DNA of 64,000 nt from Aureispira sp. CCB-E. GTDB lineage: Bacteria > Bacteroidota > Bacteroidia > Chitinophagales > Saprospiraceae. Positions within the stretch are counted from its first letter, which is position 1, and each line of letters starts with the position of its first letter. The stretch is from the NCBI RefSeq assembly GCF_031326345.1, contig NZ_CP133671.1:6917501-6981500 (forward strand), written 5' to 3'. A model generated the notes under the pieces. That model saw nothing but the letters and a program-made list of their open reading frames with translations. It searched no databases and was not told the origin of the DNA. The translations under genes and the position numbers were made by a program. Positions 1-64,000 of this stretch are shown piece by piece.

Positions 1-2347
1 AATCATTAATCATAATTTCCTCTCCCATTCCTTTAGCTCTTAAACGGCTCTTATCAATTCCTTTATCCATTAAATAACGAATAACAGATTCCGCTCTTCG
101 TTTTGACAAACGCTTATTATAGCCTTTTTTCCCTCGTGCATCTGTATGAGAAGTAATTTTAATTTTAGCTTCTGGATACGCTTGAAGAATCGTTATCAAA
201 TCATCCAAACCTGCTCTAGCATCTCTTCTAATATCCGCTCTATCAAAGTCATAATAAATATTAACCAACTCTGCTGTTCCCACACTAGGACGTTCTGTTC
301 TTATACCATCTTTATCTATATCAACAATCCTATCATCTGCCCCAATTTCTTTTGCTGATCCATCACAATATTCTACTCGAACACCTCCATCTGGAAGGGC
401 TATAGAATCCTTCACACATTTTTCTGAATCAGGATCTATATTTACATCTGTTATTCCACCTCCTATCGTGTCATTATCACAATTAGGACCATAACAATAC
501 AAAGGAATCGACTGAACAATCGCACCGTTGGTATCAACAACACCATTGGCTACGGCACCTGGACCACACTCCGTTCCTGTCTTAAAGGTCACCGAACCTT
601 TGGTAAAGCCAGGTTTTTCGACAGTTACACGAATATCGCAATCCTCTCGGACATCTCTAAACAAGTATTTCCCCTCTATATCTGTGTAAACAGAAAGTTC
701 GTCCTCTTCCCCGCCACAATAAGAACGCATACGAACCAATGCGCTATCAACAGGTTCATTAGTTAAACCATCTACAATTGTTCCCGATACGCTAAAAATA
801 CACTCTAATTTTAATGGAATTTGCACATACAAGGTCTTTCCTGGAGGTTCATTCTTGGAAGACAAACGTACCGAATTAGGTTGATACCCTAATTTTTCTG
901 CGGCAAAGTCACAGGCCTTATTTAATGGCAATTCCATGATTACTTTACCATCTTGATTGGTCAAGAAGTTTTGTACTTCGGAACAAGGTGTAAAGACATC
1001 CGCAGCTTCAATAGGCATTTTGGTTTCTTCATCAAACACGTTAATTTCAACAGTAACAGATAACTTGGTAAATGTATAAATATCATCCCCACCTTTTCCT
1101 TTTCGGTTTGAAGAAAAATAACCGTGTGTTTGCTCATCGTTAATAATAAAACCAAAATCATCATCTACGGTGTTAATAGGATACCCCAAATTAATAGGGT
1201 CCGTCCAAGCACCATAATTTTCTTTTGTTTTATAAATATCCAGTCCTCCCAGTCCAACTAAACCATTTGAAGCAAAATACAAGGTCCCACTTTCATGATG
1301 AAAAGGGAATACCTCATTTCCTTCTGTATTTACAGTCGGTCCCAAGTTAACAGGGGGCGACCAGCGACCATCTTCTAAATAAGACACATACAAATCGTAT
1401 CCTCCAAAACCACCTGGCATATCTGACGAAAAGAACAACATTTCACCATCGTCAGAAAGCGAAGGGTGCAAGACAGAGTATTCATCACTGTTAAACGGCA
1501 ATGAACGAGGCTCTGTATATTTGCTTGGACTTCCTTTTGATTGATAGACCTTTAAACGAATGACGCCATCATCTGATTTGCCCATATTAGAGCGTGTATA
1601 GTAAATTTCATTAAACTCTGCATTAAAGGTCAATGGTCCATCGTGAAATTTAGAGCTCAAGCCTTTGCTAAACTTTTCTACTTTACCATAGTTATACGTA
1701 TACTCCTCAGGCTCTCCTATTTGGTTTCTTTTAACCGTATAAATTTCTGTAAACGGCTTGTTCTCTTCTTCACTCCAGCGATTGAATCGTTTTACATACG
1801 CCTTGCGATCTCTAGCTGAAACAAACACCAAATCATTTTTAAAGTAAGCAGGTGAAAATTCGTCATTTTCTGTATTGACTTCATCAACAGGACTTACTTT
1901 ATAAAGTTTGCCTGACGCTCTCAAATCCTGAACTACATTCTCTTCACAAGACTTAATCAACCACATCGCTTGTGTGTTGTTCGGCTCTATCTGATTCACA
2001 TATTTTTCAGCCCAAGTTTTAGCTTCATTATATTTTCCATTCCGTTGCAAAGCTTGTGCATAATACAACCAAGATTTTTGAGGAGCATTGGGCATTCTAG
2101 ATACCAAGCCATACCAGTACTCCGTTTCATCAGGATTGCCTACACGTCGATAACACTCTGCTATGCCAATGATTGCATCATCATTGTTCCCTTTGTCCAA
2201 AATACCTAAATAAATGTCAATTGCAGCCGTGTAATTATGCTGTCCCATCAAACGCTCTGCACGATTGAGTTTAGCTCGCTGAGCATTGACACTAAGACAA
2301 AAAGCCAGTATAAAAGAAAAGGTTAGTATATAATTTGAGAATCGCAT
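1..2347 (-). CDS. OmpA-family envelope protein with TPR, PD40 and CarboxypepD_reg domains (partial, C-terminus beyond window)
   Basis: The reverse strand is open from an ATG at 2347 to the window edge (about 782 codons), so the C-terminus is missing. The start gives a Sec signal peptide ending in SVNAQ. TPR-like helices follow at about residues 25-130, PD40/WD40-like beta-propeller repeats at about 160-410 (for example LFFSSDMPGGFGGYDLY), carboxypeptidase-regulatory-like Ig folds at about 430-600, and an OmpA C-terminal peptidoglycan-binding domain from about 690 (IYYDFDRADIR, then SHTDARG and LSKRRAESV). This is the architecture of PorE-type proteins that anchor the type IX secretion machinery. 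Unlike PorE it has no clear lipobox. It follows the porP/sprF-like gene by 106 bp on the same strand, so the two are probably one operon. The family is clear; the exact T9SS role is inference. Confidence 0.9.
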   Translation of the reverse strand, partial: MRFSNYILTFSFILAFCLSVNAQRAKLNRAERLMGQHNYTAAIDIYLGILDKGNNDDAIIGIAECYRRVGNPDETEYWYGLVSRMPNAPQKSWLYYAQALQRNGKYNEAKTWAEKYVNQIEPNNTQAMWLIKSCEENVVQDLRASGKLYKVSPVDEVNTENDEFSPAYFKNDLVFVSARDRKAYVKRFNRWSEEENKPFTEIYTVKRNQIGEPEEYTYNYGKVEKFSKGLSSKFHDGPLTFNAEFNEIYYTRSNMGKSDDGVIRLKVYQSKGSPSKYTEPRSLPFNSDEYSVLHPSLSDDGEMLFFSSDMPGGFGGYDLYVSYLEDGRWSPPVNLGPTVNTEGNEVFPFHHESGTLYFASNGLVGLGGLDIYKTKENYGAWTDPINLGYPINTVDDDFGFIINDEQTHGYFSSNRKGKGGDDIYTFTKLSVTVEINVFDEETKMPIEAADVFTPCSEVQNFLTNQDGKVIMELPLNKACDFAAEKLGYQPNSVRLSSKNEPPGKTLYVQIPLKLECIFSVSGTIVDGLTNEPVDSALVRMRSYCGGEEDELSVYTDIEGKYLFRDVREDCDIRVTVEKPGFTKGSVTFKTGTECGPGAVANGVVDTNGAIVQSIPLYCYGPNCDNDTIGGGITDVNIDPDSEKCVKDSIALPDGGVRVEYCDGSAKEIGADDRIVDIDKDGIRTERPSVGTAELVNIYYDFDRADIRRDARAGLDDLITILQAYPEAKIKITSHTDARGKKGYNKRLSKRRAESVIRYLMDKGIDKSRLRAKGMGEEIMIND

Positions 2348-2453
2348 AGTTCTATTAAGAAAAGTTATAAGGATCTATATCGTGTTTCAGTATTGATGAC
2401 ACTAACAGAACAATAGTGAATTAGATCGTGTGATAGTGTGTTATTTGTTGTTG

Positions 2454-3503
2454 TTAGAAGTTTAAGTAACGGGGGTCAATTACTCGACCACCATCTTCTA
2501 GTTCTTTTGTTTTGAATAGGTCATATCCCAACATAACCTCATAAGAACCAATTCCAGGTCCTAGCATGCTATTGAGTGGATAATCGTACGCCAAGCCAAA
2601 TCGGATACCATTTTTGAGACGCATTCCCATCCAAAAATCAACCGAATCAAACGAGGAGCCTTGACCAATAACGGCTTCTACAGAAGAACGGAAAGAAGCA
2701 CCTATCCAAAAACGCTTCATTAACAAAAAGCCTAAATCTACATTAAACTCTGTTGGCGCACCAACTGTATTTTGAGCATTTTTAGCCACAAAAAGTCCAA
2801 CATTCTTCAATAAGAACGAGGGACGAATCACAAAATTATCATTAATTTTAATGGCACCACCAAACGTCAAGTAATAATGACGATACTCTTGTGACCTTGG
2901 TAAATTAGCACTTTCACTCTGAGCACGAGCTCGCATGTTGTTCGTCCAAAGTTTGGGCGCAGAAATTCCTACATACCACATTTTGGAATACAAATAAAGT
3001 CCAGCTCCAAAGTTGGGCAACCAAATATTAGGTGTTAAGTTTTGAAAAGAAGGATCGTTTGCATCGTCTAAATTCAATTTAGAAAAATCTGCCGACCAAT
3101 TGCCAACACCGCCAGACAAACCAATATTTAAATAAATAATCCTATTTTTCTTTTTAGGATTATTCAGTCGCAAGCGGTAACTAAAGGTGACATATCCCAT
3201 GAAAGTTCTAGTAGCACCAATTTGATCATGCCCCAAAAAACCTCCAATAGAAGCATTCTCGTTTTCCTTTCCTATCTTTAATGGTGAGTGAATTGAAAAA
3301 TGTTGTGTTAAAGGAGCGCCTTGCAAGCCAAACCATTGATGTCTGTGCAACAAAACCATATCCAAAGCCCCTGTTGTTCCTGTAACAGCAGGATTAAATG
3401 GCAACGGATTAAACATGTATTTTGTAAACATAGCTTCCTGCTGTGCATTAGCAGCAAACCCCATACTTAATACAACCAACGTGAGTAATATAAATCTTTT
3501 CAT
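2454..3503 (-). CDS. PorP/SprF-family type IX secretion outer-membrane protein
   Basis: This 349-residue protein has a signal peptide (about residues 1-20, cut near AANAQ) and the family's opening EAMFTKYMFNPLPFNPAVTG, followed by beta-rich outer-membrane barrel sequence (GASFRSSVEAV, IRFGLAYDYPL). Length and motifs match the PorP/SprF family (TIGR03519), whose members are membrane partners of T9SS and gliding machinery, usually encoded beside an OmpA/PD40 protein as here. Bacteroidota genomes carry many paralogues, so this need not be the core PorP. It is the upstream gene of the pair. No good promoter is visible in the 828 bp before it. Confidence 0.92.
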   Translation of the reverse strand: MKRFILLTLVVLSMGFAANAQQEAMFTKYMFNPLPFNPAVTGTTGALDMVLLHRHQWFGLQGAPLTQHFSIHSPLKIGKENENASIGGFLGHDQIGATRTFMGYVTFSYRLRLNNPKKKNRIIYLNIGLSGGVGNWSADFSKLNLDDANDPSFQNLTPNIWLPNFGAGLYLYSKMWYVGISAPKLWTNNMRARAQSESANLPRSQEYRHYYLTFGGAIKINDNFVIRPSFLLKNVGLFVAKNAQNTVGAPTEFNVDLGFLLMKRFWIGASFRSSVEAVIGQGSSFDSVDFWMGMRLKNGIRFGLAYDYPLNSMLGPGIGSYEVMLGYDLFKTKELEDGGRVIDPRYLNF

Positions 3504-4331
3504 AAGCTACTTTTTTATAACTTTTAGGCGTTTCGCCTGATTTAAAATGAAGCTAATTAATTCGCTCATTTTATAAATTGTGAAAAAAATGTATTCTTAT
3601 CTTATTCAGTAGACACACTCTTGCACAATCTAGCTTGGGGATACCCCTATTCCAATTCATTGATAAAGATGGAATATTTTTGCTTTATTAGCCTAAGCTT
3701 TGAATCGCTTTAACAAGCAATAAAGTCTAAAAACTTTAGCATCGACAAAAATAGGATTCTTTTTCTAGAATTTAAGGCTTCTCTAACAGAATTGTAAAAA
3801 AGTCTTCAAATTCATCGTAAAATACAAACTTCCCTTGAATATTAGGTATAAAAATCAATAGACTGCACAAAAAACTTGTTTAATTGAGACAACATGGCTT
3901 CCATATTGATTATCAGCCATATACATTTCCAACACCCAAAACAACAAAACATTAACAATCAAGGCAATACAAAGATACATTTCCACATTATAACAGAACC
4001 TACTACAAGCTTTTTGCCCATCAAACCAAGAGTTACAATTCCTCATCTCTCCTTCAAAGTATTTTGTATACGGTCCATTCAGTTATCTCGTTTTGTATAA
4101 CATATCTGGGTAGATAAAATGCCTTTTACGCACTGTTTTTTTGTCCTTCCAAAAGTATTTTGATAAAGATATGAAGTCAATTTTGAGCAACTCCTTCAGA
4201 ATAACAATCCGAAGCATTTCATTTTAAATAAAAAACACCATCTTTGAGGAATTTAAGTGCCTTATTTGAATAAATCACAACCTATTTGATGGCTAGATTA
4301 TTTACCTTCAGGAATTCACTTATTTAATTTA
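3504..4331. other. Gene-free divergent intergenic region (828 bp)
   Basis: This region separates the leftward porP-like gene from the rightward WbqC-like gene. Only short ORFs of 60-70 codons occur, with no family resemblance and biased composition. A small hairpin (AGGCG-TTT-CGCCT) lies just upstream of the porP-like gene at 3527-3539. I see no RNA gene, repeat or complete Bacteroidota promoter. Confidence 0.5.
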
Positions 4332-4976
4332 ATGAGTATGCAAACAGCTATTTTAATGGAACTTCAGTACTTAGGTACCGTTCAGTATTATTCCAAATTT
4401 TTAAAACACGATTCAATTTACTTAGAACAGCATGAAAATTACCGAAAAGGTTCTTTTCGGAATCGTTGTTATATTGCTACAGCAAATGGCGTCATTCCGC
4501 TAAGCATTCCTCTGTTGAAAGGTAAGCATCAACAAGCCAATATTCGCAGTATAAAAATTGATAATAGTAAAAATTGGCAGACACTGCACTGGAGAAGTAT
4601 CAAAACAGCATATGGTAGTAGTCCATTTTTTGAATATTACCAAGATGATTTTGAAATTCTGTACCACAAGCCTTATGTACTTTTATTCGATTTTTGTCTA
4701 GATTTGCAAGAACTTGTTCTGAATTGTTTACAAATAACTCCAAACATCCACCTTTCTGAAACCTTTGTCAAAACTCCTCAAAAAGAGGTACTTGACTTTA
4801 GAAATTGCATATTGCCCAAAAACTACACTGCTCCAGCAGATGCTTCTTTCAAACCGGCCCCTTATCCTCAAGTTTTTGAAGATAGATTAGGTTTTGTTTC
4901 TAACTTAAGCATCTTGGACTTGCTGTTTTGTACAGGACCAGAGGCTGTTTATTATTTGCAAATAAGTATTTTATAA
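4332..4976 (+). CDS. WbqC-like family protein
   Basis: A 214-residue soluble protein that fits the WbqC-like family (PF08889) over its full length: N-terminal LMELQYLGTVQYYSKFLKHD, the basic segment NYRKGSFRNRCYIATANG, then IPLLKGKHQQ and the aromatic segment WRSIKTAYGSSPFFEYY. WbqC proteins are associated with O-antigen and glycan clusters, and some are linked to amino-sugar acylation. In Bacteroidota they are often isolated housekeeping-like genes, often near signal peptidase lepB, which is not in this window. An in-frame ATG two codons later could be the start. No partner gene for glycan synthesis is adjacent, so the substrate is unknown. Confidence 0.85.
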   Translation: MSMQTAILMELQYLGTVQYYSKFLKHDSIYLEQHENYRKGSFRNRCYIATANGVIPLSIPLLKGKHQQANIRSIKIDNSKNWQTLHWRSIKTAYGSSPFFEYYQDDFEILYHKPYVLLFDFCLDLQELVLNCLQITPNIHLSETFVKTPQKEVLDFRNCILPKNYTAPADASFKPAPYPQVFEDRLGFVSNLSILDLLFCTGPEAVYYLQISIL

Positions 4977-5124
4977 CCAATGAAGTTAGACAACATCACT
5001 TTGTGAAGTTGCCAGTCTATAAAAAGTCACGAACTACATAAACTTCAATACGATTAATATATAGATGGTTTACTCTTTTTAAAAGTAACCCTCTTTCTCT
5101 TTTTAGACCAATAAAGCAAACAAC

Positions 5125-6171
5125 ATGACCATCCACAAATCATCTGCCCTATCTGTTTTTTACCTTGCTATTCTCTTATTGATAATGGGCTGCGCTTCAC
5201 AAAACAACAACGCTAACACAACCGAACGCCCAGGCTATCGTTTTCTTAGTAAAAAGGAAGCTAGCAAATGGATTGTCATTGATGAAAAAGAGGATTTCTT
5301 TGGAAAAGTAGCTCCTTTGGAAATGTCCATACAAATGAAAGAAAACCGAGAAGAAGATCCCAGAACTACGGTTTTAGAAGATTACAAGAAAATGCTACAA
5401 GATGATTTGCAGGAGTTTAGCAAAGAAGAAAAAGAAATTGCTACCAAACTATTTGATAGAGCATTAGAGTTGTCTTACAAAGTTAATCCTAACTTAAAAC
5501 TACCTGAAATTTTTCTGATCAAAACAGCTGGAAAATATTACGGTCCTTCAGTTTATTATACTCGTGACAATTCTATTATTATTCCTGCTCCTATGTTAAC
5601 AATGGCAAAAGATGCGAATGATGCTTTTTTATCAACTATGATTCACGAAATTTTCCACATTTATTCTCGTTATAATAAAGACAAACGAGATGCCTTGTAT
5701 CAACGTATTGGATTTGAAAAACTACCTGAGTTGAACTTATCCGATTTTTTGAAAAAACGTGTATTATACAATCCTGATGGAGTTGATTTAAGATATGCTA
5801 TTACGGTAAAAGAAAAAGAAACAGGTCGTGAGTTTGAAGCTATTCCTGTCATTTATTCTCGATACAAAGCGTATACTTCAGACTTAAATGCTTTTTTCGG
5901 TTACTTAACGTTTCAACTATTTGAAGTAAAGAACCGTGCAGGAGTATGGTCGGTTGTGAATAAAGATGTAGGATATTCTATTGATGAAATCACTGGTTTT
6001 TGGGAACAAGTCGGTAGAAACACACAGTATAATATTCACCCTGACGAGCTTTGTGCAGACAACTTTGTTATCATGGCCTTAGCCAAAGCCAACGACGGAA
6101 AAAATCTAGAAAAACTGAGTGCAGAAGGACAGAAATTGGTTCAAGATTTGCAAGCTATTATTCTAGAATAA
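5125..6171 (+). CDS. Putative zinc-metalloprotease lipoprotein (HExxH)
   Basis: A 348-residue protein with a lipoprotein signal (hydrophobic residues 9-22, lipobox IMGC, lipidated Cys23). The centre carries a zinc-protease signature MIHEIFHIYSRY, with HEIFH at 174-178. The segment HPDELCADNF near the C-terminus could supply a third zinc ligand, as in gluzincins. It is predicted to sit in the periplasm or on the outer membrane. I do not recognise a named family. The next gene, 72 bp downstream on the same strand, is also secreted and could be a partner. Metal binding is well supported by the motif; proteolytic activity is inferred. Confidence 0.7.
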   Translation: MTIHKSSALSVFYLAILLLIMGCASQNNNANTTERPGYRFLSKKEASKWIVIDEKEDFFGKVAPLEMSIQMKENREEDPRTTVLEDYKKMLQDDLQEFSKEEKEIATKLFDRALELSYKVNPNLKLPEIFLIKTAGKYYGPSVYYTRDNSIIIPAPMLTMAKDANDAFLSTMIHEIFHIYSRYNKDKRDALYQRIGFEKLPELNLSDFLKKRVLYNPDGVDLRYAITVKEKETGREFEAIPVIYSRYKAYTSDLNAFFGYLTFQLFEVKNRAGVWSVVNKDVGYSIDEITGFWEQVGRNTQYNIHPDELCADNFVIMALAKANDGKNLEKLSAEGQKLVQDLQAIILE

Positions 6172-6243
6172 GATTGATATTCCCAGATACAACAAGGCCA
6201 TTATAAAGAAAATTTTGTAACTATTAAAACTCTAATTTCATTC

Positions 6244-7368
6244 ATGTTACTACCTCAAAAATTAACCTTCTCAATTGCTTGTTTGCTATTATTAACATTA
6301 AGTACAACTACCACCATTGGGCAATCCAAAAAACAAGCAAAACCTTTAGTCGAGCACAGTAGTGGATTAGACCCTTACCCTGTCTACAAAGCTTCTCATA
6401 AAAATAGCTTCATAGATAGTATTATTTATAATGGTCCTTTTATCACCTTCTATGTTAGTTTTGAGAAACCGACTTCTGATGGCCATTACCTTTTTGAGTC
6501 AATTAGTAGCAATCATGGGTGGACTTGTGAAACAGCTGCTGGTATTTGTCACCCTGTTCTTATTAAAGACATCCGAAAAAACGGGCAACTCATTTCGAAA
6601 CAGACAAAAGAAACTCCTCTAGATTTAATTTTTCGAGATGCCACGATACCAATGACTCGCATCAGTTGCGCATTTCAGTTTTTTAGAGAAGACTTTATTC
6701 ATGGTGAAGCTATTTTACGCGAATCTTTGGTAAAAAACTACAGCGATCAAACCTCTCCTTATCTTGAATTTAAAGGTATCCGTATACGCACTAAAAATTT
6801 TCCAAAGGCTATTTCTAAAGCATATAAAGAGGATTTTCTTTGGACAAGAGATGATGCACTAAAAAAAATGATTTGCACGCTCAATGAAGTTCCTGTTCCC
6901 ATTTCTCTCCAAAGAATTGTCACCACAATTCCTCCTTCTCATGCATTGACTCCCAATTACAAAGTCCTTCCTTCTGGTCAAAATCAGCTTTTCTTAAAAG
7001 GAGTATGGCATACCCAAACAGCTACTATTTTTAGGATACAATACTATGCCCCACAGAGTACTTATGCTTTTGTTAATTTATACAACAAAGGCAAACAAAA
7101 GTACCATATCTTAGCAGGTTCTAAAAAATTCAAGATGCGTTCTATTCAAAACGTACTTGTAAATCAATATTTAATAAAGGAGAGCATCAATGATAAAGAA
7201 AACTTACGCTTAGAAAAGAGCCCTTGTTTGTATTTATTAACCTATGATGTTTATTTTGATCGACTGCCAAATGATTTATCAACGTTTGATTTAATTGAGG
7301 GCAAACCTAAAGAGGATGTTACTCCGTTCGATTTTTACAACGTTGAGTTGAATCCAGCATCAGAGTAA
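6244..7368 (+). CDS. Secreted protein of unknown function
   Basis: A 374-residue protein with a clear signal peptide (hydrophobic core ACLLLLTLSTTT, cleavage near IGQSK). The mature part is mixed alpha/beta with many aromatic residues and no motif I recognise. Cysteines occur in the segment GWTCETAAGICHP and elsewhere, so disulfides are possible. There is no T9SS sorting domain, LPXTG-like signal or lipobox, so a periplasmic location is likely. It follows the zinc-protease-like lipoprotein by 72 bp and may be co-transcribed. A strong hairpin lies about 120 bp after its stop. Confidence 0.6.
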   Translation: MLLPQKLTFSIACLLLLTLSTTTTIGQSKKQAKPLVEHSSGLDPYPVYKASHKNSFIDSIIYNGPFITFYVSFEKPTSDGHYLFESISSNHGWTCETAAGICHPVLIKDIRKNGQLISKQTKETPLDLIFRDATIPMTRISCAFQFFREDFIHGEAILRESLVKNYSDQTSPYLEFKGIRIRTKNFPKAISKAYKEDFLWTRDDALKKMICTLNEVPVPISLQRIVTTIPPSHALTPNYKVLPSGQNQLFLKGVWHTQTATIFRIQYYAPQSTYAFVNLYNKGKQKYHILAGSKKFKMRSIQNVLVNQYLIKESINDKENLRLEKSPCLYLLTYDVYFDRLPNDLSTFDLIEGKPKEDVTPFDFYNVELNPASE

Positions 7369-7395
7369 ATAGAAATTAACCACACTCTATCACAA

Positions 7396-7474
7396 TAGTT
7401 CGTTAAAACCACGCAATAGTAGCGAAGCTAACTAATCACGAAGTACCACGCAGTAGCAGCGAAGCTAACTACTA
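7396..7474. repeat. Fragment of the dispersed palindromic element family (imperfect direct repeat)
   Basis: Two 27-bp units at 7408-7434 and 7445-7471 share ACCACGCA(A/G)TAG(T/C)AGCGAAGCTAACTA with two differences. The segment starts with TAGTTCGTTA, close to the terminal repeat TAGTTCGTTGA of the complete elements at 26178 and 37609, and contains CACGAAGTA, which matches the terminus of the element at 15018. No matching right-hand terminal repeat is present, so I read it as a truncated or rearranged copy. Confidence 0.6.
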
Positions 7475-7483
7475 CTATAAATA

Positions 7484-7516
7484 AATAGTCGGCTACTAAA
7501 AAAATAGCCGACTATT
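7484..7516. terminator. Hairpin between convergent genes
   Basis: A perfect 12-bp inverted repeat, AATAGTCGGCTA (7484-7495) and TAGCCGACTATT (7505-7516), surrounds an A-rich 9-base loop. It sits between two converging genes, so it is probably a bidirectional terminator. The downstream T-tract is weak in both directions. Confidence 0.65.
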
Positions 7517-7557
7517 CTAATTAACAGCCATATAAAAAGCTATTTAATTATCTAACA

Positions 7558-8955
7558 TCAGACAGCATCTCTCAACAATTCAAAACTCCCCAAGAAAGCG
7601 GGCAGAGTATCCCAATGAAAATGAGTAATAGAATTGGAAAGCACTTTATTAGACCCTACTTTTCTCAATTCTCCAAAACAACAGGTATGAGAAAACGGTA
7701 AGTTCCAAGGATAAATATTTCTTTTTTCTCCAATAAATTCATACGACTCTCCATTTGCCTGAAAATAGAAGGTGTATCGTATTTTTTGTTCTGTAAAATA
7801 TTTCAACTCTAGACGTCCTCTACAAGGTGCATTCTCACACAAACCACCAATCGTAACCGTTCCGCTTAGTGTATTACACATAAAGTCTTCTCCAAAAGGA
7901 TTTGCCCAGTCAACTAAATTTTCTGTTCCCCATACCACTTTAAATTCCATGGGCAACTTCCCTTGTTTTCCTTTTACAAACTCGTGCTCTCCAGACATTA
8001 CTTCCTCCATTTTAAAACCCACCTCTCCCAATGCTCCATAGGATATATTGGTCAATAAATTTACTAAATTTTCGACTGACTGCATCACAGGTGAGTTTTT
8101 GATAGAACGATTAGAACTATTCAATGCAAAATTTACGGTTTTGCTAAAAATATTGGATACGGGGTTAAAAAAATGCAGTCCTTTTGCCATATTATTCAAT
8201 ACATTAACCATTTCTATGCGTTTGCCTTTTTCTACAGCTTTAAAAATAGTTTTAGCGACTGTTTCTGGTTTTTGAGAATATAGAGGTAGGAGCTTCATAG
8301 ACAGCTTTGTCCCCAATGTTTCAGCTTCCACATCTTTATAAAATCCTGTATTAACCATATAAGGATAAACGGTTGTCACTTTTATGTTGTACTGTTGAAG
8401 TTCATAATGCAATATTTCACTAACAGCCCCCATCGCCAATTTAATAGCAGCATAAGCCCCCCAAGTTGGCAATCTAAAAAAAGCTTGACCAGACGAAACA
8501 TTAACAATTTGTCCACTTCCTTGTGCTTTCATCATGGGCAAAAAAGCATAAATATGATACAATGGTCCCCAAAGATTAATATCAATCAATCGTTTCCAAG
8601 TCTTCAAACTAGTATCTTCCATTGAACCTTGATGTCCAATACCTGCATTATTAACCAAAATATCAATTCTGCCAATGCGTTGTCGTATCGTATCAGCCAT
8701 TTCTTGAACAGCTTTTTTACTCGATACATCCACTTTGAAAACCTGTACATCAATATCTTTGTATTTTCTCAAAGTTACTTTTGCCAAGGCTAGCTTTTCT
8801 TCATTGATATCTGTTAGAATAAGGTGGCTACCTGCTGCCGCAAACTGATGGGCTGTTTTTAAACCAATACCTTGAGCAGCGCCTGTAATTAAAACATATT
8901 TGCCCCTCAAATCCTGCTTCTTGTTCTTTAAATTAAAAATTGATTTTAATGCCAT
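7558..8955 (-). CDS. Short-chain dehydrogenase/reductase fused to a C-terminal lipocalin-like domain
   Basis: 465 residues in two parts. Residues 18-270 are a classical SDR: TGAAQGIG at 24-31 binds the dinucleotide, NNAG is at 102-105, the catalytic Ser is near 154, and Tyr168/Lys172 form YAAIK. About 190 extra residues follow, beta-rich, with several Cys (GLCENAPCRG, HTCCFGEL) and a segment GESYEFIGEKRN. That tail is not part of normal SDRs (about 250 residues) and recalls the lipid-binding tail of some steroid or lipid oxidoreductases. The gene starts inside the end of the upstream CrtC-like gene (23-base overlap), which suggests translational coupling and a shared lipid or terpenoid substrate. 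The substrate is inferred only. Confidence 0.85.
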   Translation of the reverse strand: MALKSIFNLKNKKQDLRGKYVLITGAAQGIGLKTAHQFAAAGSHLILTDINEEKLALAKVTLRKYKDIDVQVFKVDVSSKKAVQEMADTIRQRIGRIDILVNNAGIGHQGSMEDTSLKTWKRLIDINLWGPLYHIYAFLPMMKAQGSGQIVNVSSGQAFFRLPTWGAYAAIKLAMGAVSEILHYELQQYNIKVTTVYPYMVNTGFYKDVEAETLGTKLSMKLLPLYSQKPETVAKTIFKAVEKGKRIEMVNVLNNMAKGLHFFNPVSNIFSKTVNFALNSSNRSIKNSPVMQSVENLVNLLTNISYGALGEVGFKMEEVMSGEHEFVKGKQGKLPMEFKVVWGTENLVDWANPFGEDFMCNTLSGTVTIGGLCENAPCRGRLELKYFTEQKIRYTFYFQANGESYEFIGEKRNIYPWNLPFSHTCCFGELRKVGSNKVLSNSITHFHWDTLPAFLGSFELLRDAV

Positions 8956-9937
8956 GATGTTCTTGTCCTTCGTTAGTTAATAATTCAAAAGCGCATTTGT
9001 GCTCGCTAAATAATGCTTGAGGCATGCCAGACTGATTGGTTTCTCGTATTTCCAACTCACAACTAGCCACTTTACTGTTCAGGCAATTTTTGCTTCCTCC
9101 AGAAGGATTCAAGTAGCGCAACCCGACAAAATCATTGGCAGAAGCTTTAATCCTTCCCTTTAATTGAATTTCCTTTGTCTGACATTCAAATGTCCAATCA
9201 AAATAATCAAAACTTCCTTTATTCGTAAACCATTGGTTGATTTGATTCAATTGATATTTTTTTTCATTGTGGTGCAATACTAAGATCGTTAAAAAAGGCG
9301 TCTCCACTCCTTTTATGTTTAGTTTAGCAGTCACTACTTCCAAAAAAGTAGCTGGGCTGTTATCAAAACCTGCTACTTGCCCCCAAGCATACCAATCGGT
9401 GTGTTGTTCTCCCCAATTATGGTTTTGAGACCCTACCCAATTTTCAATATTAATTTTCTGATTGCCCATTTTTAAGTATCCACCAAACCGAGCAAAAGGT
9501 TGGGAAACGATAGACTTGGCTTTGGGAAATGGACCTATATATAAGTTTTGAGGCAATAAAAAAATAGGGTCTGCCGCTGACGTATAATTCAATTTCCAAG
9601 AGATCTCTTCAATCTGTCCTTGTGCTTGAGCACTATTGATAAAATTCGCTCCCAATTCTACAAAAAAATGCTTTCGAGGAAACTTACACATTTCTATTGG
9701 GAATTCCTGCTTGGCAGGATAAATTTTATTGCCATCAAAATAAACAAACCACAATTCTCCCATATTTTCTTGGGGTCGATCTTTGGGAGCGAATACGGTG
9801 TAACGAATCCAAAAGGCTTTTTTTTCAGAAGGATGATTTCCCCTTATGAAGTAAGATTCATAAAAACCTTTGTTGGATTGAGGCTTAAATCTCGAAAAAT
9901 TCACCTTAGCGATGGTTTGAATGGCTTGTATTTTCAT
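8933..9937 (-). CDS. CrtC/AttH-like (lipocalin-fold) protein, unknown substrate
   Basis: A 334-residue protein without a signal peptide. The early part reads FYESYFIRGNHP and AFWIRYTVFAP. The centre has WVGSQNHNWGEQHTDWYAWGQ, a Trp/His/Asn-rich signature typical of the CrtC/AttH/tocopherol-cyclase-like superfamily, which acts on terpenoids and lipids. The rest is beta-rich. Its last 23 bases overlap the start of the SDR fusion, so the two are translationally coupled and probably work on one hydrophobic substrate. The assignment rests on motif resemblance; the reaction is unknown. The ATG at 9937 is the first in frame. Confidence 0.55.
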   Translation of the reverse strand: MKIQAIQTIAKVNFSRFKPQSNKGFYESYFIRGNHPSEKKAFWIRYTVFAPKDRPQENMGELWFVYFDGNKIYPAKQEFPIEMCKFPRKHFFVELGANFINSAQAQGQIEEISWKLNYTSAADPIFLLPQNLYIGPFPKAKSIVSQPFARFGGYLKMGNQKINIENWVGSQNHNWGEQHTDWYAWGQVAGFDNSPATFLEVVTAKLNIKGVETPFLTILVLHHNEKKYQLNQINQWFTNKGSFDYFDWTFECQTKEIQLKGRIKASANDFVGLRYLNPSGGSKNCLNSKVASCELEIRETNQSGMPQALFSEHKCAFELLTNEGQEHHGIKINF

Positions 9938-10116
9938 AGTGCAATGATACTTGATTCACTTTTTAAGTAAGGTACAAAAAAATTACAAAAAAAATTCAAG
10001 CTTTAATTTTCTTCCTTCATATATGCTATACAATTATAAACCAAGACAATAAACAACAGCACTAGCTACTAACTTTATTTAAATCTTAATTTTATTTTAA
10101 AAAAAAATAGAAAAAA

Positions 10117-10147
10117 TTTGCAGTTTTATAAAAATGCCCTATCTTTG
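10117..10147 (+). promoter_or_regulatory. Bacteroidota-type promoter of the tRNA-Val genes
   Basis: TTTG at 10117-10120, exactly 19 bases, then TATCTTTG at 10140-10147. This matches the Bacteroidota sigma-A consensus TTTG-N19-TAnnTTTG perfectly. The first tRNA begins 32 bases downstream, which fits a short leader. Confidence 0.85.
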
Positions 10148-10178
10148 TGCTGCTCTTAAAAGAAGAGATAACAAAATA

Positions 10179-10253
10179 GGGTGATTAGCTCAGTTGGTTC
10201 AGAGCACCTCGTTTACACCGAGGGGGTCGGGGGTTCGAATCCCTCATTACCCA
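10179..10253 (+). tRNA. tRNA-Val (anticodon TAC), copy 1
   Basis: A 75-base cloverleaf. The acceptor arms GGGTGAT and ATTACCC pair with one G-U. The D-arm is AGCTCAGTTGGTTCAGAGC, the anticodon stem CCTCG/CGAGG holds the loop TTTACAC (anticodon TAC at 10214-10216), and the T-arm contains GGTTCGAATCC. The terminal CCA is not encoded (ACTA follows). Confidence 0.96.
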
Positions 10254-10314
10254 CTATAAAACACTTCAAATAGTTAGTTTGTATTTAGTTACAAATTATA
10301 TCCAAATTCTTTAC

Positions 10315-10389
10315 GGGTGATTAGCTCAGTTGGTTCAGAGCACCTCGTTTACACCGAGGGGGTCGGGGGTTCGAATCCCTCATTACCCA
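10315..10389 (+). tRNA. tRNA-Val (anticodon TAC), copy 2
   Basis: Identical base for base to copy 1, 61 bases downstream. It is transcribed from the same promoter, since none is visible in the spacer. CCA is again not encoded. Confidence 0.96.
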
Positions 10390-10393
10390 CATC

Positions 10394-10424
10394 AAGCTTC
10401 TACTTTTTAGTAGAAGCTTTTTTT
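10394..10424 (+). terminator. Rho-independent terminator of the tRNA-Val operon
   Basis: Stem AAGCTTCTA (10394-10402) pairs with TAGAAGCTT (10411-10419), followed at once by a T-run. It begins five bases after the second tRNA. Confidence 0.85.
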
Positions 10425-10483
10425 GTTTTAGATATACACAAATCAAGCTTATTGAATAGATTTTTGTAAATTTAGTTGAATAA

Positions 10484-10508
10484 TACTTCGTAGTTCCAAC
10501 GGAGTAAT
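10484..10508. repeat. Possible minimal remnant of the dispersed element (terminal repeats only)
   Basis: TACTTCGT and AACGGAGTAAT lie a few bases apart. They match the terminal repeats of the elements at 15018 (TACTTCGTGG) and 38625 (CAACGGAGTA) and form a short imperfect hairpin. This could be an internal-deletion derivative or chance. Confidence 0.35.
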
Positions 10509-10587
10509 GATTGAATAGATATTGTTTTTAATCTAAGTACCGTGTCACACACATCAAACGCATCCAAAAGAAACAAATAACTGAAAC

Positions 10588-13287
10588 ATGTCTGTAGATA
10601 ATTACAAGAAAAGAGACGAACAAAAAAAAGCTCAAAAAAAACGCAAAAAAGGTCGTGTCAAGTTTTTATTCAAATTAATTGGTAGTTTATTTTTAATTTC
10701 CATCATCAGCCTCATTGTTATTGCTGCCATATTTGAAAAACAAATTGCAGGAATGGTTATTAATACACTTAATAAGCAACTGAAAACAGATTTGCAAGTA
10801 AGCGAAGCAAGTTTGTCTTTGATTTGGAAATTTCCACAAGCCGCAGTTTACCTTAATGATGCTAAAATTGACGGTGTAGGAGGGCAAGAGGAAAAACTAC
10901 TGGATGTTAAAAGTATTTCTCTACAGTGCGGTACTTTAGGACTTTTGATGGGCGACTACAATTTTACATCCATATCCATCAATGAGGGCTCTCTATTTAT
11001 CTATAGCGACGAAAAAGGACATGTCAACTATGATATTTTCAAAAGCTCAGCAGAAAAAACAGAAACAGATGAAAGTACCGACTTGAATTTATCTATTTCT
11101 GATGCAACACTATCCAATATTACCATTCACTATGTAGACAAAGCGGCTGCCTATGACATCAAGGTTAGAGCTAGTTCTGCTGATTTTGCAGGAGATTTTA
11201 TTATTGATAATGAAATCAACGCCAATCAGCACACCATGACGAGTTATGCTGAATTATTTTCAGAACATATCACAATTGGTGAAACGACCTATATGAAAGG
11301 AACTAACTTAGCTTACAATGGCTCTGTTGATTTGGATTTGGCTGCGGAAATCTATTCCTTTGACAATATCAAACTATACATCGAAGGCAATCAATTTAAC
11401 ATGCATGGTTCTGTCAAAAAAGTAGACAAAGGCACAGAGTACAATCTTCTTTTTGACAGTAAAAAAGCATTGCTAGGATCTTTGATGCAGTTGATTCCAG
11501 AGCAATATGCTGCTACATTAGGGCAATTTGAGAGCTATGGAAAACTATCCTTCAACGCTAGAGTCAACGGCATTTCCTCCAAACGAATTGCTCCCATTGT
11601 TGAAGTCCAATTTGGTCTAAAAGACGGTCGAATTACACATCCCAACATGGCTGGCAGCATGAAAAATGTAAATTTTGATGTACACTTCACCAATGGCAAT
11701 GGAATAGACGATCAAACTGCTAAATTGAAGCTCATTGGTTTTCAAGCAAATCTAAATAACCAACCCATTAACTTGAGTTGGGAAATGGTTGGTTTGGAAA
11801 ACCCAACAATTACAATGGGGCTAGATGGTAAAATTCCACTAGATGCCGTTTATGGCTTCTTTGGTAATACTGTTACAGAAGGAAGTGGCTGGATAGAAAT
11901 TGCCCAGCTTTCACTAAATGGTCGTCTCAAAGACATGACCTCTATGTATCGTATCCCTAGAGTCAAACTAAATGGCTTAGTCAACTTTAATCAAGCACAT
12001 TTACTCGTTAATAATGTACCAACAAATATAGAAACAGGCGAATTATCGCTGGATAACAATGCATTTAACGTTACCAATCTTACCTTCAAAACAGCTAAAA
12101 GCGATATGGTATTTAATGGCGATTTTCAAAATATCTTACCTGTATTGCTTTCTGATTCTTTAAATTCTCAAAACGCTAAATTAACCTTTCAAGCCTCTCT
12201 TAATTCTCAAAAAATGGATTTAGACGAGCTTTTAGCCATTGGTGGAGGACATACCGCCGAAGAAATTGAAGCCGCTGCGGTTGAAGACCAAGATTCACTC
12301 AAACAAGAAAATTTCGAGCGAAGAGCTTATCGTACCTCCTTCCTAAAAGGAACCTTTATTACTAATATTGTTGAGCTGCAATATGGCAATGTCTTAGCCA
12401 AAAACTTTAATGGAGCCGTTGAGTTTGACAAAAGTGTCATGCAACTAAAAGGGGTCAAAGTAGATGCCATGGATGGTCTTTTTGAGCTGAACAGTAAAAT
12501 CTATTTTGAAAAAGAACCTCGCCTAGAGCTATTCTTAGATTGTAACAATATTGATATCCAAGAATTTTTGGCACAATTAGATAATTTTGGACAAGATGTT
12601 TTAACAGCAGAGCACTTGAGAGGGCGCCTAAAATCACTCATCAAAGTAAACTTATTTTTAGATTCTTTAGGCAACTTCAAAAACGAAGATTTATTTGTGG
12701 TGGCAGATGTTGAAATTACCAATGGTGAGTTGATTAATCTAAAAATGCTCGAAGGTTTCTCTTCCTTTATCAAAATGCGTGACTTGCAACATATAGCTTT
12801 CACAAAGCTTAAAAATCAATTTAAAATCGAGCATGGTAAATTTATATTGCCTGCTATGTTTATTCAAAGCAATGCTTTGAACTTAGTTGTTGGAGGACAA
12901 TATAGCTTCAACCATGATTTGGATTTTAAAATAAAAATCAATGCAGGACAGGTAATTGCTAATAAATTTAAACGATACAATCCAGATAAAACAGCTATAA
13001 AAGCTCGCCAACAAGGATTATTTAATATATATGCGCGCATTATGGGCAATTTGTATGGGGATTATGATTATAAAATTGGTCCCAAACACAGTAAAAAATT
13101 CTTAGACGCACAGTTGAGTCAAGAGTTGCCTGCGATTACCAATACCCTTCGTGCAGAATTTGCTAAAAACAATAATATAGAAGCAAGTCAACCAACAATT
13201 CAGCCCTTGGCACAACCCAAAGAATGGGAAGATATTCCTGAATACAATGGAGAAGAAGGAGATTTAGAATATATTGATGGGTTTTAA
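10588..13287 (+). CDS. AsmA-like family protein (inner-membrane anchored, periplasmic beta-rich)
   Basis: An 899-residue protein. A very basic N-terminus (KKRDEQKKAQKKRKKG) is followed by one transmembrane helix at about residues 28-50 and a long periplasmic part. The beginning of that part (LNKQLKTDLQVSEASLSLIWKFPQAAVYLNDAKIDG) is the typical AsmA N-terminal pattern. The C-terminal half has the AsmA_2-like repetitive beta structure (LKMLEGFSSFIKMRDLQHIAFTKLKNQFKIEHGKF). AsmA-like proteins belong to the repeating-beta-groove bridge-like proteins thought to move phospholipid between membranes. Length is normal for Bacteroidota members. Upstream lie only the tRNA terminator and a possible element remnant. 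Confidence 0.88.
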   Translation: MSVDNYKKRDEQKKAQKKRKKGRVKFLFKLIGSLFLISIISLIVIAAIFEKQIAGMVINTLNKQLKTDLQVSEASLSLIWKFPQAAVYLNDAKIDGVGGQEEKLLDVKSISLQCGTLGLLMGDYNFTSISINEGSLFIYSDEKGHVNYDIFKSSAEKTETDESTDLNLSISDATLSNITIHYVDKAAAYDIKVRASSADFAGDFIIDNEINANQHTMTSYAELFSEHITIGETTYMKGTNLAYNGSVDLDLAAEIYSFDNIKLYIEGNQFNMHGSVKKVDKGTEYNLLFDSKKALLGSLMQLIPEQYAATLGQFESYGKLSFNARVNGISSKRIAPIVEVQFGLKDGRITHPNMAGSMKNVNFDVHFTNGNGIDDQTAKLKLIGFQANLNNQPINLSWEMVGLENPTITMGLDGKIPLDAVYGFFGNTVTEGSGWIEIAQLSLNGRLKDMTSMYRIPRVKLNGLVNFNQAHLLVNNVPTNIETGELSLDNNAFNVTNLTFKTAKSDMVFNGDFQNILPVLLSDSLNSQNAKLTFQASLNSQKMDLDELLAIGGGHTAEEIEAAAVEDQDSLKQENFERRAYRTSFLKGTFITNIVELQYGNVLAKNFNGAVEFDKSVMQLKGVKVDAMDGLFELNSKIYFEKEPRLELFLDCNNIDIQEFLAQLDNFGQDVLTAEHLRGRLKSLIKVNLFLDSLGNFKNEDLFVVADVEITNGELINLKMLEGFSSFIKMRDLQHIAFTKLKNQFKIEHGKFILPAMFIQSNALNLVVGGQYSFNHDLDFKIKINAGQVIANKFKRYNPDKTAIKARQQGLFNIYARIMGNLYGDYDYKIGPKHSKKFLDAQLSQELPAITNTLRAEFAKNNNIEASQPTIQPLAQPKEWEDIPEYNGEEGDLEYIDGF

Positions 13288-13302
13288 TGAACTATACTAT
13301 AA

Positions 13303-13339
13303 AGACGCTGTTCCATAGATTAATAGTTACAAAGCGTCT
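13303..13339 (+). terminator. Weak hairpin after the AsmA-like gene
   Basis: AGACGCT (13303-13309) and AGCGTCT (13333-13339) form a 7-bp stem with a 23-base loop. The downstream T-tract is poor, so this is only a candidate terminator. Confidence 0.3.
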
Positions 13340-13427
13340 CTTATGAGTCTTACTCATGCAGTATCCTTTATGCTATTTGTATCAATACTAATTTATTGTG
13401 CCATTACAATACCTTGCAGGACACAAC

Positions 13428-14036
13428 ATGACAAAAAAATCTAACATGGAACGTTCAGCTGTTGGACTTCCACTTGAAAAAATTGGTTTATTCCTATTGC
13501 TAATCAGCCTGACTATGTTATTCATGGCATTTTCGATTGGCTATGTTTTTACACGTTCTCAAAATAGTGCCGATGGGGTCTATCTCCCTCCTATTTTTAT
13601 TATCAATTCCTTTATTTTATTGGCTAGTAGCTATTTTATGAACAAAGCCAATCGAGCTTACAAAGACGATGACACCAAAGGGTACCAAAAAGCACTTACC
13701 GTCACCATGATGTTGACCATTTTATTTATGGGAGCACAAGTGGTGGGTTGGTTTTATTTCAAATCTTCATTAATTGGAGAGAACATTGGCAACGGGGCGA
13801 ACTATCTTTATGCTATTTCGGGGCTGCATTTTGCGCATATTATTGGAGGAATTCCTTTTTTAGCACTCTTTTTATACAATGCTTATAAAAAGATGCAAGA
13901 ACCTATGACTGTTTTATTATACTTTTCAGATCCTATCAAAAGAATGCGACTTCAGTTATTAACGATTTATTGGCATTTCTTAGATGGCTTGTGGATTTTT
14001 CTAGTCTTATTTTTCTTGCTAAATATGCTTTTTTAA
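13428..14036 (+). CDS. Cytochrome c oxidase subunit III-like membrane protein
   Basis: About 202 residues with five predicted transmembrane helices. The end is diagnostic for heme-copper oxidase subunit III: GWFYF, then NYLYAISGLHFAHIIGGI, and finally YWHFLDGLWIFLVLFFLL. I start at the ATG at 13428, preceded by AGGA six bases upstream; the reading frame also extends to a GTG at 13398. Short five-helix forms occur in bacteria. No subunit I or II, heme A synthase or assembly gene is nearby, so this is an orphan or accessory copy. It converges with plsC, with one base between the stop codons. Confidence 0.82.
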   Translation: MTKKSNMERSAVGLPLEKIGLFLLLISLTMLFMAFSIGYVFTRSQNSADGVYLPPIFIINSFILLASSYFMNKANRAYKDDDTKGYQKALTVTMMLTILFMGAQVVGWFYFKSSLIGENIGNGANYLYAISGLHFAHIIGGIPFLALFLYNAYKKMQEPMTVLLYFSDPIKRMRLQLLTIYWHFLDGLWIFLVLFFLLNMLF

Positions 14037-14037
14037 T

Positions 14038-14841
14038 CTAAATGTGATACGTCGCATGATAACGTTCTAAATTGTGTAAGATACGTTCTCTAACAATCGT
14101 TTTGAGGTGTTCTAAGTCATTTTCAACCGTCATTCCCTTTGTCGAAATTGGAGCATCCCAAATACAATGCACCCACGCAGGAGAACCTAAAAAAGGTTTT
14201 TTGGGAGTCGAGACTTTATCTGAATCACAAATGGTCATTGCCACAATGGGCTGTTGTGTTTCTATTGCCAATTTAAAGGCTCCATCATAAAAATCTTGCA
14301 ACAATTCATTCGTTTTGTTTCGTGTTCCTTCTGCATAAATATGAATAGAATGACCAGAATCAATATGCGCTTTCATACGCTCTAGGGTCTGCTTGCGGCT
14401 TTCCTTACTTTTTCGGTCTACATAAACGTGCATATTTCTAGCCAAATACCCAACAATCGGCAATTTGTCTACTTCTTGTTTGGCTAAAAAAGAAAATGGC
14501 ACTGGTGCTGTTGACATACAAATAGGAATATCTACTACTGATAAGTGATTGCTTACCAAAACATAGGCACCTGCTTCTGGATCAATTTTTTCTAGCCCCT
14601 CTGAAGTTACCCGTACCAACATAGCTGCCAATAAGGTTTTTCCCCACCACTTGGTCACAAAGTAAGCTGCATTGGCAGCCTTCTTTCCACTCAAGAAATT
14701 AAAAATGAAGATGTAACACACTAAAGCAACCACGCCAATTAGTAATGTTGCTAAACAACACCAAGCAAACCAAAGACGTTGCATAAAGACAACAATGGCT
14801 CTTAGTGGTGCAGGTAATGATTTTGTGTCAAATGCTTGCAT
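14038..14841 (-). CDS. plsC: 1-acyl-sn-glycerol-3-phosphate acyltransferase (PlsC family)
   Basis: A 267-residue enzyme with one or two N-terminal membrane helices (about residues 13-50). It carries the acyltransferase motifs in order: NHLSVVD with His99 and Asp104 (Hx4D, catalytic), FLAKQEVDKLPIVG (acceptor binding) and EGTR at 171-174. PlsC converts lysophosphatidic acid to phosphatidic acid at the inner membrane. Length is standard. The gene stands alone, with a long gene-free stretch upstream that contains a repeat element. Paralogues acting on ornithine lipids or other lysolipids share these motifs, so the substrate is likely but not certain. Confidence 0.85.
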   Translation of the reverse strand: MQAFDTKSLPAPLRAIVVFMQRLWFAWCCLATLLIGVVALVCYIFIFNFLSGKKAANAAYFVTKWWGKTLLAAMLVRVTSEGLEKIDPEAGAYVLVSNHLSVVDIPICMSTAPVPFSFLAKQEVDKLPIVGYLARNMHVYVDRKSKESRKQTLERMKAHIDSGHSIHIYAEGTRNKTNELLQDFYDGAFKLAIETQQPIVAMTICDSDKVSTPKKPFLGSPAWVHCIWDAPISTKGMTVENDLEHLKTIVRERILHNLERYHATYHI

Positions 14842-15568
14842 AAGATAAAATTTAGGAATATTGGGTTAATTTATAATTTGATTTAGTTTTTTAGTTTAAA
14901 AAACAAGCGCGATTCATAAACAACTATTTTTCAAGACATCATTATGAATCTATACTACTCTTTCTTAATAGGTTTACTTCTTTTTAAGAACGAAAAAATA
15001 TAAAATTCTATACACATTACTTCGTGGGAAAATCGCATCAGTTTGATTATCAATAGAGTATACTTTTGCTGCTTGATTTCTTAAAGGATTGATAATCAAA
15101 CTGATGCAAAGATGCTTTTTTAGTTTTTTACAAAAAAGCTAAAAAATCCACGAAGTACTAATACAAAGATAGCTAATGTAACTATTATCCATTCTTAGTA
15201 GTTGACCAATTTTTTTAGTTTTCTTAGAATTAAACATGCTTTCTCGCGAGCAAAATGAATTCAAAACTTAGAAAATATCCCATAAAAAATTCACTTGGCT
15301 ACTTTGTTTGTTTAGTCAAACAGTTATCAACTACTTGTCTTTAGCATCGTTATCAATTTTAGCAAACCAATACCACTATTTCATCGATACTCCCTAGAAT
15401 TGCATTTAATTCCCGCTTAATTAACTCCAATTCTAACTAAAAAGTTGACCTCTGCCTATATTTTTTTTATAAAAAAGACTTAGCACACTGTTATTTTGTA
15501 ACCTTTCGTTAAAGTTCCGTTAAGACAATTGCAATCAACCATTCGCAACGCTACAAATAAATACTCCT
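14842..15568. other. Gene-free divergent region holding a palindromic element
   Basis: This region lies between leftward plsC and the rightward secreted-protein gene. Its only structured content is the element at 15018-15157. No ORF of note, RNA gene or full promoter consensus is visible; CAAAGATA at 15164-15171 is a -7-like box for leftward transcription but has no -33 partner. Confidence 0.5.
15018..15157. repeat. Dispersed palindromic element, copy A (140 bp)
   Basis: The outer terminal inverted repeats TACTTCGTGG (15018-15027) and CCACGAAGTA (15148-15157) are perfect. Inside is a perfect 20-bp inverted repeat, 15035-15054 against 15088-15107, with core CAGTTTGATTATCA. Next comes GATGCTTTTTTAGTTTTTTAC, an AT-rich tract also present after the inner repeat in the other copies. 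It has no coding capacity. It has the same order of parts as copy E at 38466-38625. Confidence 0.8.
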
Positions 15569-16324
15569 ATGAAATATTTCTCCTGTCTCCTATCTATGTT
15601 ATTGTGCTTGCCACTTGCAGACGCACAAACATCAAAATTTAAAGATGTTCCTAGTATAAAAATTCGAAAACGCCGCCTGAAACCTTCCTTTTCGCAAGCA
15701 TTAGCCTTGCCTCAAACAGCTACTTCATGTGATTGCCCCACCAATTCGAATAGAAATACGCCTTTGGTCAAATTAGGATGTCAACATCCCGACACCATAG
15801 CCGTTTGTCAAGTGGTTATCACAGAGTTTGATTTAGCAATTATATCAACAAGAGGAGAAGCAATTGTTTTAAAAGATATTCAAGGTAGTTTTCTCAATAG
15901 TAGAGCATTGGGTTTTATAAGAAGTCGCTATGGCAATGGTGCATTCATCTCTTATACTAATATCAAGGGTATGACAAACGAAGGAAAAGAGGTTGTTGTA
16001 CCTTCTTTTGGAACACAAAATCCCAACCAAAGGGCTCAACGTTCTTATGATTCTATTTATAATTATACAAACGTTATTGATAAGAAAGATTCCAAAATTC
16101 ATTCTTTTGAACTAGCTGCCTATAATATCCATGGCAGAATGGTCTTTAGACAAACTTACCACAAAGACACCTTTGATAAAAATGCAATTCGCTCTGATGC
16201 CGTTCGTTATGTTTTTAAAGATATTCAAGTAGAACATTCTAGTGGATTTAAAATTGAGGTCGATAATTTCGAAGTAACAAACACCGACATTCAAGAGGAG
16301 CAATTATTGTCTAGCAATGACTAG
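15569..16324 (+). CDS. Secreted protein of unknown function
   Basis: A 251-residue protein with a signal peptide (SCLLSMLLCLPLADAQ). The mature N-terminus is basic (IKIRKRRLKPSFSQ), followed by a Cys-containing segment (SCDCPTNSNRNT, LGCQHPD). The remainder is beta-rich and hydrophilic. No lipobox, membrane helix or sorting domain is present. I do not recognise the family. It is monocistronic, with gene-free flanks of more than 500 bp on both sides. Confidence 0.6.
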   Translation: MKYFSCLLSMLLCLPLADAQTSKFKDVPSIKIRKRRLKPSFSQALALPQTATSCDCPTNSNRNTPLVKLGCQHPDTIAVCQVVITEFDLAIISTRGEAIVLKDIQGSFLNSRALGFIRSRYGNGAFISYTNIKGMTNEGKEVVVPSFGTQNPNQRAQRSYDSIYNYTNVIDKKDSKIHSFELAAYNIHGRMVFRQTYHKDTFDKNAIRSDAVRYVFKDIQVEHSSGFKIEVDNFEVTNTDIQEEQLLSSND

Positions 16325-16881
16325 AACTGCTGATTCCCTCTCTCTAATTGCATTCTCTTAACAAAACATTATTTCAAAACAAAACCCTATCAAATACACT
16401 GACCAGCAATCTATTAACTCTTCATTTTAATAATTTCTATCCTTTTGATAATTCTAAAACTGGAGTTTTATAGGGGATGGTATAGTTTTGTGCATCAATA
16501 TAAATGAAGTTGAAAAGCAGCAAAAATAGAGTAAAAAAGGCCTTTTTCTGTTGATTGAACATATATACAAATAAACAAAAACAAATAATAATAAAGTTTA
16601 TATCACTAACAATCAACTACTTAAACTTTTTAAGTACTATTAAAATTAGTTTGAATAGTAACAATATGTATAAAACTTTGTATTTTTGCCTTGTTTTTAA
16701 ACTTTATGGAGTGTTTATTTGTTTAATAGAGTTTTGCTTGTCAACTTCAAAGAAACACTTTATTAAAAAGTCAAAATGTTCTTAATAAATACAAGACAAC
16801 TGTTTTGTAGTTATTATTTCAACTAAATTGCTCCTGTTTATTTTAACAAAAGCAGCAATTTATCATCAAAACTTATTAAAA
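16325..16881. other. Gene-free region before the desaturase
   Basis: Very AT-rich. A 76-codon ORF at 16555-16785 is low-complexity and starts in AT-rich sequence, so I do not accept it. TATTTTTG at 16681-16688 resembles a -7 element, but no TTTG lies about 19 bases upstream. I see nothing else. Confidence 0.45.
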
Positions 16882-17850
16882 ATGTTGAAGTACAAAGCTG
16901 ATTTGAAGACCCTCCTCTTTATGACCATTACTACTTGTTTATTCGCATTCATGTGGGTATCGTGGAACAATCCAGATAGTATTTTATGGACAGGAGGCAC
17001 ACTAGTATTTGCAGGATTATACATCTGGCATTTATTCATGGCAGTAACTGTGTCTGTAATAGCACATAATACGATGCATGTATCTATATTTAAGTCAGAG
17101 CCCTTAAATCGTTTAATGGAATACTGGATTACTCTTTTTTATGGTACTCCTGTATTTGGTTGGATTCCAACACACAACCGCAACCATCACAAACACAATA
17201 ACAAAGAACCAGATTATACCAAAACGTACCGTTTTACAGAACGCAATGAGCTATGGGTACTTTTAATATATCCATTTGTTAGTAATTACTACCAATCAAT
17301 TGCCAATAAGGAGTTCTTGCAAGAGCGTTACCGCAAAAATCGTGGTGAATTCTGGCGCTTTATTTCTCAAATTGTTGTTCTTTTGGCTTGGGTAGGTACC
17401 TTTTTGTACTTAAACTGGGTAGCAGCTATTTTCCTAGTTATTATCCCTCATCAAGCATCTTTGTATACAGTAGTTGTCTTTAACTTTGTACAACATGTAC
17501 ATGCTGATGAAGAATCTGAGTACAATCACTCTCGCAACATTACTGCATCGCATATTTTCTCTCTAAATTGGTTCTTATTTAATAATGGTTATCATACGGT
17601 ACATCATATGAATGCCAATATGCACTGGAGTTTGGCAAAAGAAGCACACGAAAAAATAGAGCATAAAATTGATCCTAGTTTGAACGAACCTTATTTCTGG
17701 GGCTATATTTTCAAAGCTTATATTTTTGCTCCTTTCAATAAGCGTTTTAGAACCAAATCAATGCGTCTAGAAAGAAAAGAAAAAGAAGCCAACCAAGGCA
17801 AACCTAGTGTAGAAGGGATTCAAGAACCAGTAACAGCAACAACGCACTAG
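16882..17850 (+). CDS. Membrane fatty-acid desaturase
   Basis: 322 residues from the ATG at 16882; the frame extends to a TTG at 16828, but the ATG gives a normal N-terminus. Three histidine clusters of the diiron desaturase/hydroxylase family are visible: HNTMH at 62-66, HNRNHHKH from 98, and HTVHH at 238-242, placed around hydrophobic segments. The family inserts double bonds into acyl chains at the membrane with O2 and an electron donor, and some members act as hydroxylases or carotenoid ketolases. The C-terminal 30 residues are charged. A strong terminator follows 30 bases after the stop, so the gene is a single unit. Confidence 0.88.
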   Translation: MLKYKADLKTLLFMTITTCLFAFMWVSWNNPDSILWTGGTLVFAGLYIWHLFMAVTVSVIAHNTMHVSIFKSEPLNRLMEYWITLFYGTPVFGWIPTHNRNHHKHNNKEPDYTKTYRFTERNELWVLLIYPFVSNYYQSIANKEFLQERYRKNRGEFWRFISQIVVLLAWVGTFLYLNWVAAIFLVIIPHQASLYTVVVFNFVQHVHADEESEYNHSRNITASHIFSLNWFLFNNGYHTVHHMNANMHWSLAKEAHEKIEHKIDPSLNEPYFWGYIFKAYIFAPFNKRFRTKSMRLERKEKEANQGKPSVEGIQEPVTATTH

Positions 17851-17880
17851 TCATTCGTTCTCTACAAGGAGAAGCACTAA

Positions 17881-17919
17881 AAAAGACAAACTCTACTATT
17901 GGAGTTTGTCTTTTTTTTG
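17881..17919 (+). terminator. Rho-independent terminator after the desaturase
   Basis: A 12-bp stem AAAGACAAACTC (17883-17894) pairs with GAGTTTGTCTTT (17903-17914), followed by a run of T. Confidence 0.9.
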
Positions 17920-18062
17920 TTCTTTTTATTAAAAAATAAGCAAATAAGATACACAATCATTATTTTGCGTAATAAAAAATAGCAAAAACCTGTTTTATCA
18001 TCCTTTTTATACCTATCTTTATACTACAGAATAAGATTTAAGACAAAAAGCACAAATATTAT

Positions 18063-20570
18063 ATGGATCAACTGCTCCATCTTTTGGAAAATGATAACGA
18101 AGCAAGCACACAACGATTATTTGTAAGCGTAATTGTTCCTGTTGCTCTGCCAAAACTCTATACTTATAGTGTTCCACTTCATCTCAAAGATTTAGTGCAG
18201 GTGGGCTTTCGGGTAGAAGTTCAATTTGGCAAGAGCAAATTATATTCTGCTTTAATCTACAAAATCCATCAAACAGAACCTGAGAATTATATTCCCAAAC
18301 CCATTCTAAATGTATTGGATGACGAAGCTGTTGTTACAGAAAAGCAGTTCAAATTGTGGGAATGGATGAGCCAATATTATGCTACCACAATGGGGGAAGT
18401 TATGAATGCGGCGTTGCCAGCAGGCTTAAAACTAGCAAGTGAGACTAAAATTACCTTACGGCATGATTTTTCTGAAGATGACTTTGGCAACCACAACCTC
18501 AATGATAAAGAATATACCATTTTAGAGGCATTATTTAATCGGGTTGAGTTGACAATTGCCGAAACACAAGCCTTAATTAACCAAAAAACCATCTATCCTT
18601 ATATCAAAAGTTTGATGGAAAAGCGCTTGATCCATGTCAATGAAGAGTTGAAGAATAAATACAAAAGCAAAACAATAGATATGGTTTGCTTGGCAGAGCC
18701 CTACTTTAGCGACTCTACCAAACTACGAGATGCCTTTGAAATGATTGGAACTCGTGCTATTCGCCAAGCAGAAACGTTGATGGCATTTATTCAATTGAGC
18801 AAGGAGTTGGACGAAGTCCCTAAAGCGGCACTTTATGATCGAGCTAAGATAGATTCTAGTGGTCTAAAAAAATTAGTCGACAAAAACATTCTAGAAGTCT
18901 ACCAAAAAGAAATTAGTCGACTTGGAGAATACGAAGGGGAAGTTATTGGCAACTTTAAATTATCAAATGCTCAAGAACAAGCATTAACAGAAGTTAAGGA
19001 AGCTTTTGAAGAAAAAAATGTTGTCCTGCTACACGGAGTAACGGGAAGTGGTAAAACGCAAGTTTTTGTCGAATTAATGGAAGAAGTGATTGCCAAAGGG
19101 CAACAGGTGCTCTATTTACTACCTGAAATTGCGCTAACAGCCCAAATCGTACAACGCTTGCAAAAACATTTTGGCGATCAAATTATTGTTTATCATTCTA
19201 AGTTTAATAACAACGAACGCGTAGAAATTTGGCACAACTCTCTCAATGGAGTGCCTATTGTTTTAGGGGCTCGCTCTGCTTTGTTTCTTCCTTTTTCTAA
19301 TTTGGGCTTAATCATTGTTGACGAAGAACACGACCCATCTTACAAACAAAATGAACCTGCTCCAAGGTACAATGCCCGTGATACCGCTGTATTTTTATCT
19401 TATTTATACCAAGCCAAAACGCTGCTAGGAACGGCAACGCCATCCTTAGAGACCTATTATAATGTGCAACAAAAAAAATATGGCTTGGTCGAATTAAACA
19501 AACGTTTTGGGGATGCGACTTTGCCTGATATTCATATTATAGATGCAGGAGAAGAAACTAAGAAAAAGCGTATGAAATCGCATTTTACACCTCAACTCCT
19601 TCAAGCTATTGAAGAAACGTTGGCGAATGAAGAACAAGTAATTTTGTTTCAAAATCGCCGAGGTTATGCGCCTGTTTATAGTTGTAATACCTGTGGTTGG
19701 ACGGCAGACTGTGTCGATTGTGATGTTAGTTTAACTTATCATAAGTTTAGCAATGATTTACATTGCCATTATTGCAATCACCATCGAAAATTACCTAAGT
19801 CATGCCCTGCTTGTGGCAATCATGGTTTAATCATCAAAGGTTTTGGAACCGAAAAAATTGAAGATGAGCTACAAATTTACCTCCCTAATGTAAAAGTTGC
19901 TCGCATGGATTGGGACACCGTAAAAGGCAAACATGGTCATGAAAAAATTATCCATCGTTTTGCCAACAAAGAAGTAGACATCTTGGTTGGTACACAAATG
20001 GTCACCAAAGGTTTAGACTTTGATAATGTGGGGTTGGTTGGGGTACTAAGTGCCGATCAAATGTTGCACTTCCCTGATTTTAGAGCGACCGAACGAGCAT
20101 TTCAACTCCTGTTGCAAGTGAGTGGTCGTGCAGGACGAAAAAAGAAAAAGGGAAAAGTATATATTCAAGCTTATAAAATGGATCATCCCGTGTTGAAAGA
20201 AGTTAAAAGAAATAATTTTAAGGACTTTTTTGAACGAGAATTGCAAGAACGAATTGATTTTGCTTACCCTCCATTTCATCGCTTAATTAAAATTCAATTA
20301 AAACATAAAAAAGCTGATGTGGTAGACAAAGCCGCTCGCTTTTTTGCGGAGTGCTTAAAACTAAAATTAGGAGATCGAATTTTAGGTCCTGCAACGCCTG
20401 GAATTTCTAGAATTCGTACTTATTATATAAGAGATATTATTATAAAATTAGGAAAAAATTCTGAGCAGCTCAATTATACCAAACAGTTAATTGGGGATGT
20501 TCAAAATCACCTAAAAGCTCAAAAAGGCTTTTCTACCATTCGAACAATTATTGATGTAGACCCTTATTAA
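18063..20570 (+). CDS. priA: Primosomal protein N' (replication restart helicase PriA)
   Basis: An 835-residue helicase of standard PriA length. The N-terminal 3'-DNA-binding domain contains VIVPVALPKLYTYSVP and GFRVEVQFGKSKLYSAL. Walker A is GVTGSGKT near residues 325-332, Walker B is the DEEH box (IIVDEEHDPSYKQ) near 419, and the helicase C-terminal motif QVSGRAGR is present. A zinc-binding insert is seen as CNTCGWTADCVDC, then CHYC and CPACG, at about residues 540-580. PriA reloads the replisome at stalled forks. It heads a rightward run with the flavoprotein gene 15 bp downstream. Confidence 0.97.
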   Translation: MDQLLHLLENDNEASTQRLFVSVIVPVALPKLYTYSVPLHLKDLVQVGFRVEVQFGKSKLYSALIYKIHQTEPENYIPKPILNVLDDEAVVTEKQFKLWEWMSQYYATTMGEVMNAALPAGLKLASETKITLRHDFSEDDFGNHNLNDKEYTILEALFNRVELTIAETQALINQKTIYPYIKSLMEKRLIHVNEELKNKYKSKTIDMVCLAEPYFSDSTKLRDAFEMIGTRAIRQAETLMAFIQLSKELDEVPKAALYDRAKIDSSGLKKLVDKNILEVYQKEISRLGEYEGEVIGNFKLSNAQEQALTEVKEAFEEKNVVLLHGVTGSGKTQVFVELMEEVIAKGQQVLYLLPEIALTAQIVQRLQKHFGDQIIVYHSKFNNNERVEIWHNSLNGVPIVLGARSALFLPFSNLGLIIVDEEHDPSYKQNEPAPRYNARDTAVFLSYLYQAKTLLGTATPSLETYYNVQQKKYGLVELNKRFGDATLPDIHIIDAGEETKKKRMKSHFTPQLLQAIEETLANEEQVILFQNRRGYAPVYSCNTCGWTADCVDCDVSLTYHKFSNDLHCHYCNHHRKLPKSCPACGNHGLIIKGFGTEKIEDELQIYLPNVKVARMDWDTVKGKHGHEKIIHRFANKEVDILVGTQMVTKGLDFDNVGLVGVLSADQMLHFPDFRATERAFQLLLQVSGRAGRKKKKGKVYIQAYKMDHPVLKEVKRNNFKDFFERELQERIDFAYPPFHRLIKIQLKHKKADVVDKAARFFAECLKLKLGDRILGPATPGISRIRTYYIRDIIIKLGKNSEQLNYTKQLIGDVQNHLKAQKGFSTIRTIIDVDPY

Positions 20571-20585
20571 ACAAACGATTTTAGG

Positions 20586-21782
20586 ATGCAGTCAAAAAAA
20601 GTTATCATTATTGGTGGTGGTGCAGCAGGGCTAATTGCAGCAGAGCAATTAAGTGCTACTTGTGACGTGCATATTTACGAAAAGGGAAAAACCATTGGTC
20701 GTAAATTCTTGGTAGCGGGCAATGGTGGTTTTAATTTGACCAATGCTGCTATAGAGGACGACCTATATCAAAAATATACGCCTCATCCTATTTTGCAATC
20801 TGCATTGCAATCTTTTGATACTCAAAAGATGCGTGCATGGCTAGAAAAATTAGCCATAACTACTTTTATTGGTAGTAGTGGTCGGGTTTTTCCTCAAAAA
20901 GGGGTTAAACCGATTCAAGTTTTGCAAAAAATTAAAGACAAACTGTTGGATAATGGTGTCCAAATTCATTGCAAACATGAATTTATAGGTTTTAATGCGC
21001 ACCAATTACCTATTCTAAAACATCAATCTACTACCTTTTCACCACAAGCTGATGCTTATATTTTTGCTTTGGGCGGTGCATCTTGGTCGGTTACTGGTAG
21101 TAATATGAAATGGTTGCCTTTCTTTGAACAACTGGGAATTTCTACGCAGCCTTTTGAAGCTTCTAACTGCGGTCTTGAAGTTAAGTGGGATGCAGCGTTT
21201 AGGGATAAATACGCAGGAACACCACTAAAAAACATTCAAGTTTCTCTTGGCTCTACTTCCCTAAAAGGAGAAGCTTTGATTACAGATTATGGCTTAGAAG
21301 GGAACGCTATCTATCCTATTGTACCACTCATCCGTACTGCTTTTAAGTCCCTACAGCCTCCTTTTTTAGCCATTGATTTCAAACCCAATAACTCTCATCA
21401 AAATTTATTGAGTAAAACAAAAGGTAAATGCTTAAAAACTAAGAACTATGCTTATGAATTTAATTTAAACAAGGCAGAATTTGCCTTGATCAAAGCGTTT
21501 ACAACAAAAGAGGAATACTTGGCTCCTGAACGATTTATAGAAGCCATCAAACATTTGAAAATTCCAATAGAAGCTTTACGCCCCATAGAAGAAGCTATTT
21601 CTACCATAGGTGGTGTTTCTTTGAATGCACTCAATGCCAATTATTCACTTCAAAAGTATCCTCATATTTTTGTTATTGGCGAAATGTTAGATTGGGATGC
21701 TCCTACAGGTGGTTTTTTGTTGCAAGGTTGTTTTTCTACTGCAATGGCTTGTGCCCATTATTTAAAAACTAAATGCCAATAG
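20586..21782 (+). CDS. TIGR03862-type FAD-dependent flavoprotein (BaiN/HI0933 superfamily)
   Basis: A 398-residue protein. The N-terminal dinucleotide fold reads IIGGGAAGLIAAEQL, followed by the family mark GRKFLVAGNGGFNLTN. The end reads GEMLDWDAPTGGFLLQGCFSTA, which closes the FAD site. These features and the length match the TIGR03862 group of the HI0933/BaiN superfamily, whose reaction in most bacteria is unknown. It lies 15 bp after priA and overlaps the reading frame of the following lipoprotein gene, so the three are probably co-transcribed. Confidence 0.88.
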   Translation: MQSKKVIIIGGGAAGLIAAEQLSATCDVHIYEKGKTIGRKFLVAGNGGFNLTNAAIEDDLYQKYTPHPILQSALQSFDTQKMRAWLEKLAITTFIGSSGRVFPQKGVKPIQVLQKIKDKLLDNGVQIHCKHEFIGFNAHQLPILKHQSTTFSPQADAYIFALGGASWSVTGSNMKWLPFFEQLGISTQPFEASNCGLEVKWDAAFRDKYAGTPLKNIQVSLGSTSLKGEALITDYGLEGNAIYPIVPLIRTAFKSLQPPFLAIDFKPNNSHQNLLSKTKGKCLKTKNYAYEFNLNKAEFALIKAFTTKEEYLAPERFIEAIKHLKIPIEALRPIEEAISTIGGVSLNALNANYSLQKYPHIFVIGEMLDWDAPTGGFLLQGCFSTAMACAHYLKTKCQ

Positions 21783-21784
21783 TT

Positions 21785-22459
21785 ATGAAAAAGAATTTCC
21801 CAAGAGTGAACTTAATGTTCTTTGCTTTGCTGATCCTCTATAGCTTAACTGCTTGCGCGCCTGAACCTACCACCCCTGATTGCATTTATCCTCCTCGCAA
21901 ACCCAATCAAATAGCGCCTGCTTTTCAAAGTGGAGATATTATTTTTCAAACTTCTAATTCTAGACAAAGTAAAGCGATTCAGTTGGCAACGCATTCTCCT
22001 TATAGTCACGTTGGCATTATTTATCAAAAAGAAGGAAGTTTTTGGGTCTATGAAGCAATAGAACCTGTTCAATTAACTCCTCTAAAAACTTGGATTAAGC
22101 GGGGTCAAAAAGAGCAATATGTTGTCAAACGATTAAAAGATGCCGATCAAATACTCGATGAACAAGCCTTGCATTCAATGAAAACAATTGGCAAGCAATA
22201 CATGGGCAAGCATTATGATTTTTATTTTGAATGGTCGGATGATAGGATTTATTGTTCGGAATTGGTCTGGAAAATTTATAAAAAAGCGATTGGGGTTGAA
22301 TTGGGTCAATTGCAAACCTTAGAGTCATTTGACTTAACCGACGATGAAGTGCAAAGAAAACTACAAGAACGCTATAAGGGCGCAATTCCCTTGGATGAAA
22401 AGGTCATTTCACCTGCTGCTATTTTTGAATCTGAGCTATTAATTACGGTTCCTAACTAA
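21785..22459 (+). CDS. YiiX/YebB-like NlpC/P60-type cysteine hydrolase lipoprotein
   Basis: 224 residues from the ATG at 21785. An ATG four codons earlier overlaps the flavoprotein gene and gives a poorer signal. The N-terminus is a lipoprotein signal with lipobox LTAC. The body fits the YiiX/YebB-like (DUF830) permuted papain fold: SGDIIFQTSN, catalytic His75 in SPYSHVGIIY, and catalytic Cys157 in YCSELVWKIY. Such enzymes are predicted to cut amide bonds in cell wall or lipid substrates. Its location is outside the inner membrane. The substrate is not predictable. Confidence 0.82.
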   Translation: MKKNFPRVNLMFFALLILYSLTACAPEPTTPDCIYPPRKPNQIAPAFQSGDIIFQTSNSRQSKAIQLATHSPYSHVGIIYQKEGSFWVYEAIEPVQLTPLKTWIKRGQKEQYVVKRLKDADQILDEQALHSMKTIGKQYMGKHYDFYFEWSDDRIYCSELVWKIYKKAIGVELGQLQTLESFDLTDDEVQRKLQERYKGAIPLDEKVISPAAIFESELLITVPN

Positions 22460-22468
22460 TTCAATATT

Positions 22469-23638
22469 ATGCCTACTCAAAGAGAAAAAATTAGATCGCT
22501 TTTTTACTCCACAGATCCAGAGAATAGAGCCTTAGCCTTTGAATTAGCAAAAGGCTTGGGTTGTCGTGAGGAAGTGATCAATGAATTTTACAAAGCCCTT
22601 CAAGAATTGCCTTCTTTTGAGCAAGATCGCTCCTATTGGCTCGAGATTTTTAGAGAAGATTGTGAAGAAGACAATATAGCCTTTCCTACAGATGCCCTAG
22701 ATTTAAAACAAGCACACATTCATAGTTTTTGTAACGTCCATTTTCATCCTTCTATGAATTTAAAAGGAAGTGTTGGCATCAATAAAGAACAATCAAAACT
22801 GACAACGTTTCCCAAAGTTTTGTTGAACTGCCAGTTTATTACCAAACTCAATCTTTCTTGGAATAATATCAAAGAAATTCCTAAAGAGATTGTGCAACTA
22901 CACAACTTAATTCGGCTCGACTTGTCTTGCAACAATGAATTGCGCAACTTGCCCGATGAGTTGGGACAACTACCTGCATTGAAAGAATTGATTCTTTATG
23001 GGATTCCAGGTATTTTTAGCACGCCCCAACGCCAAGTGTCTGGGCAAGACACTTATGCCTATGATTTTCCTTCCTGCATTCGCCAAATGAAACAACTGGA
23101 GCATTTGGACTTGGGAGATGTGATTGTTACAGAAATTCCCGAATGGCTTCACGAGCTGCGTCAATTAAAGTATTTAACGCTATTTAGTGGTATGGGAAGC
23201 AATCCCTATCTAAAAATTCCTAAAACCTTTACGCAATTATCAAACTTAGAGCTCTTGCAAATCAATGCCTATTCTGTTGATATTCCTGAAGACATTGACA
23301 AAATGCAATCCCTTGAATGCTTGGTTATTGAACCAGCTGTTAGCATTCCTAATACGATCAAAAATTTAAAAAAACTTACCTACTTAGATTTGAGTTACCT
23401 TTCTTATGATGCGAAATTTACTACTGTTGAAGGATATGAATCTCTTTTTGACATTGATGACAAAGGAATCCCTGATGGAGTTTCTAGAATTCAAATTTAT
23501 GGCTGGGAATGGCTCAAAGAAATGACTTGGTTAAAAGAGTTTACCTTTAAACATATCAAACCTTATGCGTTTACCAATATAGAAAGACAAGAACTAGAGA
23601 CAGCTTTGCCCGATTGTACATTTATTTTTGAAGCTTAA
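22469..23638 (+). CDS. Leucine-rich-repeat protein (cytoplasmic)
   Basis: A 389-residue protein with no signal peptide. Residues 1-90 form a helical, acidic domain. From about 95 to 310 there are LRRs of 22-24 residues with the pattern LxxLxLxxNxLxxLPxxL (for example LIRLDLSCNNELRNLPDELGQ). The C-terminal part is less regular. LRR proteins mediate protein contacts; the partner is unknown. It starts nine bases after the YiiX-like gene, so it belongs to the same run. A second, smaller LRR protein, a lipoprotein, lies at 33884-34453. Confidence 0.8.
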   Translation: MPTQREKIRSLFYSTDPENRALAFELAKGLGCREEVINEFYKALQELPSFEQDRSYWLEIFREDCEEDNIAFPTDALDLKQAHIHSFCNVHFHPSMNLKGSVGINKEQSKLTTFPKVLLNCQFITKLNLSWNNIKEIPKEIVQLHNLIRLDLSCNNELRNLPDELGQLPALKELILYGIPGIFSTPQRQVSGQDTYAYDFPSCIRQMKQLEHLDLGDVIVTEIPEWLHELRQLKYLTLFSGMGSNPYLKIPKTFTQLSNLELLQINAYSVDIPEDIDKMQSLECLVIEPAVSIPNTIKNLKKLTYLDLSYLSYDAKFTTVEGYESLFDIDDKGIPDGVSRIQIYGWEWLKEMTWLKEFTFKHIKPYAFTNIERQELETALPDCTFIFEA

Positions 23639-23665
23639 CCCCCATTCTAATTTCCCTATTAACAA

Positions 23666-23689
23666 TCATTCACAAAAATTAGTGAATGA
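23666..23689. terminator. Short hairpin after the LRR gene
   Basis: TCATTCAC (23666-23673) and GTGAATGA (23682-23689) form an 8-bp stem with an 8-base loop. The T-tract behind it is weak, so it is only a candidate terminator. Confidence 0.4.
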
Positions 23690-23707
23690 CTCTATTAACT
23701 GTATAAA

Positions 23708-24205
23708 ATGAATCCTATGAATTTTGTAGCTATTGATTTCGAAACGGCGACCTATCACAGATACAGCGCTTGTGCTATCGGACTTGTAACGGTAGAAAAT
23801 GGTATTATTACCGATAAATATTACTCTCTCATTCAACCACCTGGCAATTTATACACTTGGCAAACAATTCAAGTACATGGCATTCAGCCTCACGAAACAG
23901 CGGGTCAAGCGAACTTCCTAGATTTGTTTCCCGATATTATCAAACGAATAGAAAGTCAAACGTTGGTTGCTCATAATGAATCTTTTGACAGAAGTGTTCT
24001 AAAAAATTCTATGGCTTATTATGGTTTGAATTACGATGATTATGACCTTGGCTATCGTTGGGAATGCACCTGCAAAATCTACCGATCTAAAGGCTATAAA
24101 CCTGCTAAATTGAGTGCTTGTTGTGCCCGAAAAGGAATTGAGCTCAATCATCATCATGCACTTTCGGATGCAGAGGGCTGTGCTCAATTGTATTTACAAC
24201 GTTAA
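23708..24205 (+). CDS. DEDDh 3'-5' exonuclease, DNA polymerase III epsilon-like
   Basis: A compact 165-residue exonuclease. ExoI is FVAIDFETAT with Asp10 and Glu12, the middle motif is NESFDRSVL, and ExoIII is HHALSDAEG with the His and Asp of the DEDDh class. The segment VHGIQPHET is also typical for epsilon-like nucleases. It lacks the clamp- or polymerase-binding tail of true DnaQ, so it is a stand-alone nuclease acting on DNA or RNA ends. An ATG three codons downstream is an alternative start. Confidence 0.88.
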   Translation: MNPMNFVAIDFETATYHRYSACAIGLVTVENGIITDKYYSLIQPPGNLYTWQTIQVHGIQPHETAGQANFLDLFPDIIKRIESQTLVAHNESFDRSVLKNSMAYYGLNYDDYDLGYRWECTCKIYRSKGYKPAKLSACCARKGIELNHHHALSDAEGCAQLYLQR

Positions 24206-24709
24206 GTTCTATTATTTTGCACAGCACCTTGTTGTCAAAACTTCATTCTTATAGTTTTTCATTCAAAATGAAATTGCATTCTATTTTTTTATCTATGAAA
24301 ATGTGTATACTACCAACATTAAGCATCAATTGTTAGTCCATAATTCGCTATTTTTGAACTAACAAAACAGGGACTTATTTGTGTAATAACAGTTCCTACA
24401 CCACAACATAGCGATATATTTATCATCCAACTCTATATAGCCTCTGGTTTAAGCGCTGCTTAATAAATAAATAACAGCCTATATGGTGCAATTTTTGAAG
24501 AAAGATTTATATGTTTACACTATAATTAGAATTGTCATTCCCCCCATTCTTTCATTGGTATGACAATTCTAGATATCCGATACAATTTATTATTTCTAAC
24601 ATCTATCTTAATTAAAGTCATCTCTTATATGCTTTAGCAAGTATTTGAACGATCCCTATTCCTCTCACAATACAGTACCTAAAAGCATCTTATTAAGATA
24701 CAAAATGAA
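24206..24709. other. Gene-free region before the V4R-like cassette, with an inverted repeat
   Basis: No ORF or RNA gene is visible. The notable structure is the 12-bp inverted repeat at 24527-24571, listed separately. The sequence immediately before the 24710 ATG shows no -7/-33 pair. Confidence 0.45.
24527..24571. repeat. 12-bp inverted repeat upstream of the V4R-like cassette
   Basis: TAGAATTGTCAT (24527-24538) and ATGACAATTCTA (24560-24571) are a perfect inverted repeat with a 21-base spacer. No T-tract follows, so it may be an operator or a small RNA hairpin rather than a terminator. Confidence 0.5.
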
Positions 24710-24901
24710 ATGAATTATATGGCAGAACGATTAACTCAGTTTTATGATGAAGCGCAAAAATTAGGCGGGCTAAAAGCAAAAATCAGACTTGCAGTTATTA
24801 CTCGAACCCCTAGTGTCAAAGCCGCAGAAATTGAAGATACCCAAGAACTTATTGGTACTTTCCAAGATGCTATGGAAGAAATAAAAAAGGAATTTAAATA
24901 A
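24710..24901 (+). CDS. Small helical protein at the head of the V4R-like cassette
   Basis: A 63-residue protein, or 60 if translation starts at the second ATG at 24719 (MAERLTQF). It is predicted to be almost entirely helical, with TRTPSVKAAEIEDTQE in the middle and an acidic/basic C-terminus (MEEIKKEFK). It has no signal peptide or Cys. The gene is nine bases upstream of the first V4R-like gene, so it is co-transcribed and may be an adaptor or regulator of those proteins. I do not recognise the family. Confidence 0.6.
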   Translation: MNYMAERLTQFYDEAQKLGGLKAKIRLAVITRTPSVKAAEIEDTQELIGTFQDAMEEIKKEFK

Positions 24902-24910
24902 AGAACAACT

Positions 24911-25441
24911 ATGGCTATTGTAATAAAAGATAACATACAATACAATCATCAGTTTGATGAAAAAACCAATAGACATTATATAAATGGTATCTTGTCGGTT
25001 TTGCACTGTCATCACTATACTTGCTTATACACTCAATTGGCTTTAGATGCTGGTGAAACAGATTTATTAAAAGAATGTGCAAGAGAAAGTTTTCGAGACT
25101 TATTAATCCAGTACTTTTCCAAACATCCAGAACACTCTACCATTAAAGAAAAAGTCACTATTGCCAGTCAATATTATTCCTTGTTGGGATTAGGAAAAAT
25201 GAACGTCAAATTCATTGGAAAATTTAGTGGTGCTGTCGAACTTCCCTTCTCTCATACCGATAGCGGTTGGGTAAAAAAATGGGGGGTTTATGACAAACCG
25301 ATTAATTACATTTCTGGCGGATTTATTGAGGCATTATTTGCCGTTTGCCTAGACATGTCTCCCAATTCCTTTCAAGCAGTAGAAGAACAAAGTATTGTTA
25401 TGGGTGCCCCCACCTCTTTTTTTAAAGTAACTCGAAGATAA
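24911..25441 (+). CDS. V4R-like domain protein (first of two)
   Basis: A 176-residue soluble protein. A His/Cys-rich stretch LHCHHYTCLYTQ lies near residue 32. The second half has the pattern ASQYYSLLGLGKMNVKFIG, then SHTDSGWVKKWG, then GGFIEALFAVCL and a closing VMGAPTSFFKV. This order resembles the V4R (4-vinyl reductase) domain, a small-molecule-binding fold in sensors and tetrapyrrole enzymes. No photosynthesis genes are present, so a ligand-binding or sensing role is more likely than chlorophyll reduction. The stop codon is followed directly by the ATG of the next gene, which implies tight translational coupling. Confidence 0.5.
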   Translation: MAIVIKDNIQYNHQFDEKTNRHYINGILSVLHCHHYTCLYTQLALDAGETDLLKECARESFRDLLIQYFSKHPEHSTIKEKVTIASQYYSLLGLGKMNVKFIGKFSGAVELPFSHTDSGWVKKWGVYDKPINYISGGFIEALFAVCLDMSPNSFQAVEEQSIVMGAPTSFFKVTRR

Positions 25442-26053
25442 ATGGCTATAGATAGAAAAAAGATCATTCAACAAATGTCTCAAATAGACATGTTGCCAGA
25501 TGAAAATGGTATTATAGAAGGTTTTAATGTAACCGTCAACCAACTTCCTACTGATTTTTGGAATGCGTTTGCCGAACGCTTATCGTCCAAATCATCTCCC
25601 GAAATGCGTTTCTATAAAGAGTATTTATTATACAACGCTGCTCATGAATGTGGGTATCATACAGGTTATGGTATTATTACCTCAGATGAATGGAATGCTG
25701 TTGTTGGACCAATGTTAGAAAAAATTCCAGAAGATATTCTACATGGTGCTTTTGCTGTATTCACCGCTTGGGGTTGGGCAAATACAGAAATTGTAGAGCT
25801 AATTCCAAACGAGAAGATGGTTGTAAGAGCCTATGATTATTATGAAGCTGATATTGTAGATTATGGCCATTCCTCTAAGATGAGTGCTTACATGGTTAGA
25901 GGCGTTTGCGCTGCTTTTATGGAATTGGCTTATGCTGGTGATTACGATCCTAAAGGCAAACCAATTGGAACCTATGAGTGTGAACAAGTCAAAGGTATTG
26001 AGTGTGGTGATGCTTACGGTGAATTCATCGTCACCAAAGCTAAAGAATCTTAA
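25442..26053 (+). CDS. V4R-like domain protein (second of two)
   Basis: A 203-residue soluble protein that begins with the base right after the previous stop. It has EYLLYNAAHECGYHTGYG in the first half, DYGHSSKMSAYMVRGVCAAFMELAY in the second, and the ending QVKGIECGDAYGEFIVTKA. This is the same order of elements as in the upstream protein (conserved Gly/His/Ser, a helix, then a Cys/Gly-rich closing strand), so the two may be diverged paralogues forming a heteromer. The Cys and His in AAHECGYH and IECGD could bind a metal or ligand. The assignment is by pattern only. Confidence 0.5.
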   Translation: MAIDRKKIIQQMSQIDMLPDENGIIEGFNVTVNQLPTDFWNAFAERLSSKSSPEMRFYKEYLLYNAAHECGYHTGYGIITSDEWNAVVGPMLEKIPEDILHGAFAVFTAWGWANTEIVELIPNEKMVVRAYDYYEADIVDYGHSSKMSAYMVRGVCAAFMELAYAGDYDPKGKPIGTYECEQVKGIECGDAYGEFIVTKAKES

Positions 26054-26177
26054 AAACAGGTCTGATTGAGTACGCTGTCTGCTACATTCTATTGTTTTAA
26101 TGGTTTTTCTCTGTTTTATTTAAACGGATGCAGGGGATTAGCAGACAGGGTATTTAAATATATGTCTACAATATTAG

Positions 26178-26438
26178 TAGTTCGTTGATTATTCCCTGCG
26201 GTCATGAGGTCGCAAGCTTAGTTACCTACGGTGCTACTTCGTGGTAGCTCGCTACGCTCATGACCTTGGGCTTTTGTGCTACTAGCACAAGCCTACTCGG
26301 CAAGCTTAGTTTTTTACTTTTTCACCAAAAAGATAAAAAAGCATATTTATATTAGTTTGATAATTAAAATTTTAACACAAAATGCAGTAAATTCATAAAT
26401 CATTAATTATCAATCAAATAAAGTTCCTCAATGAACTA
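26178..26438. repeat. Dispersed palindromic element, copy B (261 bp, longest)
   Basis: The terminal repeats TAGTTCGTTGA (26178-26188) and TCAATGAACTA (26428-26438) pair with one G-T mismatch. The inner inverted repeat ATTAGTTTGATAATTAA (26351-26367) pairs with 26403-26419 with two mismatches. This copy carries extra GC-richer sequence that includes the hairpin TTGTGCTA-C-TAGCACAA (26274-26290) and the phrase GCAAGCTTAG twice, followed by the shared A/T tract before AAAAAAGCA. It runs in the same orientation as copy D. Its right terminus contains the first in-frame ATG (26431) of the next gene. It fills almost the whole 377-bp gap between genes. Confidence 0.8.
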
Positions 26439-26445
26439 TTGCAAT

Positions 26446-27597
26446 ATGGAAGAGTATGTCTACTTGAATAATGCCGCTACCAGCTTTCCTAAACCACCTT
26501 CGGTAGTTGATGCTGTTACGAAGATATTGATCCAACCACCTCTACATAATTCTAGAAATAACCTCTCGCAATCCAAACAGGCTATACAACAAAACTGTAG
26601 AAAGGCTCTTGCCACCTTATTTAATGCTCCCTCTCCCTCTGATATTGTCTTTACTTCTAGTGCGACAGAGTCCCTTAATCTTGCACTGAAAGGAAGTAAC
26701 TGGACGGGAAAACACGTATTGACAACAAGTCTTGAGCACAACTCTGTCTTGAGAGTTTTAAAGACCATGGAACGGGAACAACAAATTCGTTTGACGATTA
26801 TCAATAGTGATCGGTACGGTAGGATTACGCTCAATTCTATAGAAAAACACATACAACCAGATACCGTTGCTCTAGTCCTTAATCACTGTTCTAACGTAAT
26901 GGGGACTTTAAATGACTTAAAAACAATTGGGCGTTTCTTAAAATCAAAACACATCTCTTTTGTGGTAGATGCTGCTCAAAGTGCAGGGCTTTATCCTATT
27001 GATGTTCAAGATATGTTTATTGATATTTTAACGTTCACTGGACACAAAGCACTTTATGGAACTTCTGGCATTGGTGGCATTTATATTCGACAAAATATTG
27101 CATTAGCACCGTTGAAAGTTGGTGGTACTGGCGCTCAGAGTGATTTGCTATATCAGCCCACACACCGTCCAACTTACTACGAGGCAGGCACTAGTAATAT
27201 AGTAGGTATTGCTGCTCTTGATGCAGGCCTTCAGTTTATTCAAACAATAGGTCTTGATATTATTCGTCAAAAAATTCAGAAACAAATTCAAATTATAAAA
27301 GATTCCTTTTCCACTTATCCTCTAATTCGAATATACGCTCCTCTCGAACAACAAACAACCATTCTATCCTTTACCATAGATGGTATAGAAACAGCTGATA
27401 TTGGCTATTTGCTAGAACAAAACTATCAAATAATCGTTCGTACAGGTTTGCACTGTGCTCCTCTTGTTAATGCGCCTATCAATGCTCCTAAAGACGGAAC
27501 GGTCCGTGTTAGTCCCTCTTTCTTTACAACCAATGCCGAAATTGAATATTTTATTAAAGCAATTCAAGAAATTCTTTTAATGACAAACAACCACTAA
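26446..27597 (+). CDS. Cysteine desulfurase-like class V aminotransferase
   Basis: 383 residues from the ATG at 26446; an ATG at 26431 inside the terminal repeat of copy B would add five residues. It is a fold-type I PLP enzyme: YLNNAATSFP at the start, SSATESLNLAL, VVDAAQSAG with the pyridine-binding Asp175, and FTGHKALYG with the Schiff-base Lys201. Cys337 in RTGLHCAPL matches the catalytic Cys of group II desulfurases (SufS/CsdA, and the TIGR01977 group). The reaction would be cysteine to alanine plus enzyme persulfide. No SufE or scaffold gene is next to it. The 93-residue gene 17 bp downstream is the likely operon partner. Confidence 0.85.
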   Translation: MEEYVYLNNAATSFPKPPSVVDAVTKILIQPPLHNSRNNLSQSKQAIQQNCRKALATLFNAPSPSDIVFTSSATESLNLALKGSNWTGKHVLTTSLEHNSVLRVLKTMEREQQIRLTIINSDRYGRITLNSIEKHIQPDTVALVLNHCSNVMGTLNDLKTIGRFLKSKHISFVVDAAQSAGLYPIDVQDMFIDILTFTGHKALYGTSGIGGIYIRQNIALAPLKVGGTGAQSDLLYQPTHRPTYYEAGTSNIVGIAALDAGLQFIQTIGLDIIRQKIQKQIQIIKDSFSTYPLIRIYAPLEQQTTILSFTIDGIETADIGYLLEQNYQIIVRTGLHCAPLVNAPINAPKDGTVRVSPSFFTTNAEIEYFIKAIQEILLMTNNH

Positions 27598-27614
27598 AAA
27601 TTATATTTACACTT

Positions 27615-27896
27615 ATGAAGATACTTGAAATGCACCATGTAGAGGATTGTTTGGATGGATCCATGATCAAAGAAATTATTTTATCTCGACCACTTGATGC
27701 CAACCATATTAAAAACTTAGGAAAAGAAGGGAAGCTACAATATTATCCCCATTTTGCTAGACCGTTTTTTAAACTTAGAATAGACGGAAAATTAAACCTA
27801 AAAGGAATTGAAGGCAATACTAGTATCCGAGCTCGAATAGAGACACCTGTTGAGGAACATATAGAACTTTTAACTCAATTGATACACCAATCCTAA
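27615..27896 (+). CDS. Small conserved-looking protein downstream of the desulfurase-like gene
   Basis: A 93-residue protein with MHHVEDCLDGSMIKEIILSRPLD at its start and a KLRIDGKLNLKGIEGN strand pair later. One Cys (residue 12) is near the N-terminus and could accept sulfur, but this is speculation. There is no signal peptide. The gene starts 17 bp after the desulfurase-like gene and its stop overlaps by four bases the end of the converging metallo-hydrolase gene. The family is not recognised with certainty. Confidence 0.65.
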   Translation: MKILEMHHVEDCLDGSMIKEIILSRPLDANHIKNLGKEGKLQYYPHFARPFFKLRIDGKLNLKGIEGNTSIRARIETPVEEHIELLTQLIHQS

Positions 27897-28696
27897 CTAT
27901 TTCTTTCAGCATCTCTAATCGCAGAACATACCATATTAATACCAGACAGCCAGCCCCCAGATAGCAATCGAATCAACCACTGTTCCTTCATCTTAATTTC
28001 TTTCATAATGCTTGAAGGACTAAACCCTTTCTGATGCAACTCAACTACTATTCCATAAAAGTTTTCCAAAAACTGTAATTTCTTTGTAAATCGCTCTACA
28101 AAGGAATCTTCTTTAAAACTGTGGCTACAAAAATACCGATGAACATCTAATTTTAATACTTTTTTCAGCGACTCTATTTGCTCTATCACACTTTCCGTTG
28201 CCATAAAATAACGAATGTAATGGTGAACATACAAATCTCCCGAAAACAGCCAGCCTTGATTCGGTTCATACAAGCAAATATGATCTTCCGAATGACCAGG
28301 CGTATGCACGACATGAAATTTGTATCGATTGGTTTCTATGGTTTTATCAACAGGTTGAATGCCCGATACAGCCGTATTAGCCCCCCATGTTTTTCGCTCT
28401 ATAAAACAAACAGGCGGAGGGGATTCCATCAGCTTGGCACAATAGGCATGTGCATACATAGGAACATTTATCTTCTGTTTTAAAGCTGCTAGGTTGCCTG
28501 TATGATCTTCGTGATGGTGTGTTAAAATAATTTGCTCTATTGGCAAATCACCAAACGCCTTCATGACCTGTTTTTGTGCATTTCGATGCCCTGTATCAAT
28601 TAATAAACCATCGACAAAGAAAGCATTTACTCCCATTTGTGGAATTGTTTTTGACTGAGGAACAACAAACCGAAAACGCTGAACGAGCTCTTCCAT
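27893..28696 (-). CDS. MBL-fold (metallo-beta-lactamase-fold) metallo-hydrolase
   Basis: A 267-residue enzyme with the zinc-binding motif HHHEDH at residues 60-65, VHTPGHSEDHICLY with the next His, and LFSGDLYVHH with the bridging Asp. The C-terminal 80 residues are helical, as in the LACTB2/glyoxalase-II-like hydrolases. Substrates in this family range from thioesters to RNA, so only hydrolase activity can be stated. It starts three bases after radA on the same strand and is therefore translated from the radA message. Confidence 0.9.
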   Translation of the reverse strand: MEELVQRFRFVVPQSKTIPQMGVNAFFVDGLLIDTGHRNAQKQVMKAFGDLPIEQIILTHHHEDHTGNLAALKQKINVPMYAHAYCAKLMESPPPVCFIERKTWGANTAVSGIQPVDKTIETNRYKFHVVHTPGHSEDHICLYEPNQGWLFSGDLYVHHYIRYFMATESVIEQIESLKKVLKLDVHRYFCSHSFKEDSFVERFTKKLQFLENFYGIVVELHQKGFSPSSIMKEIKMKEQWLIRLLSGGWLSGINMVCSAIRDAERNS

Positions 28697-28699
28697 TTT

Positions 28700-30076
28700 C
28701 TATGCAAATAAGATATTATACAGTTCTTCTACTTTTCCTACAGGTATAATTTCAATATCATAATTCTTTTGATCAATTCCTTTCATATTAAACCTAGGTA
28801 CAAATATCTGTTCAAATCCAAGGCGATTGGCTTCCTGAATCCGTTGCTCTGCTCGTTGTACAGAACGAATTTCGCCCGACAAACCAATTTCTCCTGCAAA
28901 ACAAATATTACTAGGCAAAGAAACATCCTCTAGAGAGGAAATTAGAGCGCAAACAATCGCCAAATCTATCGCTGGATCATTCACTTTGATGCCTCCTGCA
29001 ATATTGAGGAATATATCATTGCTCACAAACTGAAACCCGCAACGTTTTTCCAATACAGCCAACAACATTCCCAATCGACGCAAATCAAAGCCTGTCGCAG
29101 AACGTTGAGGGGAACTATAAACAGCCGTACTTACCAGTGCTTGGGTTTCTATCAACATCGGTCGAATTCCTTCTAGGGTAGCTGCAATAGCCGAACCGCT
29201 TAAGTCTTCTTCTTTTTGTGATAATAATAATTCTGATGGATTAGAAACTTCTCTCAAACCAATCCCTTGCATCTCATAAATTCCTAATTCCGAAGTAGAA
29301 CCAAAACGATTCTTAATGGTACGCAAAATGCGATGTGTGTAGTTTCGATCGCCTTCAAATTGCAGCACAACATCTACAATGTGTTCCAACACTTTGGGTC
29401 CTGCAATAGCTCCTTCTTTTGTGATGTGCCCAATGATAAATACTGGCACACCGCTTTCTTTGGCATAACGCTGAAACTCCGTAGCACATTCTCGTACTTG
29501 CGAAATGCTTCCTGGTGCCGACTCGATGTGTGCCGATGTAATGGTTTGAATAGAATCTATAATTAAAATATCAGGTTCCAACAATTGTGCTTGCATCAAC
29601 ACATTAGACAGACTGGTATCTGACATAATGTAGCAATTCTCAGGTGTTTTCCCCAAGCGGTTTGCGCGCATCTTAATTTGTTCTTCGCTTTCTTCTCCAG
29701 AAATGTACAATATTTTTGCTTCCAAAGAGAGCGCCAATTGCAGCATCAATGTAGATTTACCGATTCCTGGCTCACCGCCTATTAGCACCATCGACCCATC
29801 AACAATACCTCCCCCCAACACACGGTTGAGTTCACCATCATGTGTCTCTCGGCGTTGCGTGGTACCTGTTTCAATCTGTGCTAATTTTTTGGGTCTAGGT
29901 TTTTCTTTTTTGGTGCCTTTCCGCCATATATTTTTAGCCTCTTGTTTAGCACTTTCTTTAACTACAATTTCTTCTTGGATGGTATTCCATTCCTCACAAG
30001 CATTGCACTGCCCTGTCCATTTAGAATAAGTAGTTCCACAACTTGTACACGCAAATACTTTTTGAACTTTTGCCAT
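28700..30076 (-). CDS. radA: DNA repair protein RadA
   Basis: A 458-residue protein of standard length. The N-terminal C4 zinc finger is CTSC...CNAC (residues 10-27). Walker A is GGEPGIGKST at 100-109, and the RadA-specific KNRFG motif is at 255-259. The C-terminal Lon-like domain includes VNDPAIDLAI and FAGEIGLSGEIR. RadA is a hexameric branch-migration helicase used with RecA in recombination. The metallo-hydrolase gene follows on the same transcript. Confidence 0.97.
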   Translation of the reverse strand: MAKVQKVFACTSCGTTYSKWTGQCNACEEWNTIQEEIVVKESAKQEAKNIWRKGTKKEKPRPKKLAQIETGTTQRRETHDGELNRVLGGGIVDGSMVLIGGEPGIGKSTLMLQLALSLEAKILYISGEESEEQIKMRANRLGKTPENCYIMSDTSLSNVLMQAQLLEPDILIIDSIQTITSAHIESAPGSISQVRECATEFQRYAKESGVPVFIIGHITKEGAIAGPKVLEHIVDVVLQFEGDRNYTHRILRTIKNRFGSTSELGIYEMQGIGLREVSNPSELLLSQKEEDLSGSAIAATLEGIRPMLIETQALVSTAVYSSPQRSATGFDLRRLGMLLAVLEKRCGFQFVSNDIFLNIAGGIKVNDPAIDLAIVCALISSLEDVSLPSNICFAGEIGLSGEIRSVQRAEQRIQEANRLGFEQIFVPRFNMKGIDQKNYDIEIIPVGKVEELYNILFA

Positions 30077-30215
30077 TGGTTCTTTTTTTATTTTAAGGTA
30101 GCATATTCTTACAATACGGCTTCAATTATACGCAAAAAAATGACAACAATCAAGTTATTAATTGGTGAATACCTATTGACCTGCTTAGAGCATCATACCT
30201 ATTCTTAGAAATACA

Positions 30216-30244
30216 ATAGCCCACTAATAAAATTAGTAGGCTAT
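30216..30244 (-). terminator. Terminator for the leftward lipase-ndpA unit
   Basis: A hairpin ATAGCCCACTAA / TTAGTAGGCTAT with one mismatch (30216-30227 against 30233-30244), 30 bases past the stop of the NdpA-like gene, followed on the reverse strand by a T-containing tail. Confidence 0.55.
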
Positions 30245-30273
30245 CATAATTATGTACTTGCCTTTCCAAAAGG

Positions 30274-31338
30274 TTACTTTTCATTATTAAAATAAATCTT
30301 ATAATACTTCATTTCCTTTTCTTCATCGTACCCTCGCTCCAAAAAGCCATCGGCTTGCGCTTGAGAAGATAAAATTTTAATTTCCATTTGCGTGTCCAAT
30401 TGAATATTGTTTTTGAAACCTCGTTTCGCTTTTTTAACAACAGGCTTATCAATATAGAACGGTTCTTCGGCTGTATCTTCAATTCCTAATTTTTCTTGAA
30501 AATCCTGTTTGTGTGCTTCAAAGGCATCTATTTTCTCATAATTATCTTCAAAAATCATTTCTTTAAACTCCGCTTCATCAAACTCCTTATAGTGCTCAAA
30601 ATAATCTTTGGAACGATTTAGAAAATCCACACGCTCGTGTTTATCTTCTTCCTTAAAAGCCTTTTTCCCAAACTCCTTACACATCTCTAGATAAGATTTG
30701 GTATGAAAGCGACTGTCTTGAACTTCTGTTATCATCAAAAATTCATCTTTCCAATATTTAGCATCGGCACTTTTTAAGTCAATAGAAACAACTCGATAAC
30801 CTGTTTCTTTGCTTGTATTAAATACTAAGCAACCTTTATCCAGTTTAGAAATATCTGTCCCTTCTTCAAAATCTAAGGTCCATTCCTCCTCTTCGTCCAA
30901 CTTAAGTTTCAGGTAGGTATCTTTGTTTTCGGCTTTAAAAATCCCAATCGCATCTACCATTTCATCGTTGACAATACAATCTTGAAAATATGCAATATAG
31001 AGTTCTCCCCCTTTCACTTTTACATGATTCGACTTATCGTATAGATGCTTTAGAATATTTATCGACTGTTCATAAAAATTAGCCTCAACATCATCAAAAA
31101 TGTACGAACAATAATTATAAATTTCGTTCATACTCAAATCTACCTCATGGTTAAATTCATAATTTTCTTCTAACTTAAACCCACTAAGGAAATAAGACAT
31201 CAACACATCCAACAATTCATCCGTTAGATTAAATAATTTTTTGGCAATACGGATGCCTTCGTCCTGAGATTTGTTGCCAACCTTGTGAAGCACCAATTTA
31301 GTCATGGTTACTTCATCTATATGTATATTCTGTTCCAT
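30274..31338 (-). CDS. Nucleoid-associated protein (NdpA/YejK-like family)
   Basis: A 354-residue soluble acidic protein that fits the 37-kDa nucleoid-associated family (PF04245): LVLHKVGNKSQDEGI near the start, then NEIYNYCSYIFDD, HLYDKSNHVKVKGGELYIAYF and AIGIFKAENKDTYLKL. In Gammaproteobacteria YejK associates with the nucleoid and topoisomerases; the Bacteroidota form is similar but longer and its role is untested. The C-terminal 90 residues (many Lys/Glu, ending KYYKIYFNNEK) are less conserved. It starts nine bases after the lipase gene, so both are on one transcript, which ends at the hairpin at 30216. Confidence 0.8.
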   Translation of the reverse strand: MEQNIHIDEVTMTKLVLHKVGNKSQDEGIRIAKKLFNLTDELLDVLMSYFLSGFKLEENYEFNHEVDLSMNEIYNYCSYIFDDVEANFYEQSINILKHLYDKSNHVKVKGGELYIAYFQDCIVNDEMVDAIGIFKAENKDTYLKLKLDEEEEWTLDFEEGTDISKLDKGCLVFNTSKETGYRVVSIDLKSADAKYWKDEFLMITEVQDSRFHTKSYLEMCKEFGKKAFKEEDKHERVDFLNRSKDYFEHYKEFDEAEFKEMIFEDNYEKIDAFEAHKQDFQEKLGIEDTAEEPFYIDKPVVKKAKRGFKNNIQLDTQMEIKILSSQAQADGFLERGYDEEKEMKYYKIYFNNEK

Positions 31339-31347
31339 TATAATAAT

Positions 31348-32631
31348 TTATTTACAATCTTTTCTTCCGTAGTAAAGATAAGGATAACTATCATCTATTT
31401 GGGGCAAATGAGCTTTTTCTTCTTCTGTTAGTTGTTCATAAGCAGCCTTTACATACCATTGAGGATTGTGATAATGCAGAATTCCCATTCCAATACAAAT
31501 TGTTCCACTCAGTTGATTTCGTCGAATCCTGCGCGCATTTTTCCTATCTTTGGTATCTATATAAGGATATCTTTTAAATCCTCCCGTTACCACGACTCTT
31601 TCTTTTGCTTTTTTGTACAATTTAAATTTTCCTAATTTTTCTTCATCGTACCAATTGCGTTGTCCAACATAATGATACTTGTACCCAGGCGCCCAAAGCA
31701 GCGTAATAGGATCTTTAAAATATTCAAATCGTTGAATTCTATTGGGTAGCAATTCATTGGCTTTTTTAATAAAAGCTTTGTTTCCTATTGTACGAGGACA
31801 AGCATACGCATACACATTTTGTACATTCAAACCATACGATTTTAAATACGTACCCGTTATCACAGAAAGTGCCCCTCCCAAACTATGCCCTGCGACCCAT
31901 ATTTTTTTATCCTTGGCATTAAACTGTGCCAACGTCGCAATTAATTCATCTCGAATCAAATCAAAACTTAGCCAAAACCCAGTGTGAATTCGTGTTCCTG
32001 CCAGAGCTCCGCCTGCTGGAGTTTGATTAATTCTCAAATCAGTTCCAAACCATTCTGCCCATTTATTCTTTCCGACATCATCTGTTCCTCGAAACAAAAT
32101 AAAAATCGTTTCAGGTGTTGAAATAACCATCAATTCAGGATCTAGCCCTGATTTATACTTAAAAATCCCCATAAACCGAGCACTCTGCGTATGAATTTTA
32201 TGAATAAACTTAAAACGAGTATGCCGATCATACCGTTTATCCAAACGCTGTGACTCTTCTAGTGCCTCTATTTCTAATGGATTATTAAAATAATGCTTAA
32301 ACCGCTCTGCATAGACCTCTTGAAAGTTCGTATCTTTGACCGCACAATGCGAACGAAACCAATCGGTTGATTGTAGTGTGTCAATCGGTTCACAACCATT
32401 GGCTAAATAACGCATTTGATAATCCAAACGCTCCAAATACATCAATTCTGTCATCTTAGCAAGAATAAAGGCATTCACATTATTGACACCACTTGCTGTA
32501 TCATTAAAATATTGAATGCATTTCTGCTCATAGGTAGGTGGATCAAATGTATAACTTTGGAGTCCTTGCCCCCATATAGTTGGCGTTAATACACATAAAT
32601 ATCCCAATAAGAGGTAAAGTTTTTTAAACAT
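31348..32631 (-). CDS. Secreted class 3 lipase
   Basis: 427 residues from the ATG at 32631, which gives a good signal peptide (LYLLLGYLCVLTPTIWGQ); the frame extends to a GTG at 32673 but that hides the signal. The lipase class 3 (PF01764) features are FILFRGTDD and IWVAGHSLGGALSV, with nucleophile Ser250 in GHSLG. Asp and His candidates lie downstream (KDPITLLW, KYHYVG). It is expected in the periplasm or outside the cell and should hydrolyse acylglycerol or phospholipid esters. The NdpA-like gene follows after nine bases; a functional link is not obvious. Confidence 0.85.
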   Translation of the reverse strand: MFKKLYLLLGYLCVLTPTIWGQGLQSYTFDPPTYEQKCIQYFNDTASGVNNVNAFILAKMTELMYLERLDYQMRYLANGCEPIDTLQSTDWFRSHCAVKDTNFQEVYAERFKHYFNNPLEIEALEESQRLDKRYDRHTRFKFIHKIHTQSARFMGIFKYKSGLDPELMVISTPETIFILFRGTDDVGKNKWAEWFGTDLRINQTPAGGALAGTRIHTGFWLSFDLIRDELIATLAQFNAKDKKIWVAGHSLGGALSVITGTYLKSYGLNVQNVYAYACPRTIGNKAFIKKANELLPNRIQRFEYFKDPITLLWAPGYKYHYVGQRNWYDEEKLGKFKLYKKAKERVVVTGGFKRYPYIDTKDRKNARRIRRNQLSGTICIGMGILHYHNPQWYVKAAYEQLTEEEKAHLPQIDDSYPYLYYGRKDCK

Positions 32632-32771
32632 TGCTTTTGTATTATGAATCATATTACTCCACATAGTAGCCACCTTATTAGTAATTTTTTGTGCTGCTAA
32701 CTATTGAGGCAAATAATTGAAAGAAAGATAAGCCTTTTTTTCTCGATGACATCTAATAGCAATTTTAGTTC

Positions 32772-33773
32772 CTAATCCTCCATTGAGAAAACAATTTTTC
32801 CAAATTGTTTTCCTTGATCCATATAATCAAATGCTTTAGCCCCTTCTTCTAATTTCCATGTGCTATCTACCACTGGAATCAATTGAGTGGTTGCAACAAA
32901 TGTTAACATTTGTTCAAACTCCTTTGTGTTTCCCATGGTAGCCCCCAAAAGAGACAATTGCTTCCAAAATACCTTTTGAGGATTCACTTTAAAACTACCT
33001 CTTGTGCCTCCATAAAATACAATCCGTCCTCCCATATTGGCTACATCCAAGAAATATTTAAATCCGTCTCCTCCTGCACTATCTACAATCACATCAAAGC
33101 CTCCTTTTGCTTTTTCTTGCAATAGTTTGTGCCAATTTTCTTCTTTGTAAGAAACGCCTCCTTTTGCTCCCAAGGCAATGGCTGCTTCAATCTTTTCCTT
33201 AGATCCAGAGGTCACATAGACTTCTGCGCCTGCCGCAATGGCAAATTGACAAGCAAACAAAGCCACTCCTCCACCTACTCCAGAGATTAGAACACGTTCT
33301 CCTTTTTGCAATTGAGCACGAGAAAACAAAGCTCTATAAGCCGTCAAGCCAGCTAAAGGCAAAGCCGCAGCTTGTTCAAAAGACAAATGACTAGGTGCTT
33401 TTCTAATTTGATCGACATCAACAGCTATATACTCTGCAAAACATCCATTGTCAGGCATTCCTAAGATACGATAATTGTTGGGTTGTACATTGGGAGCACT
33501 ATCCCAGCCAATACTTGGATTCAAAACCACGGATTGATTCAACCAAGAAGAAGAAACATCCTCTCCAACTTCAATCACTTCTCCTGCTCCATCTGAACCT
33601 AGTATAATTGGTGTGACAACACCAGGATACAACCCCTGTGTAATGTAAACATCTCGATGATTGATGGCTGCTGCTTTTATTTTTACCAGTACTTGCCCCT
33701 TTGTAGGAGTTGGTTGAGGCATTTCTTGACAAGTGATCGGTGTTTTAGGTGCTTGAAGTGTTAAAGCTTTCAT
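32772..33773 (-). CDS. Zinc-binding-dehydrogenase-type quinone oxidoreductase (MDR superfamily)
   Basis: A 333-residue medium-chain reductase. The N-terminal GroES-like part has AAINHRDVYITQG, and residues about 140-270 form the NADPH fold with LISGVGGGVALFACQ and VDSAGGDGF. The catalytic zinc ligands are not seen, as is usual for NADPH:quinone/enone reductases. The ending AFDYMDQGKQFGKIVF is typical of the family. It stands alone. The exact substrate (quinone, enone or enoyl) is not predictable. Confidence 0.88.
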   Translation of the reverse strand: MKALTLQAPKTPITCQEMPQPTPTKGQVLVKIKAAAINHRDVYITQGLYPGVVTPIILGSDGAGEVIEVGEDVSSSWLNQSVVLNPSIGWDSAPNVQPNNYRILGMPDNGCFAEYIAVDVDQIRKAPSHLSFEQAAALPLAGLTAYRALFSRAQLQKGERVLISGVGGGVALFACQFAIAAGAEVYVTSGSKEKIEAAIALGAKGGVSYKEENWHKLLQEKAKGGFDVIVDSAGGDGFKYFLDVANMGGRIVFYGGTRGSFKVNPQKVFWKQLSLLGATMGNTKEFEQMLTFVATTQLIPVVDSTWKLEEGAKAFDYMDQGKQFGKIVFSMED

Positions 33774-33883
33774 GATGATTCGTTAGTTAGAAACACAAGC
33801 AAACCATACACCTTTACAGTTGATAGTCTTTCTTTGTCGGAAAGATGTACACATAAGTGGTCAAAAACTTACAGCGATATGAT

Positions 33884-34453
33884 TTACTTTCGTTTTTCTG
33901 AGCGTAATATAATTTTGGTGTAAGGTAGCCACTTTCTAAAGATTTTTCGTTGTTCTTCTGTGAAATTATTGCCACCAATATAGATTGCATTTAACTTTTC
34001 TAACTTTGTTAAGTCCTTTGGCAACTCACTCAAGTTGTTGTTTCTAAGATCCAATACCTCCAAATTCGATAAACCTAGAATGGCCTTCGGCAAATTGGAA
34101 AATTTATTATCACTAATATTAAGTCGCTCCAAATGATTTAATTTTTTGAGTGTCGCTGGTAATTCCTCCAAATTATTACCAGCAAGATTTAAACGCTTTA
34201 GGTTGCTCAACTTATCGATGTATTCAGGCAATTCTTCCAATGTATTATTTTGAAAATTGAGTCGTTCCAATCCATCAAATAAAACAATGTCTTTAGAGAT
34301 ATGTGTCCATGAGGCACTGTTTACATTCAGTATTCTAGTATTTTTAGCCTCAGATTTTTCGGAAGGGCTTGCCTGCCAATGCCCTTCTGGCAATTGTTGC
34401 TTGGAGCAGCTTAGGGCACATAAAACAGCAGCAATAAATGTAAAATAATTCAT
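33884..34453 (-). CDS. Leucine-rich-repeat lipoprotein
   Basis: 189 residues from the ATG at 34453; the frame extends to 34534 but that adds 27 residues before a good signal peptide. The signal NYFTFIAAVLCALSC ends in a lipobox-like Cys. The mature protein has five to six LRRs of 23 residues (GLERLNFQNNTLEELPEYIDK, cut here to 21 positions 65-85 without repetition of the rest), capped by IYIGGNNFTEEQRKIF and a basic tail. It should be displayed on a membrane surface and bind another protein. It is smaller than the cytoplasmic LRR protein at 22469. Confidence 0.8.
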   Translation of the reverse strand: MNYFTFIAAVLCALSCSKQQLPEGHWQASPSEKSEAKNTRILNVNSASWTHISKDIVLFDGLERLNFQNNTLEELPEYIDKLSNLKRLNLAGNNLEELPATLKKLNHLERLNISDNKFSNLPKAILGLSNLEVLDLRNNNLSELPKDLTKLEKLNAIYIGGNNFTEEQRKIFRKWLPYTKIILRSEKRK

Positions 34454-34567
34454 AAGGGATATTTTTTGAGATTTACAAAACAGCCACTCTACACAACCAT
34501 TTTCAAGTTGGCAAATAAGCTCTTTGATCAACATTAGTGTCGTTTAATGGAATGTTAAAAGGACTTT

Positions 34568-35473
34568 TTAACTAAATACACCCGTTCTTTCTACAATAAT
34601 AGGAAACTCTTTATAAATACTAAAAGGTTTGCCTGCACGCAGGCGTTGCTTTAATGGCGCCAACAAATCTCGAATCCGTTTAGACTTAATTCTCTTATAA
34701 GATCGGTGTAGCACAATCGCAAAATGAGGTTCCATACGCACCTGTTTTCCATTAACCCAATACACCCCACGTTTCATGTACATAATTTCGCCTAGTTTAT
34801 AGGCTTTGCCTCTAAATTCTTCTGTTGATCGCCATTTTAGTAGTTTTCCAATCACCAACACATAGTCGTATTCTACATTATGATCATTGATAGCGTCTGA
34901 GTTACTCTTTTTCTTTTTGTAAGGGTAATCTGCCAATATTGTTACCGGTTGAATAACCATATAGGGCTTGCCAAGCATGTACTTATAGTCTCGTTTCAAC
35001 TGCTCTTGCAATTCACTCTTAGTATACCGCTTGATATCACGATGATCCTCTTTTGAGTTCTTGGTAATATCCAACTTAGCTTTTCTTTTTTCTTTTTTAT
35101 ATGGAAGAATGGGATCTGGCTTACTTGATAAAGCTCCTAAGATCTCTCCAAAAAGTCCTGTCCCGTCATCTTCCTCATCATCCTCTTCATCATTATCAAA
35201 AAAGGAAGCCAAATCTAAATCATCTTCGCTATTGGTCGTTTCAGGTTCGTCCTCAAAGAACGATGCTAAGTCATCCTCCTCTCCTTCATTGTCATCAAAA
35301 AAAGAGGCTAAATCATCATCCTCTTCTTCGTTTTCAAAAAAAGAAGCCAAATCATCTTCGTCTTCATCATTTGCAAACAAAGAGGCTAAATCGTCCTCGT
35401 CATTTTCATCCTCTTTAAAGAACGATGCCAAGTCATCATCTCCATCTAATATATCATCCAAATCCTTTGCCAT
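34568..35473 (-). CDS. Acidic protein with six DDLASFF repeats and a basic C-terminal domain
   Basis: A 301-residue cytoplasmic protein. Residues 1-105 are almost only Asp, Glu and a motif repeated six times, (D)DLAS(F/L)F, spaced 13-17 residues apart; one more variant is the GLFGEIL segment near 105. Residues 120-301 form a basic, mixed alpha/beta domain (KRYTKSELQEQLKRDYKYMLG, positions about 150-170; later KGVYWVNGKQVRMEP-like sequence). No known domain is recognised. Repeated short motifs in a disordered acidic tail suggest multivalent binding of one partner. The pattern loosely recalls clamp-binding or SSB-tail peptides, but that is only resemblance. No operon partner is evident. Confidence 0.7.
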   Translation of the reverse strand: MAKDLDDILDGDDDLASFFKEDENDEDDLASLFANDEDEDDLASFFENEEEDDDLASFFDDNEGEEDDLASFFEDEPETTNSEDDLDLASFFDNDEEDDEEDDGTGLFGEILGALSSKPDPILPYKKEKRKAKLDITKNSKEDHRDIKRYTKSELQEQLKRDYKYMLGKPYMVIQPVTILADYPYKKKKSNSDAINDHNVEYDYVLVIGKLLKWRSTEEFRGKAYKLGEIMYMKRGVYWVNGKQVRMEPHFAIVLHRSYKRIKSKRIRDLLAPLKQRLRAGKPFSIYKEFPIIVERTGVFS

Positions 35474-35672
35474 TGTATGTTTTTTAGCCTAGCACATTGT
35501 AAAGTAATTCTCTAAGAATAGTTACAGCGCACCAGCATATGCTGTCAAAAATAGTGAAAATAGGTTTAAAGATACCTCTAAAAATATTTACTCCTTCTTA
35601 ATCTACAATTTAGTCATAAAAACTGAAGAAAACAAGTAGATTTTATAGATTTCTACTAGCAAATCGCAACCG

Positions 35673-36623
35673 TTATTTCTTCCTCCACTTTAGCCACCAA
35701 GGCAATTTATTTATTTTCAATTGATAATAAGGGACATTTTCTGCCCCAAAGCTTTCATAAAAACGAGCAATTCCAGGAACAGAGGAGCCTTCAAAATCAA
35801 TATACTTAACACTTTCTGCTTCTCGCTTAATTGTCGCATCCAATAAATAAGCCATTGCACCCACTTCTTTACCAATAGCTGTACTGACATTTAACAAATT
35901 AATAATAGCACGTCCATCAAACATAAAAAAAATAGCCGCACACAATTCTTTATTGGTGTTGAAAGCAGCTGTAATCACTCCTTTTCCTCGGTGCAAACAA
36001 TTCCAAATAATTCGATGAGCAGTATGATACAATGCTTCTGGATGTTGTACGCCCTTTGCTTCTTGCGCTTTTTTAACCTCCGCAACAAAGGTCTCTGGTT
36101 TTAAATTACTAGTCAAATATAAACCTTCATTCAATGCCTTTTTGAGATTTCGTTTTACGTTTTTGGAATAAGCTTGGTACAAGTCATCGTATGGCTTGCT
36201 AAGATCAAGGTGATAATTCTTTTTTTGAATCGTCTCGTACTCTTTTAATTTCAAGATACTACTATTGCCATCGTTTAAGCTCAAATCCCAATACTTAAAG
36301 TCTTCTGGAATTGCTTCCAAAAACTTCTGAATGCGCTCTTTGGAACGTATATTAACCGTAAACAGACCCAATTGCTGGCACAAAAAAGGTTGGTAGAGCT
36401 GTTTTATTTTAAACAACTTATCGTTCCAGACCAAAGGAAAAACAGATTGATAATCTCCTTCTACCAAGCCCATCCAATCATTGGTTACATTATCAAGGTA
36501 CCAAGTATAGCCATAAATTTTACTATTAGCAGCGTAATGCACACAGCCATTCCATTTTGGGGCTTCTATTTCTTCCCGCTTTAGCAATCGTATTTCCATT
36601 TTTCTACTTTTCTTATTTGCCAC
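35673..36623 (-). CDS. FemAB/GNAT-like acyltransferase
   Basis: A 316-residue soluble protein with the FemAB-like layout of two GNAT folds. The first half has GYTWYLDNVTNDWMGLVEGDY and FPLVWNDK. The second has YSKNVKRNLKKALNEG and AAIFFMFDGRAIINLLNVS, and near the end YIDFEGSSVPGIARFYESFGA, the typical closing motif of such proteins. Members transfer amino acids or acyl groups to peptidoglycan, lipids or proteins, often from aminoacyl-tRNA. The substrate here is unknown. It has no close partner gene. Confidence 0.75.
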   Translation of the reverse strand: MANKKSRKMEIRLLKREEIEAPKWNGCVHYAANSKIYGYTWYLDNVTNDWMGLVEGDYQSVFPLVWNDKLFKIKQLYQPFLCQQLGLFTVNIRSKERIQKFLEAIPEDFKYWDLSLNDGNSSILKLKEYETIQKKNYHLDLSKPYDDLYQAYSKNVKRNLKKALNEGLYLTSNLKPETFVAEVKKAQEAKGVQHPEALYHTAHRIIWNCLHRGKGVITAAFNTNKELCAAIFFMFDGRAIINLLNVSTAIGKEVGAMAYLLDATIKREAESVKYIDFEGSSVPGIARFYESFGAENVPYYQLKINKLPWWLKWRKK

Positions 36624-36726
36624 TTAAAACAATACCAAAATCATTAGGTTCATCTTTTTATCAATGCTTTTTGCAAAAATAGAAAGTCCTTCTGCTTATC
36701 TAGAAAAGATAGCTAATAAATTTTAA

Positions 36727-36850
36727 TACTCTGTTGATTATTCCATGAGCAACTCCTTTGTCCTACTAGCACAGGCTTACTCGGCTGTCACTTAGTTACC
36801 TTTTTCAAGATTTAAAAGAATATGCATCCTTAAGGACAATCAACCCTTTA
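36727..36850. repeat. Degenerate copy C of the dispersed element
   Basis: It starts with TACTCTGTTGATTATTCC, as copy B does (TAGTTCGTTGATTATTCC), and shares CTACTAGCACAGGCTTACTCGGC with small changes relative to 26278-26300. The inner inverted repeat is lost. TCAACCCTTTA at about 36840-36850 may be a decayed right terminus. It lies in the 351-bp gap upstream of the 36975 gene, which otherwise shows no promoter or RNA gene. TATTTTTG on the reverse strand (36674-36681) is a -7-like box for the GNAT gene. Confidence 0.55.
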
Positions 36851-36974
36851 TAAACAATTTATCTTTTTACTTGTTTATACTAATACAAGCACGTCACAAA
36901 TTCCAAAAACTTTAAAACTCTCACGTCCCCTTTTTCGTGTTTGGCTATATTTTTAACAAAAAATACATAAAATT

Positions 36975-37469
36975 ATGAATAACGATATAACCGTCAAAGA
37001 AAAGTCAACAATAAACATTTCAAAAACAGCCATGTATACAGGTCTTTTTGGAGCAGTTACCATGATTGGCTTTTTGATTATAGTTGAACTATTTAACCCA
37101 GTAAATACAATTGCTTTTAAGTTTTTGAAATACTTTATTTTAGCATTTCCATTAGCTATTGGGCTATCCAAACTAAAAAATCACGTCACAAATAAATATA
37201 GATTCTTCCAAAAAGGAATTCTTTTTTCAGCTATAGCTTCCATTACAGCTGCTGTTGTCATGTTAATTGCCTATTTTATTACACAACCAATTAGCGGATT
37301 TAGTTTGGCAACTATTACAACAAATATGACAACAATCAGTAGCCAAACAGGGATTACTTATATTCCACTAGTAGCTGCTTCTATGTTGTTTTTAGAGGTG
37401 TTTGTAATGAGCATGATTACGAGTTTTGGAGTCTTAGTCTATCAAAAAGACTTTGCTAGAACAGCCTAA
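36975..37469 (+). CDS. DUF4199-like small membrane protein
   Basis: A 164-residue protein with four predicted transmembrane helices (about residues 22-42, 50-66, 81-104 and 125-155), with a Lys-rich loop after the second helix (KLKNHVTNKYRFFQKG). The arrangement matches DUF4199-type proteins common in Bacteroidota; function is unknown. It is a single gene with a strong terminator 45 bp after its stop. Confidence 0.6.
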   Translation: MNNDITVKEKSTINISKTAMYTGLFGAVTMIGFLIIVELFNPVNTIAFKFLKYFILAFPLAIGLSKLKNHVTNKYRFFQKGILFSAIASITAAVVMLIAYFITQPISGFSLATITTNMTTISSQTGITYIPLVAASMLFLEVFVMSMITSFGVLVYQKDFARTA

Positions 37470-37510
37470 TACGATACAATTACATAGACAAAAAAGTATC
37501 ATAAAATAAA

Positions 37511-37551
37511 AAAGATGAGTCATCCTCTACACTAGGATGACTCATTTTTTT
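37511..37551 (+). terminator. Rho-independent terminator
   Basis: Stem ATGAGTCATCCT (37515-37526) pairs with AGGATGACTCAT (37534-37545), and a T-run follows directly. It ends the 36975 gene. Confidence 0.9.
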
Positions 37552-37608
37552 AGACTGCTATACTAGTCTTGTTATACCTACTATTTAAAAGTTCTCTATT
37601 AAAATAGT

Positions 37609-37780
37609 AGTTCGTTGATTAGTTCGCTACGCTCATGAGGGCGCAAGCTTAGTTTTTTACTTTTTTACCAAAAAGATAAAAAAGCACATTTATATTAGTT
37701 TGATAATCAAATTCTTAACATGAAACACAGTAAAATTATAACTTGTTAATTATCAAGCTAATAAAGTTTTTCAACGAACT
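37609..37780. repeat. Dispersed palindromic element, copy D (172 bp)
   Basis: The terminal repeats AGTTCGTTGA (37609-37618) and TCAACGAACT (37771-37780) are perfect. The inner repeat ATTAGTTTGATAAT (37694-37707) pairs with ATTATCAAGCTAAT (37749-37762) with one mismatch. GCGCAAGCTTAG and the A/T tract up to AAAAAAGCA are shared with copy B. It ends 12 bases beyond the stop of the Cys-rich lipoprotein gene at 37792 and is inverted relative to copy E on the other side of that gene. Confidence 0.82.
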
Positions 37781-37791
37781 GTTGTTAAAAG

Positions 37792-38388
37792 TTACCAACA
37801 CATATTCCAGTACTTTCTGTTTTCTTCTACATAAGAACCATCCAATATAGTCCAACAACTTCTCCATCTAGCCTTCCACTCACAACAAGCGCAACAAGCT
37901 AAGTTTAAGCAATCAGAGCCTGATCCCATCCAAGTGTAGTAATGCCACCAAGTAGTACAAATTCTACCTTTAAACATTTGATCCAAAGACGTCAAAGATG
38001 GCGTAAAAATGGTTAATTCACTCATTTCTCTTTTAGACAAATTATCTCCCAATTCTAGCTCTAGAAACGTTTGTCCTTCCTTTAAATCTTGATAGATTCC
38101 TTCATACTTTCCAATTTCTTTTAGATACAAAGCTACCTTAAGGTTTTCTTTCAATTCCGCTACCTCCTCAATGCTTAGTTTTTCTATAATAGTTGCTTGT
38201 TCTGCTTCTGATTTTTCGCCAAAGCCCTTAGGCATCAAATAACGATTAGTAACAGGGTCAGCAGAGGCAGCCTCTGTTACAACTTGAGGATCTGTAGGGA
38301 TGTCTTTTTCACAAGAAATAGTAAAAAAAGATACTATAACAATTATAAATAGATTCATGCACCAAAAATTAATGCTCAGTGATTTCAT
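37792..38388 (-). CDS. Lipoprotein with Cys-rich aromatic C-terminus (pair member 1)
   Basis: 198 residues from the ATG at 38388 (the frame extends to 38427). The leader MKSLSINFWCMNLFIIVIV leads to the lipobox-like TISC, then EKDIP. The middle (about residues 40-135) is charged and helical. The last 60 residues contain eight Cys and many Trp, for example CTTWWHYYTW, CLNLACCACCEWK and the ending MCW. The leader nearly matches that of the protein at 38654, though the middles differ. Even Cys number suggests disulfides outside the cytoplasm. The gene lies between inverted elements D and E. The function is unknown; a bacteriocin-like or surface role is possible. Confidence 0.65.
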   Translation of the reverse strand: MKSLSINFWCMNLFIIVIVSFFTISCEKDIPTDPQVVTEAASADPVTNRYLMPKGFGEKSEAEQATIIEKLSIEEVAELKENLKVALYLKEIGKYEGIYQDLKEGQTFLELELGDNLSKREMSELTIFTPSLTSLDQMFKGRICTTWWHYYTWMGSGSDCLNLACCACCEWKARWRSCWTILDGSYVEENRKYWNMCW

Positions 38389-38465
38389 ACTTAAAAGTTT
38401 TAAAAGAGTTAAAATATAAAAAAACAATGCAAGTTTAGATTTACCTATCTGTTCCAGTCATACAT

Positions 38466-38625
38466 TACTCCGTTGAAAAATCGTATTAGTTTGATTACCA
38501 GCAAGATGCACTTTCATCAACCTTTGCACTAAAAGACTGATAATCAAACTAATGCAAGATGCTTTTTTACGTTTTTACTTCGTGAGCCTACGGGTTCGTA
38601 GGAAAACTAAAAAATCAACGGAGTA
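38466..38625. repeat. Dispersed palindromic element, copy E (160 bp)
   Basis: The terminal repeats TACTCCGTTGA (38466-38476) and TCAACGGAGTA (38615-38625) are perfect over 11 bp. The inner repeat ATTAGTTTGATTACCAG (38485-38501) pairs with CTGATAATCAAACTAAT (38537-38553) with one mismatch. The tract GCAAGATGCTTTTTTAC follows as in copy A. A small insertion holds CCTACGGGTTCGTAGG, itself an inverted repeat. It sits between the two Cys-rich lipoprotein genes. Confidence 0.82.
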
Positions 38626-38653
38626 TTAGTCATAAGTAAGTGGTCAGAAAAAT

Positions 38654-39403
38654 CTATTCCCAACAATTCCACGCACAAGCACCTGCTACGCCTCCTTGGT
38701 ATAAAATACAGCCTGCAAATACCACACAACATGGGTTAACGGGCGCGGGGGCAGCCAAGCAACAAGAAGCTGAAGAAGCACAAACAACAGGTACACCTGA
38801 CAAGATGGAGGCAGCTCCCGCCAAGCGAATACACGTCAAAAAGCAATCTATATTCACCCCTCTATAATTGGCATGACTCAAATCAGGTTGATACTCTTTG
38901 ACTAGTTTCCCTTTTTCATAATCTGCTTTCATAGCCATTACATTCTGTACTGTTTTATACTCTATCGTTCCAGTATAGCCCTCTTCGACAGAAGTACTAG
39001 AAGGCAAATCAAAATTATTGATAAAAGCATGAAACTCTCCTTTTGTCTCATTGTAAGCTGCTACAAACATAGACAAAGCGCCTTCTACACCATTGTCAAT
39101 CGGTACTAATAGCAACGGAAGCGTTTCTTCGCTATTGTAGGTAATCATTGCGGCTTGCTCCCACAACAATCGTCCTGCTGTAGTATTGTAATTTTGAACA
39201 TCTTGTGATGCTTGCAACGACTTGAGAATCGGGTCGTCTTTTTCTAATGTAACAATGGTCGATTCGATGTTAGGTTCTATAGTTTGAACCGCTTCATCTT
39301 GTACAGGAGCTGGCAAATCTTTTTCACAAGAAATAACAAAAATAGATAGTAATGTAGCTGTGAATAAGCTCACAAATAAGAAATTAATCTTTAATGATTT
39401 CAT
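38654..39403 (-). CDS. Lipoprotein with hydrophobic ten-Cys C-terminus (pair member 2)
   Basis: A 249-residue protein. Its leader MKSLKINFLFVSLFTATLL, lipobox-like VISC and following EKDLP match those of the 37792 protein. The middle (residues 50-180) is soluble and has GTIEYKTVQNVMAMKADYEKG near its end. The last 65 residues are small, hydrophobic and Cys-rich (ten Cys: CFLTC, VC, SCC, PCC, GC, AC, NC), rich in Ala/Gly/Val, and finish WNCWE. This pattern resembles compact disulfide-rich bacteriocins such as the halocin C8-type domain, but only by composition and spacing. It is probably upstream in the same unit as the 37792 gene, with element E between them. Confidence 0.65.
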   Translation of the reverse strand: MKSLKINFLFVSLFTATLLSIFVISCEKDLPAPVQDEAVQTIEPNIESTIVTLEKDDPILKSLQASQDVQNYNTTAGRLLWEQAAMITYNSEETLPLLLVPIDNGVEGALSMFVAAYNETKGEFHAFINNFDLPSSTSVEEGYTGTIEYKTVQNVMAMKADYEKGKLVKEYQPDLSHANYRGVNIDCFLTCIRLAGAASILSGVPVVCASSASCCLAAPAPVNPCCVVFAGCILYQGGVAGACAWNCWE

Positions 39404-39906
39404 AATTTGAATTTAAAAGGTAATTGAATAATTAAATGCTTTGAATGTCTAGTTAGAGATTATTTTGTCAACACTAGACAACTATTCGAATAGGTATTGT
39501 AAGCATTGTAAAATGATGTCGTGCCTAATGCCTACCAATCATTTCTTGCTACAAATAACGACCGAACTTGGAGGTTTTCCTATTTTATACCTTATACAAA
39601 AGCCCTACATAGAGGTACTACAAAACTACTACAACACACACCTCCACCATCATAAAATATTAAAAATCAAACAATTAAAAAATAACACCTATTTTAACCT
39701 AAAAAAATAGCATCAAAATCTTGCTATATCAGAAAATTAGAAATACCAATTTCAGTGAGATAATAGAGAACTATTTCAACAACAGATGTTATCATAAAAC
39801 TATGGCTAGTAGTTGCGGTACACCGAAACAGATCTTACTGGCATCTATAAAAATGGAGGACTATTTTGGGAAAGATTTATTTTAACAGAAAGCACATTCT
39901 CAACAA
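39404..39906. other. Gene-free divergent region (503 bp)
   Basis: It lies between the leftward Cys-rich lipoprotein gene and a rightward secreted-protein gene. The 81-codon ORF at 39465-39710 has low-complexity His/Lys/Asn composition and no clear initiation context. I see no repeat-family copy, RNA gene or complete promoter. Confidence 0.45.
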
Positions 39907-40671
39907 ATGAAAACAAGGTTTATTCTATTGCTGATTTTAGGTTTAGGCTTATCAAGCTACAATACAAAGGGACAAGTTTCTATCAATTTGACGATAGATA
40001 TATCTTGCATATCTAGTAGCCAACTCAAAATGGAAGGAGAGTTTGAATTGTATGAAATGGTTTCGGTTACTCCCTACTCCTCGGCAACAATGGATACTTT
40101 AGTCAAGCAATTGGACTATGTTGCAACACAAACGTTAAACCTATCTCAAGGACATTATAAAATAATTTTTACGCCTCTTGACAGCATCTTGGCTTCTAAT
40201 GTATACTATTTTTATACCTATACTAATATGCCAGACATTGATCTAACTTGTTTCTTTTTTAATAGAAATTATCCTTCATTTTTAGAGCGAATGAAGAGTA
40301 CGGACACCTTGATTTTTTATTCTTCTTATTATGGGAACACGCATGAAGAGATGCGCATACCTGCCAGCCAAACTAGTATTATCAAAAAAGGGGACGGTTA
40401 CTACATGGCTTATAAAAGATGCGATTATTATCAACATAATCCTATTCCAACCCAAGCAAGGACGACAGGAAAACATTTAATAAAACTAACCAAAAGACAG
40501 GTACAGTTATTAGGAGAGTTCGAAACACAAATACTGGAAGGAACCATTCGCAACAATCTAACCGAATCCCCACAGGCATTTAACAAAATTTATGGGCACA
40601 ATAAAGCCATTTCTTTTTATAGTAAATTCCTTTTTAGCGACAGGCTGTACCAACGAATAACATCCCAATAA
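39907..40671 (+). CDS. Secreted protein of unknown function
   Basis: A 254-residue protein with a signal peptide (RFILLLILGLGLSSYN, cut near TKGQ). The mature N-terminus is beta-like (INLTIDISCISSSQLKMEGE), as in lipocalin or small barrel proteins, and a Tyr-rich central stretch follows. Four Cys are present. No lipobox or sorting domain is visible. It converges with the small Cys/Lys-rich gene, with 13 bases between stops. The family is not recognised. Confidence 0.55.
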   Translation: MKTRFILLLILGLGLSSYNTKGQVSINLTIDISCISSSQLKMEGEFELYEMVSVTPYSSATMDTLVKQLDYVATQTLNLSQGHYKIIFTPLDSILASNVYYFYTYTNMPDIDLTCFFFNRNYPSFLERMKSTDTLIFYSSYYGNTHEEMRIPASQTSIIKKGDGYYMAYKRCDYYQHNPIPTQARTTGKHLIKLTKRQVQLLGEFETQILEGTIRNNLTESPQAFNKIYGHNKAISFYSKFLFSDRLYQRITSQ

Positions 40672-40684
40672 AGCAACGATGTGC

Positions 40685-40828
40685 TTACAATTGAGGTAAC
40701 TTAGGACAACGCTTGCATTGTTTTTTGCCTTTTTTGTACTTTTTGCAACATTTCTTTTTGCAGTTTTTACAATCAAAACTTGGTATTACAGTCGTGGGAA
40801 CATTGTTCATTTCTAATGGATTCATCAT
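40685..40828 (-). CDS. Tiny Cys/Lys-rich protein
   Basis: 47 residues from the ATG at 40828. Other in-frame ATGs at 40873, 40825 and 40810 would give 62, 46 or 41. The C-terminal 28 residues hold six Cys and twelve Lys (FDCKNCKKKCCKKYKKG, then KQCKRCPKL). CxxC and CC spacings suggest zinc binding or disulfides. I believe short proteins ending in CCxKYKKGKxCKxCP-type motifs recur in Bacteroidota, but I cannot verify a family here. No signal peptide is visible in the shorter forms. Confidence 0.5.
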   Translation of the reverse strand: MMNPLEMNNVPTTVIPSFDCKNCKKKCCKKYKKGKKQCKRCPKLPQL

Positions 40829-40979
40829 CCTATTTTTTATTGTTATTTGATTTTGTAGTTCTTTAAAAATCAATTAAAAAAATGAACTACATAGAAACGT
40901 TTGCAAACATAATACCTATTTAGACTAATTACAAATAAAAACAAGAGAATTCTATTATTTTAACAAATATTCGCTTTTT

Positions 40980-41435
40980 TTAAGAAAATTGCGCTAATCC
41001 TAGGATAGCTAAAAATGCTGCATAAACGATTCCTATGACCATAATATTAGCAAAACCCACTCCTATCCCCCACTCACCAAGTATTAAAAACAAGGCCATA
41101 CACAAATGCAGACTACTAATCCAAATATCTAGTTTTCGCCCTGCATACGGAGTGTTATCTCGATTCTCTTTTTTCCAATTTTCATCCAAAAGCATCCCTG
41201 CCTCCCAATCACTGAATTGCCCCTTCCATCTATCCCAATCACTCCAAAAGACAAAACAAAGCAATAGGCGTATTCCTAACAAAAACAAAATAATGCCATA
41301 ACAGACTCGTACTAGTTGGGCATACCACTTCCAAGAATGTCCTTGTGCTAATATAATAAATGCTAATAAGATGTAGAGGATAGAAAAAATAGCCATCCCC
41401 CCTAATAGCCACTTCAGTGTTTGATTGTCTTTCAT
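40980..41435 (-). CDS. Small membrane protein of unknown function
   Basis: A 151-residue protein with four predicted transmembrane helices (about residues 8-30, 40-66, 108-122 and 128-148). A soluble Trp/Asp-rich loop lies between the second and third helix (WSDWDRWKGQFSDWEAGML). The family is not recognised. The next leftward gene upstream, also a small membrane protein, is 120 bp away, so the two may be linked. Confidence 0.55.
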   Translation of the reverse strand: MKDNQTLKWLLGGMAIFSILYILLAFIILAQGHSWKWYAQLVRVCYGIILFLLGIRLLLCFVFWSDWDRWKGQFSDWEAGMLLDENWKKENRDNTPYAGRKLDIWISSLHLCMALFLILGEWGIGVGFANIMVIGIVYAAFLAILGLAQFS

Positions 41436-41555
41436 GATGTACTTTGTTTATTAATCAAATTAGCTTCGCTGCTATTGTTCTGTTATAAATTGCCCTCAAT
41501 ATGAATCTCCTCTATAAGCCATCATAACAATCAAAAACTTTTGTTACATTTCAAA

Positions 41556-42041
41556 TTAGCGAGCTACAACAAATAATATTATAAAGCTAAACACCCCTTG
41601 AACGATTGCCCAAGGTATTGTTAATACAATAATAAGTGTATCATCTTGCCATAACCAAAGCAAAAAGAAGAAAATAAGGCTAGTAAGGATATTAATAAAA
41701 TTGATTCCTCTCAAAAATTGAATATTCTGTCTTTCAGCTTTCGTCAATGTATCCCTTCTCGGCTGTTCTAAATCATCTAAAATCAGTTCTCCATCTCCCC
41801 TTATCGTTGTATTGTGATGCCTTATAGGCAAGATATTAGGGTTACCAACAATTACTAATACAAAACAAGCTATTGATAGACCTATTTGTGTCAATAAGTA
41901 ATGACAACAAGCCTCTGCACTTGTACCCTCCCTACTCAACATAATAATCTTACTATTGGTAACAATACTCCATAAGGTAATGAGATAATTTACCACCAAT
42001 ACAAACGTAGCTAAAAATACTAGTTTGAAAAGTTTTGTCAT
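41556..42041 (-). CDS. Small membrane protein of unknown function
   Basis: 161 residues from the ATG at 42041; a longer frame to 42077 adds 12 residues before the first helix and is less likely. Four transmembrane helices are predicted, at about residues 4-24, 45-65, 105-122 and 135-158. A cytoplasmic or periplasmic loop RHHNTTIRGDGELILDDLEQ links the second and third, followed by LTKAERQNIQFLRGINFIN. No motif identifies its function. Confidence 0.55.
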   Translation of the reverse strand: MTKLFKLVFLATFVLVVNYLITLWSIVTNSKIIMLSREGTSAEACCHYLLTQIGLSIACFVLVIVGNPNILPIRHHNTTIRGDGELILDDLEQPRRDTLTKAERQNIQFLRGINFINILTSLIFFFLLWLWQDDTLIIVLTIPWAIVQGVFSFIILFVVAR

Positions 42042-42251
42042 TTTAAATTTTAAAGTCTTTATACTGCACCAATACAATCATCTAATGATAAATAACTGTT
42101 TTACATACGAAAGAATTCACACTTAGTTGTTCCCTTCACCAACCTTTGTCGTTTACTTTACCTCGGCTGAAGCGTTGAATTTCCTAATAAAACATAACAG
42201 ACAAATTAACTGTGAGTAACAGTTACCCAATAATTCAATCCATTTTCCTTA

Positions 42252-42308
42252 CAAATAAAAATAGGAATCTCTTAAAAATTAAGTAATTACAAAACTTAGA
42301 GATTCCTA
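42252..42308 (-). terminator. Terminator for the leftward DapA-family/cupin unit
   Basis: TAGGAATCTCT (42262-42272) pairs with AGAGATTCCTA (42298-42308). Read on the reverse strand, the hairpin is followed by TTTTTATTTG, 22 bases past the stop of the DapA-family gene. Confidence 0.7.
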
Positions 42309-42330
42309 ATTAGACCCTTTCAACAAATAT

Positions 42331-43218
42331 CTATTCTATCGTAGCATGCTCAAGTAATACCTTCAATTGTTCTTTATCCTCATTGGATAATACATTAAGA
42401 GGACTCCTTAAATGACCACCCTTGTTGCCTAATATTTCCAAACCAGCTTGTATAGATCTAGGAAGTCCTTTTTCTACAATAAATTTTAGAACATCAACTT
42501 GCTTATAAAACAAAACTTGTGCTTGTTTTAAATCATTGTTTTGTATTGCCTGATATAGTGCAACATTTAATTTAGGAATTAGATTATGTGCCGCAGTACA
42601 CCACCCTGTTGCCCCTGCAACAAATGCCCCCAATGCCAAAGGATTAGAACCATTAAAAAAATCAACTTGATCTCCTAGTTCTTTCTTAAGGTAATGCATC
42701 CGCTGTATATCTCCTGTACTCTCTTTAATCATCGTAACATTTGGTATTCCCAATAAACGTTTGAGCAATTGGGGCGACATATCAACACCTCCTGTTGCAG
42801 GGTTATTATATGCCATAATAGGTATATTGATCTGATCAGCCACTTTTTTATAATGGTCATATATTTCATCATCTGTCAACTTCCAATAACTCATAGGAAT
42901 AATCATAACAGCTTGTGCTCCCGCAGATTCTGCATAAATTGCATCTTCTATTGTCTCTTTGGTCGTTAAGTTGGAAACACCAACCAACACAGGCACTCTT
43001 CCTGCTACTTGTTCTATAGTTGCCTTTACAATCAACTGTTTTTCTGTACGATCCAAATAAGGTAGCACACCAGTACTTCCTAGAGGAGCAATTGCATCTG
43101 CGTTATTAATAATTAGTTGTTCTACCTGCTCTTTAAAAAGCGAGATATCAACGGTTTCATTTTCTGTAAAAGGTGTAATCGGATAAGCAATAATCCCTTT
43201 AAACGCTTTCTTTGTCAT
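42331..43218 (-). CDS. DapA/NanA-family (dihydrodipicolinate synthase-like) aldolase
   Basis: A 295-residue class I aldolase of standard length. Early APLGSTG (44-50) is the substrate-carboxylate loop. Tyr137 lies in MAYNNPATGG, and the Schiff-base Lys165 is in VTMIKESTGD. The family includes dihydrodipicolinate synthase, N-acetylneuraminate lyase and several keto-acid aldolases or dehydratases. The GxTGE loop here reads GSTGV, so it is probably not the housekeeping lysine enzyme. The cupin gene 18 bp upstream and the divergent MocR regulator suggest a small inducible catabolic unit acting on an amino- or keto-acid. Confidence 0.88.
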   Translation of the reverse strand: MTKKAFKGIIAYPITPFTENETVDISLFKEQVEQLIINNADAIAPLGSTGVLPYLDRTEKQLIVKATIEQVAGRVPVLVGVSNLTTKETIEDAIYAESAGAQAVMIIPMSYWKLTDDEIYDHYKKVADQINIPIMAYNNPATGGVDMSPQLLKRLLGIPNVTMIKESTGDIQRMHYLKKELGDQVDFFNGSNPLALGAFVAGATGWCTAAHNLIPKLNVALYQAIQNNDLKQAQVLFYKQVDVLKFIVEKGLPRSIQAGLEILGNKGGHLRSPLNVLSNEDKEQLKVLLEHATIE

Positions 43219-43236
43219 TATTTTTATTTTTGAATT

Positions 43237-43695
43237 TTAAAAATCTCTTCCTTCCTCTTCTCTAAGTGCCAAGCCTAAATTTTGAAGCTGCGGAGCATTT
43301 TCACAAGCAATGTATTTTGCTGCTACCTCACTACTCAAGTTACCGTGTCGGTGCCAAGCCCAAGAAGGAATATAAACGGCATCGCCCGCTTTCCACTCTA
43401 TTTTTTCACCTTCAATTTCAGTCCACCCTGCCCCTTCTACGACATACAGCATGGTTTCATAAGTATGACGATGTAGGTTCGTCACTTGATCACCTAGCAG
43501 CCCTCCAATCGTAATACTTATATTCTTACTTGGCAAGTCAACAAAAAATACAGGATGTTTTCTCTCCTCCGAAAATTGGTTGTGTACTCCTGCTTTTTCT
43601 ACCGCTCTATGAATCAATTTTTCAGGGATAACTGTTTTTAATTGAGCATACGTTTGGTGAAAATCCTTGGAACTAAACTTTTTACTTTCATTCAT
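43237..43695 (-). CDS. Cupin-domain protein
   Basis: A 152-residue single-domain cupin. Motif 1 is LHRHTYETMLYVVEGAGWTE, with metal-binding His and Glu, and motif 2 is GDAVYIPSWAWHRHGN, with the last His. Cupins of this size serve as isomerases, dioxygenases or ligand-binding proteins; the dimeric barrel needs a divalent metal. It heads a two-gene leftward unit with the DapA-family gene. Its start region carries the reverse-strand -7 element of the shared promoter region with the MocR gene. Confidence 0.88.
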   Translation of the reverse strand: MNESKKFSSKDFHQTYAQLKTVIPEKLIHRAVEKAGVHNQFSEERKHPVFFVDLPSKNISITIGGLLGDQVTNLHRHTYETMLYVVEGAGWTEIEGEKIEWKAGDAVYIPSWAWHRHGNLSSEVAAKYIACENAPQLQNLGLALREEEGRDF

Positions 43696-43724
43696 AATTT
43701 TGTGTTTTTGTTATTAATACCTGC

Positions 43725-43786
43725 CAAAGATAGTGTACCTTTGGTCTATATTAGTGATACAGTTTTCACAAAAAATAGTAGACCAA
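43725..43786. promoter_or_regulatory. Divergent MocR operator and overlapping -7 elements
   Basis: TTGGTCTA (43741-43748) and TAGACCAA (43779-43786) form a perfect 8-bp inverted repeat, with centres 38 bp apart; the second arm touches the MocR ATG. TACCTTTG (43736-43743) is a -7 element towards MocR, and TATCTTTG on the reverse strand (43732-43725) is one towards the cupin gene. Neither has a TTTG about 19 bases away, as expected for activator-dependent promoters. TGGTCTA resembles published PdxR/MocR sites. Confidence 0.6.
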
Positions 43787-45195
43787 TGAAGCGATTATGG
43801 GATTTTAATATTGAAGTGACAAAAACAACTCCCAAAGCTGTTTATATGCAAATTGCAGATGCGATTATTGCAGCAATCAAGAACCGTCGATTGAAGCCAC
43901 AAGAAATTCTGCCAAGTACTAGACAATTGGCTCAAATAATTGGTGTCAATCGAAATACGTTGATAAAAGCACTTGATATTTTAATTATAGAAGGTTGGTT
44001 GGTCTCTAAGGATAGAGTTGGGATTTTTGTTGCTGATATTTCTATGGATTTAGAAGCCCCTAAACAGGCTCCTTTGGTTGTACCGTCCAACCATACCAAG
44101 CCTATAATCACTCTTGACGATGGTGTTCCCAATACTAAAATAGCTCCTATAAAGGAATTGGCTAGTGCTTATCGACGAGTATTTAGTTTAAAATCTAAAC
44201 ATACTCTATTGGGCTATACGGATAGCCAAGGCAATCCTAAACTTAGAGCTTTGGTTGTTCAGATGCTTAATCACAAACGAGGAATGCAAGTTAAATTAGA
44301 AGAAACTTGTATTACTAGAGGCAGCCAAATGGCCTTGTATTTATTAGCCCAGTGCTTGCTAACTCCAAACGATTATGTCCTAGTAGAGCATCCAGGTTAT
44401 CGTCCTGCGTGGAGAACATTTGAACAAGCAGGTGCCCAAGTACTCCCTGTTAATGTAGACCAAGAAGGGGTTCTCATACAAGAAATAGAGCAGATGCTCC
44501 AAAGATATTCCAACATCAAAGCTATTTATGTGACGCCGCACCATCAATACCCCACTACGGTTACACTAAGCCTAAAAAGAAGGTTACAACTAATTGAATT
44601 GGCTCAAAAATATCATTTCAAAATTATTGAAGATGATTACGATCATGAATTTCATTTTGGCAACCGCCCAATTTTACCCATTGCTAGCTATACCAATACC
44701 AACCATTATATTTACATTGGTACATTCAGTAAAATTGTAGCTCCTGCGTTGAGAATTGGGTATCTAGTTGGACATACTGATTTAATTAAAGAGATAAGTT
44801 CGTTGCGAGAAATCATTGACATACAAAATGATACCATCATGGAACAAGCAATTGTAGAATTAATTAAGGATGGGGCTATTAAACGACATACCAAAAGAGC
44901 GATTCGGTATTATAAAAATAAACGACAATACGTAGAGAAGCTACTTGTCAAGCATTTACACAATAAAGTTACTTATGATTTACCAACTGGAGGATTAGCA
45001 TTTTGGATTCGTCCTATTCAAGATGTTGACTTGTCGCTGCTTCTTGCTCAATTGGAACAACAAGGTATTCGAATTGCAGATATTTCTAAATACAATCCTG
45101 ATTATACTGTCAATGGTTTGCGCTTGGGTTATGGCAGTATCGAAAACGAATATTTAGAAATGGCTATTATCAAACTAAGCAAGTTATTGATATAG
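43786..45195 (+). CDS. MocR-type GntR/aminotransferase transcriptional regulator
   Basis: 469 residues from the ATG at 43786; the frame extends to 43642 but would overlap the divergent cupin gene. An N-terminal GntR winged helix has AVYMQIADAIIAAIKNRRL and LPSTRQLAQIIGVNRNT. The rest is a fold-type I PLP domain with DDYDHEFHFGNRP and Lys316 in YIGTFSKIVAPALRIGY. MocR proteins sense a PLP-amine adduct and usually activate a divergent gene, here the cupin and DapA-family genes. The ligand is unknown; PdxR-like PLP control is less likely as no pdxST is near. Confidence 0.92.
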   Translation: MKRLWDFNIEVTKTTPKAVYMQIADAIIAAIKNRRLKPQEILPSTRQLAQIIGVNRNTLIKALDILIIEGWLVSKDRVGIFVADISMDLEAPKQAPLVVPSNHTKPIITLDDGVPNTKIAPIKELASAYRRVFSLKSKHTLLGYTDSQGNPKLRALVVQMLNHKRGMQVKLEETCITRGSQMALYLLAQCLLTPNDYVLVEHPGYRPAWRTFEQAGAQVLPVNVDQEGVLIQEIEQMLQRYSNIKAIYVTPHHQYPTTVTLSLKRRLQLIELAQKYHFKIIEDDYDHEFHFGNRPILPIASYTNTNHYIYIGTFSKIVAPALRIGYLVGHTDLIKEISSLREIIDIQNDTIMEQAIVELIKDGAIKRHTKRAIRYYKNKRQYVEKLLVKHLHNKVTYDLPTGGLAFWIRPIQDVDLSLLLAQLEQQGIRIADISKYNPDYTVNGLRLGYGSIENEYLEMAIIKLSKLLI

Positions 45196-45276
45196 TTTTG
45201 ATGTCTTCTTTTGGGACAGAACTTATCCCGCCCCAAAAAGAAAGACAACTCGCCATAACCTAGTCAATATTGGACT

Positions 45277-47178
45277 CTAGACCAGTGCCCCATCCATAAT
45301 TGTTTGAACAATATCTGGGTTCAATAAGGTAGAGGTATCGCCCAAATTAGAAGTATCGCCACTAGCTATTTTCCGCAAAATTCGGCGCATAATTTTACCC
45401 GAACGAGTTTTAGGAAGCCCTTCTACAATTTGTATTTTATCTGGCTTGGCAATAGGCCCTATTTCTTTAGTAACAATAAACAAAACCTCTTGTCTAAAGG
45501 CTTCCATATCTTGAATAGGGTCTTTGGCAACGACATAAGCATAAATTCCTTGCCCTTTGATATCATGCGGATATCCCACTACTGCGGACTCAACAATATT
45601 TAGATGACCATTAATAGCATCTTCTATTTCTGCGGTTCCAAAACGATGTCCAGATACATTAATCACATCATCTACTCGCCCAATAATTCTATAAAACCCA
45701 TTGGCATCGCGCCTTGCCCCATCTCCAGTAAAATATTTATCTTCAAATGCCGAGAAGTAAACTTGACGACAACGCTCATGGTCACCGTACGTCGTTCGAA
45801 TCATAGAAGGCCAAGGAAACTTTACACACAATAGTCCTTCTACTTCATTCTCCTCGATCTCCTTTCCATTAGGATCTACCAAACAAGGCTGAATCCCAGG
45901 CAAAGGCAGGCTAGCATAACAAGGTTTTAGGGGCGTATGCCCTGCCAAGGCAGAAATCATAATTCCACCAGTTTCTGTTTGCCACCACGTATCCACAATG
46001 GGACAAGCTTGCTTCCCTACTACGTCATTATACCAATGCCATGCTTCATCATTAATGGGTTCTCCTACGGTTCCCAATACTTTCAAACTACTCAAATCAC
46101 TATTGGTAACATACTCGTCCCCCATTGCCTGCAATGCTCTAATAGCAGTTGGTGCTGTATAAAATTGATTGACTTGGTGCTTTTCACAAATTTGCCAAAA
46201 TCGCCCCGCATCAGGATACGTTGGCACTCCTTCAAACATGACTGTTGTCGCTCCAGCCAACAGAGGACCATATACAATATATGAATGCCCTGTAATCCAT
46301 CCAATATCGGCTGTACACCAGTAAACATCCCCATCTTGGTACTGAAAAACATTTCTAAAGGAGTATTCTGTATACAACATATACCCTCCACAAGTATGCA
46401 CCACCCCTTTGGGTTTTCCTGTAGACCCTGAAGTATACAGAATAAATAGCATATCTTCCGCATCCATTTCTACTGCTTCACAAACAGCATCTTGTTGACG
46501 CATTTCCTCATGCCACCATAGGTCTCTACCTTCCTTCATTTCCACAGCAGTATGCGTGCGTTGATACACAATAACCCGTTCTACAGAATGGCAATCTTGC
46601 TCTAATGCCGCATCAACAACAGCCTTTACGGGAATACTTTTAGCACCTCGATAATTACCATCAGAAGTAATAATCATTTTTGCTTCCGCATCTTTTACTC
46701 TATCTGCCAATGCCTTAGCCGAAAACCCTGCAAATACAACAGAATGAACAGCTCCAATTCGAGCACAAGCCAACACTGCTATGGCTAGTTCTGCGACCAT
46801 AGGCATGTAAAAACAAATTCTATCTCCCTTTGTAATCCCATTTGCTTTTAACACATTAGCAAACCGACATACTTCTGCATGTAGTTCTTTATAAGTATAG
46901 GTTACTGTTGCCTCGCCTGGCTCATTGGGTTCCCAAATAATCGCTGTTTGATTTCCTTTAGTTTCCAAATGACGATCAAGGCAGTTCTCTGTAATATTTA
47001 ACTTGCCACCAACAAACCATTTAACAGAAGGTTTCTTAAAATCCCAATCTAGAACCTGTTTCCACTTTTTGCGCCAAGTAAACGATTGAGCTTGTTCTTC
47101 CCAAAAAGCTTCGGGGGCGTCAATACTTTTCTGATAGACTTCTTGATAATGTTCAAATGATTTTATTTGTGTGGTCAT
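45277..47178 (-). CDS. acs: Acetyl-CoA synthetase (AMP-forming)
   Basis: A 633-residue enzyme. It starts with FEHYQEVYQKSIDAPEAFWEEQA, cut here to residues 8-30 of the family's N-terminus. The AMP-binding motif LYTSGSTGKPKGVVHT lies near residue 250. The acetate pocket segment is DTWWQTETGGIM, and the C-terminal acetylation-site loop is LPKTRSGKIMRRILRK near 595-610, where Lys acetylation switches activity in the family. It makes acetyl-CoA from acetate, ATP and CoA. It is a single gene; the 339 bp upstream contain no complete promoter consensus. Confidence 0.96.
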   Translation of the reverse strand: MTTQIKSFEHYQEVYQKSIDAPEAFWEEQAQSFTWRKKWKQVLDWDFKKPSVKWFVGGKLNITENCLDRHLETKGNQTAIIWEPNEPGEATVTYTYKELHAEVCRFANVLKANGITKGDRICFYMPMVAELAIAVLACARIGAVHSVVFAGFSAKALADRVKDAEAKMIITSDGNYRGAKSIPVKAVVDAALEQDCHSVERVIVYQRTHTAVEMKEGRDLWWHEEMRQQDAVCEAVEMDAEDMLFILYTSGSTGKPKGVVHTCGGYMLYTEYSFRNVFQYQDGDVYWCTADIGWITGHSYIVYGPLLAGATTVMFEGVPTYPDAGRFWQICEKHQVNQFYTAPTAIRALQAMGDEYVTNSDLSSLKVLGTVGEPINDEAWHWYNDVVGKQACPIVDTWWQTETGGIMISALAGHTPLKPCYASLPLPGIQPCLVDPNGKEIEENEVEGLLCVKFPWPSMIRTTYGDHERCRQVYFSAFEDKYFTGDGARRDANGFYRIIGRVDDVINVSGHRFGTAEIEDAINGHLNIVESAVVGYPHDIKGQGIYAYVVAKDPIQDMEAFRQEVLFIVTKEIGPIAKPDKIQIVEGLPKTRSGKIMRRILRKIASGDTSNLGDTSTLLNPDIVQTIMDGALV

Positions 47179-47517
47179 ATTTTTTGAATTAAATTGAGAT
47201 TTGTCAAAGAAGGTGTTTTTCTTGCATCAATGCTTGCTTTCATTTGTCTGATCTATACAAGATAATAAAGAATTGAATATCTTAAAAAAATTAGGGTCTA
47301 GGAATTTTTTAGTATACTTGTATTGTTGTACGATTGGTTATGATAACATCAAATTGTGCTACTTATCATATTGTACAATTGGTCATTAGTGCCCTAAATC
47401 TCAAGCACTAAAAAAACAAGCACCTGATTGTCAGACAATATCATTTTTTATAAATTATTGCAATTATAGAATGACTCTAAACAATTCATTTTATAATTAT
47501 TATTACAACTAAAACTT
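47179..47517. other. Gene-free divergent region before acs and the 47518 gene
   Basis: AT-rich and without ORFs. It includes several partial palindromes around TTGTACAATTGGTCAT (47371-47386) and the related GTTGTACGATTGGTTA (47325-47340), an imperfect direct repeat that could be a regulatory site. No TAnnTTTG element is seen on either strand. Confidence 0.45.
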
Positions 47518-47904
47518 ATGGGTACTAATATTGGTCGTTTTTTTATGGGATTCATTATGTTCATTGGAGGTTTGTATCTGATGTTAAATTCTATTCGTGT
47601 CGATATCGGAACAATGTTTCATGGTCGTTATTCTTTATTTAATGTGGGAGGAATTGGCGTTACTTCAGGTTCTATTATGCTGGTCTTTATGTTAGGTGTT
47701 GGAATGTTATTTTTTAATGCTCGAAACCCATTAGCTTGGATTGTTACAGTTGGCTCACTCGCTGCTCTAATTTTTGGCGTGATAGCAAACACTCATTTTA
47801 GTCTACAATACATGTCTGCCTTTGATTTAATTGTGATTCTAGTCTTACTTTGTGGAGGCTTAGGGCTACTACTAAGTTCTATGTCCAAGCGAAATGCGTC
47901 GTAA
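47518..47904 (+). CDS. Small membrane protein of unknown function
   Basis: A 128-residue, very hydrophobic protein with four predicted transmembrane helices (about residues 8-24, 44-64, 70-88 and 98-120). Gly-rich first and second helices (MGFIMFIGGLYLM, VGGIGVTSGSIML) suggest tight packing. No motif identifies its role. It has no close neighbour on its strand and faces the terminator of the T9SS-substrate gene. Confidence 0.6.
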   Translation: MGTNIGRFFMGFIMFIGGLYLMLNSIRVDIGTMFHGRYSLFNVGGIGVTSGSIMLVFMLGVGMLFFNARNPLAWIVTVGSLAALIFGVIANTHFSLQYMSAFDLIVILVLLCGGLGLLLSSMSKRNAS

Positions 47905-47944
47905 GCTACAATATCTTTATCGTCCTGTATTCCTAAAATATAAA

Positions 47945-47979
47945 AGAGCCATTGGTTGTTGATTTCAACCAATGGCTCT
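47945..47979 (-). terminator. Terminator at the end of the T9SS-substrate gene
   Basis: A 14-bp stem (47945-47958 with 47966-47979, core GAGCCATTGGTTG) with a short loop. On the reverse strand it is followed by TTTTATATTTTA, so it mainly serves the leftward gene ending at 48016; it may act in both directions. Confidence 0.8.
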
Positions 47980-48015
47980 CGCAAAATTATATCTACTGGT
48001 TATTTCCAGAAGTTT

Positions 48016-51000
48016 CTAATGTCGTATTGTGATTTTACGAGTATGAACACTTCCATTAGGCGCTTCTATTCTTAACACATAAGCCCCTGATGCCAAAATC
48101 TCGGTATTTAATACCTTCATAGCATTTCCCTCTGTAATCTTAGATTCAATTAAAGTACGTCCCAATGCATCAATTACTTGAACTGCATAAGTACCTTTCA
48201 TTAAGATAGGTAACTCAATTGTCAATTGCTCGCTCGCAGGGTTAGGATATATCCATACCCCCATGTTATCTTTATTGAATTGCAACGCCTTTGTAATACT
48301 ATAATTCGACGCTCCTGTATAATCAACTTGATGTATTCTGTAGTAGTTGTACCCTGTGAATGGCGTTTCGTCTATATAACTATACAAAGCTGTTGCTTGG
48401 TCGCTAGTCGCATCAAAACAAACTAGTGTTTCAAAATTTTGAGCATCAGCACTACGTTCTAGGCAATAACGATCTCCTGATTTTTCGTTGGCAACTTCCC
48501 ACTCTAATACTGCTGTACGCTCTACTTTTGTTGCTTCAAAACGCAACATTTCTAGCGGCAAAGAAGTCTGGGCAATTATATCTGCCAATGTAAATGGACT
48601 GAAAGAAGTTACATAATCAGAAGTAACTGTTCCTGAAGCAGCTGTCCCTGTAATTATGGGGCTAGCGCCTTCACGTTCCCATTGATCAACAACACTTGGA
48701 GCTTGCGTAAAGAAATGCCCCACTCGAATACTTGATGGAGAAATTACGTTACTATGCGGTCCCCAGTGTAATGTAACACGTAAGTTTTCACCCGTTCCTC
48801 CTACAAACTCATCTAATGTCCAATACTCCAATGAACTTACATGATCTAATTCCGTTGTATTAACATTATAAGTACCATATCCCACAGAAAAATATTCTGC
48901 AATGTACAATTCTCCTGTATTAAATCTTGTTTCGATGCCTATCGCACCATAAACGCCATTATCGCCAGTTGGATAAGTAAACGTTGTCAAAGCACTCGCA
49001 CTTGTTTCTTTTATAACTGGACCATCGACATGACTGAAAGTAGAAGCACTGGTTGCTGTTGCAGCTGTTTCAAATAAAATATAAGAAGCTGCCGTTGTTA
49101 GTACAATACCGTTGGTAAAGGTCATATCATTTTCAATAACCATGTCACTAGCATTGTTCTGAAGTGTTCCATTAGTCTTGTTAACGATTACATTATAAAA
49201 GTTTTCACTGATGGTAGCTTTATTAATTGTTTGGTTCGTGGTACCAACAAACTCAATCGTACTTTCTCCTTCTTCAAAACCATTGCCTGGGTTCAAATCC
49301 GTCCAATTTCCATGCAATCTTACGATTCCATCTGCTGCGGCTGTCCCATCTTCTAAGTCCAATTGACCATTTGTATTGATTAGAAGGTTTCCATGTACTT
49401 CTATACCTGTACCAATAATTCCTCCTTGGTTATTTTCAATTTTTGAAGTCCCCGTACTACCATTTCCTCCAATAACTAAATCCCCTAAAATTTGCATTAG
49501 AGTAGTACTGGTATTGGTATTAAAAACGTCTACGGCACCTGTTCCACTGTTTCCGATATACATATTTCCTTTTACAGTCATAAATCCTGTCGTTCCTTGA
49601 AATACTTCGGCAGCTGTATTAAAACTATGGCTACCATTAGTAGACTCTAAATATAAATTAGGATAAAACATACCAACAGTAATAACAGGTATTGTTCCAC
49701 TATTTCCACTATGACGGAAACGCCATGTTGCTGTGGCAGGAATGGTGGCAATACCGCCTTCATAGTTATCTCTATACTGTGCAATGGCACTAGAACCCGT
49801 TTTTATCAACTCTCCATTTGCACCTAATAACCAAGTAGCGTTATTGGTTGTCATATCCATACCATCACCACCACCATTACCATTATCAATTAAAGTTCCT
49901 TGCACCTCCAAATCAACTCCTGTTCCATTATTAAAGGCAAATAAACGATTGTTATTAATAGAAACCGTTCCTCCTGCTTCAATCACCACTTCATCCACAA
50001 CGACATCTTGGTCAATATTAACGGTATGTCCATTTAAAATATGAATATAGTCACTATTGTCAAATAAAGGATAAACACAAGTTGGTGACCACGGTCCTGC
50101 TGCGGAGGTAGCCATTTCCCAAGTATTAGTATTTGTCCAATCTCCATTCGCTACGGTACGGAAAAAGCGCTGTGCAGCTAAGGTAAACTGTACAGCCTCT
50201 GTTAAAACATTACAAGTTCCGTTCTCTGTTACTTGACAATAAAATTGATAACCATCATAGTTGGTCAAACTTCCTGTGATTGATAGTGTACTACTCGTTT
50301 CGCCCGCTACAGTTGTACCAGGAAAAGCAGCTCCACTCACAGCAGTCCAATTAACGGCACTCCCATCGTTTTCATTAAAAAACCATTGATAGGTCAATGC
50401 ACCTCCATTACCTGCTGTTGCATTAACAGAAAAAGTAATGCCACAACCACTAATATCAGTAGGTTGAGTTGTTATGGTTGGTGTTCCCCCCGCTACATTA
50501 AAAACACCTAAGTCTGATTCATCGCCAGTCGTAGCGGTAGTCCATTCCGATGCTGTAAATGTAGGATTGGGACCAGTAATTGTATTGTTTCTTCTGTATA
50601 CATAACCGATTCCGCCAATTACTGCATCGTGGAAGTCATCGACTAAAGTATTGGTAGGGGTAAACATCAATTCTAGACGATCATTAGCGTTAAAACCTGC
50701 TGCTGTTGTTCCAAAATCAAAATCTTCGATCCCAGAGCCGCCACTATTGATACGCCCAACTAAAACCTGTCCATCAGCAATAGAAGATCCTACTCCTGTC
50801 GCTGGAAAGTTGTACGAATGTGTAACGGTTCCTGAAGCCAAATCACCATAACGGTCAATTTGATAATTTGTTAAGTCTACCGTTGCTCCTGTTCCATTAT
50901 AAATTTCAACATACCCCAAAGAGCCACCATTATTATCAAATACCTCACTAATAATAATATCACTAAAAACTGAACTACAAGCACCACTTTGGTTTAAAAG

Positions 51001-51810
51001 AGTGTAACTAGTCGCAGCCGTTACATTGCAAGCTGCTTCTCTTACCACAATAGCTCCTGTTGTTGAACCAGTGGGAACAGTAGCTATTATAGTCGTTGCA
51101 TCTATAAATTGCACAGCACTAGCAGCTATTCCATTAAAAGTTACTGTTGAACCAGCTGTAAATCCTGTTCCTGTGATGGTTACTTCTGTTCCGACAGGTC
51201 CAGAATTTGGTGCTACTCCCGTAATAGTATGTGGACAGGCAACAACTGCCGTTCCATCTAGGATAAAGTTATCAAAACCAGCACGGTCGCTTCCACCATT
51301 TTGGTCTACTAATAAAATTAGACCAACTGTATTGGTACCGTTGGGAATATTAATGGTTTCCGTAACATATCCACCTGTAGAAAAACCTCCTGTTGCTCCT
51401 GTAACTAATTGCACTTGAGTTTGCGGAGTACCATCGAGAACAACGGTATAAAACACATCATCTCCTCCATCATAACCGACAATATTGTAATCAAAATTAA
51501 TAGTCACACCAGTAAAACTACTAACATTAACATCTGCAAAAGTAATGGTCTCTCCTGCAGAGCTACCACAGTTACCATCTAAGTCTTGTACTCCCCAAAA
51601 TTGGGTGCCAGCAGAGGGAACAATTCCGCTTAGGTTCGTAGAATAATCCCAGATATCTCCACCATTGGTACAAGCGGGGGTTGAGAAAGTAGCTCCCCAA
51701 GTATCAGAAGCATTTTGTTCAAATCCATGGTAAGCAATTTGTGCCTGCAAACTCAATGCTGTAACGGCTAAGCACAAACATAGGGCTAGGTCTTGTAATT
51801 TTGTTTTCAT
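48016..51810 (-). CDS. Large secreted protein with T9SS type A sorting domain, IPT/TIG and lamin-tail domains
   Basis: A 1264-residue protein. A signal peptide (ALCLCLAVTALSLQAQ) is followed by a region with Cys pairs. An IPT/TIG Ig-like domain lies at about 197-275 (ITGVAPNSGPVGTEVTITG), a lamin-tail domain at about 285-430 (IIISEVFDNNGGSLGYVEIY), an Ig-like domain at about 450-545 with YQWFF, and beta-helix/repeat-like Asn/Gly-rich sequence at 560-1090. Residues 1185-1264 form the type A sorting domain (IYPNPASEQLTIELP, later LASGAYVLRIE and the end TRKITIRH), which directs export by T9SS and attachment. It is likely a cell-surface or adhesion protein. The gene is monocistronic, with a terminator. 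Confidence 0.93.
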   Translation of the reverse strand: MKTKLQDLALCLCLAVTALSLQAQIAYHGFEQNASDTWGATFSTPACTNGGDIWDYSTNLSGIVPSAGTQFWGVQDLDGNCGSSAGETITFADVNVSSFTGVTINFDYNIVGYDGGDDVFYTVVLDGTPQTQVQLVTGATGGFSTGGYVTETINIPNGTNTVGLILLVDQNGGSDRAGFDNFILDGTAVVACPHTITGVAPNSGPVGTEVTITGTGFTAGSTVTFNGIAASAVQFIDATTIIATVPTGSTTGAIVVREAACNVTAATSYTLLNQSGACSSVFSDIIISEVFDNNGGSLGYVEIYNGTGATVDLTNYQIDRYGDLASGTVTHSYNFPATGVGSSIADGQVLVGRINSGGSGIEDFDFGTTAAGFNANDRLELMFTPTNTLVDDFHDAVIGGIGYVYRRNNTITGPNPTFTASEWTTATTGDESDLGVFNVAGGTPTITTQPTDISGCGITFSVNATAGNGGALTYQWFFNENDGSAVNWTAVSGAAFPGTTVAGETSSTLSITGSLTNYDGYQFYCQVTENGTCNVLTEAVQFTLAAQRFFRTVANGDWTNTNTWEMATSAAGPWSPTCVYPLFDNSDYIHILNGHTVNIDQDVVVDEVVIEAGGTVSINNNRLFAFNNGTGVDLEVQGTLIDNGNGGGDGMDMTTNNATWLLGANGELIKTGSSAIAQYRDNYEGGIATIPATATWRFRHSGNSGTIPVITVGMFYPNLYLESTNGSHSFNTAAEVFQGTTGFMTVKGNMYIGNSGTGAVDVFNTNTSTTLMQILGDLVIGGNGSTGTSKIENNQGGIIGTGIEVHGNLLINTNGQLDLEDGTAAADGIVRLHGNWTDLNPGNGFEEGESTIEFVGTTNQTINKATISENFYNVIVNKTNGTLQNNASDMVIENDMTFTNGIVLTTAASYILFETAATATSASTFSHVDGPVIKETSASALTTFTYPTGDNGVYGAIGIETRFNTGELYIAEYFSVGYGTYNVNTTELDHVSSLEYWTLDEFVGGTGENLRVTLHWGPHSNVISPSSIRVGHFFTQAPSVVDQWEREGASPIITGTAASGTVTSDYVTSFSPFTLADIIAQTSLPLEMLRFEATKVERTAVLEWEVANEKSGDRYCLERSADAQNFETLVCFDATSDQATALYSYIDETPFTGYNYYRIHQVDYTGASNYSITKALQFNKDNMGVWIYPNPASEQLTIELPILMKGTYAVQVIDALGRTLIESKITEGNAMKVLNTEILASGAYVLRIEAPNGSVHTRKITIRH

Positions 51811-52117
51811 TTTATATAATGATTTTCAGTAAAAAGGATGAGGGCGATCATTTAAGCGCACAAAAATACACTTTTTAAACGTAAAAAAATCTTGCTTTAA
51901 TATTAGTTAATTGTTAAATCCCCACTTTAACACATTTGATTTTCAATCATATATAAAAAGCAATTAGTCAAAAGATAATTTATTTTATTCAAAAAATCAA
52001 TCTTTTAAAATAACAGTCTATGATTCAACCTCGTCACAAAACACAGAAGCCATCCCAAAATTTGGGATGGCTTCTTTTATTATTAATTTAAGTATATATG
52101 TTATTATAAACTTCTAC
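51811..52117. other. Intergenic region between icd and the T9SS-substrate gene
   Basis: 307 bp. A hairpin at 52045-52075 closes the icd unit. On the reverse strand TATTTTTG (complement of 51863-51870) is a -7-like box for the leftward T9SS gene, without a TTTG at the usual distance. Nothing else is seen. Confidence 0.45.
52045..52075. terminator. Strong hairpin downstream of icd
   Basis: AGAAGCCATCCCA (52045-52057) pairs with TGGGATGGCTTCT (52063-52075). The T-rich side (TTTTATTATTA) lies on the forward strand; the reverse-strand side, where icd ends, has GTGTTTTGTG. It may work for icd despite the weak T-tract. Confidence 0.65.
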
Positions 52118-54370
<2,253 letters not shown>

Positions 54371-54501
54371 TTAAGCGAGTTTTTACTTACGAAATAACTG
54401 CAATTTAACTGTTGATTTTTTGGTGCTTATTAGCCCGTGCGAAGTTACAATTTTTTGTCGAAAAAACGAATCGCTATTCAAAATATTAGAAATCCCAAAA
54501 C

Positions 54502-55347
54502 TTACCTCGGTTGACTCAATTGTACCTTTGCCCAAATACCCGCAATGTTCGAATTGGAGCTTCGTCTTGGTTGTTGCATCCCTCCTCCTGGGTTCGCACC
54601 TTGCAACAATGGGTTTTGCAATTGATTGTTGCCTGTAATGCTATTACTTGATGGATCACCAAAAAGCCCTGGATCGTCTGCCGCATCAGGGGCTGGCTGA
54701 TTGACTTTTATTCCTATACTAAGAATTTCATTGTATTGCATTTTTCCTGAATACAATTGATTGAGTGGAATTTTAAATTCACACAACATAGCCCCCACAT
54801 GATCAAACCCTATTGCTGTTTTTAATTCTTTAGATGCCAAGTTACTAACTCGAATTCGCTCTTCTGGATCTTCTTCAACAAACCCAATCAATTCAAATTC
54901 TTGGCAAACAGTAGCGTATGCTTCATCTAATGCTCGATCATCCACTTTAAAATTTCCTTTGGCTGCTTGAAAAGAAATCGTTTCTAGCTGTTCCTGTGTC
55001 AGAGCAAGTGGATAACCAATGCCAATTTTTTCCTTTCTTTTGGCAAGGGTGTCCAAATACACAGACATGCCTAATCCCATGATTCTACGTTGAATTGTTT
55101 TGTCGTTAATACGAATACAGAGGTAAAAATTTTGGGCATCATTTCCAGTACTGTATTGGACTCCCGTATAGGCATTGGATTCTATCAAAGGGCGTTCCCA
55201 TTCATCTATCTTACCATCTACCACAATGGTCGAGTCTACTGAATACCATTTCGTTTTAACAACATTTTTACTAGAGTTGCAAGAACTTGTACCCAATAGA
55301 ACGATGTATAGTAGCCATGCAACTACTGCGTATAAACTAATTTTCAT
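54502..55347 (-). CDS. Lipoprotein with CBM9/DOMON-like domain
   Basis: A 281-residue protein with a lipoprotein signal (YAVVAWLLYIVLLG, lipobox TSSC, Cys23). The mature part opens VDSTIVVDGKIDEWERP, the start typical of CBM9-like beta-sandwich domains, continues FYLCIRINDKTIQRR and has LCEFKIPLNQLYSGKM near residue 200. The C-terminal 60 residues are Pro/Asn/Gly-rich and probably disordered. It may bind a carbohydrate or another ligand at the membrane surface; no enzyme motif is visible. A good reverse-strand promoter lies just upstream. Confidence 0.72.
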   Translation of the reverse strand: MKISLYAVVAWLLYIVLLGTSSCNSSKNVVKTKWYSVDSTIVVDGKIDEWERPLIESNAYTGVQYSTGNDAQNFYLCIRINDKTIQRRIMGLGMSVYLDTLAKRKEKIGIGYPLALTQEQLETISFQAAKGNFKVDDRALDEAYATVCQEFELIGFVEEDPEERIRVSNLASKELKTAIGFDHVGAMLCEFKIPLNQLYSGKMQYNEILSIGIKVNQPAPDAADDPGLFGDPSSNSITGNNQLQNPLLQGANPGGGMQQPRRSSNSNIAGIWAKVQLSQPR

Positions 55348-55363
55348 ATGCTATTTTTTACCA

Positions 55364-55394
55364 CAAAGATAAGAATTCTTCAATAGTAAATCAA
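55364..55394 (-). promoter_or_regulatory. Bacteroidota-type promoter of the CBM9-like lipoprotein gene
   Basis: On the reverse strand TATCTTTG (55371-55364) is preceded by 20 bases and TTG (55394-55392, as ATTG). This fits TTG-N19/20-TAnnTTTG. The ATG is 17 bases downstream, so the leader is very short. Confidence 0.55.
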
Positions 55395-55401
55395 TCGGAT
55401 A

Positions 55402-55430
55402 TTTGGATTGTTTAAAATTATGTATCTTGT
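55402..55430 (+). promoter_or_regulatory. Weak promoter candidate for the 55479 gene
   Basis: TTTG (55402-55405), 17 bases, then TATCTTGT (55423-55430), one base off TAnnTTTG. The ATG is 49 bases downstream. Confidence 0.3.
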
Positions 55431-55478
55431 TTTTTATTTTTTATTAGTATCAAAACAGATCTACTTCTAAAGTTATAA

Positions 55479-56018
55479 ATGATGTACCCCAAACTTATAC
55501 AAGACCTAACAACCTCCCTTGCTAATGATCGCTCTGATGCTAACCGACAAAAATGGACCGCATATTTGATTAAAGAACAAATAGAATTAACTCAGTTGAC
55601 GGAAATACTAGATGCCGAACATCCTATTGGTATGCGTTTTACTTGGTTGTTGGGGCATCTATTGGCAGAAGCACCAACTCAAGTACGCCCTATTGTCACT
55701 TACTGTTTTACGCATCGCAATCAGTGGACGTTCCCAGGTATTAAACGAAGCATTGCTAAGATGTTATGGCTGGCTGGAGTTCCTGAAGAAATAGAAGGTT
55801 TGGTTGTGGATGAACTATTTCAGTGGGTCTTAGATCCTAAGGTAAAAGTTGCTGTAAAAGTCTACAGTTTAGAAGTTCTTCTTAGTATGGTTTTAAAATA
55901 TCCCGACCTAAAAGAAGAGTTGCTCATTGTTATTGATGATCAATTGGATAAAAACTCTATTGCCTTTAAAGTCAAAGCAAAAAAAGTAATCAAAATTTTA
56001 CAACAAGCCCCCAAATAG
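55479..56018 (+). CDS. HEAT-like helical-repeat protein
   Basis: A 179-residue soluble protein made of helices. Segments such as RFTWLLGHLLAEAPTQVRPI and KVAVKVYSLEVLLSMVLKYPD look like HEAT/armadillo-type pairs. No signal peptide or catalytic motif is visible. It may serve as a protein-binding scaffold. It converges on the Crp/Fnr gene with one base between stops. No family name can be given. Confidence 0.6.
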   Translation: MMYPKLIQDLTTSLANDRSDANRQKWTAYLIKEQIELTQLTEILDAEHPIGMRFTWLLGHLLAEAPTQVRPIVTYCFTHRNQWTFPGIKRSIAKMLWLAGVPEEIEGLVVDELFQWVLDPKVKVAVKVYSLEVLLSMVLKYPDLKEELLIVIDDQLDKNSIAFKVKAKKVIKILQQAPK

Positions 56019-56019
56019 C

Positions 56020-56709
56020 CTACTCTGGGTCTACATTTGCAATCTCTTGTACTTTCTTTAAATTGAGTATCTCTATTGCTCGTTTATTAATTTTAATCAA
56101 CTTATCCTCTCTAAACTCTTTTAACAAACGCCCCAAACTTTCTCTCGTTGTTCCTATAACATTTGCCAAATCCTCTCTTGGAAGCACAATTTGAGTACAT
56201 TTCTGATTTTCATTTTGATAACGTTCATTTAAGACGACTAGGTAAAGGGCTAGTCGTTCTCTTAAATTTTTTTGCGCAAGAATAGCAATTGTATTGACCA
56301 ATACTCCAAATTCGTGGCTGATATTTTGAATGATTAATGTTTGAATCTGGGGAATTTTTGCTAACAATAATCTAAAATCATATTTATTAACAAACAACAC
56401 CTCGCAGTCTTCTATAGCCTCACACGATTCTTCATAATTCTCATTACAAAGCAAGGCATGGTAGCCAAATAAGTCTCCTTTTTTATAAATGTAAAAAATT
56501 TGATCTTTTCCATAAGTACCTGTTTTGTATATTTTTGCCTTCCCACTTTTTATAAGAAACACACCTGTTGGCATTCCATCTTGATAAAAAATTAATTTTC
56601 CCTTTTTAAAAAACAAAGGCTGAGAAAAACTTAAAAAATAAGCTTGGTCTTTTTTTGACAAGGAAGATAAAATTTTATCACTCTCAAAATTTAAATTCTT
56701 AATATTCAA
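56020..56709 (-). CDS. Crp/Fnr-family transcriptional regulator
   Basis: A 229-residue regulator. Residues 20-115 form the cyclic-nucleotide-binding-like barrel (GKLIFYQDGMPTGVFLIKSGKAK at about 37-59). A long dimerisation helix follows, then a winged helix with LPREDLANVIGTTRESLGRLLKEF. The recognition helix has RESLGR, the same arrangement as RETVGR in E. coli CRP, so it should read TGTGA-like half-sites. A TGTAA-N6-TCACA site lies 38 bp upstream of its ATG. No Fnr iron-sulfur Cys set is present at the N-terminus. The signal is unknown. Confidence 0.9.
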   Translation of the reverse strand: MNIKNLNFESDKILSSLSKKDQAYFLSFSQPLFFKKGKLIFYQDGMPTGVFLIKSGKAKIYKTGTYGKDQIFYIYKKGDLFGYHALLCNENYEESCEAIEDCEVLFVNKYDFRLLLAKIPQIQTLIIQNISHEFGVLVNTIAILAQKNLRERLALYLVVLNERYQNENQKCTQIVLPREDLANVIGTTRESLGRLLKEFREDKLIKINKRAIEILNLKKVQEIANVDPE

Positions 56710-56746
56710 AGCATTAAATCAATTTAAAGGATAATAATGATTTAAA

Positions 56747-56762
56747 TGTAACAAAAATCACA
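56747..56762. promoter_or_regulatory. Predicted Crp-type operator
   Basis: TGTAA-CAAAAA-TCACA matches the CRP consensus TGTGA-N6-TCACA at nine of ten defined positions, with exact spacing. It sits between the divergent Crp/Fnr gene and the 56866 gene. TACTTTTG (56806-56813) downstream is a -7 element towards 56866. Confidence 0.6.
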
Positions 56763-56865
56763 TTTTTATATAACTTTTACTGTTCTTTTCTTCAGAGACT
56801 TCCTCTACTTTTGAAAAAGATTAGAATATAATCCACTATTCCCCTTCACTTTTTTTCACTTAATT

Positions 56866-57273
56866 ATGAAACCACGTTTTCATTTTCTTTGGTTTTATTG
56901 TTGCTTAATTGGGCTCCTAAGTTTCTCTTCTCAAGAGATTAAAGATCAAGTTATCATACAACTTGAAGGGCACTATGTAGCAAATAACAATCACTCTAAA
57001 AGCCCAAAAGATACCGAAGAAAAGCAGTTTCGTAAAGAAGAAGAAAACGAAAAAGAGGAAAATCAAGAAGAAGATACTTCCGAAGATGCAGAAATAGAGG
57101 AAGAGGTTTCAGAATATCCTCCTCTTTTAGCTTCTTTTTTCAATTGTTTTGGGAAACAATGCCTTGTTCACAACATTTACAGTAGAAATGATGTCGCTTC
57201 CCAGCATACGAACAACTTTCCCAAACACCTTCCTTTATACATCTTATTTGCTTGCCTTAAAATTGATTGTTAG
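56866..57273 (+). CDS. Acidic exported protein, unknown function
   Basis: A 135-residue protein. The N-terminus is a signal or membrane segment (FLWFYCCLIGLLSFSS). Residues 45-85 are very acidic with Lys (KEEENEKEENQEED). The end holds PPLLASFFNCFGKQCLVHN and a hydrophobic LPLYILFACLKIDC, so the last part might be membrane-associated. Four Cys in the C-terminal half may form disulfides. It is 104 bp downstream of the CRP-type site and precedes the SulP transporter by 182 bp, so it may belong to that regulon. The family is not recognised. Confidence 0.55.
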   Translation: MKPRFHFLWFYCCLIGLLSFSSQEIKDQVIIQLEGHYVANNNHSKSPKDTEEKQFRKEEENEKEENQEEDTSEDAEIEEEVSEYPPLLASFFNCFGKQCLVHNIYSRNDVASQHTNNFPKHLPLYILFACLKIDC

Positions 57274-57393
57274 CCTCTCTATTTTTTATCAATAAGCGGT
57301 GCTTAGCAGCACAACAAAACATTGATACTCACCAACCTTCCTGAGGATTGGAGTTTATACTTCTATAGTATTTTTATTTACACTTGTAGCTCA

Positions 57394-57412
57394 TACTCTA
57401 AACAATAGAGTA
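57394..57412. promoter_or_regulatory. Inverted repeat before the SulP gene
   Basis: TACTCTA-AACAA-TAGAGTA is a perfect 7-bp inverted repeat with a 5-base spacer, 44 bases upstream of the SulP ATG. No T-tract follows, so an operator or attenuator hairpin is possible. Confidence 0.45.
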
Positions 57413-57455
57413 CAGGGTTTCTATTGTCAGCGAGCTATTTATAACAATCAATAAA

Positions 57456-59222
57456 ATGAGTCAATATAAAACACAAAAAACGATCTTAGGTTACTTTGAT
57501 TTTAGCAATATAAAAGGAGATTTTTTAGGCGGTTTAACAGGTGCCATTATTGCATTGCCCATGGGCTTAGCATTTGGCATACAATCAGGTTTAGGGGCAG
57601 AAGCAGGGCTGTATACGGCTATTGTTTTAGCTGTTATTGCTGCATTTGTCGGAGGCACCAAAACACTTCTCAGTGACCCTACAGGTCCAATGACCGTCGT
57701 AGCAGCGACAATCGTTTCAGGGGCTTTGGTTGCGACAAACGATGATTTAACCTTAGCCATGCCTATTATTATGGCAACCTTTGTTTTAGCAGGAATATTT
57801 CAAATTATTTTTGGTTTTTTAGGTATTGCCAAGCTTGTAAAATTTATGCCTTATCCTGTTATTTCGGGATTTATGGGCGGTATTGGTATTATAATAATCA
57901 TCCTTCAATTATTCCCTTTATTGGGACATGCTTCTCCTAAAGGTATGATCAATATATTAAGCAATTTGGGAACGCCTTTGGCAGACTTAAATACTTCTGC
58001 TCTATTATTAGGATCAGGAACAATTGCAGCTATTTATGCCCTTCCACTTATCAACAAAAAAATACCTAGTATTTTAATTGCGTTGATTGGCATGACAGCC
58101 GTTTCGTTAATTTTCCCAATGGATGTTCCTAGAATAGGCACCATTCCTTCAGGCGTTCCTCCACTTCAAATTGGCACACTCCTTAGCTTAGAAATGCAGC
58201 ACTGGAGTTTGGTTTTGGTTCCTGCTATTACTCTAGCAGCATTAGGTACAATCGACACGCTACTTACATCAACTGTTGCAGATAGCTTGACCAAAACAAA
58301 ACATAATGGCAACAAAGAGTTAAAAGGACAAGGATTGGGGAATTTAATTGTTGCTTTATTTGGAGGAATACCTGGTGCAGGCGCTACAATGGGCACCGTG
58401 ACCAATATTCGTGCAGGAGGAAGAACCAATCTTTCGGGCATCTTTAAAGGTCTTGCTTTATTGGTTATTGTTTTAGGATTGGGGCATTACGTTCAATTCA
58501 TCCCCATGGCTGTTTTAGCTGGAATTTTAGTAACTATTGGAATTGGAATTATCGATTTAAAAGGCTTGCAATTATTACCCAAAGTCCCTAAATCCGATGC
58601 GATCATTCTTATTGTCACGCTCTTGGTAACAGTTTTTGACAACTTATTGGATGCCGTAGCTATCGGCACGATGATTTCCTTTATTATGTTCATGAAAAAT
58701 ATGTCCGATGCTACTCTAAAATCTAATCAAGCGGGATTGTTAGGGGACATTTTGCAAGAGAAAGGGCTTCCTGAAGCTCTAGCCAAAAATGTTTACATTA
58801 AGCACTTGGAAGGTCCTCTGTTTTTTGGTTTTGCCGATGACTTTAAGGCTCGAATAGAGCAAATAAATGCAGTAGAAGTAGTTGTCATGCGCTTAGATCA
58901 TGTTCCTTTTATGGATGAAACGGGGCTACTAGTCTTAGAAGAAGCTATTTTATTATTAGAAAACAAAGGTATTGAAGTTTACTTGACAGGGCTTCAAGAC
59001 AAGGTGGAAGAACGACTTCGTATTGTTGGTATTATTCCCCAATACATCCACGAAGAAGAAATCTTCAAAAACTTAGATGAATGTATGGTTTATCTAGCCA
59101 AACAATACAATTGTAAACATGTGACAGGCGAAATTGATGGTTTGTTTGAGGCGGCACTCAAAAATAGAAATACTCCGCCAGAAACTAACCCTAGCCTACC
59201 TATGCACTTGATTCATCAATAA
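57456..59222 (+). CDS. SulP-family anion transporter with STAS domain
   Basis: A 588-residue protein. The opening FLGGLTGAIIALPMGLAFGIQSGL and SDPTGPMTVV are SulP/SLC26 signatures. Twelve or more helices run to about residue 420, including GGIPGAGATMGTVTNIRAGGRT. Residues about 450-560 form a cytoplasmic STAS domain (EVVVMRLDHVPFMDETGLLVLE). SulP proteins import sulfate, bicarbonate, molybdate or dicarboxylates with Na+ or H+. The NhaD antiporter directly downstream points to Na+-coupled bicarbonate uptake, but the anion is not shown by the sequence. Confidence 0.9.
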   Translation: MSQYKTQKTILGYFDFSNIKGDFLGGLTGAIIALPMGLAFGIQSGLGAEAGLYTAIVLAVIAAFVGGTKTLLSDPTGPMTVVAATIVSGALVATNDDLTLAMPIIMATFVLAGIFQIIFGFLGIAKLVKFMPYPVISGFMGGIGIIIIILQLFPLLGHASPKGMINILSNLGTPLADLNTSALLLGSGTIAAIYALPLINKKIPSILIALIGMTAVSLIFPMDVPRIGTIPSGVPPLQIGTLLSLEMQHWSLVLVPAITLAALGTIDTLLTSTVADSLTKTKHNGNKELKGQGLGNLIVALFGGIPGAGATMGTVTNIRAGGRTNLSGIFKGLALLVIVLGLGHYVQFIPMAVLAGILVTIGIGIIDLKGLQLLPKVPKSDAIILIVTLLVTVFDNLLDAVAIGTMISFIMFMKNMSDATLKSNQAGLLGDILQEKGLPEALAKNVYIKHLEGPLFFGFADDFKARIEQINAVEVVVMRLDHVPFMDETGLLVLEEAILLLENKGIEVYLTGLQDKVEERLRIVGIIPQYIHEEEIFKNLDECMVYLAKQYNCKHVTGEIDGLFEAALKNRNTPPETNPSLPMHLIHQ

Positions 59223-59329
59223 TTCGTTGATTGGGCTACCTAACAGTTGATTGCATTTTTCAATTATTCACAGAAAAATGCCAGACAGCCTATGCCCTTT
59301 GTTCTCTTTCACTTATCAAAAAATAGCCT

Positions 59330-60649
59330 ATGTATCTATTAATAGCCATTATTTTCATTTTGGGCTACCTAGCTATCGCTTTAGAACACAATATCCATAT
59401 TGACAAATCTGCTCCTGCTCTATTAATTGGTGTACTTTGTTGGACATTTTTGGTACTGGGGGCAGATACCATTTTAATAGACCAAGTTGGTAATCATGCA
59501 GCATTAGGGCATTACATCAACCATCAACTTGCAGAACATCTCAGCGAAATTTCAAGCATCTTGTTTTTTTTATTGGGTGCAATGACCATTGTAGAGTTGA
59601 TCGATAGTTACGGAGGGTTTAGTATTATCACCGATAAAATCCAAACAACACAAAAAGTCAAACTCATTTGGATTTTGTCAATACTCACCTTCTTTTTGTC
59701 TGCTGCATTAGATAATTTAACAACTTCTATTGTAATGGCTGCTTTGCTTCGAAAACTGATTGCTGATCGCAAAGACTTATGGTTTTTTGCAGGCATTATT
59801 GTCATTGCTGCCAATGCAGGTGGTGCATGGTCTCCCATTGGAGATGTTACGACAATTATGCTTTGGATTGGAGGGCAAGTATCTGCTCAGAATATCGTCT
59901 TAAAATTATTTTTACCAAGTTTAGTGGCTTTATTGGCACCACTTGCAATTGTCTCTTTTACACTAAAAGGACATATTACTCGACCAGCACAGGTAGAAGG
60001 CAAGCACCATTCAATCCCCGTCAATAATTTTGAAAAACAGTTAATTTTCTTTTTGGGTATTAGTCTATTGCTCTTTGTACCGATCTTTAAAACCTTAACT
60101 CATTTGCCTCCATTTATGGGAATTTTATTTGGCTTAGGAGTTCTTTGGATGGTTACAGAGATACTCAATCACAAAAAAGTAGACCAAACAAAAGAAAAAA
60201 TTTCTATCGTCAATGTTCTAACCAAAATAGATGTTCCTAGTGTTTTATTTTTCTTGGGCATTCTATTGGCGGTTGCTGCCTTGCAAACCGCAGGACACTT
60301 AGCACAATTAGCCCATCTGCTAGATGCTAGTTTTGGAAACATATACCTGATTAACATTTTTATTGGCTTACTTTCTTCTATTGTTGATAATGTCCCTCTA
60401 GTTGCAGGTGCAATGGGTATGTACTCTCTAGATGTCTACCCAATGGATCATTCCTTCTGGGAATTGTTGGCATACTGTGCTGGAACAGGAGGAAGCGCCT
60501 TAATTATTGGTTCCGCTGCGGGTGTGGCCATCATGGGAATTCTAAAAATTGATTTCATTTGGTACATGAAGCGAATCGCTTGGCTTGCTATTGTTGGTTA
60601 TTTCTCTGGCGTACTCACCTTTTACCTTCAAGCTCAATTGTTTCATTAA
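59330..60649 (+). CDS. nhaD: NhaD-type Na+/H+ antiporter
   Basis: A 439-residue membrane protein with about 11-12 helices. Diagnostic segments are LDNLTTSIVMAALLRK, ANAGGAWSPIGDVTTIMLW and IVDNVPLVAGAMGMYS, the charged and kinked parts of the ion-transporter superfamily fold. The GTGGSALIIGSAAGVAIMG stretch near the end is typical of NhaD. It expels Na+ in exchange for H+. It lies 107 bp after the SulP gene and 53 bp before the DUF2490 gene, so the three probably form one unit. Confidence 0.92.
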   Translation: MYLLIAIIFILGYLAIALEHNIHIDKSAPALLIGVLCWTFLVLGADTILIDQVGNHAALGHYINHQLAEHLSEISSILFFLLGAMTIVELIDSYGGFSIITDKIQTTQKVKLIWILSILTFFLSAALDNLTTSIVMAALLRKLIADRKDLWFFAGIIVIAANAGGAWSPIGDVTTIMLWIGGQVSAQNIVLKLFLPSLVALLAPLAIVSFTLKGHITRPAQVEGKHHSIPVNNFEKQLIFFLGISLLLFVPIFKTLTHLPPFMGILFGLGVLWMVTEILNHKKVDQTKEKISIVNVLTKIDVPSVLFFLGILLAVAALQTAGHLAQLAHLLDASFGNIYLINIFIGLLSSIVDNVPLVAGAMGMYSLDVYPMDHSFWELLAYCAGTGGSALIIGSAAGVAIMGILKIDFIWYMKRIAWLAIVGYFSGVLTFYLQAQLFH

Positions 60650-60702
60650 AGCTGCTCTTAAGTACCTATTTAGCTCTCTTTTAAGACAAAAAAAACAAAA
60701 AT

Positions 60703-61455
60703 ATGAAACGCATCTTCATTTATATAGCATTCACAATTCTATATCAACATACGACTTGGGCTCAACATCAGCCTACGACTACTCATACACATTCGGTATG
60801 GACATCATTGACCAATAAGCTATTCATCACCAACCGCTTCTACTTGGCTAATGAATTTCATTGGCGGCGTTCCAATTGGATATTGGCACCTCAACAAATG
60901 ATAGAACGTCCGTCTTTAAATTATAAAATAGCCAATTTTGTCATCGGCTCAGTTGGTTATTCTTTTATACTGAACGATCCCTATGGAGAATTTCCAAGTC
61001 CTCTACCCACTAAAGAGCATAATATTTGGGAACAATTTGAATTAAAACACAAGATTAATGCTCTACGTTTTAACCATCGCTATCGCTTGGAACATCGTTT
61101 TGTGAATCGAGTGATACAAGACTCTAAGGAACAACACCATATAGATGGCTTTAAGTTTGTACAGCGATTTCGGTATCGACTTACGGCTAGTTATACCGTC
61201 AAAGTCTTTGAGTCCACAAAATCCAAACTCTTTGTCAAGGCTTTTGATGAAATTTTTCTAGGATTGAATTCCAATAACTTATCGGCTAAATTGTTCAATC
61301 AAAATTGGCTGTATGTAGGGGTAGGTTATGCCTTTAATACAAATGGAAAAGTAGAATTAGGATACATGCACCAAGTCTTGCAACGGAATGCTGACTTATA
61401 TGAAGGGAATCATATCATCCAATTGACATTTAGTTATAACATTCATTTTAAGTAA
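60703..61455 (+). CDS. DUF2490-like outer-membrane protein
   Basis: A 250-residue protein with a signal peptide (IYIAFTILYQHTTWAQ). The body has amphipathic beta strands and the DUF2490-type segment HKINALRFNHRYRLEHRFV, then FRYRLTASYTVKVFE and a terminal LTFSYNIHFK that resembles an outer-membrane barrel strand ending in an aromatic. The function of the family is unknown. Its place directly behind NhaD suggests a pore or sensor used with the transport cluster. Confidence 0.78.
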   Translation: MKRIFIYIAFTILYQHTTWAQHQPTTTHTHSVWTSLTNKLFITNRFYLANEFHWRRSNWILAPQQMIERPSLNYKIANFVIGSVGYSFILNDPYGEFPSPLPTKEHNIWEQFELKHKINALRFNHRYRLEHRFVNRVIQDSKEQHHIDGFKFVQRFRYRLTASYTVKVFESTKSKLFVKAFDEIFLGLNSNNLSAKLFNQNWLYVGVGYAFNTNGKVELGYMHQVLQRNADLYEGNHIIQLTFSYNIHFK

Positions 61456-61529
61456 TGATTCAGAAAAAATGAGTATTTTAGATAGAACAATCGTTCATCA
61501 AAAAATGAAAAACTACTAAAAGAATAATT

Positions 61530-61901
61530 ATGAAACTAGGTGCCTTCTCTATTAGTCTCAGTGTTAAAGACCTCAAAGCTTCTCAAGCATTTTACGAATC
61601 GCTTGGCTTCAAGGTTTTTGCAGGAAAAATAGAACGAAATTATCTCATTATGAAAAACGAACAATCTTTGATTGGTTTATTTCAAGGTATGTTTGAAAAC
61701 AATATTCTTACCTTTAATCCTGGGTGGGATAATGATGCTAATATTTTAGAGCAATTTGACGATGTTCGAGAAATTCAACAACATCTAAAAAAACAAGGAA
61801 TTGCCATACAGAACGAAGCCGATGAAAATGGAACTGGTCCAGCTAGTTTTGCCGTTACAGACCCTGACGGCAATGTGATTTTAATTGATCAGCATGTCTA
61901 G
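61530..61901 (+). CDS. VOC-superfamily (glyoxalase/bleomycin-resistance-like) protein
   Basis: A 123-residue single-domain protein with two beta-alpha-beta-beta-beta units. FSISLSVKDLKASQAFYESLGF starts the first (here residues 5-26), and FAVTDPDGNVILIDQHV ends the second. Metal or substrate ligands are not fully clear. Members act in metalloenzyme lyases, dioxygenases or drug binding. It is 74 bp after the DUF2490 gene and may or may not be in that operon. Confidence 0.88.
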   Translation: MKLGAFSISLSVKDLKASQAFYESLGFKVFAGKIERNYLIMKNEQSLIGLFQGMFENNILTFNPGWDNDANILEQFDDVREIQQHLKKQGIAIQNEADENGTGPASFAVTDPDGNVILIDQHV

Positions 61902-61968
61902 TGAAATACCTAAAAAAGCATTCTTGGGGATTTGAAAGTGAACAATGATGTATTGGTTCATTTTCAAA

Positions 61969-62733
61969 TTACCCATGCATAGGGGCTAGCAGCTCTTCTG
62001 GCACATCCTCCAAAGATTCAATTGCTTTTAGGTTGGTTCGAACATATCGGTAAGAATGAACTCTTTTTCCTCTACAGGTAATAATTAGCAAATTTCCTTT
62101 ATCTGCATAGATTATTTTATTGCCTGTTTTTAGATAATTTTCACCATATTTCTCTACAACAACGCTCCATTCTTTACCTACCAAATCAAGCGCTTCTAAT
62201 GCATCCAATTGGCAACTACACCTTAATTCTATTAGAGTTTCTTTCGCCTTGCTATAACTACTAGGGCTATCACCATACATATATACGTCTATCATCAATC
62301 GACGCTCATAACAGCCCCGAAACAAAAAATAATGATAATAAAAACCTTTTCCTTTTGGCTTCCAATAATAATAAGCTCCTTTTGAGCTCCCACTATTAGC
62401 CCCATTCTTTTTTTTGAACTTTGGTAAATCAATCGGTTCTTGTAAAAATGCCCGTAGTTCCTTAGAGTTGTTATGCGGTTGATAATACATATTATGACTA
62501 TCAATCGGTTCTTCTAAAGGCAATTGAGCATAAACAGTATCTATCTTTATGGTTGTTGTGGTACTAATTGAATCTGAAAGAGGGAGTGCTTCTTTTGTTT
62601 CTTTTGGCAATTCACGACTGCAAGCAATACAACCAATTATATATACTATAATATAGCCTAAAAGGGAGTACCTTACATTTCCCCATCGTCTTGGGGTATC
62701 CACAAAATCAATACTTTCCTTCATGCACAACAA
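61969..62733 (-). CDS. Lipoprotein of unknown function
   Basis: A 254-residue protein; an ATG three codons later (62724) is an equal start. The hydrophobic segment YSLLGYIIVYIIGCIACS near residue 22-39 ends with a lipobox-like IAC, so it is probably a lipoprotein with an unusually long N-region. A low-complexity stretch of Ser/Thr and Glu/Pro follows. The C-terminal half is more structured, with YYWKPKGKGFYYHYFLFRGCYERR and a CSC pair. The family is not recognised. Confidence 0.6.
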   Translation of the reverse strand: MLCMKESIDFVDTPRRWGNVRYSLLGYIIVYIIGCIACSRELPKETKEALPLSDSISTTTTIKIDTVYAQLPLEEPIDSHNMYYQPHNNSKELRAFLQEPIDLPKFKKKNGANSGSSKGAYYYWKPKGKGFYYHYFLFRGCYERRLMIDVYMYGDSPSSYSKAKETLIELRCSCQLDALEALDLVGKEWSVVVEKYGENYLKTGNKIIYADKGNLLIITCRGKRVHSYRYVRTNLKAIESLEDVPEELLAPMHG

Positions 62734-62816
62734 AGGTGTTGGTTTTAAATTGAATCCAAATAAAATACTTATGGCAATTCCCCATCAATAAGAAGCAAAA
62801 CCATCAAAAACAACAT

Positions 62817-63725
62817 TTAATGTGTGATATCAAAGTCTTTAACAATCTGCGTAAACAGCGATAACTCTCTATAATAAGCCGCAATCAATTCAAAGTTCAA
62901 ATTGGAATGCCAAACACTTGCTTCTAATAAGTCTTGAGGCTCGTTAATTGCCATATAAAAATGACTGTTATAAAAAGAAGCATAGACCTTCTTGCCGCTA
63001 TTTATGTGATATTGATTGATGGCAATAATTAGTTCAGGGGTCAAAATTTCTTTGTAATGAATATCTCTATCCAAATAAACTATAAATTCTTCATCAAATG
63101 CAGCATTGCCTGTATCCGTTAATTCATAGCCTCCATATTTGGTGTACTCTTTCATGATAGGAATAAATAGTTGCCAATCCGATCGAGGAATCATAACAAT
63201 TCGCCCTTTAAATGCCGTATTGAAATTGGCATGAAAAAAGATGCCCTCAAACCATTTTTCTAATTTCCCCTTCACTTTATCAGTGTGGTACAATTCCAAT
63301 TCACACATCTCAAAAAAGATTTCACCGATTTTTCCCATAATATAATCTTCCCCGTAATATAACTCAGGGTTCATCGGAAATATACGACTGCGCAGAAACG
63401 TATCTTTACTAATATAGTCCTTGTGATAATAGGTCAACCTTGAATCCATAAATTCTAAAATAGATTGCACCACAATAGGCTTAAAACCAGCCCTAAAGAC
63501 ATCGGAACGATGTTGATATACCCGAAACAACAAAAACCAAGGCACAAATAGAAAAATGGACAAGGCAAACATATCCAAACTTAACACAAAGATACTCAAT
63601 AAAATCATCAAGATCACTCCTAAAAACATCAGAGCTAATAATTGTTTTCGTTGACGTTCAAAAACTATCAACTTGCTGTGCATATGATCATTATAAAACC
63701 GTCTAAACTTACCTATATCTTCCAC
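62817..63725 (-). CDS. DUF3137-like membrane protein
   Basis: A 302-residue protein. It opens with MEDIGKFRRFYNDHMHSKL, typical of DUF3137, has two transmembrane helices at about 28-50 and 55-68, and then a long soluble domain with PELYYGEDYIMGKIGEIFFEM, given here as residues 118-138, and FKGRIVMIPRSDW, KVYASFYNSHFYMAI and a final aromatic/Leu helix. Function is unknown; such proteins sit at the cytoplasmic membrane with the large domain inside. It is 83 bp upstream of the lipoprotein gene on the same strand. Confidence 0.78.
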   Translation of the reverse strand: MEDIGKFRRFYNDHMHSKLIVFERQRKQLLALMFLGVILMILLSIFVLSLDMFALSIFLFVPWFLLFRVYQHRSDVFRAGFKPIVVQSILEFMDSRLTYYHKDYISKDTFLRSRIFPMNPELYYGEDYIMGKIGEIFFEMCELELYHTDKVKGKLEKWFEGIFFHANFNTAFKGRIVMIPRSDWQLFIPIMKEYTKYGGYELTDTGNAAFDEEFIVYLDRDIHYKEILTPELIIAINQYHINSGKKVYASFYNSHFYMAINEPQDLLEASVWHSNLNFELIAAYYRELSLFTQIVKDFDITH

Positions 63726-63973
63726 CTTTAATGTTTGGGTATTAATTAAGCATTGGGTTGCTGTAGGTTACAAATGCCACAAGTATACGGCTTCATTGTC
63801 CTTATACAAGAGCAATCTTTTACTATTATTTTATTTGTTGATAATGATTCAACTATCTATATTTTTTTTCTATTTTTTAGTAAAAAGATAAAAATCAAAG
63901 AAAATTATTCTGAATTATATTCGTACCTTTGCCTTCCTGACAGACAATAAAAATACAGTTTTTATGGTTAAAA

Positions 63974-64000
63974 ATGTTAGAAACTAACAATGAATTAATC
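63974..64000 (+). CDS. Possible gene start running off the window
   Basis: An ATG at 63974 (MLETNNELI) is open to the window end. TACCTTTG at 63925-63932 is a -7-like promoter box upstream, without a TTTG 19 bases before it. Too short to judge. Confidence 0.3.

Follow-up and report, generated by a model that had tools for sequence, protein, structure and literature searches.

The palindromic copies A, B, D and E in the 64-kb stretch of Aureispira DNA analysed here (the window) are members of a miniature non-coding transposon (MITE) family, found so far in Aureispira, which carries a second layer of GC-rich modules; these are discrete units that occur in several contexts and that, at a given site, one strain has and a near-identical one lacks. 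We assign the family to the MITEs because its copies have matching ends, CAWTASTYCGTTGA...TCAACGRASTAYTA, and target duplications, and because clean empty sites are seen in a close strain. Our overall account, which we consider likely to be correct, is that the MITE is moved in trans and that its exchangeable modules are kept as hairpins and are gained and lost via single-stranded DNA or short-tract gene conversion.

All four complete copies described in a first-pass annotation of the window are present with the order of parts that it claimed, and at approximately the places that it gave, although the true ends lie a few bases further out. Copy A (15015–15160, forward strand) is a bare 146-bp element of the ACTTCGTGG end subtype, with a 5-bp duplication, ATACA, read by eye. 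Copy E (38463–38628, forward strand; locus L001) has 166 bp, made up of 146 bp and the 20-nt module III, with the duplication GTCATA, and copy D (37605–37784, reverse strand; locus L031) has 180 bp, made up of 146 bp and the 34-nt module V, with the duplication TTAAAA. Copy B (26175–26441, reverse strand; duplication CAATAT), in which 121 nt of modules bring the 146-bp base to 267 bp, overlaps the first 11 bases of a predicted ORF (26431–27597). What had been described as a variable, GC-richer hairpin part is indeed found in copies E, D and B, but it is composed of separate exchangeable modules, which the first reading had not seen. The module V pattern is matched exactly at 37619–37654 in copy D and that of module III at 38575–38596 in copy E (both on the reverse strand), the latter containing the putative mini-hairpins CC-GTA-GG and AC-GAA-GT; copy B contains a module V-like unit with seven mismatches (26188–26223, reverse strand) and the module I variant CACCGTAGGT (26222–26245, reverse strand), which has a paired change in its second putative hairpin. 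The fragments reported at 7396, 10484 and 36727 are equally real. The first is a terminal repeat followed directly by one 24-nt module I (7408–7431) and then by a second (7445–7468), both on the forward strand; the second is a solo element end, ACTCCGTTGG (10496–10505, reverse strand); and the third (36719–36785, forward strand) is degenerate, consisting of the end CTCTGTTGA and pieces common to copy B.

The window contains eight occurrences of the terminal motif, whereas shuffled sequence would give 0.68; when up to two mismatches are allowed, TTAGTTTGATNATCA is also present eight times, against 1.84 expected. Genome-wide, the 14-base end pattern gave 426 exact matches and its reversed control gave eight. 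The annotation had named a low copy number as evidence against its proposal, whereas a 2,464,000-base sample contained 59 intact copies, from which about 177 per genome are estimated. It had also suggested looking for target-site duplications: among 58 two-ended copies, 50 had an exact duplication of 6 bp or more, five had one of 5 bp and three had none. These 58 are the first 60 loci less L018 and L038, which are without two recognisable ends. In the further sets of copies (the size range, the base-size set, the genome sample and the orthologous sites) a copy was kept only if its duplication reached 6 bp, and the duplication tallies in these sets are therefore selected. Copies with duplications range from 32 to 379 bp, which leaves no room for a transposase gene, and fall into two main subfamilies with a common base form of 146 bp. 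Among the 59 sampled copies the size classes were 146 bp (13 copies), 180 bp (5), 145 bp (4), 166 bp (4), 168 bp (3), 53 bp (3) and others; the 166- and 180-bp classes had been inflated in an early length listing, because the first 60 loci were chosen by their likeness to copies E and D. Candidates from the first look were scored in two rounds (40 of 307 and 40 of 404), and the set of base-size copies (A2) used 73 of 76, with L065, L274 and L281 left out and the mosaic L132 kept. Viral contigs gave no match to the element.

Comparison between strains, in which the public loci were all from CCB-QB1, used 29 orthologous sites with a flank identity of at least 97%; the flanks of the two compared strains are approximately 99.6% identical. 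Four of the 29 sites were empty in one strain, where the 6 bp stood precisely once, and the three empty-site junctions that were read base by base were clean. A fifth empty site fell below the cut-off for the set, as one of its flanks was 95% identical. Seven of the 29 orthologous copies differed by one module-sized step. Variation restricted to transitions in the element loop proved to be nothing special, the ratio of transitions to transversions being 59:18 in the elements and 73:22 in the flanks.

Of the possibilities that the first-pass annotation had left open, that of a MITE moved in trans is the one supported by the duplications, the clean empty sites and the copy number. A trans-acting transposase would recognise the 14-bp ends and cut out or copy the element, which would then be inserted into AT-rich intergenic DNA with a target duplication of 6 bp, or sometimes 7 bp; such an enzyme would probably be of the cut-and-join (DDE) type. 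The transposase with matching termini that the annotation had proposed to look for was not found among five Pfam families (PF01609, PF13701, PF12762, PF00665 and PF01797) searched in eight Aureispira genomes, ends being compared for the kinds found in genome G000. There, the 42 matches to PF01609 included six multi-copy kinds, of which a few copies each were read and whose ends are unlike those of the element, and a single-copy kind of 269 amino acids, for which a scan limited to end-like motifs gave no matching ends. The four matches to PF00665 in the same genome also had ends that do not match; PF13701 gave weak, below-cut-off hits alone, to the same 427-amino-acid kind, and PF12762 gave no match. 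In 2.46 Mb of loci, no two ends separated by 420–8000 bp had an exact duplication of 6 bp or more, and in one third of this genome we found no convincing longer unit and no de novo multi-copy unit with matching ends. Relaxed long end pairs yielded three candidates with a dominating ORF, all rejected: one is trpA, and the other two were judged on their leading residues alone. A pair of ends 1366 bp apart (G003:C1:3728433-3729798) was rejected as an autonomous partner, as it consists of two independent copies on either side of an SbcD-like gene and lacks a duplication. One further pair of ends, in L311, spans 529 bp and shows a 7-bp duplication in which one base is mismatched, as read from its sequence only.

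Bacterial MITEs, among which RUP, NEMIS, ERIC, Nezha and others are named in PMC3733652, are non-coding, intergenic, hairpin-folding elements of 70–300 bp with terminal inverted repeats and high copy number, and in these respects the Aureispira family resembles them. It differs from them in that no autonomous partner was found, in its second layer of exchangeable short modules and in the compensated ends that separate its subfamilies.

The annotation had also allowed for REP-like elements. Mobilisation of REP/REPIN-type elements by a RAYT (Y1 transposase) via single-stranded hairpins would account for short palindromic intergenic units in several hundred copies, and GTAG does lie within module I. 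However, Y1/RAYT transposases had no match in G000, G001 (92% complete) or G003, GTAG sits inside the 24-nt unit rather than at an end, so that the unit lacks the GTAG/CGTC end tags, and movement of the REP type leaves the 6-bp duplications of the large element unexplained; we regard this explanation as highly improbable. Palindromic elements of the IS200/IS605 type are not known to make a target duplication, unlike the Aureispira element with its duplications of at least 6 bp.

The compensated arms to which the annotation had drawn attention are real, and both the terminal and the inner stems keep their pairing through paired changes, although much of this signal is one subfamily split. In the element stems 98.9% of cells are paired (99.7% in the terminal stem), against at most 52.7% in slid controls, and ten pairs show double changes, a number reached by none of 500 shuffles. 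The large double-change counts at columns 6/147, 8/145 and 34/83 track the division into two subfamilies, and the independent pairing events are consequently far fewer than the cells. Two more stems, with partners that co-change, can be drawn for the interior. Covarying stems, together with a T-tract beside the hairpin, are also what might be expected if the element were conserved as a structured RNA or a transcription terminator, its pairing being kept for RNA function and its spread by transposition being secondary. Against this, the only Rfam matches in the window are two tRNAs, the stems are interrupted by modules, and the positions of the elements resemble the gene-orientation background: of 51 classed copies among the 59, 30 lie in tandem, 11 in divergent and 8 in convergent gaps and 2 within an ORF, compared with 520 tandem, 191 divergent and 78 convergent gaps in the background, with no bias towards gene 3′ ends. 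A structured RNA, which the annotation had listed as an option, thus seems to us very unlikely.

The modules are discrete GC-rich units of 20–36 nt at fixed A-rich sites of the elements. Inserts of 20, 22, 34 and 36 nt interrupt the stems at sites shared by both subfamilies, and modules also nest inside other modules and occur outside the MITE, in a second dispersed family and in other intergenic places. Module I, whose borders are ACC... and ...TAA, has 234 exact matches in G000, compared with none for the reversed control. We propose that elements have gained, and exchange, modules at a few fixed A-rich sites through single-stranded DNA, by hairpin-promoted slippage or template switching, or through short-tract gene conversion between copies. 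A rival explanation, to which we give a little less than an even chance, is that this is an ordinary MITE whose internal segments are shuffled by ectopic gene conversion, with nothing smaller moving alone. As conversion predicts, substitutions between the two strains are four times as frequent in elements as in their flanks (77 in 4402 positions against 95 in 22,076), and L037 and L047 differ by a module together with linked changes adjoining it; in addition, 73 of 140 module I copies lie inside or beside element ends. At L006 and L015, two of the seven orthologous copies that differ, in contrast, the module is the sole difference between the strains, though a short converted tract could look alike, and conversion accounts less readily for modules nested within modules or for the 34 of the 140 copies with other left neighbours, nine of which belong to the second dispersed family, with ends like TAAGTAATCGTTCA.

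Units of this kind bring to mind the small dispersed repeats (SDRs) of cyanobacteria, reportedly described by Elhai et al. in 2008, a study cited in PMC3116915, as units of about 20 nt. Like SDRs, the Aureispira modules are short units inside larger repeats and intergenic DNA, and they are present or absent at orthologous places; they differ in phylum, in their observed presence and absence from strain to strain and in a possible GNA-loop signature, and the likeness considered here is one of description. In the literature within our reach, which leaves out most subscription papers, we found no report of a MITE serving as a platform for smaller exchangeable units in bacteria; MITEs are common, but one that hosts a second, far smaller exchangeable layer is, to our knowledge, apparently new for bacteria. 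Two strains that differ in module content offer a natural experiment on the insertion and loss of 20-nt sequences, a question also open for bacterial SDRs and for the GC clusters of mitochondria. PMC4478555 describes such clusters in yeast (GC42) as short GC-rich units in AT-rich DNA that merge and shuffle, with changes concentrated in loops and short flanking repeats of AG or ACT (mostly AA in Aureispira). Relative to that description, the Aureispira units are on a bacterial chromosome and MITE-borne, and their loop signal is partial.

The modules can be drawn as a single tiny GNA-loop hairpin or as a pair of them, and it may be the hairpin form that is maintained. GNA and GNNA loops closed by at least two G-C pairs are, according to PMC4686876, exceptionally stable DNA mini-hairpins. 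In the pooled module set, which mixes strains and counts orthologues twice, variability peaks at a putative GNA centre in modules I, II, III and V (position 12 of module II having the same rounded entropy). When the analysis was repeated on one genome the signal was weaker: the centre ranked first in modules I, III and VI, second in II, third in V (tied with ranks 1 and 2 once entropies are rounded) and sixteenth in IV (n = 10), while the second centre ranked second in I, fifth in II and third in both III and VI. In that genome double changes exceeded those under independence at module I 15/21 (15 against 5.2), module II 5/11 (3 against 0.4) and 17/21 (11 against 3.7), and module V 23/29 (6 against 1.5). 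Flips of the module I pair 4/10, by contrast, numbered seven in the pooled set and none of 140 in one genome; pooled, breaks outnumber co-changes at module I 5/9, 14/22 and 16/20, and module II 4/12 has six paired double changes against 20.0 expected, with 43 of 115 broken.

The modules with free centres could instead be conserved as protein-binding sites with unspecified spacer bases, which we judge unlikely. A fixed sequence with two free positions would suit such a site, as would the several stem pairs without co-change and the weak predicted folding (no better for modules in isolation than for their shuffled counterparts; eight sequences, z from −0.92 to 0.59); the paired flips above independence in the stems of modules I, II and V would be unexpected for a fixed site, but the copies share ancestry. 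There are hints that DNA mini-hairpins are the spreading unit. In its strongest form, which we hold to be rather improbable, the transmissible unit would be a DNA structure and not a gene or fixed sequence: strings of GNA-loop mini-hairpins of 18–36 nt, entering A-rich sites, among them sites within one another and within two unrelated families of MITE-like elements, by folding of single-stranded DNA during replication, with any base not needed by the mini-hairpin free to change. With the GNA loop rule, which is known from DNA chemistry, the process could be put to the test in an ordinary plasmid. The nine bases before CTCAYG, read as GNA hairpins, were near chance (16 stems against 10.4 expected, and 7 with GNA against 3.8; at a control anchor, 21 stems against 22.5, of which 5 with GNA against 5.6), and genome-wide, GNA-type loops show a modest excess only, in intergenic DNA.

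All four copies of the palindromic non-coding element that the first-pass annotation had reported were present in the window with the anatomy described: copy A at 15015-15160, with ATACA (a 5-bp direct repeat identified by eye) on both flanks, copy B at 26175-26441 (CAATAT, 6 bp), copy D at 37605-37784 (TTAAAA, 6 bp) and copy E at 38463-38628 (GTCATA, 6 bp). The end motif and the inner motif were both commoner in the window than in shuffles, and BLAST searches with E and D as queries returned long series of copies. The window also holds two identical tandem tRNA genes (10179-10253 and 10315-10389, 136 bp start to start) and imperfect direct repeats at 35175-35446, with starts 39-99 nt apart, within a minus-strand ORF (34568-35473). 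In the whole CCB-E genome (7.39 Mb, two contigs), a 14-base end pattern, YADTASTYCGTTGA, gave 218 forward and 208 reverse matches, compared with 4 + 4 for the reversed pattern. The genome-wide count that the annotation had called for was taken from a sample of 2,464,000 bases (33.3%), in which 59 copies combined two ends with an exact duplication of 6 bp or more; this scales to about 177 in the genome, a minimum estimate, since copies whose ends are broken escape the count.

Among the 40 genomes searched, the end pattern was abundant in CCB-E (426 matches) and three others, G001 (234), G003 (94) and G006 (114), all Aureispira; the counts in the remaining 36 ran from 0 to 5. A 25-base left-end pattern found at least 120 matching stretches in public genomes and, among the matches listed, 119 of 120 were titled Aureispira, belonging to the near-identical strain CCB-QB1 and two metagenome bins. 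The other (L208, CACVAR010000311.1) lies on a contig of 3.4 kb assigned to a Sulfurovum bin; the contig is probably misbinned, because that bin shares a metagenome series with one Aureispira bin and the coverage in the contig name is similar. Unless misbinned, it holds the sole element copy seen outside Aureispira among the matches listed. A search of viral contigs gave no match.

Target-site duplications, which the annotation had proposed as a check, were tallied at 60 loci taken from the two initial searches, of which 58 had two recognisable ends. Exact duplications of 6 bp or longer flanked 50 of these 58 copies (45 of 6 bp, five of 7 bp), five had a 5-bp duplication and three had none; the duplicated bases were AT-rich, without a strong motif (57 copies). 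The flanks in CCB-QB1 and CCB-E differ at 95 of 22,076 aligned bases (28 pairs, about 99.6% identity), and orthologous sites are therefore comparable. At 29 such sites whose flanks shared 97% identity or more, the public loci all being CCB-QB1, 17 copies were equal in length (within 2 bases), eight were unequal and four were empty in one strain, each of the empty sites retaining exactly one copy of the 6 bp. A fifth empty site had one flank at 95% identity, outside the 97% set. Three empty junctions were read directly, and the empty sites show insertion or exact removal after the strain split. Judged by the features tested, the 146-bp element is a MITE, and we are confident that the family has been active recently. 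The earlier suggestion of MITE- or REP-like elements thus holds in its first half; the short modules described below do not belong with REPs in the RAYT sense.

The transposase with matching termini that the annotation had proposed looking for was not found among five families (PF01609, PF13701, PF12762, PF00665 and PF01797) in eight genomes, with ends checked for the kinds in CCB-E. In 2.46 Mb of loci, no pair of ends at a spacing of 420-8000 bp had a duplication of 6 bp or more, and the multi-copy units recovered from one third of the genome had ends different from those of the element. As no enzyme was found, it is from the duplication that we infer DDE chemistry. Transposases of PF00665 turned up, among the eight genus genomes, only in CCB-E, G003 and G006, three of the four element carriers; no matching ends were found for them. 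Two short copies, L081 6905-6957 (53 bp) and L009 1736-1826 (91 bp), consist of nearly nothing except two ends and modules and keep 7-bp duplications, which suggests that an element can move without the base interior.

An alignment of 73 base-size copies (152 columns) gave a consensus fold with three stems: one terminal, one inner and a short third. Of 2,262 cells, 98.9% were paired, and double changes were seen at 10 pairs (142 cells); none of 500 shuffles matched the paired fraction, the double-change pairs or the double-change cells, two of 500 equalled the number of additional pair types, and sliding the fold along the alignment left at most 52.7% of cells paired. The claim that paired changes keep the arms complementary is therefore upheld above shuffles, but the largest columns represent few events, because the changes at 6/147, 8/145 and 34/83 track the split between the ACTCCGTTGA and AGTTCGTTGA subfamilies. 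Two copies from G003 (L061 and L069) and a small number of other copies contributed additional paired changes between columns 24-28 and 90-94.

Copy sizes peaked at 146, 166/168, 180 and 202 bp, in a set chosen in part for resemblance to copies of 166 and 180 bp. Alignment with 146-bp bases revealed insertions of 20, 22, 34 and 36 nt at a few sites, largely common to both subfamilies and mirrored between the inner-stem arms. The inserted GC-rich modules were described by the patterns ACCACGNAGTAGCAGCGNAGCTAA (I), AACTGCGNAGCACTCACGNAGTAA (II) and AACCCGNAGGCTCACGAAGTAA (III), and by longer ones for IV, V and VI. In the CCB-E sample, I to V matched 140, 63, 16, 10 and 38 times, and the reversed patterns 0 times each. 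Exact matches to module I numbered 234 in CCB-E, 96 in G001, 44 in G003 and 66 in G006, with none in 36 other relatives or in a further 394 genomes from the phylum. One of 79 matches in the first sample lay in ORF-masked DNA, which made up 84% of that sample. Of the 140 module I copies, 46 followed an element end, 27 lay inside an element and 33 followed another module; the remaining 34 lay in other contexts (nine, by our own count, in a second dispersed family). That family has ends like TAAGTAATCGTTCA, some copies of about 60 bp and nine with module I, and was seen at L077, L095, L265, L275, L317, L325, L347, L361, L368 and L322 6279-6340. We have little doubt that the short exchangeable modules are discrete units.

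Module-sized length steps (33, 22, 20, 22, 20, 36 and 24 nt) separated the strains at seven of the 29 orthologous sites, and an eighth site differed by 139 bp. The module was the sole difference between L006 and L181 and between L015 and L184; at L037 and L047 adjacent bases were altered along with it. Most inserted units have AA on both borders; in targets this rich in A, we read it as a weak sign of a 2-bp duplication. Whether the modules move by themselves we consider evenly balanced. They behave like cyanobacterial SDRs, as these are generally described. They are also alike in behaviour to yeast mitochondrial GC clusters, for which AG or ACT repeats at the flanks, changes limited to loops, merging and shuffling have been described (PMC4478555). 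Among the matches listed, titles and abstract openings disclosed no published work on Aureispira repeats.

The modules can be written as putative mini-hairpins, and a GNA or GNNA loop with two or more G-C pairs makes a DNA mini-hairpin of unusual stability (PMC4686876). In the pooled set, the most variable position was a GNA centre in I (7, n=238), II (8, n=115, with position 12 equal in rounded entropy), III (7, n=44) and V (26, n=69), and second centres ranked 2 (I), 4 (II) and 2 (III). In the single-genome sample, where modules II and VI overlap, first centres ranked 1 in I, III and VI, 2 in II, 3 in V (tied in rounded entropy with ranks 1 and 2) and 16 in the little-varying IV (n=10), and second centres 2 (I), 5 (II), 3 (III) and 3 (VI). 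Double changes against independent expectation, counts that are non-independent because copies share ancestry, were, pooled and then in the single genome, 22 vs 6.1 and 15 vs 5.2 for I 15/21, 5 vs 0.6 and 3 vs 0.4 for II 5/11, 27 vs 10.5 and 11 vs 3.7 for II 17/21, 13 vs 3.0 and 6 vs 1.5 for V 23/29, and 7 vs 0.4 and 0 vs 0.0 for I 4/10. The pairs I 5/9, 14/22 and 16/20 were mostly broken rather than co-changing, and paired double changes at II 4/12 were below expectation. Against the hairpin signature, standard DNA folding predicted other structures for the modules (z-scores -0.92 to 0.59), GNA-loop enrichment in intergenic DNA was modest and a general anchor test for GNA hairpins was near chance. 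A fully structure-driven spread, with the folding DNA mini-hairpin and not a fixed sequence as the unit, seems to us unlikely.

Genes were seen between element ends at two loci. In G003, an SbcD-like nuclease gene (PF12320) lies between two element copies with no duplication in common (L061 1434-2944; G003:C1:3728433 onward). In CCB-E, two element ends in inverted orientation flank a tryptophan synthase alpha gene (PF00290; L249 13626-14537; contig C1, about 289,600-290,500). Module I-type sequence interrupts these ends, and TTTTTA stands on either outer side; as both ends are of the left type, this arrangement may represent two separate insertions.
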